This document shows, piece after piece, positions 1 through 64,000 of a DNA stretch of 64,000 bases. The translations under genes were made by a program, and so were the position numbers. How positions within the stretch are numbered: the first letter of the stretch is position 1; each line of letters starts with the position of its first letter. The notes under the pieces are model-generated. The model saw only the letters and a list, made by a program, of their open reading frames with translations, did not search any database and was not told the DNA's origin. Origin of the DNA: Aurantiacibacter zhengii (lineage in GTDB: Bacteria; Pseudomonadota; Alphaproteobacteria; Sphingomonadales; Sphingomonadaceae). The stretch is taken from NCBI RefSeq assembly GCF_003584125.1, contig NZ_QXFL01000002.1:620001-684000 (forward strand), written 5' to 3'.

Positions 1-738
1 GAAGTTATGGCAGCAGCCGAGGCTCTGCCAGGCATGGACGCTCAGGTGCTGGTACCAAACCTTCGCCATGCAGAACGCGCGCTTGCCGCTGGTTCCAAAC
101 ATCTCGCCTTCGTTTTGTCCGCTTCCGAAAAACACAATCGCAGCAATGTCCGCCGGGCACCCTTTGAATCGGTTGAGGAATATGCCCGCATCGTCGATCT
201 GCTTCCACAAGGAACCGCGTTGCGGCTAAACGTCGCCACAGCATTTGACTGCCCCTACGACGGCGCCATGGAACCTGACACAACTTTCGCTCTGCTTGAT
301 GCCCTGATCGACATAAAGCCTGACGCCGAAATCTGCCCTTGCGACACAACCGGCCGCGTCACGCCTGATCGTGTGGGGGCTCTGCTTTCACAAGCAATTA
401 GGCGATACCCCCAGGTGAAGTCCTGGGCCTATCACGGTCACGACACTTATGGTCTTGGCCTCGCCAATGTGCTCGCCGCCTGGCAAGCCGGAGTGCGCAC
501 AATTGATGCAGCATTTGCCGGGCTTGGCGGCTGCCCATTCGCACCGGGCGCAACTGGTAATGTTTCTACCGAAGACGTCGTCTGGATGTTTGAGGCGATG
601 AATGTTTCGACCGGCATCGACATTGCTGCACTGGTCCCTGTTGCATGCGATGGTGCATCAATTCCGGGCGGCGTTGCCGGTGGGCGCGTGCGCGATGCGC
701 TTAATCCTGCAAAACCATGTGAGGATGCAACCTCGTGA
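1..738 (+). CDS. HMG-CoA lyase-like protein, 5'-truncated by window edge
   Basis: The reading frame is open from the first base, so the N-terminus, including the catalytic arginine motif of the family, lies outside the window. What remains matches the DRE-TIM metallolyase fold of hydroxymethylglutaryl-CoA lyases: VLVPN strand, [21 protein letters not shown], the metal-binding HGHDTYG, and the signature [14 protein letters not shown] with its active-site Cys. The family cleaves 3-hydroxy-3-methylglutaryl-CoA or related tertiary hydroxyacyl-CoAs by retro-Claisen reaction. The stop TGA overlaps the GTG start of the LeuC-like gene, so the two are translationally coupled. Citramalyl-CoA or another alkyl-malyl-CoA is an equally possible substrate in this context. 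Confidence 0.85.
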
Positions 739-2141
739 ATGCGCCGCGCACGATATTTCAGAAGATATGGGATGCCCATAAGGTCACGCAGCTGACCGGC
801 GACAATGTCCTGCTGTATATTGACCGGCATCTGGTTAACGAAGTCACGAGCCCGCAGGCCTTCGAAGGATTGCGTCAGGCCGGACGGAATGTCTTTCGCC
901 CCCACGCCACAATTGCAGTCGCTGATCACAACGTGCCAACCCAAGAACGACACTTGCCAATTGCCGACGAAAACAGCCGCTTGCAGGTTCAAGCACTAGA
1001 ACAGAATGTGGCTGAATTTGGCATCCCCTATGTTCCGCTGCTGCATAAATCGCAAGGGATCGTGCACGTTATCGGTCCCGATCTCGGACTGACTTTACCG
1101 GGTCTTACGATTGTATGCGGTGACAGCCACACATCGACACATGGAGCTTTTGGGGCATTGGCTTTTGGCATTGGTACTTCGGAGGCCGAACATGTGCTCG
1201 CAACCCAGACGCTGATTCAAAAGCCAGCGAAGAACATGCTTGTTCGTGTAACGGGTGAACTTCCCACCGGCACAACAGCCAAAGACTTAATTCTGGCGCT
1301 GATTGGCGAGATCGGCACGGATGGAGCCACTGGGCATGTCATCGAATATGCTGGTGATGCGATCACATCGTTGGACATGGCCGGACGCATGACGGTTTGC
1401 AACATGTCGATCGAAGCTGGCGCGCGCGCCGGGCTAATTGCCCCCGACGACACGACATTCGCCTATCTGGAGGGACGCGCACTGGTCCCTTCCGGCAAAG
1501 CTTTCGATGACGCAGTCGCTAATTGGCGTGAGCTATGCTCTGATGAGGGTGCAATGTATGACAGGGTGATCGAGTTCGATGCGGCTTCGGTCACACCAAT
1601 GGTGACTTGGGGCACAACACCCGAAGCGGTAGTAGGCGTGGCTGGGACAATTCCTGACCCCTCCTCCCTGCCCAGCCCAGCTGATGCATCGCAAGCGCGC
1701 AACATGCTGGCCTATATGGGTCTTGAGAGCGGCACACCACTGGAAGGCCTTCCCATTAATGTCGTATTTATAGGCAGCTGTACCAACAGCCGGATCGAAG
1801 ATCTGCGAGCCGCAGCGGCCATTGCCGCCAATCGCAAAGTTGCACCCGGCGTCCGTGCGCTGGTTGTACCCGGATCAGGAGCAATCAAACTGCAGGCGGA
1901 GGAGGAAGGGCTAGACCAGATCTTCCGCTCCGCTGGATTTGAATGGCGCGAGGCTGGTTGCTCGATGTGCCTGGACGGAAACCCCGACAAGCTCAGTCCA
2001 GGCGAACGCTGCGCATCCACGTCGAATCGCAATTTCGAAGGGCGGCAGGGCCCAGGCGGTAGAACTCATTTAATGTCGCCGGCCATGGCTGCCGCTGCCG
2101 CCGTTACTGGCACAATCACCGATGTCAGAAAGTTGAGCTGA
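735..2141 (+). CDS. leuC: LeuC-like dehydratase/isomerase large subunit
   Basis: A 468-residue aconitase-superfamily large subunit, normal length for LeuC, starting at GTG inside a GTGA overlap with the lyase gene. The [4Fe-4S] ligands are visible as Cys349 (GSCTNSR) and Cys409 and Cys412 (GCSMCLDGN), with [23 protein letters not shown] and [11 protein letters not shown] also conserved. LeuC with LeuD interconverts 2- and 3-isopropylmalate by dehydration and rehydration. Here it sits between a lyase and a hydrolase in a P450 cluster with no leuA or leuB beside it, so I infer a catabolic paralogue acting on a related alkyl-malate or alkyl-maleate rather than leucine biosynthesis. Confidence 0.9.
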
Positions 2142-2767
2142 TGGTTGGCTTTGAAAGAATAAAAGCCGTTGCAGCCCCGCTCGCACAAGCCAATGTCGAT
2201 ACGGACAAAATACTAGCTGCCGAACATCTGAAAACCATTTCGCGCACAGGGCTGGGTTCGAAACTGTTCTCAACCATGCGCTATGATGCGAAGGGTGAGG
2301 AAAAACCGGACTTCATTCTCAATCGGTCGCCATGGCGCAAAGCCGGCATATTGATTGCAGGTGAGAATTTTGGCTGCGGCTCCAGCCGGGAACACGCACC
2401 ATGGGCACTTAGCGAGTTTGGCATAGCCTGCATTATCGCCCCTAGTTTTGCCGATATATTCTACAATAATTGTTTTAAGAACTTCATGCTTCCAATTACG
2501 CTGGACCAAAGCGTCATTGAAATTCTTCTGTCAGAGGCTGGTAATCCGGCGACCTGCCAGATGGCGATAGATTTACCCACTCAGACAATTTCTCGCAGCA
2601 ACGGTACCATCGTCCATTTCGACATCGAGCCGGACCGTAAGACGGCACTACTGAATGGGATCGATGAAATTAGCAGCAGCCTGCAATTCAAGGCAGACAT
2701 TCTTGAGTGGGAACGCGAAGCTAAGGTCATTTCTCCCACGATACCCGCAGATATCGCCATACGATAA
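2141..2767 (+). CDS. leuD: LeuD-like dehydratase/isomerase small subunit
   Basis: A 208-residue LeuD/aconitase swivel-domain protein. It has the ANVDTDKILAAEHLKTI start region and the substrate-loop motif AGENFGCGSSREHAPWAL, followed by PSFADIFYNNCFKNFMLPI. Its ATG shares one base with the stop of the LeuC-like gene, so the two subunits are coupled. Together they would form the heterodimeric dehydratase. The small subunit shapes substrate specificity in this family, so modelling its loop would be the best clue to the true substrate. Confidence 0.9.
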   Translation: MVGFERIKAVAAPLAQANVDTDKILAAEHLKTISRTGLGSKLFSTMRYDAKGEEKPDFILNRSPWRKAGILIAGENFGCGSSREHAPWALSEFGIACIIAPSFADIFYNNCFKNFMLPITLDQSVIEILLSEAGNPATCQMAIDLPTQTISRSNGTIVHFDIEPDRKTALLNGIDEISSSLQFKADILEWEREAKVISPTIPADIAIR

Positions 2768-2845
2768 AATGGTGCCTGCACTGACACAGGACCTCTCACC
2801 ACACGCAGAGCTTGGCAGCAGCCTAGCAGCCTTAGGAGCCGCATA

Positions 2846-4024
2846 ATGGATTCAGATCCAGACCTCTCATTTCAATGGCTGCATATCGCCTATCGAGAAT
2901 CCACGAAGTTCGTTGAGACATATGGCTTTTCGGGCAATCAGGGGATGATAAACCTTGAAGGAGTGTTGATCCGTCCTCGGAACCGTCCCTCTTCTACATT
3001 GCTGATCTTCATGCATCCTGCATCAACGCTCCAATTGCTCCCCGTTCCGCGGGAAGCGGCACGAGCTGGCGCACATGTACTTTGCGCGGGTAGCCGTTAC
3101 GCTCGCAACGATACCGCAGCAATTCTTGAGAATGTGCTTCTTGATCTAGGCGCCTATATTAGGCACGCAAGGCAAGAACTTGGTTACGAAAAGGTCGTCC
3201 TGGTCGGTTGGTCAGGTGGTGGCTCCCTTTCATTATTTTACCAAGCACAGGCCGAAAATCCGACCATCACCCACACCCCTGCCGGCGACCTGGTTAACAT
3301 TCTTGGTGGTGATTTGATTCCCGCTGATGCTATAGTATTTCAAGCCGCTCATATCTCTCGCGCGCAATTGTTACTCGACATCATCGATCCGTCCGTTCGC
3401 GATGAGCTCAATCCGGATGACCGCGACCTAGAGCTGGACATTTACAACCCGGAGAACCCCAATCAGCCCCCTTACGGCACGGCCTTCATTGAAAAATATC
3501 GCCGCGCACAATTGGCGCGAATCCGAAAGATTACGGCAACAGTCAAAGACACACTGGCAATGTTGCGTGCCAAAGACAGCCCGGAAATGGAACGCGGCTT
3601 TATCACGCACCGCACATTGGCCGATCCAAGATTTCTCGACCCAACGCTTGATCCAAACGATCGTAGAATCGGCTGGTGCTATCTCGGCAATCCTGAGACG
3701 GTGAATTCTGGCCCCGTTGGCCTCGCCCGTTTTTCCACCTTGCGCGCGTGGCTTTCGCAGTGGTCGATCGATGACAGCAATGCCGACGGCGTAAAATGCG
3801 CCGCGCAGATCAGTGTCCCGTTATTGGCTATTGAGAACACCGCGGATGACGCCGTGCCGCAGCCGCATGCGCGCAGAATTTTTGATGCAGCAACCAGCAG
3901 CGATAAGAGCTTTCACGTCATGAAAGGCGCAACGCATTACTATGCCGGTCAGCCAGGTCACTTGCGCAAGGTAACTGATCTGACACAAAAATGGCTGGTT
4001 GAGCGCAAGCTGATCGCGGACTAA
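2846..4024 (+). CDS. alpha/beta hydrolase (392 aa)
   Basis: The nucleophile elbow is GWSGGG with Ser123, and the C-terminal catalytic His is about residue 364 in GATHYYAGQPGH. An acid is likely in the preceding NTADDAVP stretch. The start ATG has an AGGAG ribosome site eight bases upstream. The protein is long for a simple esterase, with an insertion of about 100 residues between the nucleophile and the cap. No signal peptide is evident, so it should be cytoplasmic. It lies 78 bp after leuD and probably belongs to the same transcript, which ends at the hairpin at 4072. Possible roles are hydrolysis of a lactone or ester, or C-C hydrolysis of a ring-opened intermediate; the substrate cannot be read from sequence. 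Confidence 0.75.
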   Translation: MDSDPDLSFQWLHIAYRESTKFVETYGFSGNQGMINLEGVLIRPRNRPSSTLLIFMHPASTLQLLPVPREAARAGAHVLCAGSRYARNDTAAILENVLLDLGAYIRHARQELGYEKVVLVGWSGGGSLSLFYQAQAENPTITHTPAGDLVNILGGDLIPADAIVFQAAHISRAQLLLDIIDPSVRDELNPDDRDLELDIYNPENPNQPPYGTAFIEKYRRAQLARIRKITATVKDTLAMLRAKDSPEMERGFITHRTLADPRFLDPTLDPNDRRIGWCYLGNPETVNSGPVGLARFSTLRAWLSQWSIDDSNADGVKCAAQISVPLLAIENTADDAVPQPHARRIFDAATSSDKSFHVMKGATHYYAGQPGHLRKVTDLTQKWLVERKLIAD

Positions 4025-4071
4025 TCGCGCAAAACACCAGATTCTGAAAGAGCCCAAGGCGGTTGTAATTC

Positions 4072-4098
4072 AGGAGCCCACGCTGCTCCTTTCCTTTT
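4072..4098 (+). terminator. Rho-independent terminator of the lyase-leuCD-hydrolase operon
   Basis: The inverted repeat AGGAGC / GCTCCT (4072-4077 and 4085-4090) with a 7-nt loop is followed by TTCCTTTT. It lies between two convergent genes, right where the plus-strand operon should stop. The T-tract overlaps the last codon region of the opposing P450 gene. Confidence 0.55.
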
Positions 4099-5368
4099 AC
4101 CAATGCACCTGAAGGTTGCGCAGTCCGCGAAATGATGTGTTAGGCAGATAATCCGGCACCTGATCGGGAACCAAGCGAAGGTCTGGCAGCCGGCGCGCTA
4201 ATTGCCGAATCATCGTTTCGATCTCAATGCGTGCTAGCGTCGCACCAAGGCAAAAATGCGCGCCAATTCCAAAACTGGTGTGCTGGCCGGCATTGGTCCT
4301 GCCCGGATCGAAAATTTCGGGCTGGTCAAACCGTTCGGGGTCGCGATTGGCGGCGCCGAAATGCAGCAGAACATGGCCACCTTTGGGAATTGCCACGCCA
4401 TCCAGTTCCACATCTTCTTTCGCAAGGCGGCGCCATGCCTGAACTGGGGGATCGAAGCGCAGCCCTTCTTCTACCACTTTGGCTATCTCGACGCTTCCAT
4501 TGACGATTCCTTTCCAAAGTTCCTGGTCGGCAAGGATATTCGACAGGATATTTGCCGATGCACTGGACGTTGTTTCATGCCCGGCAAACAGCAAATTGAA
4601 GGTAACCGCAATGATGTCACGGATCGTCGCAACTGAATCGTCACCATCGCGCTGAGCTAGGACCGCGCTAGGATAATCGTCCGCAGGGTTATCGATACGC
4701 GAATTAACCAAGCGCTTAGTATAACGGAAGAATTCGAGCGCACCTTTCGTTAGGCGGATTTGATCCTCCTCGGTAGGTCGTCCCCAAAGCAGCACCACAC
4801 GGCTATCGGCATATTCCTTCACCTGCGGCACATCCTCATCAGGAATGCCCAACAGACGAAAAAGGACAAGCGCCGGCACTTCCCAGGTAAGCCCCGTCGC
4901 AAGGTCGGCAGGCGGCCCTTGCTCGACCATCTTGTCAATCTGAGCGGATACTGTCGCCTCAACAAAAGGTTGTAGGCTTTTGAGCCGATTGGGCTTAAGT
5001 GGTTCGCCAAAGAATTTGCGACAATGCGGGTGGCTTGGAGTATCGTTATTAACCAGCAATCCTGGCACGTCGAATTCGGAATTGGCGATCATATCGCGCG
5101 CACGAGGGCTTAACGGCGTCAGCGGGTCGGAAACAATTCGCGGCGAGAAACGAGCCGTATCGCGCAGCACGGCGCGAACAGTTTGATATCGAGTAACTAC
5201 CCAACTGTCGATCTCTGGCGAGTAAAATACAGGTTCTTTTTCTCGCATTTTTGCAAGAGAAGGATAAGGATCGCGGAGAAATCCGGGCGCGAAAGGATCG
5301 AAGCTCTTAGCCAGTGCGGAGACGTTCGCCTTGCTTGATTCTGCTTTTTCTGAAGCCAAAAGACGCAT
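4097..5368 (-). CDS. cytochrome P450 (class I, non-CYP101)
   Basis: A soluble bacterial P450 of 423 residues. The I-helix oxygen-activation motif is AGHETTSS, the K-helix ExxR lies in VVEEGLRFDPP, and the heme-binding loop FGIGAHFCLGATLAR carries the axial Cys373. There is no membrane anchor, so it should take electrons from a soluble ferredoxin, and one is encoded at 16053. It differs clearly in sequence from the two CYP101-like P450s downstream, so the cluster holds at least two P450 families. It is transcribed divergently from the cupin gene, with dyad A (5432-5451) between them. Typical reactions are hydroxylation or C-C oxidation of a hydrophobic substrate. Confidence 0.9.
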   Translation of the reverse strand: MRLLASEKAESSKANVSALAKSFDPFAPGFLRDPYPSLAKMREKEPVFYSPEIDSWVVTRYQTVRAVLRDTARFSPRIVSDPLTPLSPRARDMIANSEFDVPGLLVNNDTPSHPHCRKFFGEPLKPNRLKSLQPFVEATVSAQIDKMVEQGPPADLATGLTWEVPALVLFRLLGIPDEDVPQVKEYADSRVVLLWGRPTEEDQIRLTKGALEFFRYTKRLVNSRIDNPADDYPSAVLAQRDGDDSVATIRDIIAVTFNLLFAGHETTSSASANILSNILADQELWKGIVNGSVEIAKVVEEGLRFDPPVQAWRRLAKEDVELDGVAIPKGGHVLLHFGAANRDPERFDQPEIFDPGRTNAGQHTSFGIGAHFCLGATLARIEIETMIRQLARRLPDLRLVPDQVPDYLPNTSFRGLRNLQVHW

Positions 5369-5431
5369 TTTAATTCCTTTAAGAATTTACTGCTCAGGCC
5401 CTGCTGACTACACTGATCCCACGTCAAAGCT

Positions 5432-5451
5432 GGTCCCACCCAAAAGGGACA
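5432..5451. promoter_or_regulatory. Regulon dyad, copy A
   Basis: GGTCCC-N8-GGGACA lies midway between the divergent P450 (start 5368) and cupin (start 5518) genes, 63 bp and 66 bp from the two start codons. It is one of six copies of the same 20-bp inverted repeat in this cluster. On the P450 side a TAGTCA hexamer begins 21 nt beyond the dyad, a plausible -10. Confidence 0.65.
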
Positions 5452-5517
5452 GCCTTTGCGCCGCCGAACTGCTTTGTGACGCCATTAGGATTCCTAATCT
5501 TGAGATGAGGCTGAGGA

Positions 5518-6045
5518 ATGAGTGAATTTAAGCCAAATATGATTGATGCCGTGCCAGCGAACGCGCAAAGTTGGCGTCGAGTCGTCACGGGCGAGAAGAT
5601 TGGCCGCTCTTTGGTTTCAATAGACGATGGTGAATGTCCGTTCCAAATGTCGGTTGAGGGCGCCGAATCCATCGTGGTCACAGATTTGTGGCGCACAGGA
5701 GTCGAGCTAGGCTTCGCGCCAGATGGCCCGGAAATGTGCTCTAAACCCCTGGTATTTGGACCGCCCGAAGGCGGCACCGTGGCGCAGATGCTCGAATGGC
5801 CTCCTGACACACAATTGTTTGGCACTAAAGATCCCGCTGTAGCAAAGAATGTAACGACGCACGCGACTGCCACGATCGACTATGTGCACATCGTCTCGGG
5901 CGAAATCTACGTCATGCTGGACGATGACGAGACCCTACTCAGCCCCGGTGATACGTTGGTTCAAAGGGGCACCCGCCACGGTTGGAGCAACCGTGGCGAA
6001 AAGCCCTGCATCATGTTTGTCGTGATGGTATCGACAAGCTCTTAG
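5518..6045 (+). CDS. single-domain cupin protein (175 aa)
   Basis: The C-terminal half is a cupin_2 barrel: THATATIDYVHIVSGEIYVMLDD gives the first metal-binding motif region, and LSPGDTLVQRGTRHGWSN the second, with its terminal His. The N-terminal half (about residues 1-100) has no motif I recognise. Such cupins act as small dioxygenases, isomerases or ligand sensors. It is transcribed away from the P450 gene across dyad A and converges on the LuxR-type gene, which fits a pathway enzyme of the same regulon; the chemistry is unknown. Confidence 0.75.
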   Translation: MSEFKPNMIDAVPANAQSWRRVVTGEKIGRSLVSIDDGECPFQMSVEGAESIVVTDLWRTGVELGFAPDGPEMCSKPLVFGPPEGGTVAQMLEWPPDTQLFGTKDPAVAKNVTTHATATIDYVHIVSGEIYVMLDDDETLLSPGDTLVQRGTRHGWSNRGEKPCIMFVVMVSTSS

Positions 6046-6098
6046 GCCCAGAAGCGAAGGCTGCCCCTAGCTGTGTTGTTTATGCCCCGTAAGTAATG

Positions 6099-6905
6099 TC
6101 AGGCCGCGCATAAACTGGGTGGTTGCTCAAAATACCAAAGCATTAGCTCACGCTGACTGGCGATTTCGAGATGCTGGTAAGCGCGCTTGCGATAGGTCAT
6201 CACGCTTTCCTTGCCGATGCCGAGATCCGCAGCAATTTCTCGCGATGAGAAGCCGAACAGAATCCTCGCGCATACTTCTGCCTCACGGCGTGAGAGGAGT
6301 TGCATCGCGTGAATATTCTCCTCGATTTTGGCAAGCGAAGCGAGAGCATTGAAACCATCAAACCGAGCGGAAATTAGTCCGTGGTGCCGCGCAACCAGGG
6401 ACACAAGCAGATTCGCAAAGCCCGTCAGATTCTCGACATCGATATCAACCGATTGGTGGTGCAAGCCGCACCGAATCATCCTAATTCCAAACAATGCGCC
6501 CTGCCCTTTACCCACAACCAAGATCGAGTGTCGCGGCGAAATGGGAATGGCCCCGCTTTCATTAGCTCGGGGTAAAGTGAACACTTTTACAAGCGCATCC
6601 TCAGATGCAAACCGTCGGAACTCACGCCGCACATCGTACGTCGCAAGGCATCCATCAGCAGCGCCTGCGCTTGGTCTGTTGACGGAGCTGTTAATCCGCA
6701 TCCCGTTTGCGATCTTTTGGAACTCATAACCTTCTTCTTGAAAGATCTCATACTGCTCGGCCTTAGCAACATGCGCTAGAAACGTCATAAGCGCGTCCTC
6801 GAATTGAGGGCGGCCAATGACTTCGACTAGCCTTGGTAGAGCGCACTTCGCTCGATGACTCTCGCCTGTCTCGTTCGCCGTAATTTCAACAAATGCCGAA
6901 GCCAT
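6099..6905 (-). CDS. LuxR-type helix-turn-helix transcriptional regulator
   Basis: The C-terminal 60 residues are a LuxR/FixJ DNA-binding domain: LLSRREAEVCARILFGFSSREIAADLGIGKESVMTYRKRAYQHL. The N-terminal 200 residues show neither a CheY receiver nor a clear autoinducer domain and may sense a metabolite. It is the best local candidate to bind the six 20-bp dyads, because LuxR-type boxes are typically 20-bp inverted repeats that overlap the -35 region. Its own upstream region carries no such dyad but has 13-bp tandem repeats and a different palindrome. It is divergent from the MarR gene. Confidence 0.85.
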   Translation of the reverse strand: MASAFVEITANETGESHRAKCALPRLVEVIGRPQFEDALMTFLAHVAKAEQYEIFQEEGYEFQKIANGMRINSSVNRPSAGAADGCLATYDVRREFRRFASEDALVKVFTLPRANESGAIPISPRHSILVVGKGQGALFGIRMIRCGLHHQSVDIDVENLTGFANLLVSLVARHHGLISARFDGFNALASLAKIEENIHAMQLLSRREAEVCARILFGFSSREIAADLGIGKESVMTYRKRAYQHLEIASQRELMLWYFEQPPSLCAA

Positions 6906-6920
6906 CTCTCGCTCTCCCAG

Positions 6921-6957
6921 TTCGTCCGATCGGTTCGTCCGATCGGTTCGTTCGACC
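6921..6957. repeat. 13-bp tandem repeat upstream of the LuxR-type gene
   Basis: TTCGTCCGATCGG occurs twice exactly (6921-6933, 6934-6946), followed by a partial third copy (6947-6957). The array starts 16 bp upstream of the LuxR-type start codon, so it overlaps that gene's leader or promoter and could be an operator or a slippage-prone tract. Confidence 0.7.
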
Positions 6958-6968
6958 TTATGGAAGAT

Positions 6969-6989
6969 ATACTTTCATTATGAAACTAT
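6969..6989. promoter_or_regulatory. 21-bp near-perfect palindrome, candidate MarR operator
   Basis: The arms ATACTTTCAT and ATGAAACTAT flank a single central T, with 9 of 10 positions paired. The site lies in the AT-rich gap between the divergent LuxR-type (start 6905) and MarR-type (start 7156) genes. MarR dimers commonly bind palindromes of this size and often repress their own divergent promoter region, so autoregulation is a reasonable inference. Confidence 0.5.
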
Positions 6990-7155
6990 TGCAAATAAAA
7001 ATTTTTCCGGCGGCGCCGACTGTGGGCGAGTTAAGCCTTGCAAGTTGCAGAGAACCCAAGGATAAAGAACCATTGAAAGTATTGGGCGGCGATGGGGCAC
7101 GAGCTTTTATCCAAGCACAGCTATCGCAACCAGAAAGCCATCCGGAGAGGATGTA

Positions 7156-7743
7156 ATGAAAGCGTCAAATGGCGGGAAAATTTCCGCCCGCGGAAAAGAA
7201 ATGGTGACATCAGAAGGTGCTGCAACAAGGCCTGTGAAGCACGATCCACATCCGCGCCTCTACCAATTCTCGCCGGAGCATTCTCTACCTCATGCGTTTA
7301 GCGTAATCGCCAACCGTGTCAGTCACATGCTGCAGGGAATGTATGGTGAATTGTTCGGAATAACAGTTGCTGACTGGCGGATAATTGCCATCTTGGGATC
7401 TAATCATCCGCTGTCGGCAAAGGCGCTTGCTGAATTGACAGCGATGGACCAGGTAAGCGTAAGTCGTGCGATCGATCATCTGACCAACCAGAAGCTCGTC
7501 CTACGCGATATTGACCATACCGACAGGCGACGAGTCGCTCTCAGGCTCAGCAGGAGAGGCCAGGAAATCTTCGATAAGGTAATGCCTTTGCTCCATGCAT
7601 GTGAGAACCGTTTGATCGACGAACTATCGGAAGCCGATGCGGTTACACTTCGCAGGATTATGGGCCTTTTGGTCGATCGCTCCGCAAGGCTGTTTAGCGA
7701 CAATACCGATTGGCGTCCAATTCTGAATGATGATCAATTATAA
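7156..7743 (+). CDS. MarR-family transcriptional regulator
   Basis: A 195-residue winged-helix protein with a MarR core from about residue 60: GITVADWRIIAILGSNHPLSAKALAELTAMDQVSVSRAIDHLTNQKLVLRDIDHTDRRRVALRLSRRG. The recognition helix and the DxxDRR wing are intact. It carries an N-terminal extension of about 45 residues, so a later start (for example codon 16) is possible. MarR proteins usually repress catabolic or efflux genes until a phenolic or CoA-type ligand binds. The palindrome at 6969-6989 is its most likely operator. Confidence 0.9.
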   Translation: MKASNGGKISARGKEMVTSEGAATRPVKHDPHPRLYQFSPEHSLPHAFSVIANRVSHMLQGMYGELFGITVADWRIIAILGSNHPLSAKALAELTAMDQVSVSRAIDHLTNQKLVLRDIDHTDRRRVALRLSRRGQEIFDKVMPLLHACENRLIDELSEADAVTLRRIMGLLVDRSARLFSDNTDWRPILNDDQL

Positions 7744-7894
7744 CTGCCTTCCGCTGCCGCAATCCGCGCGAATGATCCAAGACAATCTGTTTGTTTCAAT
7801 CATCTCACCAACTTCGGGGATGCGCCCTGGCTTTGAACTGCTTGCCTTTTCAAGGGCCCAAACCCAATCAGCAGCTTGAACGTCGGCGGTTTTC

Positions 7895-8697
7895 CTGATT
7901 CAGAGTCATTTCGGATCATGGGAGATACGCGACGGCGTTGTTCTGGCTTTCGGACGAAGCGTGGGCGGCGATCGAACCGCATCTGCCACGCAATTAACCG
8001 GGTGCGCGACGGGTCGATGACCGGCGGGTGATATCGGGCATTCTGCACGTGCTGAAGGTCGGCTGTCGCTGGTGCGATTGTCCGGTCGACAATGGACCAT
8101 CGACGAAGATCTACAACCCTTTCAATTGCTGCCGGCGGGGCTTCTGGTTGAAGTTGCTCGATGTGCTTATCGATGCCGGTGCCGTGACATGGCAGCACGG
8201 CTATCGACAGCACCTATATCAAGGCGCAGCGCTCGGCGTTTGGCGGAAAAGGGGACGCCGCGATCAGACGATCGGCCGCTCGCGCGGAGGCTGGACGACC
8301 AAGGTCCACGCGCTCACCGACGTCATCGGCCGCCCCTACTCGCTGATGCTGATGCTCGGCAACATCAGCGACGTGACGGCAGCACCCGCGCTTCTCGAAC
8401 ACGCCGGGCGTATGCGCTACCTGCTCGGCGACAAGGGCTATGATGCTGATCGGTTACGCCGCTCGCTACGCGAAGCAGGCGCCATACCTGTCATACCCAG
8501 CCGCAGGAATCGCAAACGCACTGTGCGCTACCACAAGCAGCGACACCGCGAGCGTCATCTCGTCGAAAACGCCTTCTGTCGCCTCAAGGACTTCCGCCGC
8601 GTCGCCACTCGCTACGATAAGCTCGCAGCCAAATTCCTCTCGGCGTGGCGCTCGCCATAGCGGTCGCATTCTGGCTATGGATGAGTCTGAACCCTAG
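7895..8697 (+). mobile_element. Decayed IS5-family element
   Basis: About 0.8 kb containing a broken IS5-type transposase. Candidate imperfect terminal repeats are TTCAGAGTCAT (7899-7909) and, inverted, ATGAGTCTGAA (8681-8691). The element lies between the MarR gene and dyad B, so it may have displaced the original promoter context of the downstream operon. The ends are estimates. Confidence 0.6.
7918..8697 (+). pseudogene. IS5-family transposase, disrupted
   Basis: Three lesions are visible. There is an in-frame TAA after HLPRN at about 7996. A double frame change in the middle leaves the catalytic segment DSTYIKAQRSAFGGKG in another frame. A one-base loss near 8649 turns the expected LSAVALAIAVAFWL tail into LSAWRSP. 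The second Asp (GDKGYDAD) and the final Glu (LVENAFCRLKDFRR) are still readable. No functional transposase can be made without several corrections. Confidence 0.8.
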
Positions 8698-8733
8698 CAG
8701 TCGCTCGGAGCATGTCCTGTCTCTTTGCATCCA

Positions 8734-8753
8734 TGTCCCCAAGTCGCGGGACA
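8734..8753. promoter_or_regulatory. Regulon dyad, copy B
   Basis: TGTCCC-N8-GGGACA, with perfect half-sites, lies 135 bp before the preferred GTG start of the SDR gene (90 bp before an alternative ATG at 8844) and 37 bp after the IS5 remnant. It would control the SDR to flavoprotein operon. This copy lacks the TA-starting hexamer seen 20-21 nt beyond most other copies. Confidence 0.6.
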
Positions 8754-8888
8754 GACTTTGTCACAATCCTGATGTCAGTTCACCAAGATGACGAATGACA
8801 TTTTTAAAGACCCGACAGTGATCTGTTCCAGACGATTTACCCAATGGGTTATATGCAGGACGTATTCTCCGGGTTTCAAGGAGTCCCA

Positions 8889-9647
8889 GTGACGCATTCC
8901 ACAAACAAGCGGCAGGGCGAGGTTGCGCTGGTCACTGGTGCAACGACAGGCATTGGTGAGGCTGTTGCTTATGCGCTGGCCGATTTGGGCCTATCTGTCA
9001 TCGTGAGCGGGCGCCGCATAGATCGGCTAGAAGCGGTGGCCGAAACGATCCGAACCAAAGGCGTAGACGCTCATGTCATGGCATGTGACATCGCAGATGC
9101 GTCGGCATTGGAAGCGATGTTTGCCGATATTCGCAGCAAAGTTGGTAAACTGGACATACTCGTCAACAATGCCGGTATGGGATATCAAAGTGATATCGGT
9201 GATTTTGAAACCGCCGAGTTAAGCCTTGCGCTTGCCGTAAACGTTACCGGCGCAGCAATTTGTATCCGTGAATCAATTGCATTGATGGAGCATCGACCAG
9301 GCACGGCAATCATAACAGTTTCATCTATGGCCGCTCACAGGGTTCCTCCCGGCGGCTTTGGCATCTACTCTGCGACCAAACATGCATTGCGCGCAATTAT
9401 GGAGGCTTTGCGGATGGAATGCGTCAAGCTTTCTAGCCCGACAAAGATCGCCAGCATTTCCCCGGGCACGGTCGCTACCGAGTTTCACAAACTCTTCGCG
9501 CGAAGCGACAAGGATCCTACCGAAAAGCTGCCTTTCGAACGCCTGACGCCCGAGGATGTCGCACGTGCGGTGACTTTTGTTCTCGAAGCTCCGGCCCACG
9601 TTCAACTAAACGAGATAATGATCCGACCGATCGGCCAATTGGGGTGA
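8889..9647 (+). CDS. short-chain dehydrogenase/reductase
   Basis: A classical SDR: cofactor motif TGATTGIG near the N-terminus, NNAGMGY, catalytic Ser (TVSSMAAHR) and YSATK with the catalytic Tyr/Lys, then the SPGTVATEF segment. I prefer GTG 8889 because AAGGAG lies five bases upstream; ATG 8844 in the same frame has no ribosome site and would add 15 residues unlike SDR starts. The family oxidises secondary alcohols or reduces ketones with NAD(P). As first gene of an operon with P450s nearby, oxidation of a P450-made alcohol to a ketone is the simplest role. Confidence 0.88.
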   Translation: MTHSTNKRQGEVALVTGATTGIGEAVAYALADLGLSVIVSGRRIDRLEAVAETIRTKGVDAHVMACDIADASALEAMFADIRSKVGKLDILVNNAGMGYQSDIGDFETAELSLALAVNVTGAAICIRESIALMEHRPGTAIITVSSMAAHRVPPGGFGIYSATKHALRAIMEALRMECVKLSSPTKIASISPGTVATEFHKLFARSDKDPTEKLPFERLTPEDVARAVTFVLEAPAHVQLNEIMIRPIGQLG

Positions 9648-9654
9648 AGAGTTG

Positions 9655-11208
9655 ATGGAGTACACAGTTGCAAATATCGTCCGCGAGCGTTTTAGGACGG
9701 ATCCGGACCGATTGGCGATCAGTTCGGAGGACAGGGATATTGACTGGACAGGCATGTACTTGGCTGCACGTCGGGTTGCCAGCGCGCTCACCAACTCCGG
9801 GATAAACCCGCAGGATCGCGTTTCCTTTATCGATCGCAATTGCATCGAATATTTCGAGTTCATTTTCGGCTGCGCGCTTGCCAATGTGATCCCCGTACCC
9901 ATAAACTGGCGGCTCACTCCGACCGAAATCAAAGAAACCCTGCTGGACGCCAACTCAAAACTGCTGATCGCTGGGGAAGAGTTCTGGCCAGCGATTGAAT
10001 CCATAGAGGGTAGCATTTCCGAGCAGTTGCAAGTGATCGCTATTGGCGAGCATGATCGCTGGTCAGATTACACCGAGTGGTGCGGGACGGGCGACCCTGC
10101 CGACCCGATGCTGCCCGTTAAACCCGGCGATATAGCGATACATTTCTACTCCAGCGGAACGACTGGAAAACCGAAAGGCATTTTGTGGAGTGCTGCCAAT
10201 GCGGAATATCTGCTTCGCGATACTAGCAGGCATTATGGCATCCTTCGCGATGACGTAAGCTTGCTGATAATGCCGCTTTATCATAGCGGCGGAACAGGCT
10301 GGGCGCTTTGCGGCATGATTAATGGTTGCCTCTCTGTTTGTCTGCGGCAGTTTTCAGCACGGCCAGTGCTTGAACTGATTGCGGACAGGGGCATTACGGT
10401 CGCCATGTTCGTCCCTGCAATGCTGGCACAATTGTGTGCGCAGACAGACGCAGAAAGCTTCACAGGCTCAATGCGGCAAGTAAATTATACTGGCTCCCCC
10501 ATATCGGAACATGATCTGGTCGCGTCGATGAAGGTCTTTGATGCAGAATTCATCCAGAATTACGGGTTGGCTGAAACAACTGGCGGCTTTGCTCAACTTG
10601 ATGCTTGCGACCATGATCCTGGAGGTCCGCGGGCCTATCTGTTACGCTCTGTCGGTAAGGCCTATCCGGGCATAGAACTTAAGGTTGTTGATCCATTGAC
10701 CGGAAAGGATTGCGGACCCAACGAGTTTGGGGAGCTATGGACGCGGTCCGGACAAAACATGCCGGGATATTATAACTTGCCTGAATTAACCGCAGCAACG
10801 ATCACCCCAGATGGCTGGCTGAAAACCGGCGATGGCGGGCACATTGACGAAGATGGATATATCTTCCTTACCGACCGGCTGAAAGATGTCATTATTTCCG
10901 GCGGTGAGAACATCTATCCCACCGAAGTCGAAAGCCTGATCACCTCGCACCCCGCGGTGGCCGAGGTGGCGGTGATCGGTGTGCCAAGTGATCGCTGGGG
11001 CGAAACCGTTACAGCCATCATCGTTTTGCATAGTGGTGCCCACATTACAGAAGGCGATGTAATCAGCTTTTGCAAAGCAGATTTAGCGAGCTTCAAATGT
11101 CCCAAATCGGTCAAGTTCACCGATGCCCTGCCGCGCAATCCGACCGGCAAATTACTCAAGGCCGAATTGCGCAATATGTATCAGGAAATACCAACCAGCC
11201 CGGCTTAA
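9655..11208 (+). CDS. acyl-CoA synthetase (AMP-forming)
   Basis: A 517-residue ANL-superfamily ligase. The P-loop-like motif is HFYSSGTTGKPKG, followed by YGLAETTGG, the hinge region LKTGDGGHIDEDGYIFLTDR, GGENIYPTEVE and the catalytic Lys in NPTGKLLK. It activates a carboxylic acid with ATP and CoA. It starts eight bases after the SDR stop and is followed by an enoyl-CoA hydratase, so it probably primes a ring-opened acid for beta-oxidation-like steps. The chain length or ring substrate is not predictable here. Confidence 0.9.
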   Translation: MEYTVANIVRERFRTDPDRLAISSEDRDIDWTGMYLAARRVASALTNSGINPQDRVSFIDRNCIEYFEFIFGCALANVIPVPINWRLTPTEIKETLLDANSKLLIAGEEFWPAIESIEGSISEQLQVIAIGEHDRWSDYTEWCGTGDPADPMLPVKPGDIAIHFYSSGTTGKPKGILWSAANAEYLLRDTSRHYGILRDDVSLLIMPLYHSGGTGWALCGMINGCLSVCLRQFSARPVLELIADRGITVAMFVPAMLAQLCAQTDAESFTGSMRQVNYTGSPISEHDLVASMKVFDAEFIQNYGLAETTGGFAQLDACDHDPGGPRAYLLRSVGKAYPGIELKVVDPLTGKDCGPNEFGELWTRSGQNMPGYYNLPELTAATITPDGWLKTGDGGHIDEDGYIFLTDRLKDVIISGGENIYPTEVESLITSHPAVAEVAVIGVPSDRWGETVTAIIVLHSGAHITEGDVISFCKADLASFKCPKSVKFTDALPRNPTGKLLKAELRNMYQEIPTSPA

Positions 11209-11262
11209 TGAGCGCGCAAGCATGCCAATTGCGACAAGCAACACTTAACCGGAGAATCCAGT

Positions 11263-12033
11263 ATGAGTAATGATGGTGCAATCACTGTCAAAAAAGACGG
11301 TGCCATCACAACGATTACTTACGATCGGCAGGAGAAGCTCAACGCGCTCACAGCCAAAATGTCGCGCGAGCTATTGGCAGCCATTGCGGACCTGGATGGC
11401 GACGATACCGCATCGGTCGGCATCCTTACAGGTGCCGGTCGCGCCTTTTCAGTTGGGGGCGATCTGGCTTTGGAGGAGACATTTACTGCACACACTTTCC
11501 GGCTAGAACTGGAAATGTTCGCCGAAACCGTGATGGCGATTCTTTCGTGCAGCAAGCCTATCATCTGCAAGATGAACGGTCATGCGGTCGGCTGGGGAGC
11601 AACCATGGCGCTATTTTGCGATATCATTATCGCCAGCAACAAGGCCAAAATCGGTGACCCCCACGTTAATGTCGGTCTATCCACCGGCGACGGAGCTTCG
11701 GTGATCTGGCCGCAATTGGCTGGCTATCCCAGAGCCAAGCAGTATTTGTTGACCGGCGAGCTGATGGGGGCTGTGAAGGCGGAGCGATGGGGTCTCGTCA
11801 ATGAAGTTTGCCGGCCTGAACAGCTTGATGATCGCGTGCTTGAGATTGCGCAGCTGATTGCTGAAAAGCCGCGCCTTTCTGTCGCCATGACCAAGGCGTC
11901 TGTGAATATTGCCCTCAAGCAGGCAGTACGATCAGCAATGGACAGTTACATCACTTATGAATGCACCACTCAGCAGCACCCCGATCACTTAATCGCCGTG
12001 CGCAGATTTATGAACACGCGCAAGAGCCGGTAG
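11263..12033 (+). CDS. enoyl-CoA hydratase/isomerase
   Basis: A 256-residue crotonase-fold protein. The CoA-binding stretch is EKLNALTAKM, and the oxyanion-hole segments are GAGRAFSVGGDL and MNGHAVGWGATMALFCDIIIAS. The start ATG follows a GGAGA site. Position 130-140 reads DPHVNVGLSTGDG, so one of the usual catalytic glutamates is not obvious, which leaves room for an isomerase, a hydrolase or a ring-cleaving crotonase. It is co-directional with the acyl-CoA synthetase 54 bp upstream. Confidence 0.88.
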   Translation: MSNDGAITVKKDGAITTITYDRQEKLNALTAKMSRELLAAIADLDGDDTASVGILTGAGRAFSVGGDLALEETFTAHTFRLELEMFAETVMAILSCSKPIICKMNGHAVGWGATMALFCDIIIASNKAKIGDPHVNVGLSTGDGASVIWPQLAGYPRAKQYLLTGELMGAVKAERWGLVNEVCRPEQLDDRVLEIAQLIAEKPRLSVAMTKASVNIALKQAVRSAMDSYITYECTTQQHPDHLIAVRRFMNTRKSR

Positions 12034-12068
12034 TTGCTGCGAATAAGGCGTGAGCGGGAGATACAAGG

Positions 12069-12836
12069 ATGAACACCAGAACGCGGCAGACTATTTTCAC
12101 CGAGGAACACGGTTCAGGCAGCGAGATATTATTACTAATCCATGGTCTCGGTACCAATGGAGCGACCTGGGATCCTGTGGTGAAAATCGCGCGTCGCGAA
12201 TGGGCTGGCAAGATTGTTGTGCCGGACCTGCGCGGTCATGGCCGATCCGGCCATTTTGATACCTATTCCTACGGCGCAATGGCAGCCGACCTTGGTGCCG
12301 TAGTGCAAAATGCCAGCAGCGTCAGCATAATTGGCCATTCGCTTGGTGGGGCGCTTGGCGCAATGTTGGCAAGCGGTTGGTTCGGCCCGCAAATCGCCCG
12401 TGTATTGGCGCTTTCTGTAAAGGTTTCTTGGGCGCCCGAAGAAATCGCTATGGCGCACGAAATTGCCAAGGGCAGTTCGCGGGTTATGGCGACCCGCGAA
12501 GAAGCCATAGAGCGCTATTTCAAGATGTCAGGCCTATTAGGGCACGCTGCGCAAATGCAAAGATCGGGTGAAATCGGCGTTAAAGAATACAATGGCGGCT
12601 TCCGATTAGCCGCCGATCAAGCCATCTTTGGCAGCGCTGCTATGGGTGTGCCGGAGATATTGAAGCTGCCTCGTTGTCCGGTGGTGCTTGCAACTGGCGA
12701 AAATGATCCGCTGGCACCGCCGGCTGATTTTTCAGCATCGGGCATTAACGTGCACACAATTTCCGGCGCAGGCCATCAGACACCTATCGAAGCTGCCAGC
12801 GAGACCTGGGCGATATTTTCGGGCATCACGGTTTGA
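12069..12836 (+). CDS. alpha/beta hydrolase (255 aa)
   Basis: A compact alpha/beta hydrolase: oxyanion strand IHGLGTNGATWDPV, nucleophile elbow GHSLGGALG (Ser about residue 96), and C-terminal His in GAGHQTPIEA. The length is typical of esterases, lactonases and meta-cleavage hydrolases. It lies between the enoyl-CoA hydratase and a KstD-like flavoprotein in one run, so it could open a lactone or a 1,3-diketone made by the flavoenzymes. It is unrelated in layout to the larger hydrolase at 2846. Confidence 0.85.
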   Translation: MNTRTRQTIFTEEHGSGSEILLLIHGLGTNGATWDPVVKIARREWAGKIVVPDLRGHGRSGHFDTYSYGAMAADLGAVVQNASSVSIIGHSLGGALGAMLASGWFGPQIARVLALSVKVSWAPEEIAMAHEIAKGSSRVMATREEAIERYFKMSGLLGHAAQMQRSGEIGVKEYNGGFRLAADQAIFGSAAMGVPEILKLPRCPVVLATGENDPLAPPADFSASGINVHTISGAGHQTPIEAASETWAIFSGITV

Positions 12837-12855
12837 AACTAAGGCGGGCCTGCAA

Positions 12856-14571
12856 ATGACGGAGCAGGTTCCTCCAGCTGCCGACCTTGTTGTCGTTGGC
12901 TCTGGCGCGGCCGGTTTAACCGCAGCAATCACTGCAGCATCGCACGGGGCAACAGTTGTTGTGCTGGAAAAATCACGATGGATCGGTGGCACAAGTGCAA
13001 TTTCCGGCGGCGGGGTTTGGATTCCCGGAAGTGAAGTTAAGGGCAGCACCAATGGAGAGAGCGCCCAGAATGCCCGACAAGATCAGACTGCTCTGGCCTA
13101 TTTGCAATCAGTGATCGGGCCCGATTGCGACACTCGCGCGATAGAGGAATTTCTCGATCAGGGCCCGAAAGCCATCCGCTTTCTTCAAGAGCATACCGCA
13201 CTGAAGTTTGCTGCCAGAGAGTTTTCTCCAGACTATTACTCCGAACTGGCCGATGCCACCGATACCAGCAGGGCGATTGACAGTGTCGAACTGGATGGCC
13301 GATCCTTGGGTTGTGACCTTGCTTTACTGCGTCCACCTGGCCTCGAAGCAACGATTTTGGGCGGGATGGCCGTGTCAGGGACAGATATCGCTCGGTTAAG
13401 AGCATTGTCTCGCTCTGCTTCTGCTTTCGTGCATTCAGCCAAGTTGGTGCTTCGTTTCGCGTTTCAGCGCCTTTTGCATGGGCGGGATACAAGGCTCGTT
13501 CTGGGGCAGGCGCTGATTGGCCGAATGCTGAAATCAGCGCGGGCTCTAAACGTTTCTATTATCACCGATGCTGACGTTGTCGATCTGGACACAACCGAAG
13601 GGGTCATCTGCGGTGTGACAGCGCTGATTGGTGGCGAGGCATATCGCATCCGTGCCCGGCGCGGCGTAGTGCTTGCTGCGGGTGGTTTTGCAATGGATCA
13701 AAAAACGCTTAGTAAATGGCTCCCCGATATAGCTTTGCGCCATGCTGTGGGAGCTACCGAGAACACCGGCGATGGCCTGAAAATGGGATTGGCAGCAGGG
13801 GGCACGCAAGATTTTTCGACGGATCGCGAAACCGCCTATGGCGTGCCTGTCTCACATTGGCAGTCCAGAGAGGGTACTGTAATTACATTCCCGCATTTCG
13901 TAACAGACCGTGCGAAACCGGGGGTCATTGCCGTAAGTCCTGCTGGCACGCGCTTCGTGAACGAGGCCGATTCCTACCACGAATTCGTCCGCGCAATGTT
14001 GGGAGCGACGCGCGGCCCAATGTCCCATGCCTACCTGATCTGTGACCGAAAAGCCATGAACCATTATGGCCTTGGCCTTGCTCGTCCCTGGCCATTTCCC
14101 CGTCGCCACCTGTTGCGCGATGGTTATATTCTCATGGCGAATACGATAGAGGAATTGGCTATGAGGATAAACGTCGATCCGGTGGCGCTCAAACATACAA
14201 TTGAGCGATACAATAGCCACGCCAAAAAGGGAGAAGATAAGGATTTTGGGAAAGGAAGGAGCAGCTACAACCGTTCTGTCGGAGATCCAGATGTACGCCC
14301 AAATCCGTGCATCGCCCCTCTGCAAGTATCACCATTCTTTGCCTTAAAGCTCTATCCAGGCAATCTTGGGACTAGCCGAGGATTAAAGACAGATCTCTCC
14401 GCATGCGTTCTAGATTCTTACGGCGAGCCTATCGAAGGGCTCTATGCTGCCGGAAATGATGCCGATGCCATTTTTCGCGGAAATTACCCTGGGCCAGGGA
14501 CTTCGCTCGGCCTTGCAATCACGGGCGGATACATCGCCGGCCTGCATGCATCCGGTCGCGCCGGCACCTGA
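12856..14571 (+). CDS. FAD-dependent dehydrogenase, KstD/fumarate-reductase type
   Basis: The N-terminal dinucleotide fold is DLVVVGSGAAGLTAAITAASHGATVVVLEK, followed by GGTSAISGGGVWIPG. The C-terminus has YAAGNDADAIFRGNYPGPGTSLGLAITGGYIAG, very like 3-ketosteroid delta-1-dehydrogenases. The start ATG 12856 gives 571 residues; the frame is open further upstream but that stretch overlaps the hydrolase gene. The family introduces or reduces a C=C bond next to a ring ketone using FAD. With a second paralogue at 20633, the pathway likely desaturates a cyclic ketone. It is the last gene of the run started at dyad B. Confidence 0.85.
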   Translation: MTEQVPPAADLVVVGSGAAGLTAAITAASHGATVVVLEKSRWIGGTSAISGGGVWIPGSEVKGSTNGESAQNARQDQTALAYLQSVIGPDCDTRAIEEFLDQGPKAIRFLQEHTALKFAAREFSPDYYSELADATDTSRAIDSVELDGRSLGCDLALLRPPGLEATILGGMAVSGTDIARLRALSRSASAFVHSAKLVLRFAFQRLLHGRDTRLVLGQALIGRMLKSARALNVSIITDADVVDLDTTEGVICGVTALIGGEAYRIRARRGVVLAAGGFAMDQKTLSKWLPDIALRHAVGATENTGDGLKMGLAAGGTQDFSTDRETAYGVPVSHWQSREGTVITFPHFVTDRAKPGVIAVSPAGTRFVNEADSYHEFVRAMLGATRGPMSHAYLICDRKAMNHYGLGLARPWPFPRRHLLRDGYILMANTIEELAMRINVDPVALKHTIERYNSHAKKGEDKDFGKGRSSYNRSVGDPDVRPNPCIAPLQVSPFFALKLYPGNLGTSRGLKTDLSACVLDSYGEPIEGLYAAGNDADAIFRGNYPGPGTSLGLAITGGYIAGLHASGRAGT

Positions 14572-14584
14572 GGTAATAGTCGAT

Positions 14585-14604
14585 TGTCCCTGACAATGGG
14601 GACG
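14585..14604. promoter_or_regulatory. Regulon dyad, copy C
   Basis: TGTCCCTGACAATGGGGACG: half-sites TGTCCC and GGGACG around 8 bp. It lies 91 bp upstream of the CYP101-like P450 start and 13 bp after the preceding stop. A TATCTG hexamer starts 21 nt beyond the dyad, in the position expected for a -10. Confidence 0.65.
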
Positions 14605-14695
14605 CTCGCTCGCCCGCAGGTATTGTATCTGGGCGGAATGCTGACGTAATTGCGACCAGTCAGTTCCAAGATAATAGTGCTTACAGGAGAATGCC

Positions 14696-15940
14696 ATGAA
14701 TTCCGTCAACCCCGCTATCACTCCGGAAGGCGCCCTTCCTGATAACGTACCTCAGGACAGGGTCTTTGATATCGACCTGTTTAAACTCGACCAGGTTGAA
14801 GACGGCTATCAAGAAGCAATGATGAAGCTGCAAAAACCCGAAATACCTAGCATCATATGGACACCTCGCAACGGCGGTCACTGGATCGTAACGCGCGCGC
14901 AAGCGGTGCAAGAGGTGTTGCAAAACCCCGATCCTTTCAGCTCCCAAGTGATCGTACTGCCCAAAGAAGCTGGCGAGAAATATGACTTCATTCCGACGCG
15001 ACTCGATCCGCCAGAACACAAGGCCTATCGCAAGGTCATCAACAACGTCCTCGATCCTCGGCAGATGCGTAATATTGAAGATTCAGTGCGGCAGACATCG
15101 ATCGACCTGATCGAGGCTTTCGCGGCGAAGGGGAAATGCGACTTTACCACTGAATATGCCGAACAATTCCCTGTTCGAGTTTTCATGGCGATGGTCGATC
15201 TGCCGCTTAGCGATGCGCCGATCCTGATGGAATTTGCAGGGCAGATTCTGCGTCCGGCAGGAACCACTCCAGCAGAAATGGCCGTATCTCTCGAGAGAGC
15301 GATCAAGGGTTTTTATGACTACCTTGATCCGATCCTGAACGAGCGGCGAGGTAAAGATGGCGATGATATGATTTCCAGGATCATCAATAGCGAAATCAAC
15401 GGCGAGCCGATGATCCATAGCGAAGCATTGAACATCATCGCCAATTTGCTGCTTGCTGGCCTCGACACGGTTGTCAGCTTTCTCAGCTTCGTGATGATCT
15501 TCCTTGGCCGCAACCCGGACCATGTGAAGCAGCTTCGTGACGATCCCAGCATGATTCCACGTGCTGCCGAAGAATTGCTGCGGCGGTTCCCGATTGTGGC
15601 GGATGCTCGCATGGTTGCTCGTGATACCGAATATGAAGGCGTAACTCTCAAAAAGGGCGACATGATCCAAGTGCCAACAGTCTATAGTGGGCTGGATGAA
15701 TCGCTTAATGATGATCCGTGGACTGTGGACTTCCATCGCCGCCGACCGCTCCACAATACATTTGGAGACGGGCCGCATCGCTGCGCCGGTATGCATCTGG
15801 CGCGGATGGAAATCGCGATCACCCTGAAGGAATGGATTGCGCGTATCCCCGAATTTCGGCTCGGCTCCAATGCAAAGCCCGAATACGCTTCCGGGATGGT
15901 GGCAACCGTTAAATGTGTTCCGCTTGAGTGGGACGTCTGA
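14696..15940 (+). CDS. CYP101-like cytochrome P450 (P450cam family), first copy
   Basis: 414 residues aligning end to end with P450cam as I remember it. I-helix LLLAGLDTVVSFLSF keeps the Asp251/Thr252 pair; heme loop TFGDGPHRCAGMHLAR has Cys363. Residues equivalent to Tyr96 and Thr101 are kept (GEKYDFIPT), as are Val295, Asp297 and Arg299 (IVADARM). Phe87, Leu244 and Val247 are changed, so the pocket differs. A GGAGAATGCC leader precedes the ATG. It would hydroxylate a small cyclic ketone or terpenoid, with electrons from the ferredoxin encoded 112 bp downstream. Dyad C lies upstream. Confidence 0.92.
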   Translation: MNSVNPAITPEGALPDNVPQDRVFDIDLFKLDQVEDGYQEAMMKLQKPEIPSIIWTPRNGGHWIVTRAQAVQEVLQNPDPFSSQVIVLPKEAGEKYDFIPTRLDPPEHKAYRKVINNVLDPRQMRNIEDSVRQTSIDLIEAFAAKGKCDFTTEYAEQFPVRVFMAMVDLPLSDAPILMEFAGQILRPAGTTPAEMAVSLERAIKGFYDYLDPILNERRGKDGDDMISRIINSEINGEPMIHSEALNIIANLLLAGLDTVVSFLSFVMIFLGRNPDHVKQLRDDPSMIPRAAEELLRRFPIVADARMVARDTEYEGVTLKKGDMIQVPTVYSGLDESLNDDPWTVDFHRRRPLHNTFGDGPHRCAGMHLARMEIAITLKEWIARIPEFRLGSNAKPEYASGMVATVKCVPLEWDV

Positions 15941-16052
15941 AGGCGTCTTTCTCAAACTTTGCTGATTGTCGTGCGATCTCGGTTTGCAGTTAAGCTGGCA
16001 AGCCGGGATCGCATTCTAAGGGCACCTACGGGGAGCCAACAGGAGTGTGCGA

Positions 16053-16370
16053 ATGATTACGATTCAAGTTTTGACGCGCGACGGTGCGGATGTTTCAGTT
16101 CAGGGTGAGGAAGGTACATCACTTATGGAAGCCCTGCGTGATGGCGGCATCGACGAATTGCTCGCCCAATGCGGGGGGCAATGTTCGTGCGCGACGTGCC
16201 ATGTCGTTGTCGATCCAGCTTTTGCCAGCAATCTTCCATCTATGTCTGATGACGAAGACGACCTGCTGGACAGCTCAGACCACCGTCAGCCAACGTCTCG
16301 TCTCTCCTGCCAGATCCCCGTCACCCCGGAACTCAATGGAATTCGCGTGGCGGTTGCGGCCGAGGGATAA
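16053..16370 (+). CDS. putidaredoxin-type [2Fe-2S] ferredoxin
   Basis: 105 residues with the adrenodoxin/putidaredoxin spacing C-x5-C-x2-C ([10 protein letters not shown]) and a distal fourth Cys in RLSCQI. An extra Cys lies inside the first loop. ATG 16053 is preferred: AGGAG ends seven bases before it, whereas upstream GTG codons sit too close to that site. The acidic DDEDDLLD helix matches the partner-binding face of P450 ferredoxins. It would carry electrons from the reductase encoded at 25745 to the P450s. It follows the first CYP101-like gene in the same direction. Confidence 0.93.
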
Positions 16371-16387
16371 TCACAGGGGAAGGTGGG

Positions 16388-17134
16388 ATGACTCGATCGA
16401 TGTCGATCAACCAATCAGACGAAAAACTGATTCTTCATTATGTGCGCACGTCTAATGGGCAAAAAATTGCTATCCTGCTTGAAGAAGCCGGCATCGACTA
16501 CGAAACGGTAGAGTATGACATTTTTGCTGGCGATCACCTCATCCCGGCCTTCCGTGAGATAAACCCCAATCAGCGGCTACCGGCTCTTGTTGATCCTGCA
16601 CCGGTCGGTGGTGGTGGTCAGGCACTTGTCCTCGCGGAAACCGGCGCAATGCTGCTCTACCTTTCCGAGAAATCCGGCAAATTTCTGTCGCCAGACATCT
16701 ATCGAAAGATGGAAGCCGTGCAATGGCTAGCATGGCAAATCTCTGGCCTTGGCCCAATGTTGGGTCAAGCCTATCATTTTGCCCGATACGCACCTGGCGG
16801 CCAGAAGTATGCGGTCGATCGCTATGCACGCGAAGCACGCCGTTTGCTGTCGGTGATGGAAGCCCGGCTAGCGGATCGGAAATATCTAGCGGTCGAGTAT
16901 TCCATCGCGGATATGGCCTGTTGGCCCTGGCTACAGAATGTCGCAAATATTGGAATTGACCGCGCTGAGTATCCGCAGGTGCAGCAATGGTTCGAAACAA
17001 TCAGGTCACGCCCAGCCGTGCAGCATGTGCTAAATGCAGATGAGCTGGCTGTACCGTCTGGTTACACACAGAAGCGAATGCAATTGACACCAAATCAGTG
17101 GTCAAACCTATTTGGCCGCACCATCGCCACTTGA
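16388..17134 (+). CDS. glutathione S-transferase (Nu-class-like)
   Basis: A 248-residue GST. The N-terminal thioredoxin-like domain contains the TSNGQKIAILLEE segment typical of the YfcG/YghU (Nu) class, which lacks the classical Tyr/Ser/Cys. It continues with NPNQRLPALVDP and ETGAMLLYLSEK, and then an all-helical C-terminal domain with IADMACWPW. It lies 17 bp after the ferredoxin and is likely co-transcribed. Nu-class enzymes act as disulfide-bond reductases or peroxidases; in catabolic clusters GSTs also open epoxides or isomerise. Its 3' end overlaps the opposing MFS gene by 27 bp. Confidence 0.87.
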   Translation: MTRSMSINQSDEKLILHYVRTSNGQKIAILLEEAGIDYETVEYDIFAGDHLIPAFREINPNQRLPALVDPAPVGGGGQALVLAETGAMLLYLSEKSGKFLSPDIYRKMEAVQWLAWQISGLGPMLGQAYHFARYAPGGQKYAVDRYAREARRLLSVMEARLADRKYLAVEYSIADMACWPWLQNVANIGIDRAEYPQVQQWFETIRSRPAVQHVLNADELAVPSGYTQKRMQLTPNQWSNLFGRTIAT

Positions 17135-18382
17135 TATACGGGGTTTGTGCTCAAACACCTGAGGATAGCGGCCCATAAATAACAGAAGCACCGCGCCCAG
17201 TGTATAAAGCATCGCGGCTGCAAAGAAGGCAATGTCGTAGCTGCCGAAATGGTCATGAGCGGCCGCGAATGCAAAAGGTGCAAAGCCAGCCGCCAGCGCC
17301 ATTGCGGCATAGGTCACTGCAAAAATGGTCGCATAGTGACGTAACCCGAAATAGCGCGCAGTGAGAAACGAGAGAAAGTCCAATTCTGCACCAGTCGCAA
17401 CGCCGATCAGGATGACGGCCAGAGTGACAAGTGCATAGCTGTAATCACCTGGCAAGATGACACAGGCCAAAACTGGCAGCATCGTTACAAAAGCGGCAAC
17501 CCCGGGTGCCCAAAGCCGATCAATGACAAGCCCGACAACCAGTCGGCCAAGAATGATCGATACGCCCAGGACGCTCTGTAGGTTTGCAGATTGTTGCGCC
17601 GACAATCCACGGTCGGAAAGCGACGGAATGAGGTTCGTAATGATCCCCGCTTGCGCAAGGTAGATACAGGTGATCGCCGCGAACAGGAGCCAGAAGCGAT
17701 ATCCCTTAAGCGCCTGCTTGACTGTAAAGCCCGTCAGCGATGAAGGCACTTCGGGCGATGATGGTCCAACACCTTGCACGTTGGATTTGTTAATTGGCAT
17801 CCGGAAAAATGCGAGCGCAAGGGGAAGCGCCAAAGCGACAGGTACTGTTGCCAAACCAACAAGGCTGGCAGTCACACCGTAATTGCCGATTAACCATGTT
17901 GTGAGCTGCGGGGCAAGAATTGCGCAAAGCCCTGTCCCGGTTAAAGCAATACCCAGCGCAAGCCCCAGCTGACGGTCAAAACTCAAAGTAATTCCGCGCG
18001 TCCAACTAACCGGATTTGAACCGCTGCCGAGGGTCGCCATGAGGATAAAAGCCAAGTAGAAAATTGGCAACGATCCAGCTGCGGATGCTGCCAGAAGAAA
18101 GGAAACGCTTACGCCTGTAAGGCCAAAAAGCGCGACCACTCTCGCTCCCCAGCGATCAACTGCGCGCCCCACCAGCGGCGACGCCAGCGCCCCTGCACCG
18201 ATGCTTAGCAGAATTGCGGTCTGGACGTCGGCCCTGCTCCATCCATAAGCTTCGGTCAGTGGTTTAGTGAGCGCGCCGATAGCATAAAATGGAAGCGCCA
18301 TGGCACTGCAGCCGATTCCCACTGATGCTGCGAGCAGGAGTGGGGCATTCTTTGCAACTTCATTCTCACGGACTTTCATCAT
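17108..18382 (-). CDS. MFS transporter (monocarboxylate/oxalate-formate antiporter-like)
   Basis: About 424 residues with 12 predicted hydrophobic segments and two six-helix halves split by a polar loop near residue 205. Segment LSIGAGALASPLVGRAVDRWGARVV holds the loop 2-3 MFS motif. I start at ATG 18382 (MMKVREN); an in-frame TTG at 18397 is possible. It would import the growth substrate or an acid intermediate across the inner membrane. It lies 91 bp downstream of the VOC gene on the same strand, so the pair is likely driven from dyad D. Confidence 0.85.
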   Translation of the reverse strand: MMKVRENEVAKNAPLLLAASVGIGCSAMALPFYAIGALTKPLTEAYGWSRADVQTAILLSIGAGALASPLVGRAVDRWGARVVALFGLTGVSVSFLLAASAAGSLPIFYLAFILMATLGSGSNPVSWTRGITLSFDRQLGLALGIALTGTGLCAILAPQLTTWLIGNYGVTASLVGLATVPVALALPLALAFFRMPINKSNVQGVGPSSPEVPSSLTGFTVKQALKGYRFWLLFAAITCIYLAQAGIITNLIPSLSDRGLSAQQSANLQSVLGVSIILGRLVVGLVIDRLWAPGVAAFVTMLPVLACVILPGDYSYALVTLAVILIGVATGAELDFLSFLTARYFGLRHYATIFAVTYAAMALAAGFAPFAFAAAHDHFGSYDIAFFAAAMLYTLGAVLLLFMGRYPQVFEHKPRISSGDGAAK

Positions 18383-18473
18383 GCGCGACCACGCCAACCT
18401 CTCATTCTGCAGCTATGGGCGCGACCAAGCGCTCCATGTGTAGTCTGCTGAGATCGCGGAGACTTCAAACTCA

Positions 18474-19064
18474 TCAAAGAACACTTCTTGCGTGGCGCCG
18501 GCTACGGATGAGGGCCAACAGTGCTTCTCCTACATCTTCGCCCTTCTCGTCGGCATCCTTCTTTGCGTCGCACCAGGCTTTGAGATCAACTTCGGCCTTA
18601 TCACGGTGATTGTTCCAATGGGGGTCTAGCGGGGTCGTGATTTCCAACCGAATGTCATTCGGATCTTGAAAATAAATACTGTATATCAATCCGCTGTGAT
18701 CGGTAGGTCCGACAAAGGGGATATCATTTTCCGTGAGCCATTTCGCCCAACGATCAACTTCGTCGCGGTCCTCTGCCTGCAAAGCGATATGGTCAAAAAT
18801 ATCATAGGCTGGATGCGAAACCTCAGATCGGGCGGGCAAACCCGGAGCTTCAAAAAATGCCAAAGTCGAACCGTCGCGCATTCTAAAAAAGATATGGAAG
18901 TAGGCAAAGGCGTCACCGGTGGAGGGTATCTGATCATCGAACACCGTGCTGACCAAGTCCATACCCATGATCTCGGTATAAAAGTTGGCAGTCGCCTCAA
19001 CATTGTGGGTAACCCAGGCTGCATGATTGAGCATCTGAGGAGTTAATTTGGGCGGTGTCGGCAT
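18474..19064 (-). CDS. VOC-superfamily protein (glyoxalase/extradiol dioxygenase fold)
   Basis: 196 residues with two beta-alpha-beta-beta-beta modules. Candidate metal ligands are His in LNHAAWVTHNV, His in FDHIALQAED and Glu in IRLEITTPL, with YFQDPNDIRLE as the classic final strand. ATG 19064 is chosen because GGGAG lies just upstream; the frame stays open further back, but into the IS3 end. Family reactions include extradiol ring cleavage, glyoxalase and epimerase chemistry. The conserved metal triad favours an active enzyme. It is the first gene after dyad D, followed by the MFS carrier. Confidence 0.8.
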   Translation of the reverse strand: MPTPPKLTPQMLNHAAWVTHNVEATANFYTEIMGMDLVSTVFDDQIPSTGDAFAYFHIFFRMRDGSTLAFFEAPGLPARSEVSHPAYDIFDHIALQAEDRDEVDRWAKWLTENDIPFVGPTDHSGLIYSIYFQDPNDIRLEITTPLDPHWNNHRDKAEVDLKAWCDAKKDADEKGEDVGEALLALIRSRRHARSVL

Positions 19065-19131
19065 GATAGCTCCCGAATGGAATAAATGGTTGTTGCAGTC
19101 TTGCGCACTACCCCCTTTGCTTAAGGTGCGT

Positions 19132-19151
19132 TGTCCCCGATCAACGGGACT
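19132..19151. promoter_or_regulatory. Regulon dyad, copy D
   Basis: On the plus strand: TGTCCC-N8-GGGACT. It lies 67 bp upstream of the minus-strand VOC gene. Read on that strand, a TAGTGC hexamer begins 21 nt beyond it. The IS3 left end is only 16 bp away, and copy E lies just past the IS right end, so D and E once shared one divergent promoter region. Confidence 0.65.
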
Positions 19152-19243
19152 CTGTGAATTTTTGCTCTGCCACCTGAAAACTGGACCATTCGCGAATAGA
19201 GTTTTCCGCCGTAGACATCCTTGGCTGGACGAGGAGTTACGGC

Positions 19244-19510
19244 ATGAAGGCATTGAAGTTCACGGACGCGCAGAAGGCGTTTGTCATCAAGCAGGGTGAA
19301 GAAGGGACGCCGGTGGCGGAGATATGCCGCAAGGCGGGGATCAGCCAGGCTACCTACTTCAACTGGAAAAAGAAGTACGCGGGGTTGATGCCATCGGAGA
19401 TGCGGCGGCTGCGTGATCTGGAAGACGAGAACGGTCGGCTGAAGAAGATCGTGGCGGACCTGACGCTTGATCGCGAGATGTTGCAGGATGTTATCAAACG
19501 AAAGCTCTGA
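19244..19510 (+). CDS. IS3 transposase OrfA
   Basis: An 88-residue helix-turn-helix protein (FTDAQKAFVIKQGEEGTPVAEICRKAGISQATYFNWKKKYAG) followed by a leucine-zipper-like coiled coil (LRDLEDENGRLKKIVADLTLD). This is the standard DNA-binding half of IS3-type transposases. Its stop lies inside the region where the OrfB frame, one base back, is already open, which fits synthesis of an OrfAB fusion by -1 frameshifting. Confidence 0.92.
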   Translation: MKALKFTDAQKAFVIKQGEEGTPVAEICRKAGISQATYFNWKKKYAGLMPSEMRRLRDLEDENGRLKKIVADLTLDREMLQDVIKRKL

Positions 19511-19560
19511 GGCCGGATCGGAAGCGCGAGATTATCGACGCGGTACGGCAGGACTGGCAG

Positions 19561-20391
19561 GTGACGATCCGCAGGGCGTGCGCAGCACTGCACTTCGATC
19601 GATCCACCTACCACTACCAGTCCCGCCGTACCGATCCGGCCTTTCTGAAGAAGCGCATCAAGGAGATCTGCGAGACGCATGTCCGCTATGGCTATCGGCG
19701 GGTCTATTACATCCTTCGCCGCGATGGCTGGGTTGTGAACATGAAGAAGGTTTACCGGCTTTACAGGGAGTTGGGCCTGCAGCTGCGCAACAAAACACCC
19801 AAGCGGCGAGTGAAGGCGAAGCTGCGGGAAGATCGTGCGCCGGCGATCAGGCCGAACGATGTCTGGGCGATGGACTTTGTGCACGACCAGCTGGCGACTG
19901 GGCGCAAGCTGCGCATCCTGACGGTGGTCGACACGTTCTCGCGGCTATCGCCGGTGATCGATCCCCGGTTCAGCTATCGTGGCGAGAACGTGGTTGCCAC
20001 GCTCGAACAGGCATGCAGGAAGATCGGCTATCCGAAGGTGATCAGGGTGGACAACGGTAGCGAGTTTATCTCTCGGGACATGGATCTGTGGGCTTACCAG
20101 CGGGGTGTCACGCTGGACTTCTCCCGCCCTGGCAAGCCCACAGACAATGCGTTTATCGAGGCGTTCAACAGCAAGCTGCGCAGCGAATGCCTGAACGCGC
20201 ACTGGTTCCTGTCGCTGCAAGATGCTTGCGAAAAGCTGGAGGCCTGGCGTAGACACTACAACGAAGAACGACCGCACAGCGCGATCGGGAATATCCCCCC
20301 GATCATGCTGGCAAACTCAGCCGGTGAAACCAGCCCGCCGGATCTGGGAAAGGCGGAAAACTCCAGACCCAAGTGGTCCGAGGTTGGGTAG
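19561..20391 (+). CDS. IS3 transposase OrfB (DDE integrase core)
   Basis: An rve-fold catalytic subunit. The catalytic triad is visible as Asp in DVWAMDFVHD, Asp in VIRVDNGSEFIS and Glu in DNAFIEAFNSKLRSECLN. The N-terminal HTH_21 region is YGYRRVYYILRRDGW. The homologous frame extends upstream to about 19500 (LRPDRKREIIDAVRQDW) and is normally reached by frameshift from OrfA, so the given GTG is only the first simple start. No disabling mutation is seen. The stop codon lies within the first copy of the duplicated right end. Confidence 0.9.
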   Translation: MTIRRACAALHFDRSTYHYQSRRTDPAFLKKRIKEICETHVRYGYRRVYYILRRDGWVVNMKKVYRLYRELGLQLRNKTPKRRVKAKLREDRAPAIRPNDVWAMDFVHDQLATGRKLRILTVVDTFSRLSPVIDPRFSYRGENVVATLEQACRKIGYPKVIRVDNGSEFISRDMDLWAYQRGVTLDFSRPGKPTDNAFIEAFNSKLRSECLNAHWFLSLQDACEKLEAWRRHYNEERPHSAIGNIPPIMLANSAGETSPPDLGKAENSRPKWSEVG

Positions 20392-20449
20392 CAGTGCAGA
20401 AAGGCGGAAAACTCTAGACCCAAGTGGTCCGACGTTGGGTAGCAGTGCA
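20348..20449. repeat. 51-bp tandem duplication at the IS3 right end
   Basis: Two adjacent 51-bp units (20348-20398 and 20399-20449) differ at two positions. Each contains the inner part of the right terminal repeat (GGCGGAAAACTC...GTGGTCCGA) and the outer GGGTAGCA end. This duplicates the transposase-binding end of the element. Confidence 0.85.
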
Positions 20450-20510
20450 TTTTGCTTTCAAAGCAGATCACAGCCTGAGGGCACTTTAGGTGGCATGTAC
20501 CCTTGCCGGT

Positions 20511-20530
20511 TGTCACGGCCTATGGGGACA
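20511..20530. promoter_or_regulatory. Regulon dyad, copy E
   Basis: TGTCAC-N8-GGGACA, one mismatch in the left half-site. It lies 102 bp upstream of the flavoprotein start. A TAGCTC hexamer begins exactly 20 nt beyond the dyad. Confidence 0.6.
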
Positions 20531-20632
20531 GCCTCTAGAGCTGACACCGCTAGCTCTCAAAGGATCAGAGACCGCAAGAGCCCGGTCGACTGCACCTTAT
20601 TGTGAGAAAAGTCGAAAGTTCGGAGAGAACGC

Positions 20633-22264
20633 ATGCGCAAGGATGAGAACTACGATTTTGTCAGCGTCGGCTCCGGCGCTGGAGGTCTTGCCGCAGCCAT
20701 TGTCGCTGCTCAAAATGGTGCCAAAGCTCTAGTGGTAGAAAAAGACACCAAGGTCGGAGGCGTGACGGCGCTGACAGGTGGACAGATATGGATCGCGCCA
20801 AACCCATACCAACATGATCGACAGGTCAAAGACAGCTTCGAGGATGCGCTTGCATATATAGATTTCCTTGCTGCAGGAATGGGCAATGAAGAAAATCGAA
20901 AGGCCTATGTCACACGCGGCGGCGAAGCTTTGTTATATCTTCGCGATCTTGGACTGCAGCTTTGCCCCATCCCCGACTACGCCGATTATTACTATCCCGA
21001 AGCACCCGGCTCCAAAGCCTATGGGCGATACCTTGAACCTATGCCGTTCCCGGCATCACAGCTGGGCGACTGGCAGGACCGCATAGTCGTGGGGCAAGGT
21101 GCCATGACCACCCAGCATGGCGGAGCAAGCCTCACAAATGCCGAACTCGCCGGTGCCGCATCCGATCCGGAGGCACTGCAAACCAAAAAGGCCGCGCGTT
21201 TGGCCAGCAACGAACGGTGCATGGGATCGGGCCTAATCGCAAATCTTGTCGACATGGCGCTTCGTACATCGGTGGATATTAGAACGGATTCGCCAGCTAT
21301 ACGCTTGCTCGGCGATACGCGTATCGAGGGACTCGTGGTTGATCATGAGGGTCAGGAACGCACGATCAAGACCAGCAATGTGCTGCTCGCAACGGGCGCC
21401 TATGACTGGTCACCGGAACTGGTCGAGACGCACGAATTTGTGAAAAACATGTTCAGCCTGACCCCGCCAACCATTACCGGCGATCATTTCCGGCTCGCAG
21501 CGCAATTTCGTGCCATGACCGCCACGACTTTGCCGCAGGGATGTTCACGCCATGTCGGAATCAATATCCCAGGCGAGGAATGGGGCGGCAAACCGTTCTA
21601 CCGCATGATGATCATGGGGTTGCCGCACTGCATAATGGTCAACAAGCAGGGCCGCCGGTTTGGCGATGAATCCTTCTTCCACACCTACAGCAGCAATGCC
21701 TATGAATTTGACGGTCACCGTCAGACCTTCCCCAACTGGCCCGCATGGCTCTTGTTCGATCAGAATTATAAGGACAAATATCCAATCGGCCCGATCGCGC
21801 CAGGCGATCCACTGCCCGAAGGAATGGGCGTTATCGCCGATAGTATAGAGGAACTTGCGCAGGCAACCGGTATCGATATTGCGGGGCTTTGCGAGACAGT
21901 TGCCCGCTTCAACAAAAATGCCGACAAAGGAGTGGATCCTGAGTTTAATCGAGGGACCAAATTGTGGAGCCATAGCTGGGGCGACATCCGCCAGCTTAAC
22001 CCCAACCTTGGCGCCCTCGACAAGGCTCCATATTACGCCATTTCGCTGGAAAGGGTCGGCACTGGCCTCGCATCGGCCGGCCTCAAGACAGATGCAACTG
22101 GCGCGGTGATCGGGATGAATGGCGATCGTGTTCCAGGCCTCTATGCGGTGGGCAATTCAGCGGCCCGCACCGAGATGGGCTGCGGCTACAATAGCGGGAT
22201 GGCAATCGGCCGAAGCCTCGTTTTCGGCTATATTGCGGCGATGGCCGCCAGCTCGCTCAATTGA
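20633..22264 (+). CDS. FAD-dependent dehydrogenase, KstD/fumarate-reductase type (second copy)
   Basis: 543 residues. The FAD fold is YDFVSVGSGAGGLAAAIVAAQNGAKALVVEK; then GGVTALTGGQIWIAPNP; the C-terminal flavin domain ends LYAVGNSAARTEMGCGYNSGMAIGRSLVFGYIAA. It is a distant paralogue of the gene at 12856: the central substrate-cap region differs and it lacks the SYPGPG-like loop of true ketosteroid dehydrogenases. AGAGAACGC precedes the ATG. It likely reduces or introduces a C=C bond conjugated to a carbonyl. It is separated from the second CYP101-like gene by dyad F. Confidence 0.85.
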   Translation: MRKDENYDFVSVGSGAGGLAAAIVAAQNGAKALVVEKDTKVGGVTALTGGQIWIAPNPYQHDRQVKDSFEDALAYIDFLAAGMGNEENRKAYVTRGGEALLYLRDLGLQLCPIPDYADYYYPEAPGSKAYGRYLEPMPFPASQLGDWQDRIVVGQGAMTTQHGGASLTNAELAGAASDPEALQTKKAARLASNERCMGSGLIANLVDMALRTSVDIRTDSPAIRLLGDTRIEGLVVDHEGQERTIKTSNVLLATGAYDWSPELVETHEFVKNMFSLTPPTITGDHFRLAAQFRAMTATTLPQGCSRHVGINIPGEEWGGKPFYRMMIMGLPHCIMVNKQGRRFGDESFFHTYSSNAYEFDGHRQTFPNWPAWLLFDQNYKDKYPIGPIAPGDPLPEGMGVIADSIEELAQATGIDIAGLCETVARFNKNADKGVDPEFNRGTKLWSHSWGDIRQLNPNLGALDKAPYYAISLERVGTGLASAGLKTDATGAVIGMNGDRVPGLYAVGNSAARTEMGCGYNSGMAIGRSLVFGYIAAMAASSLN

Positions 22265-22332
22265 GCGAACAGTCCGTTATGCCTCACTCGCAAAAGGTTC
22301 TATTTTGTTGGAGTACCCATATGCGAATTGCC

Positions 22333-22352
22333 TGTCCCTATAAGACGGGACA
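22333..22352. promoter_or_regulatory. Regulon dyad, copy F
   Basis: TGTCCCTATAAGACGGGACA, perfect half-sites. A consensus-like TAAAAT (22373-22378) starts 20 nt beyond it. If that is the -10, the dyad centre falls close to -42.5, the classic position for LuxR-type activation overlapping the -35. The P450 start codon is 166 bp downstream. Confidence 0.7.
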
Positions 22353-22518
22353 TTTTTTGGGCCGCAGCGTTCTAAAATGAGCTACCACATTGATGGCGGG
22401 CTGGCGGGAGGATTCCGAAGCTGCTGAACCATGAGTATCTTCAGACGCAACTCCTTTGCGAGATGCTGGACTTTCGCAATCAATGAATTGCGATGGAAAG
22501 CGAGAATGGACGAATAGG

Positions 22519-23730
22519 ATGCCGATGACCCAATTGACTGAACGACCAGCTCACGTGCCAGAAGACCGAATAGTGGATTTTGACGTCTACAACCCGGAAG
22601 GAGTGGAAGAAGGTTTCCACGAGATATTCCAGAAACTGCATGACGATGCCGGTCATGATCTGGTCTGGACGCCCAGAAACGAAGGGCACTGGATCGCGCT
22701 GGGCGGCGAACTCATGCTCGACATCTGGCCTGACCATCGCAAGTTTTCAAGCCGCATCATAGTTGTTCCTAAATCTGTTGGCGAACAGCACCAGATGTTG
22801 CCTTCCACACTTGACCCTCCGCATCACCGCGATTTCCGCAATCTGCTGAATACGACGCTGTCACCAAGCGCTATCAAGAACAAAGAAGATGATATCCGGC
22901 GAATGGCTGGAGACCTGATCGACAAGTTCGTAGAGGCAGGCAGATGCAATTTCACAACCGAATATGCCGAACTCTTGCCCATCGCGGTTTTTCTTGGGAT
23001 CGTTAATTTACCGCAGAGCGACGCCAAGCTGCTCAAGAAACTGGCCGATGATATCGTCCATCCTAACGGTACAGTCGACTATCCTGATGCAAAGCAGGGA
23101 TTCTTCGATTATCTCGAACCGCACCTTGAGGAGCGGCGCAATGGCAATGCCGACGATATGTTGAGCGTCTTCGTTCACGGTAAAGTCGATGGCCGCCCGC
23201 TGACCAAGGAAGAATGTCTTATCCTCAGCATGCAGGCGCTGATGGCCGGGCTGGATACAGTTGTGAACATGCTGGGCTTCACATTCGAATTTCTGGCAAG
23301 AAGCCCCGATCATGTGCTTAAGCTACGCGAGTCTCCGGAATTCATTCCCGGCGCTGTGAACGAATTGATTCGCCGCTTTGGAGTGGTGAACGTCGCCCGT
23401 GAAGTTCGCATGGATCTGGAATGTGACGGAACCGAGCTGAAACAAGGGGATGTAGTTATGATGATCAGTTCGCTTGTCGGTACCGATGAGAAATTGAATA
23501 AATGCCCTTTCGATGTCGATTTCGATCGGGCTGGATCCAAACATACCACTTTTGGCAAAGGCGTACACTTCTGCCCCGGCACACATCTCGCGGTAACCGA
23601 ATTGCGCATCACGATCGAAGAATGGCTCAAGCGCATTCCCGAATTCAGCTTGGCGCCAAATGCGCGCCTCACGTATCGCAGCGGTATCGTTGGTACATTG
23701 GATCGGCTACCGTTGATCTGGAAAAAGTGA
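22519..23730 (+). CDS. CYP101-like cytochrome P450, second copy
   Basis: 403 residues, P450cam family by overall match (VPEDRIVDFDVYNPEG, HWIALGGELM, MAGLDTVVNMLGF, TTFGKGVHFCPGTHLA with Cys352). The Asp/Thr proton-relay pair is kept. Unlike the first copy, the Tyr96 equivalent is His (GEQHQMLPS), Thr101 is Ser, and Asp297 is Val (VVNVARE). A His at the Tyr96 site recalls CYP101B1, a norisoprenoid hydroxylase, as I remember it. ATG 22519 is preferred; frames open upstream add residues unlike the family. No ferredoxin follows it, so it probably shares the one at 16053. Confidence 0.92.
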   Translation: MPMTQLTERPAHVPEDRIVDFDVYNPEGVEEGFHEIFQKLHDDAGHDLVWTPRNEGHWIALGGELMLDIWPDHRKFSSRIIVVPKSVGEQHQMLPSTLDPPHHRDFRNLLNTTLSPSAIKNKEDDIRRMAGDLIDKFVEAGRCNFTTEYAELLPIAVFLGIVNLPQSDAKLLKKLADDIVHPNGTVDYPDAKQGFFDYLEPHLEERRNGNADDMLSVFVHGKVDGRPLTKEECLILSMQALMAGLDTVVNMLGFTFEFLARSPDHVLKLRESPEFIPGAVNELIRRFGVVNVAREVRMDLECDGTELKQGDVVMMISSLVGTDEKLNKCPFDVDFDRAGSKHTTFGKGVHFCPGTHLAVTELRITIEEWLKRIPEFSLAPNARLTYRSGIVGTLDRLPLIWKK

Positions 23731-23913
23731 GATAAACCGCAAAGTTCTATTAGCGGTCCCGCTTTAGATCTAGCTCTATATTTCGGTTAGAGCGCGCTTC
23801 CATACAGCTTGCCACTGTCCTTACTGTACTTACATTGCCAGGCGGCGAACTGCTAATTTACCGATGTAGCTAGCCTTCCTCACAGCACTTCCCTAAATGC
23901 CGGCGTCACTTTA

Positions 23914-24748
23914 TAGAGTTCGGACTCATTAGGGCCACTACGTGACGGTGGTTGCGGTGGCGATCGTGCCCATGCAGGTCTTGATGTTGCGGTCGAAGTG
24001 CTTGGCAACCCGCCGCCAGGCTCTGAAGCGGAAAAATATGCTGTCGACGACCAAGCGTTGGCGGCAGATCTGCCAGTCGTGCTCGATCTGGATCTTGCGG
24101 TTGGCCTTCGACGGGATAACTGGCCTTGCCTCTCGCTCGATCAGCCTGGAGCGCAGAGCGTTGCCATCTTAGTCCTTGAAAGCGAACAGGTTTTCCGCTG
24201 GCAGAGTGGCATTAATTGCCAGAATAGCGACTTTGGCATCGTGCGGTTTGCAGGGTGTCGGGAGGATGAGGTGAGACCGCCCTTTTCGTCGCAGACTGCG
24301 TGGAGCTTGGTGTTCCTCACGACTTTGGAGATGCCGATATCTTGTGCCAAGCCCCACTTTTGCGCCTCCAGCAGTACGGTCGACCTTGATGCAGGAGCTA
24401 TCGATGGACAGGCTGGCAGGCACCCCCTTTGACCCCAGCTAGGCTCGAAAATATGCGCTCCACCCAGCGCCGGAAACTGTTGTATGGTGCCTTCTTCGGC
24501 CCACAGATGTGCTCCGGGCAGTCGCTCCTGCGATCGCCGCTCTTCAGCACGTGAACAATCTCGGAAAGCACGCGTCGGTCATCCACGCTCGGCATCCCCC
24601 GCGTATCCTGCGGCAAGAATGGCTCGCTTCGAACCCATTGCTCATCCTAGAACTTGAAGAATTTTACCATCAAACATGCCTCCCTGCTGAAAGCCTTTGG
24701 TTCACATTCAAATGCCGCGGTAAAACCTGTTTATTGGTCCGGACTAGA
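23914..24748 (-). mobile_element. Decayed IS5-type element
   Basis: About 835 bp bearing a frame-broken transposase on the minus strand. A degraded terminal repeat pair may be 23914-23931 and 24731-24748 (12 of 18 paired around GTCCGAACT/GTCCGGACT). It lies directly beside the intact IS427-type copy, making a 1.8-kb IS block between the second CYP101-like gene and the ferredoxin reductase. Confidence 0.6.
23938..24670 (-). pseudogene. IS5-type transposase, multiply frameshifted
   Basis: Reading the minus strand from ATG 24670, an in-frame TAG follows seven codons. Fragments of the family then appear in different frames: PQDTRGMPSVDDRRVLSEIVHVLKSG, SSCIKVDRTAGGAK, NTKLHAVCDEKG, KVAILAINA and finally HFDRNIKTCMGTIA before the stop. 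The order is right but the frame changes several times, so the gene is dead. Confidence 0.8.
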
Positions 24749-24769
24749 ATCAGCATCCTGTGATGCTAG

Positions 24770-25615
24770 GCTTCGTGGACAAAGCTTGACCTGAGACTCG
24801 TCCTTCGATTCAAGGCTACCTTTTGGAGGCGGCGTTGGGCGAGCGGATCGGGGTATCGGATAGCGAGTGGGAACTGATCGGGCCGCTGTTGCCACCGGAA
24901 CGCGGACGTGGCTGCCGACCTGCGCAGGATAATCGACGCTACTTCGAAGGTATGATGTGGATCGCGCGCACGGGTGCGCAGTGGCGGCATCTGCCGGACG
25001 AGTATGGCAAGTGGAACAGCGTCTTTCGGCGCTATCGAAGATGGGTCTCGATCGGCGTGTTCGATGCCATGCTCGAGACGCTGGCCGAACTGGCGGGACG
25101 GGACACCGCCGCCGACATGATTGATAGCACGGTGGTTCGAGCACATCATTGTGCAGTCGGCATAAAAAGGGGACTCAGCAAACAGAGGCGCTCGGCCGAT
25201 CGCGGGGAGGCTTCACCACCAAACTCCACGCCAGATGCGACGCCAGAGGCCTCCCACTCGGCTTCGTGCTGACGCCCGGCCAGGCGCACGACGTTCAAGG
25301 CTTTTCGCCGCTGTTCCGGATGATCAGCGATCGGATCGAAGCGTTCCTCGCCGATCGCGGCTATGATGCCGATGCCATCCGCGAAGAGATCGCCGCTGCC
25401 GGCGTCGAAGCGGTCATCCCTCCCAAGGCCAACCGCCGCACGCCCGCTCCGCACGACCGTGTAAAATACCGCTGGCGGAACCTGGTCGAGCAGCTCTTCA
25501 ACAAACTGAAGAACTGGCGCCGGGTCGCCACCCGCTACGACAAAACCAAAGAGTCCTACCTCGGCTTTGTCGCACTCGCATCAATCAAACTCTGGATACC
25601 CTTTGTCCACGAAGC
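24770..25615 (+). mobile_element. IS5-family (IS427-like) insertion sequence, apparently intact
   Basis: An 846-bp element with perfect terminal inverted repeats GCTTCGTGGACAAAG / CTTTGTCCACGAAGC. It is flanked on both sides by CTAG (24766-24769 and 25616-25619), the likely target duplication; including it, the repeat is 19 bp perfect. It encodes a two-frame transposase. Perfect ends suggest recent arrival. Confidence 0.85.
24823..25272 (+). CDS. IS427-type transposase, upstream frame
   Basis: 149 residues beginning at TTG. It has the DUF4096-type start VSDSEWELIGPLLPPERGRG, then RRYFEGMMWIARTGAQWRHLPDEYGKWNSVFRRYRRW and the first catalytic Asp in MIDSTVVRAHHCA. The family match leaves this frame after a slippery AAAAAGGGG (about 25164-25172), where a frameshift would join it to the downstream frame. 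Confidence 0.85.
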   Translation: MEAALGERIGVSDSEWELIGPLLPPERGRGCRPAQDNRRYFEGMMWIARTGAQWRHLPDEYGKWNSVFRRYRRWVSIGVFDAMLETLAELAGRDTAADMIDSTVVRAHHCAVGIKRGLSKQRRSADRGEASPPNSTPDATPEASHSASC

Positions 25616-25619
25616 CTAG
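25149..25619 (+). CDS. IS427-type transposase, downstream frame
   Basis: The remainder of the DDE domain: LGRSRGGFTTKLHARCDARG, second Asp in FLADRGYDADAIRE, and Glu in RNLVEQLFNKLKNWRRVATRYDK. It overlaps the upstream frame by 124 bp and is probably expressed as a fusion after frameshifting. The stop codon TAG is partly supplied by the flanking CTAG target duplication, so the last residues depend on the insertion site. Confidence 0.85.
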   Translation: MCSRHKKGTQQTEALGRSRGGFTTKLHARCDARGLPLGFVLTPGQAHDVQGFSPLFRMISDRIEAFLADRGYDADAIREEIAAAGVEAVIPPKANRRTPAPHDRVKYRWRNLVEQLFNKLKNWRRVATRYDKTKESYLGFVALASIKLWIPFVHEA

Positions 25620-25744
25620 AAGATTTGTTCACGATTGCGGCACTGATGGAGGGTTGCTCATCCCGTGCACTAAGGAAGACGGAGAACTATGCCAAAGCTA
25701 ATCTCAATGTCGTATGGTCAGTTAAGCAATGCTAGGCTTTCTAA

Positions 25745-26983
25745 TCAGGAAATACACGACTTTAGGGGAACTTGCGCGTTGGCGAGCTCATTCCTGCAAA
25801 CCTTCGCCCGCGCCTCGACAAGCTTACGGCCTTCTACGTAATCCCTGGTGCTGTTTACGCAATCCAACGCCAACACCCGGCCATCCTTCAGGTAGATAAC
25901 TGAAAATTTCCGCTCAGCCGGCTCACCGCGCAAGACGGTAGCATCGTGACCAATCGAAAGACCAACGGTTTGAAGGCGAAGGTCATACTGGTTCGACCAG
26001 AACCATGGCACTGCATCGTACGCACTGGATTGACCGCAAATGGATTTAGCTACGACAGTGGCCATGTCATTGGCGTTCTGGACGGATTCTAAACGGATCC
26101 GCGCACCATCGGCATATGCGTTCTTGTGTGCCGCACAGTCACCCACTGAATATATATCGGGTAGGGTTGTTTGACAAAACTGGTTCACATCAACCCCATT
26201 CTGTCCTTCGGCTCCGGCAGCGATTAACGGCTCCACAGATGGTAAGATGCCGATCCCCACGATAACCAAGTCCGCGAGGATATTCGCACCATCTGCCAAC
26301 TGCACGCTGGTTACCGAGCCATCTTCGCCTTTGAACGATGAGACAGCAGTTTCAAGCCGCAAGTCTACACCCTGTCGGCGATGCTCTTCATGGAAAAACT
26401 GGCTCAGGTCTTCACCGGCAACGCGACAGAGAACGCGCGGCTGGGCTTCCAGAACAGTGACTTTGCAGTTCAGCTTGCGCAGGACCGCCGCCGCTTCGAG
26501 GCCGATATAGCCGCCGCCGATCACTACTACACGGCGCGCGCCGCCGTCGATTGCGGCCATGATGGCGTCAACATCAGCCCGAGTTCGAACGGAGTGTATG
26601 TTGGCAAGGTCTGCGCCAGGGCAGTTCATGAGGCGCGGATCACCACCGCCAGCCCATATCAGCTTGCCATATCTCAAAGAGCCGCGATTGCGAAGCTTCG
26701 CCACATGCGCGACTGGGTCAATGCCTACAACGTCGGCTTCCAGACGCAAATCAATGCCCTTATCCTCCCAAAATCTCGCAGGACGGATCATGATCCGTTC
26801 GAACGGCTTATCTCGTGCCAGATACTCCTTCGATAGCGGAGGTCGCTCATAAGGCAGTTCTCTATCACGGCTGAGCATAGTAACTTTGCCTTCGAAGCCA
26901 TGCTGCCGTAGAGAAACTGCCACCTGCGCCCCAGCATGCCCGGTGCCGACGATTAGTACATCTGGCTGGTCGGCCCTTATCAT
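25745..26983 (-). CDS. ferredoxin reductase, putidaredoxin-reductase type
   Basis: 412 residues. Two Rossmann folds are visible: [23 protein letters not shown] for FAD and [19 protein letters not shown] for NAD(P)H; the FAD-closing motif [13 protein letters not shown] is intact, with RPPLSKEYL near the N-terminus. ATG 26983 is preferred because GAAGGAG lies just upstream; an in-frame TTG at 27001 would run through it. It completes a class I P450 chain: NAD(P)H to reductase to ferredoxin to the three P450s. It is separated from the rest by the two IS copies and has no dyad upstream, so its regulation may differ. Confidence 0.92.
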
Positions 26984-26989
26984 TTCTCT

Positions 26990-27136
26990 TCTCCTTCTCA
27001 AGCGTTTCGATGAATTCCGACTCGACGTAGAATAGATCGCCGACTGGCCCGATACCGACGACCTGGAGGGCTGCGCGCGTCGGGAAAATTGTTGATCACC
27101 TCGATCATCAACCGCTGTACGGGTAAGAGGATCTTC
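26990..27136 (-). pseudogene. Frameshifted remnant, possibly a RidA/YjgF C-terminus
   Basis: Minus-strand translation gives MIEVINNF in one frame and then, one base off, [27 protein letters not shown], with the look of the last strands of a RidA-type protein. The 5' part is missing and the end runs into the reductase start. The assignment rests on short similarity from memory and may be wrong. Confidence 0.3.
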
Positions 27137-27148
27137 ATGGGGTTGGGC

Positions 27149-29158
27149 CTATTCAAGTTCGAGTATCACGGCGTCTACCAATAGCGTTTCGCCTTCCCCA
27201 AAGTTGACAGTGGCCACAGTACCGGATTTCGCTGCGCGCAGGATGTTTTCCATCTTCATCGCTTCGATGGTGGCGAGCGGTTGGCCAGCTTCGACAGCCT
27301 CGCCCTTACCCACGTGGAGCTTCACCAGCAGGCCGGGCATCGGACAAAGCAGCATCTTGGAGGTATCGGGCGGTACCTTCTCGATCATATATCCCGCGTG
27401 TTTGGCCAAGCGGACGGGAAGAACAAACACGTCGTAAGTGCGGCCGCGGGTGTTGATCGACCAACTGGGACGATGCCGCGTCACGGTAAGGCCCAGCGTA
27501 GGGCCTTCCGGCTGCGTTGCCCTGGCGGTGCGCTGGCCGGGGGCCCAGTCGCAGGTGATCTCCACCGTGTGCCCGTCGACCATGGCATGGCCATCACCCA
27601 GCGTGACCGTGTGGTCCGTGCCATCGACCCGCACGATCCATGCAGGGGTGACCGGCTGCGGGCCATCGAGCTGTCCGCTGATCTGCCGCTGGCGTGCCTG
27701 GTGGGTAAACTCGATGCCCGCAGCGATCGCCGCGATCACGCGCAGCCGTTCCTCGGTCGTAGCCGCGCCGTCGAAGCCGTCGGGATACTCCTCCGCAATA
27801 AAACCAGTGGTGAGTTCGCCTGAGCGGAAGCGCGGGTGCTGCATCAGCGCGGAGAGGAAATCGACGTTGTGGCCGAGGCCCTCCAATTCGACCGCATCGA
27901 GCGCCTTGATCTGAAGGTCAGCCGCCTCGTCGCGTGTCTCGCCCCAGGTCACCAGCTTGGCGATCATCGGGTCGTAGAAGATCGACACTTCGCCACCTTC
28001 TTGTACGCCCGAATCGAAGCGCACCCCGTCCACACCGCGCAGATCGCCCGTCCAGGGCTCGACCGGAGTGGAATAGCGCACCAGCCGTCCGGTGCTGGGC
28101 AGGAAGCCGCGATAGGGATCCTCGGCGTAGATGCGGTTCTCGATGGCCCAGCCGTCGATGCCGACGTCGTCCTGCGTCATCGGAAGCTTCTCGCCAGCAG
28201 CCACGCGGATCATCTGCTCGACAAGGTCGATGCCGGTGATCGCCTCTGTAACGGGATGCTCCACCTGCAGGCGGGTGTTCATTTCGAGGAAGTAGAAGCT
28301 CTCGCCAGTCGGGTCCGCCCCGCTGACGATCAGTTCCACCGTGCCCGCCGAATGGTAGCCCACGGCCTTGCTCAGTGCGACGGCCTGTTCGCCCATCTTG
28401 CGGCGCATTTCCGGTGTCACGAATGGCGACGGCGCTTCCTCAACCACTTTCTGGTGGCGGCGTTGGATGCTGCATTCACGTTCGTTGAGGTAGAGCACCG
28501 TGCCGTGCTTGTCGCCCAGCACCTGAATCTCGATGTGGCGGGGGTCCTCGATGAACTTCTCGATGAAAACGCGGTCGTCGCCGAAGGAGTTGAGACCCTC
28601 ACGCTTGGTCGCCTCGAACCCGTCCTTCACATCCTGATCGTTCCAGGCGAGGCGCATCCCCTTGCCGCCGCCGCCCGCGCTGGCTTTCATCATCACCGGG
28701 TAGCCGATTTCGTTGGAGACCTTGAGCGCCTCCTCGGTGGTGTCGATGGCATCCTCGGAACCGGGCACGGTGTTGACGCCCGCTTCCTTGGCCAGCTTCT
28801 TGGACTCGATCTTGTCGCCCATCGCGGCAATCGCGCTGGCGGGCGGGCCGATGAAGGTGATGTTCTCCTTCTCCAGCGCCTCGACGAAGCTGGCGCGCTC
28901 GGACAGGAAGCCATAGCCCGGATGCACCGCTTCGGCCCCGGTCTGCTTGCAGGCAGCGATGATTTTGTCGGCGAGCAGGTAGCTCTCGCTTGCAGGCGGC
29001 GGGCCGATATGCACGGCTTCGTCCGCCATCTGCACGAACGGCGCACGCGCATCGGCATCGGAATAGACTGCGACGGTCTCGATACCCATGGCCTTCGCCG
29101 TCTTGATGACCCGGCACGCGATTTCGCCCCGGTTGGCGATGAGGATTTTCTTGAACAT
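27149..29158 (-). CDS. pccA: propionyl-CoA carboxylase alpha subunit (biotin carboxylase + BCCP)
   Basis: 669 residues. The N-terminal biotin carboxylase is FKKILIANRGEIACRVIKTAKAMG, followed by the ATP-grasp loop MKASAGGGGKGMRL and FLEMNTRLQVEHPVTE. The C-terminal biotinyl domain ends with EAMKMEN and the biotinylated Lys635. The linker region (FVLPVRLAKH) fits the PccA-type BT domain. Together with PccB it carboxylates propionyl-CoA to methylmalonyl-CoA. Its ATG shares one base with the end of the mutase gene, so it is the third gene of a coupled operon. 3-methylcrotonyl-CoA carboxylase is the main alternative, but the neighbouring mutase argues for propionyl-CoA. Confidence 0.93.
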   Translation of the reverse strand: MFKKILIANRGEIACRVIKTAKAMGIETVAVYSDADARAPFVQMADEAVHIGPPPASESYLLADKIIAACKQTGAEAVHPGYGFLSERASFVEALEKENITFIGPPASAIAAMGDKIESKKLAKEAGVNTVPGSEDAIDTTEEALKVSNEIGYPVMMKASAGGGGKGMRLAWNDQDVKDGFEATKREGLNSFGDDRVFIEKFIEDPRHIEIQVLGDKHGTVLYLNERECSIQRRHQKVVEEAPSPFVTPEMRRKMGEQAVALSKAVGYHSAGTVELIVSGADPTGESFYFLEMNTRLQVEHPVTEAITGIDLVEQMIRVAAGEKLPMTQDDVGIDGWAIENRIYAEDPYRGFLPSTGRLVRYSTPVEPWTGDLRGVDGVRFDSGVQEGGEVSIFYDPMIAKLVTWGETRDEAADLQIKALDAVELEGLGHNVDFLSALMQHPRFRSGELTTGFIAEEYPDGFDGAATTEERLRVIAAIAAGIEFTHQARQRQISGQLDGPQPVTPAWIVRVDGTDHTVTLGDGHAMVDGHTVEITCDWAPGQRTARATQPEGPTLGLTVTRHRPSWSINTRGRTYDVFVLPVRLAKHAGYMIEKVPPDTSKMLLCPMPGLLVKLHVGKGEAVEAGQPLATIEAMKMENILRAAKSGTVATVNFGEGETLLVDAVILELE

Positions 29159-31317
29159 TATCGTGAAGCCTCCAGTTCCTCACCCGCTGGCGGCATGTTG
29201 TGTCCGAGCAGGCGCAGCAGGTCTGCGGCGGCTTCGACCACGTTGGTGCCGGGGCCGTAGATACCCTGCACGCCGGCCTTCTTCAAAAAGTCGTAGTCCT
29301 GCGGCGGGATCACGCCTCCTGCCACCACCTTGATATCGCCGCGATCCGCATCGCGTAGGTGACCGATCAGTTCGGGGATCAGTGTCTTGTGGCCTGCTGC
29401 CAGCGATGATGCGCCCACCGCGTCCACCTCATGCTCCAGCGCCATTGTCGCGGTTTCTTCCGGCGTCTGGAACAGCGGGCCGCTGATGACCTCGAACCCC
29501 ATGTCGGCAAAGGCCGATGCGATCACGTTCGCGCCGCGATCATGACCGTCCTGGCCCATCTTGGCGACGAGGATACGGGGGTTGTGACCCAGGCGGCGGG
29601 CCACGGCCTCCACCCCTTCTGTCACCTGGGCGTAGCGCGCATTGCCTTCGTAGGCGCTGGCGTAGATGCCCTTCACCGGGGTCGGCACGGTATCGTAGCG
29701 GCCGAACGCTGCCTCCATCGCCATCGAGATCTCGCCCAGAGTAGCGTCCTGGCGTGCGGATTCCACGGCAAGGGCGAGCATGTTGCCATCACCCTTCGCG
29801 CCCTTCGTGATCGCATCGAGCGCGGCGCGGCAGGCTTCCTCGTCGCGCCCCCGCCGCACCGCCTCGATCCGCGCGATCTGGCTGGCGCGCACCTTGTGGT
29901 TGTCGATATCGAGCGTGTCGATATGCGCTTCCTCATCGAGGCGGTACTTGTTCACCCCCACGATCACCGTCTCGCCCCTGTCGACGCTCGCCTGCTTGCG
30001 CGCCGCGGCCTCCTCGATCCGCGCCTTGGGCATGCCACTGGCGACCGCTGCCGTCATGCCGCCAAGTTCGTCCACCTCGTTGATCAGCGCGCGGGCCTTT
30101 TCGACCAGCTCGTTGGTCAGGCTCTCGATGTAATAGCTGCCGCCCAGCGGATCGGCGACGTTCGTCACTCCGCTTTCCTCCTCGATCACCAGCTGCGTGT
30201 TACGCGCAATGCGGGCGGAGAAGTCGGTCGGCAGCGCCAGCGCCTCGTCCAGCGCATTGGTGTGCAGCGACTGCGTGCCCCCCAGCACCGCGGCCAGCGC
30301 TTCCAGCGTGGTGCGGATCACGTTGTTGTAGGGGTCCTGCTCCTGCAATGACACGCCCGAGGTCTGGCAGTGGGTGCGCAGCATCTTCGACTTGGGGTTC
30401 TTGGCCCCAAGCTCGTCCATCACGTCGTGCCACAGCACGCGGCCTGCGCGCATCTTGGCGATCTCCATGAAGAAGTTCATGCCGATGCCCCAGAAGAACG
30501 ACAGCCGCGGTGCGAAGGCATCGATGTCGAGGCCCGTTGCCATCGCGCGCTTCACGTATTCCTTGCCGTCGGCAATGGTGAAGGCCAGCTCCTGCACCGC
30601 CGTCGCCCCGGCCTCGTGCATGTGATAGCCGCTGATCGAGATCGAGTTGAAGCGCGGCATGTGCTGGCTGGTGTAGGCGATGATGTCCGACACGATCCGC
30701 ATCGAGGGTTCCGGCGGATAGATGTAGGTGTTGCGGACCATGAACTCCTTCAGGATGTCGTTTTGGATCGTGCCCGAGAGCTTCTCCTGCGCAACGCCCG
30801 AACGCTCTGCTGCAACGATGTAGAACGCCAGCACCGGGATCACCGCGCCGTTCATCGTCATGGAGACCGACATCTGATCGAGCGGGATCTGGTCGAACAG
30901 GATCTCCATGTCGCGCACCGTATCGATGGCAACGCCGGCCTTGCCCACGTCCCCCACCACGCGAGGATGATCGCTGTCATACCCGCGGTGCGTCGCCAGA
31001 TCGAAGGCAACAGAAAGCCCCTTCTGCCCCGCCGCAAGGTTGCGGCGATAGAAGGCATTGCTCTCCTCCGCCGTCGAGAACCCCGCATACTGCCGGATCG
31101 TCCAGGCACGGCCTGTATACATGCTCGCATAAGGCCCGCGCGTGAACGGCGCGAACCCCGGAAAACCCGGATCCAGCCCCTCTGCATCCCCCGCCGCATA
31201 CAGCGGCTGCACCGCAATCCCCTCGGGCGTGTGCCACGTCAGATCACGCCCCTTCACTTCCCTGTCAGCGCGCGAATGCCAGTCTTGTTTGGTGGGTTTT
31301 TCGGTCATGTCGGTCAT
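29158..31317 (-). CDS. scpA: methylmalonyl-CoA mutase
   Basis: 719 residues, the single-chain active subunit. The N-terminal substrate barrel includes [37 protein letters not shown] and [20 protein letters not shown]. The C-terminal cobalamin domain has the DxHxxG motif (GQDGHDRG, lower axial His about residue 592) and GGVIPPQDY. It converts methylmalonyl-CoA to succinyl-CoA with adenosylcobalamin. The start ATG overlaps the pccB stop by four bases (ATGA). Confidence 0.95.
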
Positions 31318-32861
31318 AGCGGCAGGTTATCGTGTTTCTTCCACGGGTTTTCGAGTTTCTTGCCGGCCAGCTTGCGCAGGCCCAGCGCGATGCGGCGGCG
31401 GGTGGAGTGGGGGTAGATCACTTCGTCGATGTAGCCGCGTGATGCTGCGACGAAGGGGTTGGCGAAGCGGTCTTCGTATTCCTTTGTCTTTTCGGCGATC
31501 TTCTCGGGGTTGTCGCGGTCCTGGCGGAAGATGATCTCAACTGCACCCTTGGCCCCCATCACCGCGATCTCGGCGGTGGGCCAGGCGTAGTTGAGGTCGC
31601 CGCGAAGGTGCTTCGATGCCATCACGTCGTATGCGCCGCCGTAGGCCTTGCGCGTAATGACAGTGATCTTGGGCACGGTCGCCTCGGCATAGGCGAACAA
31701 CAGCTTTGCGCCGTGCTTGATGATGCCGTTGTGCTCCTGGCCGGTCCCGGGAAGAAAGCCGGGCACGTCCACGAAGGTGACGATCGGGATGCTGAAGGCA
31801 TCGCAGAACCGCACGAAGCGCGCGGCCTTGCGGCTGGCATCGATGTCGAGCACGCCAGCGAGCACCATCGGCTGGTTGGCAACGAAGCCCACGGGCTTGC
31901 CCTCGATGCGGCCGAAGCCGGTGATGATGTTCGCGCCGTGCTTGGGCTGGATTTCGAAGAAATTGCCGTCGTCAACGACCTTACGGATCAGCTCGTGCAT
32001 ATCGTAAGGCATGTTGGAGCTGGCCGGGATCAGGGTGTCGAGGCTGTCCTCTACTCGGTCCCACGGGTCATCGGTCGGCAATTCGGGCAGCGGGTCGCGG
32101 TTGCTCTCCGGCAGGAAGCCGATCAACTCGCGCGCGGCCAGCAGAGCCTCGATGTCGTTCTCCAGCGCAAGGTCTGCAACGCTGGTCTTGGTGGTGTGCA
32201 CCACGGCGCCGCCAAGGTCTTCCTGCGTGACTTCCTCGTTGGTAACAGTCTTCACCACCTCCGGCCCGGTCACGAACATGTAGCTGGAGTCCTTCACCAT
32301 GAAGATGAAGTCCGTCATGGCCGGCGAGTACACCGCCCCGCCCGCGCAGGGGCCCATGATGAGCGAGAGCTGCGGAATGACGCCCGAAGCCAGCACGTTC
32401 TTCTGGAACACCTCCGCATAGCCACCCAGCGAAGCAACCCCTTCCTGGATGCGCGCGCCGCCGCTGTCGTTGAGACCGATCACGGGCGCACCAACCTTCA
32501 TGGCGTTGTCCATCACCTTGCAGATCTTCTCCGCATGGCGCTTGGACAGAGAGCCGCCGAAAACAGTGAAATCCTGGCTGAAGACATAGACCAGCCGCCC
32601 GTTGATGGTGCCGCTGCCGGTCACCACACCGTCACCCGGTATCTTCTGGTCCTGCATGCCGAAATCGACGCAGTCATGCTCGACGTAGGTGTCGAGTTCC
32701 TCGAAGCTGCCTTCGTCCAGCAGCACGTCCAGTCGCTCGCGCGCGGTCAGCTTGCCCTTGGCGTGCTGGGCGTCGATGCGCTTTTGCCCGCCGCCCAGTT
32801 TCGAGGCGGCGCGGCGGCGTTCCATTTCGGCGATATTGGCAGACAAATGAAAATAACCCAT
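31314..32861 (-). CDS. pccB: propionyl-CoA carboxylase beta subunit (carboxyltransferase)
   Basis: About 515 residues with the two crotonase-like carboxyltransferase halves: [61 protein letters not shown], and [35 protein letters not shown] with AYGGAYDVM. The frame is open to 32945, but the family begins at about [19 protein letters not shown], so ATG 32861 is the sensible start. It is first gene of the pccB-mutase-pccA operon. The operon would drain propionyl-CoA from odd-chain, branched or ring-derived acids, and no catabolic-cluster dyad precedes it. Confidence 0.94.
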
Positions 32862-33031
32862 TATCAGGCCCATAAACGAGGCATCATTTGCGAGCGCTAC
32901 CGAATTCGACTTGACTAGTATGCGCCCGTAAATCGCCACGCGCAAAATTAAGCCAATGGTTGAGTTACCTCTTTGGCCTATTCAGGTCTGCCGCTCATTC
33001 CCCCTTGAAGGGGACCATCCTCAGAAAAATT

Positions 33032-33316
33032 TCAGGAGTCGGCGCACCTTCCGCTCCTTGGGATCTCGCTATCGCGTAATGCACCATATTTTTTTGGCTT
33101 CGGCGCGGTCAGTTCTTTAACCCAATTTTCAATGTCAGCGTCGTTCCAAGCAACTGCATAGCTCCCTAACCGCACCGGCTTCGGAAACTTCCCCTCCGCC
33201 ATCCAGCGATAAATCGTCGACCGCCCCAAGCCTACCCGATGCTGGACTTCCCTGATCCTGATCAGTCTGGTCGGACGATCTGTTTCATCACGAACAGGAT
33301 GCTGTTCCTCAAACAT
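33032..33316 (-). CDS. AlpA-family excisionase-like DNA-binding protein
   Basis: 94 residues. The core TRLIRIREVQHRVGLGRSTIYRWMAEGKFPKPVRLGSYAVAWNDADIENWV is a typical AlpA/MerR-like winged helix found beside phage- and ICE-type integrases. ATG 33316 is chosen because it follows GAGAGGACGAG and overlaps the end of the upstream regulator by eight bases; further upstream codons belong to that gene. Likely roles are excision directionality or promoter control of the conjugative element. Confidence 0.85.
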   Translation of the reverse strand: MFEEQHPVRDETDRPTRLIRIREVQHRVGLGRSTIYRWMAEGKFPKPVRLGSYAVAWNDADIENWVKELTAPKPKKYGALRDSEIPRSGRCADS

Positions 33317-33800
33317 TCTCGTCCTCTCGTTCTCCAGCGAAGAAGTTTCCGAGGAACTCGTCCTTTCGTTCAAGTTCCATGATGTGATCCGATAAGAGCC
33401 TCGCCACGCGGTTCGCAGCACCTTTCGCCCAGCGTGGCTTTACGTTGGCAAGCTGATCCCCCAACAATCGCTCCAGCGCGGTTGGAAACTCAGCACTAAA
33501 CTCCTCGAAGAATTCGGCGAGGTCCGACTGCAACCAGTCAATCGCCCGTTCGGAACCACAGACCAGGAACAGCATAAGATGAGCCCGAGGAGCGGTACGG
33601 CTCGCCTCGAGTATGCGCAGCACCTCGCCCAGTGTAGCCGAGCGGTCACCGCGTAGCACCCGCCGCAAGGCGTCCTTGTGAAGCCCTGCATCGGCAGCGA
33701 TGTTGTATTTTGCGCGCCCGCTCGCATCTACTGCCGCGGCAAGCAAGCGCGCCAGTCCCGCCCTCAATTGGTTTTCTGAAAACTCTGGCCCGCCAGGCAT
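33309..33800 (-). CDS. HTH (Xre-like) regulator of the tra region
   Basis: 163 residues. The N-terminal half reads as a Cro/CI-like fold: YNIAADAGLHKDALRRVLRGDRSATLGEVLRILEAS. The C-terminal half (LFLVCGSERAIDWLQSDLAEFFEEF...ANRVARLLSDHIMELERKDEF) is helical and not recognised. It is divergent from the tra operon across a 375-bp gap containing a 21-bp repeat array, so it is a good candidate to control tra expression. It forms a two-gene unit with the AlpA-like gene. Confidence 0.7.
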   Translation of the reverse strand: MPGGPEFSENQLRAGLARLLAAAVDASGRAKYNIAADAGLHKDALRRVLRGDRSATLGEVLRILEASRTAPRAHLMLFLVCGSERAIDWLQSDLAEFFEEFSAEFPTALERLLGDQLANVKPRWAKGAANRVARLLSDHIMELERKDEFLGNFFAGEREDENV

Positions 33801-34175
33801 GGACGAATTCCTTTCACATTCTTCTCCTGTCCGAATCGAGAATTACGACGAAGGAGAGATGTAGGAAAACGAAAAGAACATATACGGAACATCGAGGAAG
33901 CGTCGAATCACCTCCTGCCCATGATTCGCGCAGAATTCGGTCGCCAAAACGCAAAATCCGGCAGACCGCGCGCGGTATCCGGCCCAGCACGCTCGAAATC
34001 CTGTCGCGCTGGCGCGCAGTGCGGCCTCAATCACGCGAATTGTCGCTTTTTGCTTGGTCGCAGGCCGCGAATACGCGCCGCCCCATTTCCTACATCCCCA
34101 CTCCAGGTGAAGGAAGGAACATACAGCGAACGAAAAGGCTCGCTGTTGTCGATCAACCAACCGGAGTTTTCCTTC
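33801..34175. promoter_or_regulatory. Divergent regulatory region of the tra operon
   Basis: 375 bp with no convincing gene. It holds the 21-bp-period repeat array (33933-34037). Near each end is the 10-mer ATGTAGGAAA in opposite orientations (33859-33868 and reverse at 34086-34095), so both divergent transcription units have it upstream. A GGAG ribosome site precedes the pilin start. Promoters for both directions are expected here. Confidence 0.55.
33933..34037. repeat. Five imperfect 21-bp tandem repeats upstream of tra
   Basis: Units start at 33933, 33954, 33975, 33996 and 34017. The clearest share a form like (A/G)(A/T)ATCCGG-N9-CGCG; for example AAATCCGGCAGACCGCGCGC at 33954-33973 and GTATCCGGCCCAGCACGCTC at 33975-33994. 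The period is two DNA turns, so bound proteins would line up on one face. This suggests cooperative regulator binding or an iteron-like site. Confidence 0.65.
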
Positions 34176-34490
34176 ATGACCACCAAGTCCCTGACCCGTT
34201 CGGCACCTCGGATGCGCGACTATCTCGTGCCCGCCGCGCTGGCGCTCGCCATCGCCGGCGCCGCCTATGCCGGCGCTGACACCACCTTCGATCCCGCGCT
34301 GACGATGTTCACCGACTTCCTCGAAGGTTCGGGCGGCAAGATCATCACCGTGCTTTCGCTCGCCGGCGGCCTCATTGCGCTTGCCTCGGGACGCTTCGCT
34401 CTCGGCCAGGTGGCGGTGCCCGTCGGTGTCGGAATCGGCGTCGGCACCGGCGTGCCGATCGTCACCTCCGTCGTGACGGCGACCATCTGA
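34176..34490 (+). CDS. traA: TraA-like conjugative pilin
   Basis: 104 residues. An N-terminal signal (ALALAIAGAAYA, cleavage after AYA) is followed by a short mature pilin with two hydrophobic helices: KIITVLSLAGGLIALASGRFALGQVAVPVGVGIGVGTGVPIV. It is the first gene of the tra operon and sits directly before traL, the position of the F pilin. The sequence of F-type pilins is poorly conserved, so the call rests mainly on architecture and place. Confidence 0.75.
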   Translation: MTTKSLTRSAPRMRDYLVPAALALAIAGAAYAGADTTFDPALTMFTDFLEGSGGKIITVLSLAGGLIALASGRFALGQVAVPVGVGIGVGTGVPIVTSVVTATI

Positions 34491-34516
34491 TCGCAGGTCA
34501 CGCAAAGGAGGGCGGC

Positions 34517-34804
34517 ATGGCCGACAGGTATATTGTTCCACGGCGGCTCGACGATCCGGAGCTTATCGGCTTTTGGACCGTGGACGAGTTTGCAGGGATG
34601 TTGATCCCTTTTGCCTGGGGCATCCTTACGCAGCACATCATCATCGGCACAGGCCTGTCGGTCATTGCCTGGTTCGGCCTGCGGAAGGCGAAGTCAGGCA
34701 ACAAGGGCGCGAAGCTGGTGCATGCTGCGTACTGGTACCTGCCGGGGTCTTTCCTCGGGCTCAAGGCCACGCCGCCCTCCCATTGCCGCCTGCTCGCAGG
34801 CTGA
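34517..34804 (+). CDS. traL: TraL, type IV secretion pilus assembly protein
   Basis: A 95-residue inner-membrane protein. VPRRLDDPELIGFWTVDEFAGMLIPFAWGILT and HAAYWYLPGSFLGLKATPPSHCR match the TraL family, the VirB3 counterpart in F-type systems. Hydrophobic segments are about residues 25-65. It lies 26 bp after the pilin gene and 15 bp before traE. Confidence 0.9.
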   Translation: MADRYIVPRRLDDPELIGFWTVDEFAGMLIPFAWGILTQHIIIGTGLSVIAWFGLRKAKSGNKGAKLVHAAYWYLPGSFLGLKATPPSHCRLLAG

Positions 34805-34819
34805 GGGGAGGACCTACAC

Positions 34820-35386
34820 ATGCAATCCGAATTCGCTCACGAACAGGCCCAGCGCCATCTGGCGCAACGCAACCGCTTTGCCGCGCTTGCGGGCGTGCTT
34901 TGCGTCACCAGCCTGATTGGCATCGGTGCCGCCGTTACCGGCGACGAAGCCGTCGTGCTTGTCCCGATCACCGCCGAGACGCTGACCGTTTCGAGTGGCG
35001 GGGTCGACGCGCATTATCTCGAGCTCGTCACCCGCGACACCGCGCTGATGCTGCTCAATCGCGCACCCGAAAGCCTCGACTACTGGATGGAGCAGATCCT
35101 GAATGTAGCTGATCCCGCAGCCCACGGCCGCCTCAAGGCCGAGCTGGTCGCCATCGTCGAGGAACAGCGCGGGTCGGACATTTCGCAGGCGTTCGTCATC
35201 CGCGCGATGGACGTCGACACCATGGCGCTGACTTCGACCGTCAGCGGCACGCTCAAGACCTTTGTCGGCGCGCAGGTGATCGCGAGCCAGGAGCGCACTT
35301 TCATTTTCCGTTGGTCGAAGCGCGGGCTCAGCCTCGCGCTTACCGGCTTCGAGCAGAATTCCACGCAAGAGGACCAGGACCAATGA
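34820..35386 (+). CDS. traE: TraE, conjugative transfer pilus assembly (VirB5/VirB8-like position)
   Basis: 188 residues with a single N-terminal membrane anchor (FAALAGVLCVTSLIGIGAAVTG) and a periplasmic domain (LVPITAETLTVSSGGVDAHYLELVTRDTALMLLNRAPESL...) as in TraE/VirB8-like proteins. It forms part of the inner-membrane and periplasmic scaffold of the F-type channel. Its stop overlaps the traK start (ATGA). Confidence 0.9.
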   Translation: MQSEFAHEQAQRHLAQRNRFAALAGVLCVTSLIGIGAAVTGDEAVVLVPITAETLTVSSGGVDAHYLELVTRDTALMLLNRAPESLDYWMEQILNVADPAAHGRLKAELVAIVEEQRGSDISQAFVIRAMDVDTMALTSTVSGTLKTFVGAQVIASQERTFIFRWSKRGLSLALTGFEQNSTQEDQDQ

Positions 35387-36198
35387 ACCTCCTCAGCAAT
35401 CCCGCATCCGCCGTACTCGCCGCGGGCGGTCTCGCGCTCTTCAGCGTGGGCGCACGTCAACGCCGCAACGTCGCATTGAAGCTCGCCGGCCTCACCGCGT
35501 TGGGCCTTGCGCTCGTGCCGACACCAGCCTTTGCAGAACAGTTTATCGAAGCAAGCGATGGCTCGACGATCGATTGCGAACTGGCGCGCGGCGAGCTCAC
35601 CCGCATCGCGCTCATCGAGGACGGCTTTGCCAATGTCTCGAAGATCGCCAGCGGCTTTCCCTATAATGATTTCCAGGTGACGCACGAACCGGTGCGCGGA
35701 GACATCTATATCTCGGTTCCGCCGCAATATGCCTCGGACCGGATCAGCTTCTTCGCGACGAGCCAGGCGGGCCATGTCTACAAGTTTGCCTGCCGTCTTG
35801 CGGGCGATGAAGCGACCCAGCTCTTCATCACCAATCCCGCGCTCGCACATAGCGAGGTCGAGGAATGGCAGGCAGGAGCGAACCCTTCCGACAATGCCAT
35901 CCGCCTGATCGAGGCCATGGCGAGCGACGCTGTCCTTCCGGGTTTTGCCGCGCGCGCCGAATTGTCGCGCCCGCGCCGGACCGGCAGCATCGAAGTACAA
36001 CAGGTCGCGCAATATGACGGCGCCGAACTTACCGGCCAGCGTTTCCTGATCCGCAATCTCGGCGATGCGCCGCTCGACCTTGTCAGCGAGCGCGAAGCAC
36101 CCGCAGGCGCGCTCGCCTTTGCCTATGGCCGCGAGACGCTTGCTCCAGGCGAAGCGACCAGCGCCTTCCTCGTCTTTGCGGCGGGAGGGACGGAGTGA
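35383..36198 (+). CDS. traK: TraK, secretin-like core component (VirB9-like)
   Basis: 271 residues. A signal region (GLALVPTPAFA) is followed by a beta-rich domain: QVTHEPVRGDIYISVPPQYASDRISFFATSQAGHVYKFACRLAGDEATQLFI. TraK forms the outer-membrane-proximal ring with TraV and TraB. The ATG at 35383 overlaps the traE stop; longer open frame upstream is inside traE. Confidence 0.88.
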   Translation: MNLLSNPASAVLAAGGLALFSVGARQRRNVALKLAGLTALGLALVPTPAFAEQFIEASDGSTIDCELARGELTRIALIEDGFANVSKIASGFPYNDFQVTHEPVRGDIYISVPPQYASDRISFFATSQAGHVYKFACRLAGDEATQLFITNPALAHSEVEEWQAGANPSDNAIRLIEAMASDAVLPGFAARAELSRPRRTGSIEVQQVAQYDGAELTGQRFLIRNLGDAPLDLVSEREAPAGALAFAYGRETLAPGEATSAFLVFAAGGTE

Positions 36199-37499
36199 TG
36201 GCCGAGAACAAAGACACAAAGCACGAGACCAACGTCCGATCGACCGAACGCAAGGATACGCGGCGCAACCTCAACGCAAATATCGCGCAGCGCCAGAAGC
36301 TGTTGCTCGCCGGGATTGGCGGCGTGGCGCTGCTGGCCGGGGCCTGGTTCATCCTCGACGATGACGACAGCGCGCCGGGTAACAGCGACAGTGTCGCAAG
36401 CATCGACACCGGCGGGCTCGTCAATCGCAATCTCTCGCAACGAGAATTCGTCGCCACCTATGGCAACCGCCTCGATGCGCAGGGCCGCGCAATCAAGGAT
36501 TTGCAGGACACCCAGCTCCCGCGTCCCGAGATCGAGCAGGAACTCGAAGCCCTGCGCGGCGAGAACGCGCGGATGATGAGCGACGGCCAGGTCGCAATCG
36601 ACGCGATCTCGGCCGAGAATGCTGCACTCAGGACCGAACTCGAACGCTCGCGCGAAGCGGGTACGCCAGCGCCTGCCTTGCCGCCGCCGGCTTACGGCCC
36701 CGGCGTCACACCGCCTGACGCGGGCAGCGGCGACGCGAATGTCTCTTCCACACGGCCCGGCGGGCTGGACATGCTGACCTTTGGCGAGCCTACGCCAGCG
36801 AGTACCCGGCCCGCAAATGCCGAGCGTGCGCCCGCGCTGATGCTCGAAGCAAGCCGCGATTACCTTCCGCCCAATTCCTATGCGCCCGCGCGCGTTATCG
36901 TCGGGGTCGACGCCTCGACCGGGGTCGCCAGCCAGACCGATCCGCTGCCCGTGGTCCTCAGGATCACAGGACCCGCGCGCTCCGTGATGCGCGGAAACGA
37001 ACTGCTGTCGACCGATATCACCGGCTGCCTCGTCAATGGCGCGGCGCGCGGCGATCTCTCGGCGGAGAAGGTCTATGTCCAGCTGGTGCGCATGACCTGC
37101 GCCCAGCCCGGTGGCCGCTTCGCGGTGAGCGAGGTCAAGGGTTTCATCGCCTTTGCCGGCAAGTCGGGCGTGCGCGGCCGCGTGGTCAGCCGCGAAGGTA
37201 GCCTGGTCAGCCAGGCGCTGCTTGCCGGGATCGTCGGCGGGTTCGGGCGCGGCTTTTCCGCCAATGCCAACGGGATTTTCACGGGCCAGGTCGGTGCCAA
37301 CGGCCAGCGCGAGGCGCTTTCGCCGACCGACATTCTTGCCGGTGGCATCGGCCAGGGCGCGGGCGAAGCGGCCGATACGGTCAGCCGCTACCTCATCGAA
37401 CGCGCCGAACAATACCAACCAGTCGTCGAGATGCCGACCGGCATCGAGGTCGAGATCGTCTTTCTCGACGGCGTCCATGTCAGGAGCACACCCCAATGA
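36198..37499 (+). CDS. traB: TraB, core-complex scaffold (VirB10-like)
   Basis: 433 residues. It has a cytoplasmic N-terminus, one membrane helix (KLLLAGIGGVALLAGAWFIL, residues 35-54), a coiled coil (IEQELEALRGENARM...ALRTELERS), a proline-rich stretch (APALPPPAYGPGVTPP), and a C-terminal VirB10-like barrel with DYLPPNSYAPARVIVGVDASTG and GIEVEIVFLDG. It spans the envelope and links TraK/TraV to the inner membrane. ATG 36198 shares one base with the traK stop. Confidence 0.93.
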   Translation: MAENKDTKHETNVRSTERKDTRRNLNANIAQRQKLLLAGIGGVALLAGAWFILDDDDSAPGNSDSVASIDTGGLVNRNLSQREFVATYGNRLDAQGRAIKDLQDTQLPRPEIEQELEALRGENARMMSDGQVAIDAISAENAALRTELERSREAGTPAPALPPPAYGPGVTPPDAGSGDANVSSTRPGGLDMLTFGEPTPASTRPANAERAPALMLEASRDYLPPNSYAPARVIVGVDASTGVASQTDPLPVVLRITGPARSVMRGNELLSTDITGCLVNGAARGDLSAEKVYVQLVRMTCAQPGGRFAVSEVKGFIAFAGKSGVRGRVVSREGSLVSQALLAGIVGGFGRGFSANANGIFTGQVGANGQREALSPTDILAGGIGQGAGEAADTVSRYLIERAEQYQPVVEMPTGIEVEIVFLDGVHVRSTPQ

Positions 37500-38365
37500 A
37501 ATATTCCGAGAACCAGCCCGGCCTCAAGGCCCGCCTTGCGCATGTCGCCATTGCTGCGAGCAGCGCGGCCGCGGTGCTGACTGTCGGCGTCAGCGCGGTC
37601 ACCGCCATGCCTGCAACGGCACAGGATCTGGCCAGCGATGTAGCCCAGGCCTTGCAGCTGCGCCTGCCCAGGACGCCGATCGACGAGATCGCCTGCGACA
37701 GGTTCGGTCCCTGGTGCGAGGTCGTCTCGGGCGAGACGCTGTTCTATATCGACAAGAGCGCGCGCTACCTGCTGGTCGGGCGTCTCTACGACATGGAAGA
37801 GCGTCGCGATGTCACCGCCTCGCGGCTGCTCGAACTCAACCCCGACCTGATTGCAGCGGGCGCCGCGCGCGCCAAGCCTTCGGCAAACGAAAATGCCGCT
37901 GCCGCCAGTGCGCCGGTAGCGGAAAAGGTCGATCTTTCCACCCTGCCCGCCGAAGGGGCAATTCATTGGGGGAACAAAAAGGGTCCAAAGCTTGTCATCT
38001 TCTCCGATTTCCAGTGCGGCTATTGCCGCCGCCTGGTAGACGAACTCGGCAAGGCGGGAGTGCTCGTCGAGGAGCGCCCCATCTCCATCCTCGGCTCTCA
38101 AAGCCGCCGCCTTGCCGAGACCGTGATCTGCGCGAGCAATCCCGCGAGCGCGCTGCACCAAGCCTATGAAGGCGCGCTCGATCCGAGCGGAGCAAGCTGT
38201 GCTGAGACGCGCGGGCTCGATGCCAACGAGGCCTTCGCGCGCGCAAATGGCTTTGCCGGAACCCCGGTCATCGTCCGCTCAAGCGATGGCGCAGTGCTCC
38301 ACGGCTACCGCGATGCTGCCACGCTGCGCGAGTTTGCTCGGCCGGCCAAGGAGCAGCGCAAGTGA
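37496..38365 (+). CDS. DsbC-like thiol-disulfide isomerase of the tra operon
   Basis: 289 residues: signal peptide (AVTAMPATAQ), an N-terminal dimerisation-type region, and a thioredoxin fold with CGYC (Cys174, Cys177) and cis-Pro loop GTPVIV. It is periplasmic. F-type operons encode such a protein (DsbC/TrbB) to fold the cysteine-rich TraN, TraU and TraH, all encoded downstream here. Start and stop overlap traB and traV by four bases. Confidence 0.88.
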   Translation: MKYSENQPGLKARLAHVAIAASSAAAVLTVGVSAVTAMPATAQDLASDVAQALQLRLPRTPIDEIACDRFGPWCEVVSGETLFYIDKSARYLLVGRLYDMEERRDVTASRLLELNPDLIAAGAARAKPSANENAAAASAPVAEKVDLSTLPAEGAIHWGNKKGPKLVIFSDFQCGYCRRLVDELGKAGVLVEERPISILGSQSRRLAETVICASNPASALHQAYEGALDPSGASCAETRGLDANEAFARANGFAGTPVIVRSSDGAVLHGYRDAATLREFARPAKEQRK

Positions 38366-38934
38366 GCGCGCTCTCGCACCTGCGCGCACCGGGCCTTGCC
38401 TTGCTTATGCTGACAGCCGGCTGCTCGACACTGGGCGGCAATGTGTCGGGCGACTTCGCCTGCCGCGCCCCCGAGGGATCGTGCGCGCCGACGACGCTGA
38501 TCGATGCGGCAGCCACCGGGATCGATGCGCAGCCAAGCGCTGCCCCGGTACCAGCAGGAACGCCCGCAGATGCGAGCGGCCAGAGCCTGCGGATCGTGCT
38601 CGCCGCCTGGCGCGACGAAGCAGGCCGCACGCACGAGGCGCGCGTGGTCCATGTGACTCTGCCCGAACCGGCAGGCGTGAACTGGCGCGCGCCGCAACGC
38701 ACGGGAGAGGTGCTGCGCGCGATCGGCAACTCGGTTGCCGGTAGCGGCAAGCCAGCCACCGCAAACGCTTCCACCAACACCCCCGAGCAAATGCCGGACG
38801 TGCTGCTTCCCCCCTGGCAGCCCGTTCCGGCAGAGCCCGGCGCTGATGCGCCGGCAACAGGGGCACCCGGCGCCGAGCAGGCGGCCCGCGTCCGGGTGCC
38901 CCACCCTTCCCAGACCCATGGAGACGAGGAATGA
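38362..38934 (+). CDS. traV: TraV, outer-membrane core lipoprotein
   Basis: 190 residues, GTG start. The lipobox is LLMLTAGCSTLGG (lipidated Cys about residue 21), followed by the TraV signature NVSGDFACRAPEGSCAPT with two further Cys. The C-terminal half is proline- and alanine-rich. TraV is the VirB7-like lipoprotein that anchors TraK and TraB to the outer membrane. It overlaps the traC start by four bases. Confidence 0.88.
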   Translation: MSALSHLRAPGLALLMLTAGCSTLGGNVSGDFACRAPEGSCAPTTLIDAAATGIDAQPSAAPVPAGTPADASGQSLRIVLAAWRDEAGRTHEARVVHVTLPEPAGVNWRAPQRTGEVLRAIGNSVAGSGKPATANASTNTPEQMPDVLLPPWQPVPAEPGADAPATGAPGAEQAARVRVPHPSQTHGDEE

Positions 38935-41492
38935 CCCTCTCTTTCGCTGCCGCGCGCGATGCGCTTATGGCAGGCCTGTTCGCCGATACCGACCGTGCCG
39001 AGAAGGGTGCTGCGCATTTCGCGCTCGACATGCTCTCGGACTGGCTGCCCTACCGCGTTTATGACGAACGCGCGGGACTCTATCGTAACCGTGTGTCCAA
39101 AGGCTTCGTGCTCGAAGTGACCCCGCTGGTGGGTGCGGACGAGCGCACCGGCGAGATCCTCGGTCAATTTTTCTCCGAAGGCCTGCCGCCCGGTGCCTGC
39201 CTGCAGGTGCTCAACTTCGCGAGCCCTAGGATCGGCAATGTCGTAAGTCCCTGGTTCGCTCCGCGCTATGAACAGGGCGGGATTTACGAGGCAATCGCGC
39301 GGGCACGCACGAGCCGCCTCTACGATCTCGCCTGGCGCTCGGGTAGCGCGCATGCTCCGTTCCATGCCCGCTGCAGCCGTCTCGTGGTTTCGCTCGGCGT
39401 TCCGGTTCCAGGAAGCATCAGCGATGCCGAGCTTACTGAATGCCGCGAGGGCCTCCTGGGCATGCTGCATTCGCTAGGTTTGCATGCGGCGCCGCTCGAA
39501 CCGGCAGGGCTTCTTGCGCTCATCGATGAATTGACCTCGCCAACCACCGCGCGCGAGCCTGACCGCATCGACTGGAACCCGCACGAAACCCTCGATGTCC
39601 AGGCGATCCGCCGTGACATCGAACTCGAGGTCGAGGACGACCGCCTGATCCTGCGCACCGAACGCTTCCGTGAGACCGGACGCGACCGGCAGGGCGTGCC
39701 GCAGGTCGGTGCATGCTATCCCGACCGCTTTGACCTGCGCCACTATGCCTTGCGCACCGCGCCCGAACGCTGGGCGCCGTGGGAATGCGCGCGGCTGATC
39801 GGCGACATGTTCACCGACAAGCTGCGCTTCCCCTGCCCTGCCGCGACCATGCTGTGCCTTGTCTATCCCGACCAGGAGGCCGCTGCCGCGCGCGCGGGCT
39901 ACAAGTTCATGCGCACCACCAGCCTTGCCGATACGAAGAGCGCGCGCTTCCTGCCGCGGCTTGGCGAGCAGTCCGCCGAATGGAAACACGTCCAGGCCGA
40001 GCTCCAGGAAGGCAAGAAGCTGGTCAAGCTTTTCTACGGGCTCACCACCTATTCGCCGCTTGGTGAAGGCGATGCCCATGAACGGGTGGTCAAGGCCATC
40101 TACAAGGCGGCAGGCTGGGATCTCGCCGACGAACGGTTCCTGCAATTGCAGGGGCTGGTCGCGGCCTTTCCGCTCAGCCTAGCCGACGGTCTCGCCTCGG
40201 ACATGACGCGTCTCAAGCGCCTGCGCACCATGCTTTCGGCCACGGCCGCCAATATCGCACCGCTGCAGGGCGAGTATCTCGGCGGCCCCGTCCCGCACCT
40301 GCTGCTTGTCGGCAGACGCGGCCAGCCCTTCTTCTGGTCGCCGTTCGAGAACGGTGCGGGCAATCACAACATCGCCATCTGCGGCAAGTCGGGCTCGGGC
40401 AAATCGGTGCTGCTGCAGGAACTGTGCGCCGCGCTGCGCGGTGCGGGCGCCAAGGTCGTCGTCATCGATGACGGGAGGAGCTTCGAGCATTCGGTGAAGC
40501 TCCAGGGCGGGCGCTTCGTCGAGTTCACGCTGGCCTCGGGCTTTTCGCTCAATCCCTTCTCGCTGATCGACGATGCCCGCGCGGAAGGAGACGAAGATTA
40601 CCGCCTCGATTGCTTCGCCATGGTGAAAGCGATCGTCGGGCAGATGGCGCGGCCGAGCACTGCGCCGTCGGACACCGAACGCGGCCTTATCGACAAGGCG
40701 ATCTCGCTGGTCTGGGCGAGCCTTGGGAGTGGCGGATCGATCGACGATGTCGCCCATGCCTTGCACGAAAGCGAGAACGAGACCGGCAAGGAGCTCGCGC
40801 TTGCAATCGCGCCCTTCTGCCGCGGCGGCAGCTATGCCGGGTTCTTTTCCGGCAAGGCGAGCTTTGCCTTCGACGACGACTTCACCGTCTTCGAGATGAG
40901 CGATCTAGCAAGCCGCGAGGAACTCAGGAGCGTGGTCCTCTCCGCGATCATGTTCATGACCGGCCAGGCGATGACGCGCAGCTCGCGCAGCACAAAGAAG
41001 CTGCTCCTGATCGACGAGGCCTGGGCCATGCTCAAGGGTGGTTCGATGGGCGAGTTCGTCGAGACCTATGCCCGTACCGCGCGCAAATATGGCGGCGCGC
41101 TTGCGACCGCGACCCAGTCCCTCAACGACTATTACAAGTCCGACGGTGCGCGCGCCGCGCTCGAGAACAGCGACTGGATGCTGGTGCTCCAGCAAAAGCC
41201 CGAGACCATCGCGGATTTCCGTAAAGAGGCGCGGCTCGACATGGATGACCGCACCGAGACGCTGATCCGTTCCTTGAAGCGCTCGGGGTCTGAGTACAGC
41301 GAGCTCTATATCAAGGGGGCCGAGGTCGAGGCGGTCGGGCGGCTCGTGCTCGACCCGCTTTCGGCGACGATCTTCTCCTCCGATCCCGACACCTACGCCG
41401 CGATCCATGGCCATGTCGAAACCGGCATGCCGCTCGACAAAGCCATCGCGCTCGTTGCTGGCCGCCCTGACGTTCTTGGGGGAGAGGCGTGA
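38931..41492 (+). CDS. traC: TraC, type IV secretion ATPase (VirB4-like)
   Basis: 853 residues. Walker A is GKSGSGKSVLLQE (about residues 485-497) and Walker B is KLLLIDEAWAMLKGG (about 690-704); TQSLNDYYKSDGARAALENSDWMLVLQQ is the conserved C-terminal stretch. The N-terminal TraC/VirB4 domain covers the first 450 residues. It powers pilus assembly at the inner membrane. Full-length and apparently intact, unlike traH. Confidence 0.95.
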   Translation: MTLSFAAARDALMAGLFADTDRAEKGAAHFALDMLSDWLPYRVYDERAGLYRNRVSKGFVLEVTPLVGADERTGEILGQFFSEGLPPGACLQVLNFASPRIGNVVSPWFAPRYEQGGIYEAIARARTSRLYDLAWRSGSAHAPFHARCSRLVVSLGVPVPGSISDAELTECREGLLGMLHSLGLHAAPLEPAGLLALIDELTSPTTAREPDRIDWNPHETLDVQAIRRDIELEVEDDRLILRTERFRETGRDRQGVPQVGACYPDRFDLRHYALRTAPERWAPWECARLIGDMFTDKLRFPCPAATMLCLVYPDQEAAAARAGYKFMRTTSLADTKSARFLPRLGEQSAEWKHVQAELQEGKKLVKLFYGLTTYSPLGEGDAHERVVKAIYKAAGWDLADERFLQLQGLVAAFPLSLADGLASDMTRLKRLRTMLSATAANIAPLQGEYLGGPVPHLLLVGRRGQPFFWSPFENGAGNHNIAICGKSGSGKSVLLQELCAALRGAGAKVVVIDDGRSFEHSVKLQGGRFVEFTLASGFSLNPFSLIDDARAEGDEDYRLDCFAMVKAIVGQMARPSTAPSDTERGLIDKAISLVWASLGSGGSIDDVAHALHESENETGKELALAIAPFCRGGSYAGFFSGKASFAFDDDFTVFEMSDLASREELRSVVLSAIMFMTGQAMTRSSRSTKKLLLIDEAWAMLKGGSMGEFVETYARTARKYGGALATATQSLNDYYKSDGARAALENSDWMLVLQQKPETIADFRKEARLDMDDRTETLIRSLKRSGSEYSELYIKGAEVEAVGRLVLDPLSATIFSSDPDTYAAIHGHVETGMPLDKAIALVAGRPDVLGGEA

Positions 41493-41878
41493 TGTGCATG
41501 CATGTCGAAACCATGCTCGACCGGATCGAGCACGGCACCTTCCCGAACCCCAGGATCGCGCTCTGGCCAACAGTGCAAGGCACCTGTCTGGTGCTGATCG
41601 AGGCGGCGGGTTTTGCCGCGAGTACGCTGCTCACGGTGCTCGGCCTGCCGCTGTTCGTCTTCCTGTTCCTCGCCGGATGGGATTTGGGGCTGCTGTTCGC
41701 CCAGCTCGGCAATCTCGCCGACCATTATGCCAGCGCCGAGGGACCGGCGCGCATCGCCTTCAGCCGCGATCTGCAGCTGGCGTTCCTGGTCCTCGCCGGC
41801 GGGTTCACCCTGCTGCGCCTGCCGGCCTTTATCCGGCGTCTTTGCTCCAAACTTGATCGGGAGATGCCGCATGACTGA
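41492..41878 (+). CDS. Small membrane protein in the tra operon, unknown function
   Basis: 128 residues with two strong hydrophobic stretches (FAASTLLTVLGLPLFVFLFLAGWDLGLLF and LQLAFLVLAGGFTLLRLPAFI). Its ATG shares one base with the traC stop and its end overlaps trbI by eight bases, so it is a real, coupled tra gene. It occupies the slot between traC and trbI. I do not recognise a family. Confidence 0.7.
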   Translation: MCMHVETMLDRIEHGTFPNPRIALWPTVQGTCLVLIEAAGFAASTLLTVLGLPLFVFLFLAGWDLGLLFAQLGNLADHYASAEGPARIAFSRDLQLAFLVLAGGFTLLRLPAFIRRLCSKLDREMPHD

Positions 41879-42248
41879 CTGGGCTTCTCCGCGTCCGCTG
41901 GCGCTGAAAATCGTCGCCACGCTCGCGATTGCAGCCGTGCTGCTCTGGGCGGGCTGGATAACCCGCTCGGTGCTCATGGACGAGCCGCCGCGGATCGTGA
42001 CTGTCCGGCTTGCGGAGACCATCGGCGAGTTCATCGACGAGGCCGCGCGCGCCGATGCCGATTCCGCCACCGTGCAGGCGGCAAGCCTCGCCTACCTCCA
42101 GGCTGCGGAATTGGCAGTCGCCGACATGGGCAAGGATGGGCGCGTGGTGCTGGTCGCCGAAGCCGTGCTTGCGGGCGCTGCCGAAGACGCAACCCCCGAA
42201 CTTGAAGCCCGCATCGCCGTCAAGCTCGAAACGGAGGCGCAGCCATGA
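41871..42248 (+). CDS. trbI: TrbI-like conjugal transfer protein
   Basis: 125 residues. One N-terminal membrane helix (LKIVATLAIAAVLLWAGWI) and a short alanine-rich periplasmic tail with PPRIVTVRLAETIGEFIDEAAR fit the F-type TrbI, which lies between traC and traW in F and affects pilus retraction. The call leans on position as well as sequence. Confidence 0.75.
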   Translation: MTDWASPRPLALKIVATLAIAAVLLWAGWITRSVLMDEPPRIVTVRLAETIGEFIDEAARADADSATVQAASLAYLQAAELAVADMGKDGRVVLVAEAVLAGAAEDATPELEARIAVKLETEAQP

Positions 42249-42751
42249 GGCACCTCTTCAACTGGAAGCGCATGGCCCTGCTGTGCGGCCTCGTCGCGCT
42301 CCCGCTCGCCTGGGCGCCGATCGACGCCTTCAGCACGAGCCATGCCTTCCTCATCAATGCGAGCCCGAGTCTCCCCAACTGGGCCTTCTGGCTCGACAAG
42401 TCCGCACCGATCAAGCGCGGCAGCCTCATTTTCTTCAAGCCGCCTGCAAGCGCGCTTGTTGCGAAACATTTCGGGGAAGACCCGCAGATGTTCGGCAAGA
42501 AGGTGATCGGAATGCCGGGCGATGTGGTGAGCCATGAGGGCATGGAGGTCTTCGTCAACGGAAAGCAGGTCGCCACGCGGCTAGCCCGTACCCGGCTCGG
42601 CATTGCGCTGACGCGCGGACCTGACGGACCGGTTCCTGAAAACTGCTTCTATGTCGGGACCGACCATCCGCGCGGCTTCGACAGCCGCTACGCCGAGATC
42701 GGCTTTGTCTGCCGGGGCCAGATCCTCGGCAGCGGAAGGGCGATCCTGTGA
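42245..42751 (+). CDS. S26-family signal peptidase, conjugation-specific (TraF-type)
   Basis: 168 residues. There is a membrane anchor at residues 10-25. The nucleophile region INASPSLPNWAFW provides the candidate Ser, KKVIGMPGDVVS the general-base Lys, and FYVGTDHPRGFDSRYAEIGFV the C-terminal box typical of S26C peptidases. It probably matures the TraA-like pilin or other periplasmic Tra proteins. The stop overlaps the traW start by one base. It should not be confused with the thioredoxin-like TraF encoded at 46866. Confidence 0.9.
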   Translation: MRHLFNWKRMALLCGLVALPLAWAPIDAFSTSHAFLINASPSLPNWAFWLDKSAPIKRGSLIFFKPPASALVAKHFGEDPQMFGKKVIGMPGDVVSHEGMEVFVNGKQVATRLARTRLGIALTRGPDGPVPENCFYVGTDHPRGFDSRYAEIGFVCRGQILGSGRAIL

Positions 42752-43383
42752 TGCGCCGCGCCCTTTTCATATTCGGCGTCGCGCTCTCCTTGCCCGCGAC
42801 CGCCCAGGCCCGCGACTACGGTCAGCGCGGCACGGTCTTTCCGGTGGTGGAGCGCGACCTGCTCGAACAGATCCAGTCGCGCCTCACAAATATGGAAGCA
42901 TCGGGCGAGACCGCGCGGCTCAACGAGGAGCTGAAGCGCCGCACGCTCGCGCGGGTCGAGCGCCCCGCGCCCGTTGCCGGAATTGCGCGCGCCAGCGAAA
43001 GCCGCTCTTGGCTCTTCGATCCGACCATCGCGCTGCAACAGGATATCCGGGGTGCGCGCGGCGAACTCATCCATGCAGCCGGAACCCGCGTCAATCCGCT
43101 CGACAGCGTCGCCTTGCGTGCCGATCTCCTTTTCCTCGACGGCGACGATGCCGAACAGCTCGCCTGGGCGCTGGGCCAGCAAGGCCAGCCCAAGCTGATC
43201 CTTGTCAGTGGCGCGCCGCTGCAGCTGATGCGCGCGCGCCAGCGGCGGTTCTATTTCGACCAGCAAGGCACGCTAACCGCGCACTTCGGCATCACGGCCA
43301 TTCCTGCCCGCGTGCGCCAGCAGGGTCGCCAGCTTGAAGTCAGCGAAATCGCGTTGTCCACCAAGGCGGAGGCAGACCAATGA
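42751..43383 (+). CDS. traW: TraW, pilus assembly protein
   Basis: 210 residues with a signal peptide (ALFIFGVALSLPATAQA). The TraW family core is DYGQRGTVFPVVERDLLEQIQSRL...RSWLFDPTIALQQDIRGARGELIHAAGTRVNPL, and KLILVSGAPLQLMRARQRRFYFDQQGTLTAHFGITAIPARV is the conserved C-terminus. It is periplasmic and works with TrbC and TraU in pilus assembly. ATG 42751 is preferred over GTG 42748. Confidence 0.92.
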   Translation: MRRALFIFGVALSLPATAQARDYGQRGTVFPVVERDLLEQIQSRLTNMEASGETARLNEELKRRTLARVERPAPVAGIARASESRSWLFDPTIALQQDIRGARGELIHAAGTRVNPLDSVALRADLLFLDGDDAEQLAWALGQQGQPKLILVSGAPLQLMRARQRRFYFDQQGTLTAHFGITAIPARVRQQGRQLEVSEIALSTKAEADQ

Positions 43384-44393
43384 CAGCCTTGCGCAAATTC
43401 CTTGCCGCCGTCCTCGCCGCACTATCGCTAGCCCTCGCTACACCTGCCGCAGCGGGCGGCGAACCGGGCAAATGCACCGGCAGTTTCGTCAACCCGATTA
43501 CCGATATCTGCTGGTCGTGCCTGTTCCCGATCTCGATCGGTGCGCTTGATATCTGGCCCTCAAGCCGTCCCGATCCCGACAATCCCGACCTGCCCTTGTG
43601 CCTGTGCGGTATCCGTCCTGGTATCGCCATGGGCTTCTGGGAACCGGTACGGCTCGCCGATGTCAGCATGAAGCCCTGGTGCTTCGTCAACCTTGGCGGC
43701 ACCAAGCTCGATCCCGGCTTCGATATCGGGTTCCGCTCGATCTCGGGACCCTCGGCGATTGGCGGGGCGAGCCAGTATTATTCGAGCTGGCACGTCCACT
43801 GGTATGCCTATCCGCTGATCTACTGGATGGAGATCGTTGCCGATTTCCTGTGCCTTGAGCCCGGCTCGATAGACATTCTCTATATCTCCGAGATCGATCC
43901 GCTGTGGCAGGATTCCGAACTCACCGCGATCATCAACCCCGAAGCCGTGCTCTTCGCCAACCCGCTGGCATTGGCCGCCTGCGCCGCCGATTGCGCCGCC
44001 TCGACCGCCAATTTGCCGCTTGACGAGATGTTCTGGTGTGCAGGCTGCCAGGGCTCGATGTACCCGATGAACGGCAATGTCTCGGCCTCGATCGGCCATG
44101 TCCAGGCCTCGCGCCTCGTGCTCTCGCGCTTTGCCTACAAGCTCCACCGCGAACTCGTCTCCTGGGGGACGATGGGAAGCGCCGGGCTGTGCGGCAAGTA
44201 CCTCATGCCGGTGATGCGGAAGCAGCAATACCGCTTCCAGATGACCAACCCCAATCCGGCGACATCGGGCCGCAATGCCTGCCCGCCGATTGGCGCCTCC
44301 ACCACGCTTCAGGAACCCGGACAGGTCATCCCCGCCATCGGCGAGGACATGGGCTACCTCGTCTGGCGCAAGAGAAATTGCTGCGCGCTATGA
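43380..44393 (+). CDS. traU: TraU, conjugative DNA transfer protein
   Basis: 337 residues. A signal peptide (LALATPAAAGG) precedes CTGSFVNPITDICWSCLFPISIGALDIW, the TraU signature, and many paired Cys (LCLCG, CAADCAAS, WCAGCQGSMYPMNG). It is a periplasmic, disulfide-rich protein needed for DNA transfer, and a likely client of the DsbC-like protein. It overlaps traW and trbC by four bases at each end. Confidence 0.94.
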   Translation: MTALRKFLAAVLAALSLALATPAAAGGEPGKCTGSFVNPITDICWSCLFPISIGALDIWPSSRPDPDNPDLPLCLCGIRPGIAMGFWEPVRLADVSMKPWCFVNLGGTKLDPGFDIGFRSISGPSAIGGASQYYSSWHVHWYAYPLIYWMEIVADFLCLEPGSIDILYISEIDPLWQDSELTAIINPEAVLFANPLALAACAADCAASTANLPLDEMFWCAGCQGSMYPMNGNVSASIGHVQASRLVLSRFAYKLHRELVSWGTMGSAGLCGKYLMPVMRKQQYRFQMTNPNPATSGRNACPPIGASTTLQEPGQVIPAIGEDMGYLVWRKRNCCAL

Positions 44394-45145
44394 AACACAC
44401 ATTTCCCCTTCTTGTCGTCATTGCGCTTGTGACCGCCGCCGGCTTCGCTGCCGTCGCCGCGCAGGATACCGGTCCGGAGCTCGATCTCGAAGAAATCCGT
44501 GCGCGGGCGGGCGAATTCACCGAGGATGCCGAGGCGCTCGCCACCAGTGTGCTCAGCCGTGCTGAGACGCTCGTCGAGGATGCGCGCAGCACGCAGAGCG
44601 AGGCCGAAGCCAACCGCGCGGCCTATGTCGCAAGCGTTGGCACCAACACATCGGGCGAGGTGCTCGATTTCGATGCCATGGTTCGCGAACAGGCGACCGC
44701 CGAACGCAGCGCATTGGGGACCAGCCCGCGCTTTATCGCCTTCGCCTCGCTCTCCATGCCCGAAGCATCGCTCAAGGCGCTGGTGCAGGACATGGCGCGC
44801 GCGGGCGGCGTCACCGTGCTGCGCGGCTTTCCCGAAGGCAATGCCGATCTCTTCAAGCGGCGCCTCGCTTCGATCTGGAGCGACGGTAGCGAAACGGGCG
44901 CACTCGGGATCGATCCACGCCTCTTCCGGGCCTTCGGGGTCGAGGCCGCGCCGAGTTTCGTCATGCTCGGCGGCGACTTCTCTCCCTGCGACGGGTTCGA
45001 TTGCACCAGCCATGTACCCCCGCACGACCGCATCGCAGGCAATGTCAGCGTCGCCTACGTCCTCGAGACCTTTGCCGGAGGCGGCGGTCCCGGGGCCACT
45101 GCAGCCCGTCAACATCTCACGCAGCTTGAAGGAGCCCGGCCATGA
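44390..45145 (+). CDS. trbC: TrbC (F-type), periplasmic pilus assembly protein
   Basis: 251 residues with a signal peptide ending VAAQ. The TrbC_Ftype domain is visible from FIAFASLSMPEASLKALVQDMARAGGVTVLRGFPEG through FRAFGVEAAPSFVMLGG to HDRIAGNVSVAYVLETFA. The fold is thioredoxin-like but lacks a CxxC. It partners TraW. The N-terminal 100 residues are a helical extension rich in Ala and Glu. Confidence 0.9.
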   Translation: MKHTFPLLVVIALVTAAGFAAVAAQDTGPELDLEEIRARAGEFTEDAEALATSVLSRAETLVEDARSTQSEAEANRAAYVASVGTNTSGEVLDFDAMVREQATAERSALGTSPRFIAFASLSMPEASLKALVQDMARAGGVTVLRGFPEGNADLFKRRLASIWSDGSETGALGIDPRLFRAFGVEAAPSFVMLGGDFSPCDGFDCTSHVPPHDRIAGNVSVAYVLETFAGGGGPGATAARQHLTQLEGARP

Positions 45146-46866
45146 AATTGGCACCTCTATTCGCTTGCCTGCTGGCCCTCGCCTTGCCGGGAAGCGCCCT
45201 GTCGCAATCGACCGATGCCGCGCGCGCCGATGGCAAGGAGATCGCGCGCGATCTGCTTGAAACCGCGCGCGGTAGCGCTTCCGCCCCGGTCGATGCCAAT
45301 CGCCTGCCCAATTTCGATCCTGCAGGCGTGCAGGGCCTCGAGACGCTGGCCGTCGATCCCGACCGGATCGAGAGCAACTCGCGAAGCGCTGCGCAGGTCC
45401 ACGAAGGCTACCGGGCGATGGAAGAAAGCCTCGCGCGCCGCGCACGGTTCGATCCCACCGAGATCGAGGCGGTGATCGCGCGGGCTGGCGCCATCAACGA
45501 CGCACCGCTCGACTATACCAGCGGTATGGCCATTGACGGTGCCCAGGGCCAGTGCGTCGAACTGCCGCCGGGTGCGTCCTCGGCAGGCACTTATGTCGCC
45601 ACCTGCAATAGCGGGACCTCCGGCGAGCTCGTCGATGCCAGCTGCACTGCCGGCCTCGTGCCGGAAGTCACCACAATCAGCGAATACGACTACTATTGCC
45701 TCCCCAACAATGCGCCCGATGACGGCAAGTGGTCGTGCGCGAACTATACCGGTGGCAGCTGCTATCTCTACCAGACTGCCTTCGTGCATTGCGCGAGCCT
45801 GCCGTCATTCTCGAGCATTCCCTGCCGCGGGCAGAACATGATCGAAGTCCACCGCTTCCGCTGCGGCGAGCAGATCGGTGGCTTCGCGCCCGACGATGTG
45901 ACGACCACCCGGACGGTCGATGTCGGGCTCGACGACAGCCAGTGCCTGCCGCTTGCCCAGGCCTCCACCTGCTCACAAATGACCGAGACCTGCACCGATG
46001 CCAGCCCGCAGACGCGCGTGGTCGATGGTGTCTCGATAACCCGTAGTTGCTGGGAATGGCAGCGCGACTACCAGTGTCTCGAGACGGTCACGGGCAATGA
46101 CTGCGGTGAAATCGAAGCGAATCCCGAATGCCGCTTCCTGCGCGAGGAATGCCTCACCGACGAGACACCCTGCCAGACCAGCGAGCGGCTCTACGAATGC
46201 GCCTTGCCGCCCGATGGCTCGGCGCCTGCGCAATATATCTGTGACGGCGATGTCTACTGCATCGATGGCTCGTGCGAGACCATCGAGCGGACTGCCAATG
46301 ACGAGTTCAAGCACGCGGTCGTTGCCCTCAATGCGATGAACCAGGCGCGCGGCGAATTCGACGCGCAAACGCTCACCCTCTTCACCGGTATCCGCAACAC
46401 CTGCTCGTCCAAGGTCTTCGGCGTACTCAACTGCTGCAAGGGCAAGGGCTTCCCTCTCATTCCCGGCATCAGCTTGCTCGTGGCGCTGGGCTGCGACCGC
46501 GAGGAAGTGCTGCTCCACGAGCGCGATGCGCAGGGCCTCTGCGCCTATATCGGCACCTATTGCTCGGACAAGTTTCTTGGCGTGTGCCTCACCAAGCGCA
46601 AAGCCTATTGCTGCTTTGAGTCCAAGCTCTCGCGCATCCTACAGGAACAGGGCCGCGCGCAGCTGCCCAAGCCGTGGGACGAGCCCAAGGAAGAGTCCTG
46701 CGAAGGCTTCACGCTCGACGAGTTCGCGCAGCTCGACCTCAGCCAGATGGATTTCTCCGAAGTCTATGCCGAGTTCACCGAGGCGGCGCGCCTGCCCGAC
46801 GAACTCGAGACCAGCGTGCTGATCCAGCAAAAAATCGAAGACTACTACACAAGGAGCAACCCGTGA
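45142..46866 (+). CDS. traN: TraN, mating-pair stabilisation outer-membrane protein
   Basis: 574 residues with a signal peptide (LLALALPGSALSQ) and over 40 cysteines. Conserved stretches are CLETVTGNDCGEIEANPECRFLREECL, VFGVLNCCKGKGFPLIPG, and YCSDKFLGVCLTKRKAYCCFESKLSRILQEQGRAQL. TraN contacts the recipient outer membrane and determines mating partner. The central part of TraN proteins is the most variable and would be the place to look for recipient specificity. Confidence 0.95.
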   Translation: MKLAPLFACLLALALPGSALSQSTDAARADGKEIARDLLETARGSASAPVDANRLPNFDPAGVQGLETLAVDPDRIESNSRSAAQVHEGYRAMEESLARRARFDPTEIEAVIARAGAINDAPLDYTSGMAIDGAQGQCVELPPGASSAGTYVATCNSGTSGELVDASCTAGLVPEVTTISEYDYYCLPNNAPDDGKWSCANYTGGSCYLYQTAFVHCASLPSFSSIPCRGQNMIEVHRFRCGEQIGGFAPDDVTTTRTVDVGLDDSQCLPLAQASTCSQMTETCTDASPQTRVVDGVSITRSCWEWQRDYQCLETVTGNDCGEIEANPECRFLREECLTDETPCQTSERLYECALPPDGSAPAQYICDGDVYCIDGSCETIERTANDEFKHAVVALNAMNQARGEFDAQTLTLFTGIRNTCSSKVFGVLNCCKGKGFPLIPGISLLVALGCDREEVLLHERDAQGLCAYIGTYCSDKFLGVCLTKRKAYCCFESKLSRILQEQGRAQLPKPWDEPKEESCEGFTLDEFAQLDLSQMDFSEVYAEFTEAARLPDELETSVLIQQKIEDYYTRSNP

Positions 46867-47684
46867 TGCGCCGTGCCGCCCAATTCATCGGCCTCGCGCT
46901 GGTGCTGTCGATGACCGTGCTTACTTCCACCAATGCAGCCATCGCGCAGGATGCTCAGCCTAGCGTCAGTACTGCTGACGCGCTCTACTGCCAGGAGCGC
47001 CGGCTCGGATACTGGTTCTATTGCATCGACCCCGAGCCGGAGCCGCGCGGGGAAGAGGCAATACAGGCCTCCACGGCAAGCGCTGCCGAAGAGCTCGACG
47101 CCATCACCGGCGAGCTGCGCGAGCTGAAAGCCCAGGCGATCCTTTATCCGACGCCCGCCAACGTCACCGCCTATATCCGTTTCCAGCGCGAACAACTCGA
47201 TCGCGCCTCGCTGTTCTCCGATGTGTGGCAGCGCGCGCTGTGGCAGGATCCCGCGCTCGACTATACGCTCGAACGCCCCGTCGGCGCGCTCGCCAAAAGG
47301 CAATGGCAAGATGCGCGCGCTGCCGAGCGTGACGTGGTCATGGCGCGGCTCTCCGAGCGCTACGGCCTGTTCTACTTCTTCGCCCAGACCTGCGGCGCCT
47401 GCGAGGTGATGAGCCCGATCGTCAAGTCGGTTGCCGAGCGCTGGCGCATCACGGTGCGCGCGATCTCGACCGATGGCGGGCCTTCGCGCCATTTCCCCAA
47501 CTACACCGTCGAGAACGGCCAACGTCCGCGCATGGGTCTCGAGCCCGGCATCACCCCTGCGGTCGTCCTGTGGGACAGCGAGACCCGCCGCCCGATCCCC
47601 ATCGGTTACGGCGTGCTCTCGGCCGACGAGCTGCAGGATCGCATCTACCTCCTCACCACCAGGGAAGCCGGCCATGACTACTAG
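46866..47684 (+). CDS. traF: TraF (F-type), thioredoxin-like pilus assembly protein
   Basis: 272 residues. A signal peptide (STNAAIAQ) is followed by the family's Trp/Tyr-rich N-terminal region (YCQERRLGYWFYCIDPEPEP) and a thioredoxin domain with CGAC (Cys176, Cys179) in FFAQTCGACEVMSPIVK. Unlike F-plasmid TraF the CxxC is present, so it may be redox-active. ATG 46866 shares a base with the traN stop, and the end overlaps traH by 11 bp. Confidence 0.92.
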   Translation: MRRAAQFIGLALVLSMTVLTSTNAAIAQDAQPSVSTADALYCQERRLGYWFYCIDPEPEPRGEEAIQASTASAAEELDAITGELRELKAQAILYPTPANVTAYIRFQREQLDRASLFSDVWQRALWQDPALDYTLERPVGALAKRQWQDARAAERDVVMARLSERYGLFYFFAQTCGACEVMSPIVKSVAERWRITVRAISTDGGPSRHFPNYTVENGQRPRMGLEPGITPAVVLWDSETRRPIPIGYGVLSADELQDRIYLLTTREAGHDY

Positions 47685-48393
47685 GATCGGAACACTCGCG
47701 CTCGCACTGGGCGCGCTCGCCATGACCACCGCACCGATAGCCGCAAGTGCGCAGGATGTCGGCAACAGCATGGACCGCTTCATGGACGACATGGGCGCGG
47801 CCGCCAATGTCACTGGCCCGACTGCCTTCGAAGGCCAGTCGGCAGGCTATTATTCCATGGGCAATGTCTGGACCCGTTTTCCCCAGAAGACCACCAACAT
47901 TGCCAATCTCCAGCTGCCGCGTGCGCGGGCAGGCTGCGGCGGGATCGACATCTTCGCCGGCTCCTTTTCCTTCATCAATGCAAGCGAGATGGTCGCACTC
48001 CTCAAAGCCGTCGCCAACAATGCGGTGGGCTTTGCCTTCAGCCTCGCGATCGACACGATCTGCCCCGAGTGCAACAAGATCATGCAGGAGTTTAGCCAGA
48101 AGGCGCAGCTCATGAACGAGCTGTCGATCAACTCCTGCGAAATGGCGCAAGGCCTCGTCGGCGGCGTCTGGCCGCAAGGCGATCTTGCCGACAAGGCGAT
48201 CTGCGAAGCGATCGGCAATTCGACAGGTATCTTCACCGACTATGCCGCCGCCAAGCATGACGCCAACAAACAGCGACAGTGGAAGGCCTATGCAGCTTCG
48301 ATTGAGCTCGAGCATGTGGAGCTGCGGGAGGTTGTTGATGCCATTTGGACGCTGATCGGTCCTGCATGCGAACGCCTCGCTCGAGTGTCATGA
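47674..48393 (+). pseudogene. traH: TraH, truncated
   Basis: The N-terminal ~198 residues are clear TraH: signal peptide, YYSMGNVWTRFPQKTTNIANLQLPRARAGCGGIDIFAGSFSFINASEMVALLK, CPECNKIMQEF and AQGLVGGVWPQGDLADKAICEAIGNSTGIFTDYAAAKHD. After about nucleotide 48265 the sequence changes to an unrelated tail (WKAYAASIELEHVELREVVDAIW) and stops at 239 residues, about half the usual length. A deletion or insertion junction is inferred. traG, which normally follows, is missing. Pilus assembly from this locus is probably defective. Confidence 0.85.
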
Positions 48394-48477
48394 TAGCGAG
48401 GCATATGCGCCGAGGTGGCATAAGGTAGACAAGCGGCATGTCCGAAAATTGTATGATAGTTTCGGACTCAAGCGCAG

Positions 48478-49293
48478 ATGGTTGGCGTTTGGTCTGCCAT
48501 CGCAATGAGCCTCCCGGCTTGGCGTCCATCAGCGAATTTCTGCTCACTGCATTCCAGGTCAAAGACGGCACAAGTACTTGACGAGAAATTGCTTCTGACC
48601 TCTATTCGAGCGATGGCAGGGGAGGCAACAGGTTCCAGTAGTTCAGCGATTGAGGGTCTGTCGGCAGCAGTCCACGCCGCGACCTATCGTGCCGAACGCT
48701 CCGACCTGACCGAAGAAGCATGGGTGCTGGAGCCGCCAGACGTAGCCGCCCTGCTCAAGAAGATTCGTGAGCGCGGCGTATCGCTTGAGGAATATGCCGG
48801 GGCTAGTCCGCTTTACGGCGTGAAGACGGGCTTCAATGAGGCATTTCTGATCGACACCGCCACACGCGATCAGCTTGTTGGCGATGACCCGAAAGCAGCC
48901 GACATCATCAAGCCCTACCTGCGCGGTCAGGACATTGGCCGCTGGCTGCCGGAGTGGAACGGGCTCTGGATGATCTTCGCTCGGCGAGGTATCGACATTG
49001 AAGAATATCCGAGCGTACTTCGGCATCTCGAGTCTTTCCGAACACAGCTAGAACCCAAACCAGCTAATTGGCAGCCTCCGAAGAAGGATGCGAAATGGCC
49101 AGGTCGGAAGGCCGGAAGTTATCGCTGGTATGAGATTCAGGATGCTGTCGACTACTTTGAGGATTTTGACCGCCCGAAGGTCCTTTTGCGGCGCATCGCT
49201 TTCTATGCCCAAGTCTGCACTGACCAAGGCCAATACATGGTCAATGACTCAGCTTTGATACTGCCGACCGTTGATGAATGGATCGTCGCCTGA
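48478..49293 (+). pseudogene. Fragment of a type II/IIG restriction-modification methyltransferase
   Basis: From about residue 60, AATYRAERSDLTEEAWVLEPPDVAALLKKIRERGVSLEEYAGASPLYGVKTGFNEAFLID and IIKPYLRGQDIGRW are typical of the region entering the TaqI-like target-recognition domain of Eco57I-type enzymes; SYRWYEIQDAVDYFEDFDRPKVLLRRIAFYAQVCTDQG...NDSALILPT continues it. The N-terminal methylase motifs (NPPY) and the C-terminus are both absent, so this is a remnant truncated at both ends. The given start is only the first Met in frame. It lies directly after the traH break. Confidence 0.65.
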
Positions 49294-49594
49294 CCGACGA
49301 GGAAGTTGCTCTCATGTGGCGCACGGCCCCGCCCCGCATGCCGCTGGCCCCTCCACCCGGGTTAGATCTAAGCGATGACACTGGTGACTGAACTACTCTA
49401 GGTTTTTGCTGTCACTGCTAAAGTCCGCAACCGGCGCACTTCCTGACCTTTCCGCAACCGAACTCCATTGGCTGACTGTGGGCCGGAAGCAGAATGGCGG
49501 CTCTAGAGCGGCCAAACCCAAAAAGCGGACTTAGGATGCGCCGACTTACACGCACACTGTTGGAAAAGTTCGTCAGTGCTCGCTATCGGGCTCT
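49294..49594. other. Gap with a short coding-like tail and one repeat copy
   Basis: About 300 bp. A 37-codon frame (49278-49391; MDRRLTDEEVALMWRTAPP...) looks like the C-terminal end of a lost gene, but I cannot assign it. The rest contains the first copy of the direct repeat flanking the DUF4145 gene (49480-49530). No promoter is obvious. Confidence 0.4.
49480..49530. repeat. Direct repeat flanking the DUF4145 gene, left copy
   Basis: A 23-nt block GGGCCGGAAGCAGAATGGCG(GCT) and an 8-nt block AAGCGGAC with 20 nt between them. The same two blocks at the same spacing recur at 50348-50398, 868 bp away, with three mismatches in the long block. The spacer differs. Confidence 0.6.
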
Positions 49595-50338
49595 ATGGCC
49601 ACGACACCAACAGCAACAAACGCAACGAAGAAGGGGCACTGTCCCACCTGCGATGGCGAGCGCACCTGCGAAATCCACGGCTCGATCTACAAGGCTTGGG
49701 ACTGGGAGGACAAGCAATATGGCCATTCGGTCAACGGCGGTGTCGACCACTCTCTGCTCGAATGTCAAGGGTGCGAGACGGTCTTCTACGAAACTTCCAG
49801 CTGGAACAGCGAAGACACCGATCACTACTACGATGCGGCGGGGCAGGAGCAGTATGAGCATCCGAGGGAGATACAAACTTATCCGAAGCCAGAGGCCAAG
49901 ACGAAGCCGGTATGGTTCGACGCCATGCAAAAGGCTGACCCCCAGCTGCGCAATATCCTGAGCCAGATGTACGTAGCGCACGACAACCAGGCACACATCC
50001 TCACGGCGATAGGACTCAGAACGGCACTGGACCGTGCAACCGAAGTCATCGGCATCGACCCGGCCAAGACATTTGATGAGAAACTGAACGAGCTGCGCAA
50101 CGGAGGGTGGATCGGGCAAACTGAGCGGGACATCCTCGGCGTTGTTACGGATGCGGGTAATGCGGCTGCGCATCGCGGCTGGGAGCCCGACAGTCAGGAG
50201 GTTTCCGAACTGCTCTCATCGCTAGAGGTGTTCCTCCATCGCGCTTTTATCGTCGGCCAGAAGGCATTAGGCATCAAGAAAAGTATTCCCGCAAAACCCG
50301 AGCGGCTGCTCGCCGTTGGGAAGAAGACTACTCCCTGA
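49595..50338 (+). CDS. DUF4145 domain protein with N-terminal zinc ribbon
   Basis: 247 residues. A ribbon-like CPTCDGERTCEI and CQGCETVFYETSSW provide two Cys pairs; the C-terminal helical part has GLRTALDRATEVIGID and DAGNAAAHRGWEP, the hallmark of DUF4145. Members often sit beside restriction or other defence genes, and here an RM fragment is adjacent. It is flanked by imperfect direct repeats, which suggests it moves as a small cassette. A defence-related role is inferred only from context. Confidence 0.8.
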   Translation: MATTPTATNATKKGHCPTCDGERTCEIHGSIYKAWDWEDKQYGHSVNGGVDHSLLECQGCETVFYETSSWNSEDTDHYYDAAGQEQYEHPREIQTYPKPEAKTKPVWFDAMQKADPQLRNILSQMYVAHDNQAHILTAIGLRTALDRATEVIGIDPAKTFDEKLNELRNGGWIGQTERDILGVVTDAGNAAAHRGWEPDSQEVSELLSSLEVFLHRAFIVGQKALGIKKSIPAKPERLLAVGKKTTP

Positions 50339-50347
50339 CCACAATTG

Positions 50348-50398
50348 GGGCCGGAAGCGGAAAGGCAGCTTTTATATCTTTGAGCGGATTAAGCGGAC
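50348..50398. repeat. Direct repeat flanking the DUF4145 gene, right copy
   Basis: GGGCCGGAAGCGGAAAGGCA(GCT) at 50348-50370, then AAGCGGAC at 50391-50398, matching the left copy in order and spacing. The remaining gap to 50570 shows no gene. Confidence 0.6.
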
Positions 50399-50570
50399 AG
50401 CGACTGCTGACCGAATCGCAAGCCGGTGCATTAGAGAATGGTCTGGAGAAACCCCTCTTGGAATAGACTTTTGCCGTCGTTAAAACGCACTTGCAGGACA
50501 GCCAACACGGAGCCGAGAGCCACAAAGTAAATCGGTTTACTATTTAGCGCGCCTTTCCTACCATCCAGTG

Positions 50571-51476
50571 ATGGCGAGAGAAACCTTTACGATTGAGGGC
50601 GCAGGCGCAATTTCTCTTACAGCCGAGGCTGAGGGGGATGCCTACGCCATACCCGTCCTTCTTGCGCACGGCGGCGGGCAGACACGGCGCGCGTGGAGAA
50701 GGGTGGTCAGCGAGCTGGCTCAAGCCGGCTTTCGCGCAATCGCCTTCGACATGCGCGGTCACGGAGACAGCGATTGGTCGCCATGCGGAGCTTATGAAAT
50801 GCGCGACTTCGCGGCGGATCTGGTCGCTGCAGCGTCGCGCCTGGACCAGAAGCCAGCGCTGGTCGGCGCTTCACTGGGCGGGCTCGCCGGACTGATTGCC
50901 GCAGGGGAGCTTGCTCCAGGTAGCTTTGCTTCACTCACATTGGTCGACATTGCCCCGCGCATGGAGCCTAGCGGTGTGATGCGCGTGGTTGGTTTCATGG
51001 AAGAGCATGTCGATAGCGGCTTCGCCTCACCAGAGGAGGCGGCCGACGTGATCGCTCGCTACATGCCGCATCGTCCCAGGCGGGGCGCGAGCGATGGTCT
51101 GAAAAACTATCTGAGGCAGAAGCCGGATGGGCGCTTCTATTGGCACTGGGACCCTGTGTTTATCCGTAATATAATGTCAGCCAGACAAGGCGACCCAGAC
51201 AGCCAAGAACGTCAATCGGCAATGCTGAGCCAAGCTGCGGCGAATCTCACGCTTCCGCTTCACCTCATCCGAGGCGGCTCTAGCGATCTTGTTTCCGAAG
51301 AGGCCGTTTTGCATCTGCGACAACTCGTCCCCCATGCAGAATACACCGATATTGCCGATGCCACGCACATGGTCGTGGGCGATGCGAACGATGCCTTTTC
51401 CGCCGCTATCGTCGATTTCCTAGGGCGCCATCACTCTCGCGATACGGCTCAGCCACAGGGGACGAGGGAGCTATGA
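50571..51476 (+). CDS. alpha/beta hydrolase (301 aa)
   Basis: Oxyanion region LLAHGGGQTRRAWRRV, DMRGHGDS, nucleophile elbow VGASLGGLAG (Ser about residue 106), acid in GGSSDLVSEE, and His in DATHMVVGD. The layout resembles peroxidase/esterase-type hydrolases. It overlaps the start of a PaaI-type thioesterase by four bases (ATGA), so the two are co-expressed. The pair is cargo unrelated to the tra genes. A role on acyl-CoA or ester substrates is possible. Confidence 0.85.
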   Translation: MARETFTIEGAGAISLTAEAEGDAYAIPVLLAHGGGQTRRAWRRVVSELAQAGFRAIAFDMRGHGDSDWSPCGAYEMRDFAADLVAAASRLDQKPALVGASLGGLAGLIAAGELAPGSFASLTLVDIAPRMEPSGVMRVVGFMEEHVDSGFASPEEAADVIARYMPHRPRRGASDGLKNYLRQKPDGRFYWHWDPVFIRNIMSARQGDPDSQERQSAMLSQAAANLTLPLHLIRGGSSDLVSEEAVLHLRQLVPHAEYTDIADATHMVVGDANDAFSAAIVDFLGRHHSRDTAQPQGTREL

Positions 51477-51967
51477 TCGATCGAGAGCGCTTGCAGGAAA
51501 TGCTGCATATAGCGCCGTTTCACCGATGGCTTGGGCTGGAGATTGCAACATGCTCCGACCAGGGAATCGCGATCACCATGCCATGGCGCGAAGAGATCGT
51601 GTCGAACCCTATGATTGGGTCGGCGCATGGAGGGATCCTGGCTTCACTGGTCGACCTCACCGGGCTTTATACTCTGCTTGCGGCGGGCGTCGCGGCGAGA
51701 GCGACGGCCGATCTGCATGTCAATTACCACCGTTCTGCAACCTCAGGACCTCTCACTGCTCACGGACAGATCGTGAAGCTCGGGCGACAGATTTCGGTGG
51801 CGGAAACCCGGGTTCTCGAGCCCGACGGCAAGTTGGTCGCCAGCGGCAGGGGCGCCTACTTCTCGTCAACCGGATCAATTGATCAGCGCGGCGGGACTAT
51901 TGATCTCGAACAGGCTCTTGCCACCCAAGGCCCAGCGACTTCTGCAGCGCAATCCACGCCAGCGTAA
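51473..51967 (+). CDS. PaaI-family hotdog thioesterase
   Basis: 164 residues with the hotdog core MPWREEIVSNPMIGSAHGGILASLVDLTGLYTLLAAG and ATADLHVNYHRSATSGPLTAHGQIVKLGRQISVAETRVLEPDGKLVASGRGAYF. The HGG motif and the following Asp are the usual active-site elements of 4HBT/PaaI enzymes, which hydrolyse acyl-CoA esters. Its last 71 bp overlap the 3' end of the opposing outer-membrane efflux gene, which is unusual. Confidence 0.88.
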   Translation: MIDRERLQEMLHIAPFHRWLGLEIATCSDQGIAITMPWREEIVSNPMIGSAHGGILASLVDLTGLYTLLAAGVAARATADLHVNYHRSATSGPLTAHGQIVKLGRQISVAETRVLEPDGKLVASGRGAYFSSTGSIDQRGGTIDLEQALATQGPATSAAQSTPA

Positions 51968-53357
51968 GGGCGCCTTTTGCCCGGACGAGGTCTGCTGAGG
52001 CCTGCTGCTGTTCTCGCAGGGCCCGGTTGAGGTCAGCCTTCGAGATCGCTCCTGCAGCAAAACGTTGGCGGTTCAGGTCCGCCGCGACGTCAGCCTGCTT
52101 CTTGATTTGCATACTGGCAGCGAGCGCAACACGCTGCTGGCCGAAGCGAGCCAAGGCACGTTCGGCGTCTTGCAGTGCCAGAAGCACCGTCTGCTGGTAA
52201 TTGGCGACTGCTTCGTTGCGCGCCGCCCCGGTTTGGTCGATCGCAGCGTCTACCCTGCCGAAATCCAGAAAATTCCACTGGAGGCGCGGGATCGCGAGTG
52301 CGGAGAATTCGCCGACATCGACAACGTCGTCCAACGAGGATCCGCCGAGGCCCAGGATCCCTGTGAAGGACAATTTCGGGAACCGCGCCGCCTCGGCCAC
52401 CCCGATCCGCGCCGTCGACGCGGCAAGAGACCGTTCGGCCGCCCTTATGTCAGGCCGACGCGCCACCAGGCTTGCCGGATCGCCAATCGCGACCTGCTCT
52501 GGCGGCATGGGAATGGAGCGCACAGTCGTGAGCGCTGCATCAGCTGATCCCGGCACCTGTCCGGTCAGTATAGCGAGCGCATCAGACAGGACTGCGATAT
52601 CCGCTTCAGCTTCGGCAAGTTGTGACTTGAGCACCTCCAGTTCGGCATTCGCGGTGCCTACCGGGAAAAGCGGCAATGCACCGCGCTGATAGCGTTGGTA
52701 TGTCAGCGCCAGGATCTCTTCCTGCAACGAAATCTGCGCCTCAAATTGCTCTGCGCGGAATTGGGCCTCCCGCAAATTGACGTAGGTGCTGGCCACTTGG
52801 GCAGTCAACTGGACCTTAGCGTCCTCTGCATTGGCCACCGTTGCAGCAGCTTGGGCATTGCTGGCCTCAATGCGCCTGCGCGAGCCACCGGCAAACTCCA
52901 GCTCCCAGTTGGCGTTAAGGCCCACATTGTAAAAGCTGAGCGAGTCATCGGTTTCTGCGTCGGAATTGGTTTGCTCTGACGGGGGGGGCGCCCCGCCTTG
53001 AAGGTCGAGACCAGGAAGCCGGCCCTGCACGGTGGTGGCCTGTGCCCCAAGCGATGGCATTCGACCCGCACGGTCTTGCCTGATGGATGCCCGTGCCTGA
53101 GCAATGCGCGCCTGCGCTGCGGCGAGCGAGGGATTGCCGGACAGCGCAGCCTCCACCAGCCGCGTCAACTCGGGATCGCCGAGCAGCAGCCACCATCGAG
53201 CGACAACCGGATCAGATGCGCTCACATCACTGCCAGCGCGCACAAAGCGAGTGCCCGTGTCTGCTGACATAACTTCCGGGGGGCCTGCATAATCGGGCCC
53301 TGCCGTGCATCCAGCTAGCAAGGCGATAGTGACAAGCGGAGGTAGCAAGTGGCGCAT
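51897..53357 (-). CDS. outer-membrane efflux lipoprotein (NodT/OprM family)
   Basis: About 486 residues. The lipobox is TIALLAGCTAGPDY, followed by two OEP/TolC repeats: SDPVVARWWLLLGDPELTRLVEAALSGNPSLAAAQARIAQARA and RRPDIRAAERSLAASTARIGVAEAARFPKLSFTG. ATG 53357 starts a clean signal peptide; an in-frame ATG at 53390 lies inside the upstream gene. It is the exit duct for the EmrAB-like pump encoded just upstream, the third gene of a minus-strand efflux operon. Confidence 0.92.
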   Translation of the reverse strand: MRHLLPPLVTIALLAGCTAGPDYAGPPEVMSADTGTRFVRAGSDVSASDPVVARWWLLLGDPELTRLVEAALSGNPSLAAAQARIAQARASIRQDRAGRMPSLGAQATTVQGRLPGLDLQGGAPPPSEQTNSDAETDDSLSFYNVGLNANWELEFAGGSRRRIEASNAQAAATVANAEDAKVQLTAQVASTYVNLREAQFRAEQFEAQISLQEEILALTYQRYQRGALPLFPVGTANAELEVLKSQLAEAEADIAVLSDALAILTGQVPGSADAALTTVRSIPMPPEQVAIGDPASLVARRPDIRAAERSLAASTARIGVAEAARFPKLSFTGILGLGGSSLDDVVDVGEFSALAIPRLQWNFLDFGRVDAAIDQTGAARNEAVANYQQTVLLALQDAERALARFGQQRVALAASMQIKKQADVAADLNRQRFAAGAISKADLNRALREQQQASADLVRAKGALTLAWIALQKSLGLGWQEPVRDQ

Positions 53358-53367
53358 CGTGTAGGGC

Positions 53368-54939
53368 TCAGTGCATCGAAAGGGAGACATTTTTTGGAAG
53401 CGGCCTCAGGAAGAGGACCAGCGGAACCGTCGCGAGGGTCAGAATCCCCATAACCAGGAACACATCATTGTAGGTCATTATGAACGCCTCGCGTTGGAGG
53501 GTGCGGCTCAGGACGGCCATCGCCCCCTCCATGCCGCCGAAGTTTCGCGCCAGCCCTTCGAGATAGGCCTGTAGCGAAACGCTGTTCGCATTCAGGGTCT
53601 CTTCCATCCGCCGGCTATGATGCCAGATCCGCTGGTCCTGGAACGATGCCAGAGCCGAAAGAGCGAAAGAGCCACCGAGATTGCGGGCCGCGTTGAAAAT
53701 GCCCGAGGCATCGCCCGCGTCTTCCTTGGCCACCGACGCAACCGTTGCCTGATTCAGGAACATCATCGCAAGTATCATTCCGGCCCCGCGGATAAGCTGA
53801 CTTTCAGTGAAGACTGCGCCGCCGGATTCCGCGGTCAGACTCGTGCTGACAAAGCAGCTGATCGCCATCAGCAGCATTCCGGTGCCGACGGCAATGCGGA
53901 TGTCCACCTTGCGGATCATCAGGGGCAGAACCGGCATCAGGAGAAAGGCCGGGACACCCATCCAGAAGATGACCAGTCCCGTCTGAAAAGCATTATAGTC
54001 AGAGATGATCGCGAGGAACTGGGGGATAACGTAGGTTGAACCATACATCACCATGCCCAGGGCGAGAGCCATGATCGCGACGCTGGCGAACTGTCGATTG
54101 AACAGGAGCTGCAACTTCAAGACCGGCTTGCGTGCTTTCACTTGTCCGTAAATCAAACAGGCAAAGCCGATAATGGTCACCACCGTTAGCCAGCGAATGA
54201 GTGAGGACTCGAACCATTCTTCACGGTGCCCTTCCTCGAGTACAACAGTCAGACCGCCCAGTCCGAGGATCAGCCCGAGAATGCCAGCCCAATCGGCGTC
54301 CGTGAGATATTCCCACTTGGGCTTCTCGTGAGGCAGCCCGATAAACAGCAGGAGCAGCAGGATTGCGCAGACTGGCACATTGACGAAAAAGGCATAGTGC
54401 CAGCTCAGGTTCTCGGTCAGCCAGCCGCCGATCAATGGCCCCATCACGGGGCCAAGAACCACAGTCATGCCGAACAGGGCCATTCCGATGGGCTGTTGGT
54501 GCGGCGGCAATCGTTTAGCCACAATAGTCATTGCGGTCGGAATGAGGACTCCGCCCATGAAGCCCTGGCCCGTTCGGCCGATGATCATGGTCGTAAGGTC
54601 GGTGGCTACACCGCATAGCACCGAAAATGCGGTGAACGCGCTGACAGCGATGATGAGGAGGGTTCGCAGACCGAACAGCCGTTCCAGCCAAGCGCTCAGC
54701 GGAATGACGACGATTTCAGCAACGAGAAATGACGTAGCAATCCAGGTGCCTTCGGCGCCTGTGGCACCGATCTCGCCCTGAATGACGGGGAGTGCGGAAT
54801 TGACGATTGATATGTCCAGCGTCGCGAGCATGGCGCCGAGCGCGCCCGCGGCCACAGCGACCCAGGCAGTCACGTCTGCGTTCTTTCGGCTCCCGGCCGG
54901 CCCGATCGAAGTGTCCTGCGCTGCCAGTATCTCGGTCAT
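53368..54939 (-). CDS. DHA2-family drug efflux MFS permease (EmrB/QacA type)
   Basis: 523 residues with 14 hydrophobic segments. DHA2 motifs include LGAMLATLDISIVNSALPVIQGEIGATGAEGTWIATSFLVAEIVVIPLSAWLERLFGLR and RTGQGFMGGVLIPTAMTIV, plus GPVMGPLIGGWLTENLSWHYAFFVNVPV (motif C). It exports hydrophobic compounds together with the periplasmic adaptor and outer-membrane protein encoded either side. The start overlaps the adaptor stop by four bases. Confidence 0.93.
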   Translation of the reverse strand: MTEILAAQDTSIGPAGSRKNADVTAWVAVAAGALGAMLATLDISIVNSALPVIQGEIGATGAEGTWIATSFLVAEIVVIPLSAWLERLFGLRTLLIIAVSAFTAFSVLCGVATDLTTMIIGRTGQGFMGGVLIPTAMTIVAKRLPPHQQPIGMALFGMTVVLGPVMGPLIGGWLTENLSWHYAFFVNVPVCAILLLLLFIGLPHEKPKWEYLTDADWAGILGLILGLGGLTVVLEEGHREEWFESSLIRWLTVVTIIGFACLIYGQVKARKPVLKLQLLFNRQFASVAIMALALGMVMYGSTYVIPQFLAIISDYNAFQTGLVIFWMGVPAFLLMPVLPLMIRKVDIRIAVGTGMLLMAISCFVSTSLTAESGGAVFTESQLIRGAGMILAMMFLNQATVASVAKEDAGDASGIFNAARNLGGSFALSALASFQDQRIWHHSRRMEETLNANSVSLQAYLEGLARNFGGMEGAMAVLSRTLQREAFIMTYNDVFLVMGILTLATVPLVLFLRPLPKNVSLSMH

Positions 54940-56063
54940 TGAGTCCGACTCGAGATCTCTTCCAATTCGCCGGCAGCATTCCGGGTGTCGACCGTAGCCA
55001 CTACCGACATGCCGGGAACGAGCAGACGCCGCACTTCAGGGGGAGCATCGATAGCGATGCGGACGGGTATCCGTTGAACGATCTTGGTAAAGTTGCCGGT
55101 GGCATTTTCGGGGGGGAGGATGGAAAATTCCGCGCCCGTTCCCGGCGATATGCTGACCACTCGTCCCGCGATCTCAAGGCCTGGCAGGGCGTCAACTTCG
55201 AGCCTGACGCTCTGGCCGGCCCGGATGAGGCCGACCTGCGTTTCTTTGAAGTTCGCGGTCACGTAGATCGCGCTCACCGGAACCACCGTCATCAAACGTT
55301 GACCCGGTTGCACGAACTGGCCCACCCTCACCGAGAGATCGCCGACGCGGCCGGCCTTGCTGGCGCGCAGCAAGGTCGATTCAACCGTAAGGTCGGCTGT
55401 TTCCAGCTGAGCGCGGGCAGCGTCCGCCTGCGCCTGGGTCTGGCTGATCTGCTCGAACAGGGTCCCCCGGCGAGCGGTCGCGGCAGCCACCGCCGCCTGC
55501 GCAGCGGCGAGTTCGGCCCGCGCCTGCCGCGCCTGCGCCTCATACTGGTCTAGCTTTTCCCGCGGTTCGGCTCCTGTCGCGGCAAGGGGCCGATATCGCG
55601 CCACCTGGTCGTTCGCGAGGTCCAGTGCTGCGCGCGCGGCGGCGAGTTGGGCCCGCGCCTGGCGAATGGCTGCATCCTGTTCGGCTACCTGAGAACGGAT
55701 TGTGTCGGCACCGGCCAGGGTCGCAGCGATCTGCGCGCGCGCCTGTTGCGCTTGCGCCTGATAATCCCGCAAATCCAGTTGTACGAGGGCTCCGCCGCGA
55801 GCAACCTGCTCGTTCTCCCCCACGAAGACCTCTTCGACGTATCCCGCTACCTTGGAAGAGATAACGACGCTGTCGGCAGCGACATAGGCGTTATCGGTCG
55901 ACTGCATGTACTGTCCGTAGGTTACGTGCCGGTAGTACCACCAGATCCCGCCAAGCAGCACGGCAAGACCAACGATGATTAGCACGATGCGCAAGCCACG
56001 CCGCGATTGCGGTTTCGTTGGGGTTGTGCCCTCCTGCTCCGGTTGGTTGGAGTTATCGGTCAT
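54936..56063 (-). CDS. HlyD/EmrA-type membrane-fusion protein
   Basis: 375 residues. A cytoplasmic N-terminus is followed by one membrane helix (GLRIVLIIVGLAVLLGGIWWYY), a biotinyl-lipoyl half (AYVAADSVVISSKVAGYVEEVFVGENEQVARGGALVQLD), a long alanine/glutamine-rich coiled coil (residues 105-225), the second lipoyl half and a beta-barrel (VSAIYVTANFKETQVGLIRAGQSVRLEVDALPG). First gene of the efflux operon and divergent from a MarR regulator, the usual EmrRAB-like layout. Confidence 0.93.
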   Translation of the reverse strand: MTDNSNQPEQEGTTPTKPQSRRGLRIVLIIVGLAVLLGGIWWYYRHVTYGQYMQSTDNAYVAADSVVISSKVAGYVEEVFVGENEQVARGGALVQLDLRDYQAQAQQARAQIAATLAGADTIRSQVAEQDAAIRQARAQLAAARAALDLANDQVARYRPLAATGAEPREKLDQYEAQARQARAELAAAQAAVAAATARRGTLFEQISQTQAQADAARAQLETADLTVESTLLRASKAGRVGDLSVRVGQFVQPGQRLMTVVPVSAIYVTANFKETQVGLIRAGQSVRLEVDALPGLEIAGRVVSISPGTGAEFSILPPENATGNFTKIVQRIPVRIAIDAPPEVRRLLVPGMSVVATVDTRNAAGELEEISSRTQ

Positions 56064-56188
56064 CTGACTCTTTCGGCAGCCTCAGTAAAAGGTGAACGCG
56101 TCTCGCGCCCTATGAGCCGTGAGTCAAATAGTAAAGGCATTTAGCAGTTTGCATTTGGGCATCCGAGGCTATCCGACTACACAGCGCT

Positions 56189-56680
56189 ATGGATGAAAAA
56201 CCAGATACCATGTCACGGTCTCAGCGTCGGCAGAAGGTCATCACCGATAATGACCGCATTCTCTATCTTATGGACGAGATCAGTCGCGGCGCGCGCAGAG
56301 TGTACGATGCGAGGGTCGCCAGGATCGGTCTCAATCAGACACAGTGGAGGATCATCGGACAACTTCTTCGCGATCCTGCCCTTACGCAGGCTGAAATCGC
56401 CAAGAAACTGGAACTGGAATCGGCGACCATCGGCCAGGCGGTTGCAGGTCTTTGCGCACGCGGGCTGATGAAAAGGCTTCGAGCTGAGACGGATCGGCGA
56501 GCGTGGCAGCTCATCCTCACGGAGCAGCTTGACGATCTGCTGCCCGAACTGAGAGGCTCCGCGGATAGGCTTCATGATCTGCTTTGGCGCGACATTGCCG
56601 CCGACGAGAAGCGAACGCTGCAGCAGATTCTTGAAAGGGTATCGGAAAATCTGGACCAACACCGTGCCGAGGCTGAATAA
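56189..56680 (+). CDS. MarR-family regulator of the efflux operon
   Basis: 163 residues with the winged helix GLNQTQWRIIGQLLRDPALTQAEIAKKLELESATIGQAVAGLCARGLMKRLRAETDRRAWQLILTEQ. It is divergent from the adaptor gene across 125 bp, the classical position for a repressor of an EmrAB-type pump. The gap is AT-richer around 56118-56155, where operators are likely, but I see no strong palindrome. The ABC1-kinase gene follows four bases after its stop. Confidence 0.9.
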   Translation: MDEKPDTMSRSQRRQKVITDNDRILYLMDEISRGARRVYDARVARIGLNQTQWRIIGQLLRDPALTQAEIAKKLELESATIGQAVAGLCARGLMKRLRAETDRRAWQLILTEQLDDLLPELRGSADRLHDLLWRDIAADEKRTLQQILERVSENLDQHRAEAE

Positions 56681-56684
56681 AATC

Positions 56685-58271
56685 ATGGCATCGCCCCCGG
56701 AAAAGCCTATCGGCAGCATCGCTCGCGCCGCGGAGATTGGCCGAATCCTAATGAGGCACGGAGCGAAGAATCTCGCCGGAGCCCTCGGGTTTATTCCCTC
56801 TTCGAACAATGTCATCGACCCTCGCGAATTTCGCCCGGCCGCAGTTGTCGCGTTCCTCCGTGACATCGGGCCAGTCGGCATAAAACTGGGGCAGCTCCTC
56901 GCCACCCGAAGCGATCTGTTCACCGAACACTGGATCACGGCATTCTCAACCCTGCACGATCAGGTGTCGCCAGTGCGCTTCGCAGATATCGAGCCCGTAC
57001 TTGCTTCAAGCTGGGGTGAGGACTGGCGGAACGACTTTGCGCAGTTCGACGAAAAGCCTTTGGCGTCCGCCTCGATTGCACAGACCTATTCCGCCGAGCT
57101 AAGGGACGGTAGCAAGGTCATCGTGAAGGTTCGACGCCCGGGCACCGCCGCGCGGATGGAAGCCGATGTGCGTCTGCTTGTGCGTCTTGCCGAGATCGCA
57201 GAAGCACGCTCTCCTGACATCGCGCGTTACCGGCCAGTCGAGTTTCTGCGGACCTTCGGCCGCAATCTTGCCTGGGAGATGGACCTCGCTGCGGAATCCC
57301 GAGCCTGCGAGCGGATCGGCGCATATCTCGATACCATCGGCGTCAGGACCCCGGCCATCCATTGGGAACTGACCGGGCTGCGGGTGAACGTTCAGGAACG
57401 CCTGTACGGCAGGCCCGCGTCTTCGCTGGGCAGCCCATCGGGCGACCCGCGGGTGGCGGCTTTCGCTAAAAGCTATGCCAACGCTGTCCTGCGGATGATC
57501 ATCCTGAACGGCGAATTTCACGGCGACCCCCATCCGGGTAACGTCTTCCTGATCGGCGAGCAGGATGTCGGCTTCATCGACTTCGGATCAGTCGGGACGC
57601 TCACCAAGGCCAGGCGCGACGAGATCGTCCGCCTCGTGCTTGCGATTGCTGGTGAGAAAACCAGCGATGTCGCGAATGTCCTGCTCGCATGGGCGGGGGA
57701 GCCGAAGGTGGATCGCGATGCGCTCGCGGTGGATCTGGATCAGTTGATCGGAGAGTTCAGGGGAACCGTGCTATCTGGCATCGAGTTCTCGCAGATTTTT
57801 TCCCGCGTTTTCGACCTGTTGCGGGATTATCGACTGGTTCTGCCACCTGATCTGGCCATTCTTCTGCGTACCTTGCTTACGGCAGAGGGTGTCGTCCGAT
57901 CACTGGCACCCGACTATAACATTGCCGAGGACACCCGGCCGATCATGACGGAGCTTTTCGCCGAGCGGTTCTCGCTCGCTAGCGCTCGGTCGGGTTTGAA
58001 GAAACTTCGCGGTCAGCTGCTGGGGTTGTCGGCGTCCTTGCCCGACATACTTGCCACTGCGAACTCGATCGCAAAGTCAGGATATGTGCCGGTTCAGCTC
58101 GATCCGCTCAGTATCGAGCAACTCGCAGGACTTCGCAATGAGCGTCAGTCCTTGAAAGGCCCTCTAGCTGCCGCATTGATCGTGGCTAGCGCATTGCTTG
58201 TCGATCAATCCTGGCTTCTGGCTGGCGGCGCGCTTGTGATTGCTGGGGTGGTGCTCATCCGAAAATCATAA
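56685..58271 (+). CDS. ABC1/UbiB-family atypical kinase
   Basis: 528 residues. The family-specific KxGQ motif is present as GPVGIKLGQLLATRSDLF, the alanine-rich nucleotide loop as PLASASIAQTYSAELRDGSKVIVKVRRPG (where kinases have Gly), the catalytic-like GEFHGDPHPGNVFLIG and metal-binding FIDFGSVG. Two C-terminal hydrophobic segments (LAAALIVASALLVDQSWLLAGGALVIAGVVLI) anchor it to the membrane. UbiB proteins support ubiquinone biosynthesis or lipid trafficking. Co-location with an efflux operon suggests a membrane-stress role. Confidence 0.9.
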   Translation: MASPPEKPIGSIARAAEIGRILMRHGAKNLAGALGFIPSSNNVIDPREFRPAAVVAFLRDIGPVGIKLGQLLATRSDLFTEHWITAFSTLHDQVSPVRFADIEPVLASSWGEDWRNDFAQFDEKPLASASIAQTYSAELRDGSKVIVKVRRPGTAARMEADVRLLVRLAEIAEARSPDIARYRPVEFLRTFGRNLAWEMDLAAESRACERIGAYLDTIGVRTPAIHWELTGLRVNVQERLYGRPASSLGSPSGDPRVAAFAKSYANAVLRMIILNGEFHGDPHPGNVFLIGEQDVGFIDFGSVGTLTKARRDEIVRLVLAIAGEKTSDVANVLLAWAGEPKVDRDALAVDLDQLIGEFRGTVLSGIEFSQIFSRVFDLLRDYRLVLPPDLAILLRTLLTAEGVVRSLAPDYNIAEDTRPIMTELFAERFSLASARSGLKKLRGQLLGLSASLPDILATANSIAKSGYVPVQLDPLSIEQLAGLRNERQSLKGPLAAALIVASALLVDQSWLLAGGALVIAGVVLIRKS

Positions 58272-58544
58272 TGAAGGAGCAACTTAATTCGTGCACGGTC
58301 ACGTTACGGCAAAGCCGAACTTAATGAGGATTTCATACGCCGCACTTCAGCGACCAAGACGCATCGCGAAAAAAATTTTTCGACCTATTGCGATTGAAGG
58401 CTTATTTTCCTCAATCAGACGAAACTATGGAACGGCAGCTTTCAGGCTTGTCCTCGCCTGACTTTATGGCCGCTATTAGGGCGCATTGCTGCCAAGCGAA
58501 TTAGACCCCACGACATTGAATTCGAATCTCTGGAGCGCGAAATC
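58272..58544. other. Gap between the UbiB-like and integrase genes
   Basis: 273 bp, AT-rich in the first half (TTTTTCGACC, GGCTTATTTTCCTC). An element end or attachment site would be expected close to the integrase 3' end, but no tRNA 3' fragment or clear direct repeat could be identified by eye. Confidence 0.35.
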
Positions 58545-59726
58545 TCACTGACGCCAGGGGGCTTCGGATAGCGCCAGTCTGCACGCGATTTCATCACCAA
58601 TTTCGGTCGCAGCCTCAAGGAGGGAGGTATCATCCAAGTGTGCATACCGAGCTGTTGTCGAAACCTGCCTGTGGCCAAGGAGGCTTCCAATCATCGGCAA
58701 AGTCTCGGATGATCGCGCTGCCAGGCTGGCATAGTTGTGCCTCAGATCGTGGAGCCTGACGTCATCCAGACCGGCATCACGCCGAAGCTTGCGCCAGAAC
58801 CAGTCGATCGCTGAAACCGACTGCCCCTTGAACGGAAACACTAGCTCATCCTTCTTCCCACGCGGCAATCCATCGAGCACCGCCCTCGCCTCCTGGCCAA
58901 GCCAGACGATGCGCGGACCTGTCTTGGAATCGGTCAGTTTGAGCTTCCGCCCCTGAACCTCGCCCCAGGTGAGGTTGAGGATTTCGCCGCGTCGGCATCC
59001 CGTCAACGTGAGCAGTGTGACTACCGCCGCCTCGACGGGCTGGTCAGCGCGTCGGTCGACAAGGGCTTTCCCGAGCCGCGCCATCTCGGCGTCGCTCAGA
59101 AACCGTTCGATCTTGCGCCCCCTGTTCTTCTTCACGCCTCGAAAGGGGTTTGAATGCTCCGGAATATAGCCCCAGGCCTCGGCCTTGGCGAACATGGCTT
59201 TCAGAATTTCCATGGCGCGGTTTGCCGCGCCCGGCCCTGCCGAGCGCGTTACCTCCGCGTGCCAGCGCACCGCATCGGCATGATCGATCTCGTCGATGAA
59301 CTTGCCCGCAAACGCATGGTCGAGATGGGTGCGGCGGTAGATGTCCTGGATCTCGCGCGTGGACTTCTTCCAGGTCGGTGCCGCCACATCCCAATACGAC
59401 TGAAGGAACGCCGCATAGGTCGGCGTCTTCGTGCCGCGCTTCTTCTTGTCTGCCGGGTTCTGCCCGAGCTCGATCCGGAGGATCAGCCGGCGGGCAACAT
59501 CCTTCGCGATGCGCTCGGTAAGGATGGCGGCATCGCCGATCGTTATCAACCGCTGCTTGCCACCGATGGTCCGCTGGAGGACGTAGCTCTTGCGTCCTGA
59601 GCGGTGGATGCGCTCGCCAAAGCCCGGAAGCACGTAGTCAAACCTCGTCCGGCGCTTCCCAGCCTCTCCCGGAACAACGCGCGCGAGTTCCTCGGCCAGG
59701 ATATGCTTCAGATCGTATCCGGTCAC
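58545..59726 (-). CDS. tyrosine integrase
   Basis: 393 residues, GTG start overlapping the stop of an upstream integrase remnant (GTGA). There is an N-terminal DUF4102-like/SAM-like part (RRTRFDYVLPGFGERIHRSGRKSYVLQRTIGGKQRLITIGD) with a core-binding domain from about residue 90, then the catalytic domain with Arg in LTGCRRGEILNL, His-x-x-Arg in LHDLRHNYASLAARS, LLGHRQ and nucleophile Tyr in TARYAHLDD. All catalytic residues are present, so it could still recombine. It probably belongs to the ICE-like region. Confidence 0.93.
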   Translation of the reverse strand: MTGYDLKHILAEELARVVPGEAGKRRTRFDYVLPGFGERIHRSGRKSYVLQRTIGGKQRLITIGDAAILTERIAKDVARRLILRIELGQNPADKKKRGTKTPTYAAFLQSYWDVAAPTWKKSTREIQDIYRRTHLDHAFAGKFIDEIDHADAVRWHAEVTRSAGPGAANRAMEILKAMFAKAEAWGYIPEHSNPFRGVKKNRGRKIERFLSDAEMARLGKALVDRRADQPVEAAVVTLLTLTGCRRGEILNLTWGEVQGRKLKLTDSKTGPRIVWLGQEARAVLDGLPRGKKDELVFPFKGQSVSAIDWFWRKLRRDAGLDDVRLHDLRHNYASLAARSSETLPMIGSLLGHRQVSTTARYAHLDDTSLLEAATEIGDEIACRLALSEAPWRQ

Positions 59727-60370
59727 GCCGCGATGCCCAGCGCACCGGCGAGGCTCGAACAAATCCGGTCGGCGCTCTCCGAGATGATGTCGTCTGCAAG
59801 ATGCGCATAGCGCGCGGTCGTCTCGGGAAGCGCGTGCCCCAACAGCTTGCCGATGGTCGCGAGTGGAATGCCCTTGGCAATGGCCGCTGAGGCAAAGCTG
59901 TGGCGAAGATCGTGGAGCCGGACATCGGGAAGAGCGGCCTTGCGCCTGATCCTGATCCAGTGTTCTCCAAGATTGATTGGTCCCTCCCGATGCAACGCCG
60001 GAAAGACAAGCTGGTCGTCGGCCCGGCGGTCGAGGCCACTCAGAATTTCGATCGCTTGCGGGTTGAGATAAATGGTCTTCGGGCCGGTCTTGCTGTCGGG
60101 TAGCGCAAGTCGAGGAATCTGGACGTAGCGCCAGCGCAAGGTCGCAATCTCCGAAGCACGTGCACCCGTGTAAACGAGCAAGAGAAGCGCGGGGATCACG
60201 AACGGGTTCGCAAACTCGTGATTGGCCAACGCGCGCCCGAGCCTGCGGTATTCGTCGGCGGAAAGGTAGCGCTCCGGGAGCTCGCGCTTGAAGCGGGACA
60301 CACCGCGACACGGGTTGGAGCATTTGGCGCGATACCCGAGCTTTTCCGCATACTGCATCATGACAGACAT
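59723..60370 (-). pseudogene. tyrosine integrase, C-terminal remnant
   Basis: 215 residues from the first ATG. It starts inside the core-binding domain (QYAEKLGYRAKCSNPCRGVSRFKRE) and keeps the whole catalytic domain: Arg in YTGARASEIATLRW, LHDLRHSFASAA, LLGHALPETTARYAHLADD. In frame, the sequence extends upstream only to an in-frame TGA at about 60405, so the N-terminal arm-binding part has been lost. It overlaps the intact integrase by four bases, a tandem arrangement that suggests stacked elements. Confidence 0.8.
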
Positions 60371-60501
60371 GATCGGGATGGTGCGATTGAAGCTCCCTTT
60401 CCGCCTGGCGCGAGGTCAGATTCCGTTTTCCTACATGGCTGGATTCGAGGCAGGATGCGTGCGGGCTGCCGTCACAAAGGGATTAAGGAAAGGAACCCCG
60501 C

Positions 60502-60768
60502 ATGCCGTCGCAACGAAGCGCGATTGCCGCATTGAAGAAACTTGAAGCCGACCGGGAAGCGCTCGATCAGCGCCAGCGCGAACTGGAAGAGAAGGCTGCC
60601 ATCGAACTGGGCCAGATGCTTCTGGGCACAGGTATCGAGACCTTCTCTAAGAAGGGCATCAGAAAGGCCGGCGAACTGCTCGGCAACCTGGGCGAGGAAG
60701 AAGGCCTGCGGCGGCTGGAAGCAGCGCGTCCTGCTCCCGCTCGCGAGCCCCAAACATCGGCCGGTTAG
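60502..60768 (+). CDS. Small coiled-coil protein (DUF6437-like)
   Basis: 88 residues: IAALKKLEADREALDQRQRELEEKAAIELGQMLLGTGIETFSKKGIRKAGELLGNLGEEEGLRRLEAA. The first half is a coiled coil; the second resembles small proteins common on sphingomonad plasmids and ICEs. AGGAAAGGAAC is a good ribosome site. A relaxosome or accessory DNA-binding role has been proposed for such neighbours, but nothing in the sequence proves it. Confidence 0.7.
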   Translation: MPSQRSAIAALKKLEADREALDQRQRELEEKAAIELGQMLLGTGIETFSKKGIRKAGELLGNLGEEEGLRRLEAARPAPAREPQTSAG

Positions 60769-60775
60769 AAAAGGA

Positions 60776-60810
60776 AGAGGGGCGCTGTCCAGTCCGGACA
60801 GCGCCCCTCT
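60776..60810. terminator. Bidirectional terminator hairpin
   Basis: A perfect 15-bp stem (AGAGGGGCGCTGTCC / GGACAGCGCCCCTCT) with a 5-nt loop lies between the convergent small-protein gene (stop 60768) and ssb (stop 60835). On the minus strand it runs into TTCCTTTTCT. Confidence 0.8.
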
Positions 60811-60834
60811 GATGGGGATCGATGATGTTGGAAG

Positions 60835-61227
60835 TCAGTCGATCTCGGGAGCGTCGGTGTTGTCGTTGTCGTCGCTCGTACCGTTACCCCTGGAGAGGAA
60901 GTCGACCTTGTCCGCGAGGATCTCGGTGCCGTAGCGCGTGACCCCGTCCTTGTCCTCCCACTGGGTGTAGTGGATGCGGCCCTGGACGCTGACCAGCTGG
61001 CCCTTGGTGCAGTACTGGCCGACGGTCATAGCGAGGCCGTTGAAGCAGGTCACCCGGTGGAACTCGCTTTCCTTGGCGGTGTAGCCGTTCTCGTCCTTGT
61101 AGGTCTTGCCGTCCTTGTCGCGCGCGGGGCGATCGGTGACGACGGTGATCCCGGTGACATTGGTGCCGCCCTTGGTTTCGCGGGTATCGGGATCGCGGGC
61201 GACCCGAACATGTGCAGGAACGACCAC
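60835..61227 (-). CDS. ssb: single-stranded DNA-binding protein
   Basis: 130 residues with an OB-fold SSB core: RVARDPDTRETKGGTNVTGITVVTDRPARDKDGKTYKDENG...SEFHRVTCFNGLAMTVGQYCTKGQLVSVQGRIHYTQWEDKDGVTRYGTEILADKVDFLSRG, and an acidic tail (DDNDNTDAPEID). SSBs of this kind normally begin with a short strand such as NIVILKG before RVARDP; here those residues are replaced by VVVPAHV, read out of frame from a neighbouring gene (see finding). The GTG start is therefore a makeshift. Confidence 0.85.
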   Translation of the reverse strand: MVVPAHVRVARDPDTRETKGGTNVTGITVVTDRPARDKDGKTYKDENGYTAKESEFHRVTCFNGLAMTVGQYCTKGQLVSVQGRIHYTQWEDKDGVTRYGTEILADKVDFLSRGNGTSDDNDNTDAPEID

Positions 61228-61367
61228 AGTGCAAAGCGCTTGCCCCGGTCCTCCTCAAGGCCGAGATCGACCCGGCAATGCTCGATGCCGGCTGCAAACG
61301 TGTCGGGAGCCACCCCGGAGAAGTCGGTGGTGGCAAAGTAGCGCTGCAGCAGATCGTCAAGTTGCAT
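61204..61367 (-). pseudogene. Small gene truncated by fusion to ssb
   Basis: From ATG 61367 the frame reads MQLDDLLQRYFATTDFSGVAP, DTFAAGIEHCRVDLGLEEDRGKRFALWSFLHMFG and then switches to low-complexity residues that are ssb read in another frame. The first 55 residues look like the start of a conserved small protein. Loss of its 3' end together with the ssb start is the simplest explanation. Confidence 0.5.
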
Positions 61368-61517
61368 TTGCACAAGATAGTGCGGCGACGTGCAAATGCA
61401 CACGCGCTTGAGGAGCAACACCCAATCCCTTCTGTAGTTCAGGGAATTGATCCTTGTCCAACGAGACCCATCTTGGACAAGACACCCCAAAGGGTGGGCG
61501 GGTGAAGGAAGATCGGG

Positions 61518-61730
61518 ATGACGAAAATCAAAGGAAAGAACGACGGCCCGGGCGGCCGGAACGAACACTATGATGTCGGATCACGCAAGAATGTACCGCG
61601 CCGAAACATCGTGGCAGAAATCAAGCGCGGCGAGCACCCCGGCGCTCATGTCGTGAAGATCAACGGCAAGGAATATGCCCGCGACAATCCTGACCGGTCC
61701 AAGAGCGACAACGTCAATCGCGACAAGTAG
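61518..61730 (+). CDS. Small basic protein, possibly DUF3892
   Basis: 70 residues: MTKIKGKNDGPGGRNEHYDV then SRKNVPRRNIVAEIKRGEHPGAHVVKINGKEYARDNPDRSKSDNVNRDK. The second part resembles DUF3892 proteins, which occur on mobile elements. GGAAGATCGGG is an acceptable ribosome site. The function is unknown. Confidence 0.65.
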   Translation: MTKIKGKNDGPGGRNEHYDVGSRKNVPRRNIVAEIKRGEHPGAHVVKINGKEYARDNPDRSKSDNVNRDK

Positions 61731-61751
61731 GCGGCTGGCCGGGAAGCGGCG

Positions 61752-62690
61752 TTATCCGCCCCGTGGTGATGTTCCCAGCGGGCCGCGGCGATCGACCACG
61801 GTAACCCGGCGCGCCTTGGCATCGATCACGAGCCGTTCGGTCACACCATTGCCCGGGAAGGCGACAACGTAGCGCGGATTGAGGACAAGCATCTGCTCGT
61901 TGCGCTTGAAGCCGGCGCGGGCACCGAGACGACGATCGAGCGAATAGGTCAACTGCTGAACCTCGCGGCGTTCAGCCCAGCTCGCTGCCAGGCGATCGGC
62001 GCCTTTGCCATCGCCGCCATGGACCAGAAAGAGATCAGGAACCGCATCGCGTACCTTGTCGAGTGTAGCCCAGATATTGTCGGCATAGGCACGCGCATCC
62101 TCTGCACTCTCGAAGCTCTGCCGCCCACCGGCAAAGACGACCGGAGTGCCTTCCGGGGTCAGGGCATGTCGACGGTTTTCGGCACGTGCGCGGAGGAAGT
62201 CGCGGGCATCGATCACGGCCGAAGTGAGGTGGCGCGAATGGCTTGTACGTGAACCGGAGACGGGCTTCCAAGAGGACCCGGTCTCGTCACGATAGAGTGC
62301 TGCCGCAGCCTCGCGCATCTGTTCGAAAGCCAGCATGCTGGCTTCGGCGGCCTGCGCGCGCTCGACCTGCTCTTCGAGATTGCTCGAATGCACTTCGGAG
62401 CCATCGGCCGATGCGAGGAGGACCCGGATCTCGTCGCTGGCGCGGTCGAGCTGAGCCGCCTTGCGGCTGGCTGCACGGTGGAAGAGATTGACCACGCCCC
62501 AGGCAATATCCTCGGCATCGGCCTCCAAAGCAGTGTCGGAGAACATCGCAAAGAGGTCGGACCAGACTGCGGCCAGCGTCTGGTCGATGGCGTCTTCGCA
62601 GGGAAAGTCGGTTGCGTTGAAGGGGGCAGGTGCAATGGTAAAGCCGGACAGGTCAAGGCCGGCAAGCTGGGATGTAAAGCTGCTATGCAT
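61752..62690 (-). CDS. DUF2493 (SLOG/YspA-like) protein
   Basis: 312 residues. ATG 62690 follows AGGAGG directly, so the longer frame to 62768 is rejected. The C-terminal third carries the Rossmann-like SLOG domain: VVFAGGRQSFESAEDARAYADNIWATLDKVRDAVPDLFLVHGGDGKGADRLAASWAERREVQQLTYSLDR...NEQMLVLNPRYVVAFPGNGVTERLV. The N-terminal part is helical. SLOG proteins bind nucleotide-derived ligands and are frequent on conjugative elements; NAD-linked sensing is plausible beside the RES toxin. Confidence 0.85.
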   Translation of the reverse strand: MHSSFTSQLAGLDLSGFTIAPAPFNATDFPCEDAIDQTLAAVWSDLFAMFSDTALEADAEDIAWGVVNLFHRAASRKAAQLDRASDEIRVLLASADGSEVHSSNLEEQVERAQAAEASMLAFEQMREAAAALYRDETGSSWKPVSGSRTSHSRHLTSAVIDARDFLRARAENRRHALTPEGTPVVFAGGRQSFESAEDARAYADNIWATLDKVRDAVPDLFLVHGGDGKGADRLAASWAERREVQQLTYSLDRRLGARAGFKRNEQMLVLNPRYVVAFPGNGVTERLVIDAKARRVTVVDRRGPLGTSPRGG

Positions 62691-62963
62691 GGTGCAATTC
62701 CTCCTGAGTAATGGCGAAGGCACCGAGGAGGAAGTCTCCCGCGAGAATGCCTGTTCGCCGTGCCCCAAAAAGGACCGGGAGAAAGGGATCGCCGCACCGC
62801 GTCAGCGGGGAACCTGCGCAAGGCGAGGCTGGCGCGGGCCACACGGGCCGCAGCCTTGCGCGGGTTGCGGCGGAACCTGACCGGTCCAGGGGGCGAGGGA
62901 TCAGCGAACAGGCTGGCAGGAGCTTGGCAGGTGCAGGCGCACTCAGGAGGTTGCCGCCAATGC

Positions 62964-63692
62964 TCAGCCGAGCGATGGCAGTCCGAACTGTTCAGGCGTG
63001 AACGCCAGAACATCGCCATGCGGAAAAGCGGCTATCGCGGTCAGGCGCTTGCCCTCAAGACGAAGGTGCCAGCCCCGTTCGTGATCGGGCGTAGACTGGC
63101 CAAAGCAAGCAGGATCAAACAACGCGACATTAAAGCCATTTGGCTCTCGCACCGATTGCGCGCGAATGGCCTGTCCTTCCGCCTCGCGTGCACTTGCTGC
63201 GAGATCCTGGCAGGCGGAGTAGTCGACCGGATCGGTCCATCGCTCCCGTTGCGCATCGAAGGGAGACTTTGTGAGGTCTAGCAAACGGGTGATGGATAGG
63301 GGCACAGAAAAGCTCAGGTGCTCGCTGGTTCGGTTACCGGGCACAAAGCCCGGTGAGCGGCTGAAGAAACGAAGCCGCCAGTAGGCGGTCTCTGCAATCG
63401 CCGTGTGCTCGGCTTCACTGCCGTAGAAGATACCGGGCCGCTCGTTCGCCCGGCGAAAGCGGCTGGCCACTGTGTGACCATAACGAAAAGGCGAGGCGAG
63501 CAGGTAGTGCAAACCCTGTGCTGCCTTCGGCAGGTCAGGCTTGGCGCCATCCGCCAGTTCCTCGAGCCGATGTTGCTCGGCAAGATCGCCCGTCAGCCTG
63601 TTGGTGGAAATCCGGTGCTGTGCCTCGACCACGCGCCATACGGTTCGGCGATAGCGGCGAAACTCAGACGCGAGCGCGGTAGGCGTCGACAT
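62964..63692 (-). CDS. RES-domain toxin
   Basis: 242 residues. The RES fold is seen in VWRVVEAQHRISTNRLTGD...LHYLLASPFRYGHTVASRFRRANERPGIFYGSEAEHTAIAETAYWRLRFF, with the Arg, Tyr/Ser and Glu positions of the NAD-degrading family, and the C-terminal strand region (ALFDPACFGQ). Its start overlaps the stop of the upstream Xre-type gene by 29 bp, the standard antitoxin-toxin order. Known relatives (MbcT, ParT) deplete or use NAD. Confidence 0.85.
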   Translation of the reverse strand: MSTPTALASEFRRYRRTVWRVVEAQHRISTNRLTGDLAEQHRLEELADGAKPDLPKAAQGLHYLLASPFRYGHTVASRFRRANERPGIFYGSEAEHTAIAETAYWRLRFFSRSPGFVPGNRTSEHLSFSVPLSITRLLDLTKSPFDAQRERWTDPVDYSACQDLAASAREAEGQAIRAQSVREPNGFNVALFDPACFGQSTPDHERGWHLRLEGKRLTAIAAFPHGDVLAFTPEQFGLPSLG

Positions 63693-64000
63693 AGTCGCAA
63701 ACGGTCATCAGGCCCTTGAAGCTGTCGACCAGATCGATCGGCCGCGCATCAAGGTCGACATTGCGCATCGCCAGCCACGAGCGCACCGACATGTCATCGC
63801 TGCCGAGCAGGGCATCGAGCGAGCGAAACAGACGCAACAAATATTGGGCTGCCTCAAACGATTTACTCGCAGGATCGAGTTCTGCCTTGCCTGCGCGCAG
63901 GCGCGAAACTGTCGCGGCCGAGAGGCCGAGAACACTACCGAGCTTGGCATTGGTCAGACCCCAGAACTCGGCAATGCGCGCAATCGCAGAGGTGAGCAGC
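63664..64000 (-). CDS. Xre/MbcA/ParS-type antitoxin, 5' end outside window
   Basis: The frame runs from beyond the right edge to TGA at 63664. Visible are an Xre-like helix-turn-helix (IARIAEFWGLTNAKLGSVLGLSAATVSRLRAGKAELDPAS) and a toxin-binding C-terminal domain (FEAAQYLLRLFRSLDALLGSDDMSVRSWLAMRNVDLDARPIDLVDSFKGLMTVCDYVDAYRARV). This matches DUF2384 antitoxins that pair with RES toxins and autorepress their promoter. It is only partly within the window. Confidence 0.85.
   Translation of the reverse strand, partial: LLTSAIARIAEFWGLTNAKLGSVLGLSAATVSRLRAGKAELDPASKSFEAAQYLLRLFRSLDALLGSDDMSVRSWLAMRNVDLDARPIDLVDSFKGLMTVCDYVDAYRARV

Follow-up and report, generated by a model that had tools for sequence, protein, structure and literature searches.

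The window, by which the whole 64,000-nucleotide stretch of Aurantiacibacter zhengii DNA is meant, carries a cluster of catabolic genes interspersed with copies of a 20-bp dyad, TGTCCC-N8-GGGACA (Table 1). The first three genes, coding for HMGL-like, LeuC-like and LeuD-like enzymes, lie downstream of a further dyad (C12:618492) and of a CaiB gene, and are followed by an alpha/beta hydrolase gene (2846-4024) that is the neighbour most often common to relatives of the LuxR-type regulator at 6099-6905; this hydrolase has no solved relative at E <= 0.01. IS elements are also present within the cluster.

Table 1. Genes and dyad sites of the cluster, in window positions; scores are position-matrix scores
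Feature	Position	Strand	Remarks
HMGL-like (7-738, N-terminus outside the window), aconitase-family LeuC-like (735-2141), LeuD-like (2141-2767)	7..2767	+	
Alpha/beta hydrolase	2846..4024	+	After the run opened by the CaiB gene outside the window
Cytochrome P450	4097..5368	-	P450 RhF among nearest solved chains
Dyad GGTCCC-N8-GGGACA	5432..5451	.	1 mismatch; common to divergent P450 (4097-5368, -) and cupin (5518-6045, +)
Cupin-domain protein	5518..6045	+	
LuxR-type (GerE HTH) regulator	6099..6905	-	Proposed dyad binder (dyad co-occurrence, predicted fold)
MarR-family regulator	7156..7743	+	Family match; relatives in 9/46 homologue loci; probably not the common dyad binder
Perfect dyad	8734..8753	+	Score 22.2; upstream of SDR, AMP-ligase, ECH, hydrolase and flavoprotein genes
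Short-chain dehydrogenase (SDR)	8844..9647	+	
AMP-binding (acyl-CoA) ligase	9652..11208	+	
Enoyl-CoA hydratase/isomerase family (ECH)	11263..12033	+	
Alpha/beta hydrolase	12069..12836	+	
FAD_binding_2 flavoprotein	12688..14571	+	First start codon probably lies ahead of the true start
Dyad	14585..14604	+	1 mismatch; score 17.8; TATCTG at +22; upstream of CYP101-like P450, ferredoxin and GST genes
P450	14696..15940	+	CYP101D5, CYP101D1 and P450cam among nearest solved chains
2Fe-2S ferredoxin	16047..16370	+	
Glutathione S-transferase (GST) family	16388..17134	+	
MFS transporter	17108..18397	-	
VOC-family protein	18474..19064	-	Probable start, judged from the sequence; first in-frame start codon would extend it to 19253
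Dyad	19132..19151	-	1 mismatch; score 16.7; TAGTGC at +22; upstream of VOC (18474-19064, -) and MFS (17108-18397, -)
Dyad	20511..20530	+	1 mismatch; score 17.0; TAGCTC at +21; upstream of ketosteroid-dehydrogenase-like flavoprotein
Flavoprotein	20633..22264	+	Akin to 3-ketosteroid and 4-oxocyclohexanecarboxylate dehydrogenases, under their curated cut-offs
Perfect dyad	22333..22352	+	Score 19.7; TAAAAT at +21; upstream of third P450
Third P450	22456..23730	+	Start maybe at about 22522

All six positions that the first-pass annotation had assigned to the dyad were exact, and its statement that every copy is intergenic and upstream of a cluster gene held, including the site shared by the divergent P450 and cupin genes and the one facing the third P450. 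It had allowed for one or two half-site mismatches; two sites proved to be perfect and the other four carried a single mismatch each, and the spacer bases vary from site to site. The claim that no further copy exists in the window stood at up to one mismatch and failed at two, where weaker matches were found at 15916 and 56846. At this threshold the window holds 8 dyads against 1.9 expected, a number reached in none of 100 shuffles. At up to three mismatches, the 24 dyads observed are at chance level (25.4 expected), and therefore the signal sits in those with at most one mismatch. Candidates with two or three mismatches, being mostly at chance level, were rejected as real sites; that at 15916 scored 9.1, inside the random range.

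A scan of the genome at up to one mismatch revealed 13 places: ten within 30 kb, two on contig C25, where they adjoin flavoprotein genes, and one inside an open reading frame on contig C24, which scored 10.2 and was taken as chance and not as a regulon member. The window edge splits the set, four more dyads lying just outside at C12:612668, 612794, 616650 and 618492 (window positions -7332, -7206, -3350 and -1508). The sites were thus neither at random density nor mainly in coding regions, and 12 of the 13 fell in two catabolic loci. The anagram control gave six places in the genome, none of them in the 30-kb cluster stretch. Because the total of 13 hardly exceeds the 11 of the backwards control, it is the clustering, not the total, that carries weight. 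Moreover, a position matrix built from 63 sites of other organisms, when applied to five stretches (119,600 bases), placed the 12 sites of this genome on top, with scores of 15.6-23.5 and the next match at 12.6. The weakest, at 5432 (15.6), is below 16.4, the top score of 60 random 64-kb sequences.

The dyad accompanies relatives of the LuxR-type regulator in many bacteria, and it is therefore probably the binding site of this regulator. Among 48 loci retrieved through the regulator and not through the dyad, 41 had a dyad, the best of 59 anagram half-sites reaching 23 (median 6). This comparison singles out the LuxR-type gene and supports the earlier proposal of a single regulon that has a LuxR-type box and in which 6099-6905 is the candidate regulator. 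These loci, one of which (L105, one N7 site) is a Bacillota record that probably matched by chance, contain 74 TGTCCC dyads at spacer 8, 30 at spacer 7 and 0-6 at each of twelve other spacers, so that spacers 7 and 8 alone stand out; at spacer 8, the best other anagram gave 22 and the mean of all 60 was 4.8. The idea that spacer length (7 or 8) co-evolved with the regulator was considered and found no clear support from the tree, N7 requiring 6 changes against a shuffled mean of 7.5, with 41 of 500 shuffles as low.

At the whole-genome level, dyads clustered with the regulator in three of five family relatives: 8 of 8 in 37 kb around the regulator in G017, 11 of 17 on the 47.7-kb regulator contig in G174, and 4 of 7 within 34 kb in G162. 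The counts in the other two, G075 and G220, were near the control (5 vs 4 and 3 vs 7), each with a dyad no more than about 3 kb away from the regulator. Of the 26 family genomes that contain an exact dyad, the regulator went undetected in 22, and therefore single dyads arise by chance. Seven distant relatives, most of them with another recognition helix, had two dyads in total; L110, L091 and L099 retain the TYRKR helix and are devoid of dyads. Six of the distant-relative loci were hand-picked from the 30 matches listed of 32 records. On contig C32 of G296, a LuxR-HTH protein lies near three exact dyads that share a longer form, TGTCCCCAAT; this protein has a receiver domain, and the sites were excluded from the site counts. 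The association of the dyad with the regulator subfamily spans classes of Pseudomonadota.

The placement of the dyads was assessed in 129 sites from 57 loci (window positions 1-30000, L015, L016, L049-L053, L055, L060-L104 and L107-L109), copies being removed only where their 20-bp flanks were identical; L054 (a copy of L095), L059 (a copy of L049), L056-L058, L105 and L106 were dropped, and open frames and gene starts were identified mechanically. The dyads avoid the interiors of open frames, with 34 of 129 interior vs 76% of positions (33 of 122 without the near copies L102, L104 and L107). A gene start lay within 300 bp of 76 of the 95 non-interior dyads, and the –10 analysis used the 52 dyads that had readable flanks and gene starts to one side but not the other. 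The frequency of a –10-like hexamer reaches its peak 22 bp beyond the dyad, above all 500 shuffles, which places the dyad centre near –43. The peak stays at +22 without the three near copies (47 sites), and this distance is constant in both spacer classes (N7 and N8). The proximal half-site reaches into the –35 slot, which is poor, and is followed by GAC in 14 of the 52 oriented sites (4 on the mirror side). An upstream-side peak at +22 was also seen in N7 sites and not in N8 sites, perhaps owing to uncalled divergent genes. In the genome of A. zhengii itself, TA is found at +21 to +23 on 8 of 13 gene-ward sides, the background being 8%, and is missing on 5; these sides were picked by hand, with C25:5718 left out for having no clear gene. 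For example, the dyad at 5432 is followed by TA at +22 toward the P450 gene and by none toward the cupin gene, and that at 8734 has none at +21 to +23.

A fixed distance between dyad and –10 together with a poor –35 is usual for an activator. The LuxR-type protein might instead bind the dyad as a repressor that covers the –35 region and is freed by a pathway inducer, since a half-site over the –35 slot suits a repressor too, and the excerpted text of PMC8700777 speaks of a LuxR-like protein that represses a steroid dehydrogenase gene in Comamonas. However, the single +22 distance in both spacer classes and the poor –35 slot speak against repression, which is considered rather improbable.

With good confidence, the product of 6099-6905 is best read as a one-component, ligand-responsive candidate activator with a LuxR fold. 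Its GerE domain (PF00196, E 2.4e-10) is present in 40 of 40 members of alignment A2, which took in 40 of the approximately 50 regulators collected. Response_reg (PF00072), expected of NarL/FixJ regulators, is not among its matches at E <= 10. No dyad at up to one mismatch precedes its own gene, and dyads were found at the regulator's start in 11 of 36 loci. The predicted structure (pLDDT 85) has TraR, SdiA and QscR among its best Foldseek matches, with probability 1.00 and with low TM-scores to LuxR-type receptors, of about 0.2-0.4.

This predicted fold, the GerE helix-turn-helix, and the 20-bp length of the dyad and its place near –43, like those of lux boxes, which sit near –43, could point to a LuxR solo engaged in quorum sensing, one that responds to acyl-homoserine lactones (AHL) and couples catabolism to population signals. 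Nevertheless, under the criteria for a LuxR-type quorum-sensing receptor given in the excerpted text of PMC4288048, Autoind_bind (PF03472) was matched at noise level in just 1 of 40 members (E 0.17) and is absent from the six families matched by the window protein at E <= 10. LuxI (PF00765), a partner that solos do not require, was not found in the genome of the window or in G174, and the LuxI genes of G017 and G162 are far from the regulator. A segment reading W..DP in the other four members of alignment A1 is missing in this protein and its nearest relative. Moreover, in contrast to the TraR, SdiA and QscR systems, the half-site is G+C-rich, and the targets are P450 and CoA-ester catabolic genes. 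By sequence, then, the protein is no AHL or quorum-sensing receptor, and the LuxR-solo explanation seems quite unlikely.

The first-pass annotation had also named the MarR protein as a possible binder. Binding by this or another co-inherited regulator would agree with the MarR gene adjoining the LuxR-type gene here and in L049, and lying near it in others; however, relatives were detected in just 9 of 46 homologue loci, far fewer than hold the dyad, and three distant LuxR-type relatives with changed recognition helices, beside genes annotated as VOC and alpha/beta hydrolase, have no dyad, which leaves this alternative very unlikely. Finally, chance or a mobile repeat, for which IS elements within the cluster might be invoked, has a negligible probability, as the spacer bases differ between sites and chance is ruled out by the window shuffles, the genome clustering, the spacer and anagram counts, the matrix scan, the 41 of 48 loci and the anagram genome control.

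The explanation that best accounts for the whole, and that is put forward with good confidence, is that TGTCCC-N8-GGGACA is the operator of a one-component activator encoded at 6099-6905 that governs a P450 catabolic regulon, the dyad probably being the switch through which a family of catabolic gene sets, undescribed so far, is controlled. We infer activation rather than repression: a regulator dimer would bind the two half-sites through its GerE helix-turn-helix, its N-terminal domain would sense an effector that is probably a pathway substrate or intermediate, and the effector-bound protein would recruit RNA polymerase from a centre near –43, with the promoter-proximal half-site overlapping the poor –35 element. 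A single regulon would thereby switch on three P450s, a ferredoxin, flavoprotein dehydrogenases, a CoA ligase, a hydratase, a thiolase and CoA-transferases, as well as the HMGL-like and LeuCD-like enzymes, a TonB receptor and an MFS transporter. The compound degraded is most likely alicyclic, terpenoid or steroid-like. The scan of downstream proteins covered 93 of the 94 listed, which extend up to 1000 aa; one TonB receptor was left out.

Known or supposed LuxR-type activators of steroid and progesterone catabolism are described in Comamonas and sphingomonads, namely TesR/TeiR and the pdc-cluster regulator (EGO55_13855, Saro_3594), in the excerpted texts of PMC8700777 and PMC12239570; the likeness is one of description, not of sequence alignment, and these excerpts give no operator motif for either. 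Novosphingobium aromaticivorans is absent among the regulator-family plasmid matches listed (30 of 32), from a collection that may not contain that plasmid. CrbR, a LuxR-family two-component response regulator of acetate use, is likewise a LuxR-type HTH activator, acting at an imperfect inverted repeat from –52 to –36 just before an RpoD promoter, according to the excerpted PMC5715377. It was rejected as the same system: its ACTU motif, with sequences such as TACTACCATCGTCGAAT, is not TGTCCC, the GGGGACA matches in that text are cloning primers, and the 6099-6905 protein has no Response_reg match. No published account of the dyad operator or of the regulator family was found among the titles and abstract openings listed, in which subscription journals are mostly absent.

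More broadly, and only tentatively, LuxR-fold one-component metabolite sensors of alpha-, beta- and gammaproteobacteria, which left quorum sensing or never joined it, may run P450 catabolic regulons through TGTCCC-N7/8-GGGACA, with their most frequent partners, the linked alpha/beta hydrolase and the VOC protein, making or removing the effector. The first view is corrected in that the set extends past the window, the sequence of the regulator is not that of an AHL receptor, and spacer 7 also occurs in relatives. For P450 catabolic clusters from sphingomonads to Variovorax, Mesorhizobium and roseobacters, a putative operator is now available together with a candidate regulator and a promoter geometry. 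Searching with this operator can bring to light additional members and the genes they control, the regulator could become a biosensor once its ligand is known, and a direct test is opened of what LuxR-fold proteins without the AHL-domain signature sense.

All six copies of the TGTCCC-N8-GGGACA dyad reported in the first-pass annotation were recovered at exactly the proposed coordinates and between genes, two being perfect and four carrying one mismatch (see table). Matches with up to two mismatches numbered eight in the window, against 1.9 expected, a count reached by none of 100 shuffles; at up to three mismatches the count was no different from chance. A scan of the whole genome (3.80 Mb, 29 contigs) at ≤1 mismatch revealed 13 places and its backwards control 11, so that the total says little and the placement of the sites says much: 10 of the 13 were clustered in C12:612668-642352, on the contig whose window starts at 620001, where the anagram control CCCTGT-N8-ACAGGG (six places over five contigs) had none. 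The genome scan suggested earlier was informative through this clustering, and the putative regulon then proposed was confirmed in its six sites but drawn too narrowly, since the set exceeds the window by four upstream sites and two on contig C25. The last site, on C24, lies within an open reading frame. The CaiB gene run that begins upstream extends into the window with HMGL-like, LeuC-like, LeuD-like and alpha/beta hydrolase genes, and the FAD_binding_2 pair on C25 is a satellite of the dyad set on another contig. As an IS3-type element separates the VOC and flavoprotein promoters, dyads 19132 and 20511 stand on either side of it, and they may once have belonged to one common divergent intergenic region that preceded the insertion.

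Coordinates of dyads and associated features (window positions unless a contig or locus is named)
Feature	Coordinates	Context
Dyad	5432	
Dyad	8734	
Dyad	14585	
Dyad	19132	
Dyad	20511	
Dyad	22333	
LuxR-type regulator	6099-6905 (-)	
DDE transposase frame	8028-8660	stops just ahead of dyad 8734
IS3-type element (rve integrase)	19183-20449	
Its right end, 51-bp tandem duplication	20348-20398, 20399-20449	
Second likely IS element	24766-25619	judged from inverted ends alone
First upstream dyad		faces TonB receptor
Second upstream dyad		faces 141-aa frame without Pfam match, then SDR
Third upstream dyad		faces thiolase with two CoA-transferase genes
Fourth upstream dyad		faces divergent GMC oxidoreductase and CaiB genes
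Dyads on C25	C25:2120, C25:5718	around two FAD_binding_2 genes
Unlinked second FAD_binding_2 pair (locus L016, C25)	2212-5515	dyad on each flank; adjoins transposase-like frame, integrase-like frame farther on (both named by eye)
LuxR-HTH response regulator (locus L056, G296 contig C32)	11070-11843	with receiver domain
Exact dyads in L056	11787, 11943, 19196	two TGTCCCCAAT-type at response regulator start, one ~7 kb off

A matrix built from 63 spacer-8 sites, all from other organisms, was scored on 119.6 kb of the genome, made up of the window plus four further stretches. The top 12 scores (15.6-23.5) corresponded exactly to the 12 own sites on C12 and C25, followed by 12.6, and the C24 site scored 10.2. 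Maximum scores in 60 random 64-kb sequences averaged 9.5 and reached 16.4, so that dyad 5432, the weakest (15.6), is on its own the least secure.

Across 298 genomes from this family, 26 had the exact dyad and six, A. zhengii among them, encoded a relative of the regulator (E ≤ 1e-15). Four of these six carried exact dyads, eight in total, all on the regulator-bearing contig and separated from the regulator by 0.1 to 23 kb; in the other 22 dyad-bearing genomes the regulator was not detected. At ≤1 mismatch, all eight sites of genome G017 fell within 37 kb, 11 of 17 in G174 on the 47.7-kb contig bearing the regulator, and four of seven in G162 within 34 kb, while G075 and G220 were close to control (5 vs 4 and 3 vs 7). 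Six same-genus genomes in which the regulator was not detected had 2-6 sites, not above control in five. Matches of the regulator alignment in the named genome collection defined 48 loci, which held 74 TGTCCC dyads at spacer 8 and 30 at spacer 7, against 0-6 at each of spacers 2-6 and 9-15; the runner-up of 60 anagrams at spacer 8 reached 22. Of the 48 loci, 41 had one or more dyads at spacer 7 or 8 (next anagram 23, median 6), which supports the LuxR-type gene as candidate regulator, as first proposed. Five loci (L075, L084, L092, its near copy L098, and L101) each had three sites at ≤1 mismatch, all of spacer 7 and none of spacer 8. The siteless loci were L062 (a short contig), L090, L091, L094, L099, L103 and L106; the recognition helix, RKRAY in most relatives, is RKLAY in L090 and L103. 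Two single sites in total came from L108 and L110-L115, seven plasmid loci with more remote relatives of the regulator, and L110 kept TYRKR with no dyad, which counts against a simple helix-dyad rule.

Dyads were under-represented in open-frame interiors (34 of 129 sites, vs 76% of positions), and 76 of the 95 non-interior sites had a gene start within 300 bp (median distance 54). Across 52 gene-oriented sites, a –10-like hexamer peaked at +22, counted from the dyad's final base, with a mean score of –1.3 against –4.8 to –8.1 at other offsets and a highest maximum of –4.2 in 500 shuffles. This peak was present in both spacer classes and persisted after removal of near copies; upstream of the dyad, N8 sites had none and N7 sites a lesser one. 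In A. zhengii, 8 of 13 gene-ward sides had TA at +21 to +23 (background 8%). With the –10 element at –12 to –7, the dyad centre falls near –43, a class II position like that of lux-type boxes. The implied –35 slot, CAGACN, has only GAC in common with TTGACA, and GAC followed the proximal half-site at 14 of 52 sites, vs 4 of 52 on the mirror side. The –10 spacing, the centre, the poor –35 slot and the position, like that of lux boxes and of CrbR, favour putative activation by the regulator. CrbR is a LuxR-family activator whose repeat lies at –52 to –36 (PMC5715377).

The regulator has 268 residues with a GerE domain and no receiver domain, and its predicted structure (pLDDT 85) gave best matches including TraR, SdiA and QscR, with modest TM-scores. 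Autoind_bind was detected in one of 40 relatives, at E 0.17, no LuxI match was found in the A. zhengii genome, and the regulator and its nearest relative lack the W..DP segment of the four other members of alignment A1, which may correspond to the AHL-binding Asp-Pro of TraR; for these reasons its ligand is probably not an AHL. The L056 response regulator is a distinct regulator whose dyads have a similar half-site.

A literature search by title and abstract opening found no description of this operator, in agreement with the initial statement that no described regulon with this motif was known. A survey of sphingomonad LuxR proteins (PMC4288048) admitted only proteins with an autoinducer domain, and this subfamily would therefore escape it. 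The nearest described functional relatives found are the steroid-linked LuxR-type regulators TesR/TeiR and EGO55_13855, for which the consulted passages of PMC8700777 and PMC12239570 give no operator.

Cytochrome P450 was the commonest family (11) among 93 dyad-downstream proteins, followed by LuxR-type regulators (9); FAD enzymes, VOC (5), CaiB (4), SDR (4) and TRAP-type solute-binding proteins (4) were also found. Neighbour conservation (≥45% identity) was assessed in 50 loci, comprising 46 of the 48 regulator-found loci plus L049-L051 and L053, two of which, L049 and L050, cover the L059 locus again or extend it; alpha/beta hydrolase was conserved in 24, VOC in 19, HMGL-like in 12, CaiB in 11, and LeuC and LeuD in 10 each. 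In three of the distant plasmid loci, L111, L113 and L114 (Neorhizobium, Variovorax and Bosea plasmids), the annotation puts a VOC protein, an alpha/beta hydrolase and an FAD enzyme next to the regulator relative, with no dyad present; the gene neighbourhood may be older than the dyad operator. The CYP101-like P450, the dehydrogenase-like flavoproteins and the CoA chemistry suggest that the substrate is alicyclic, terpenoid or steroid-like.
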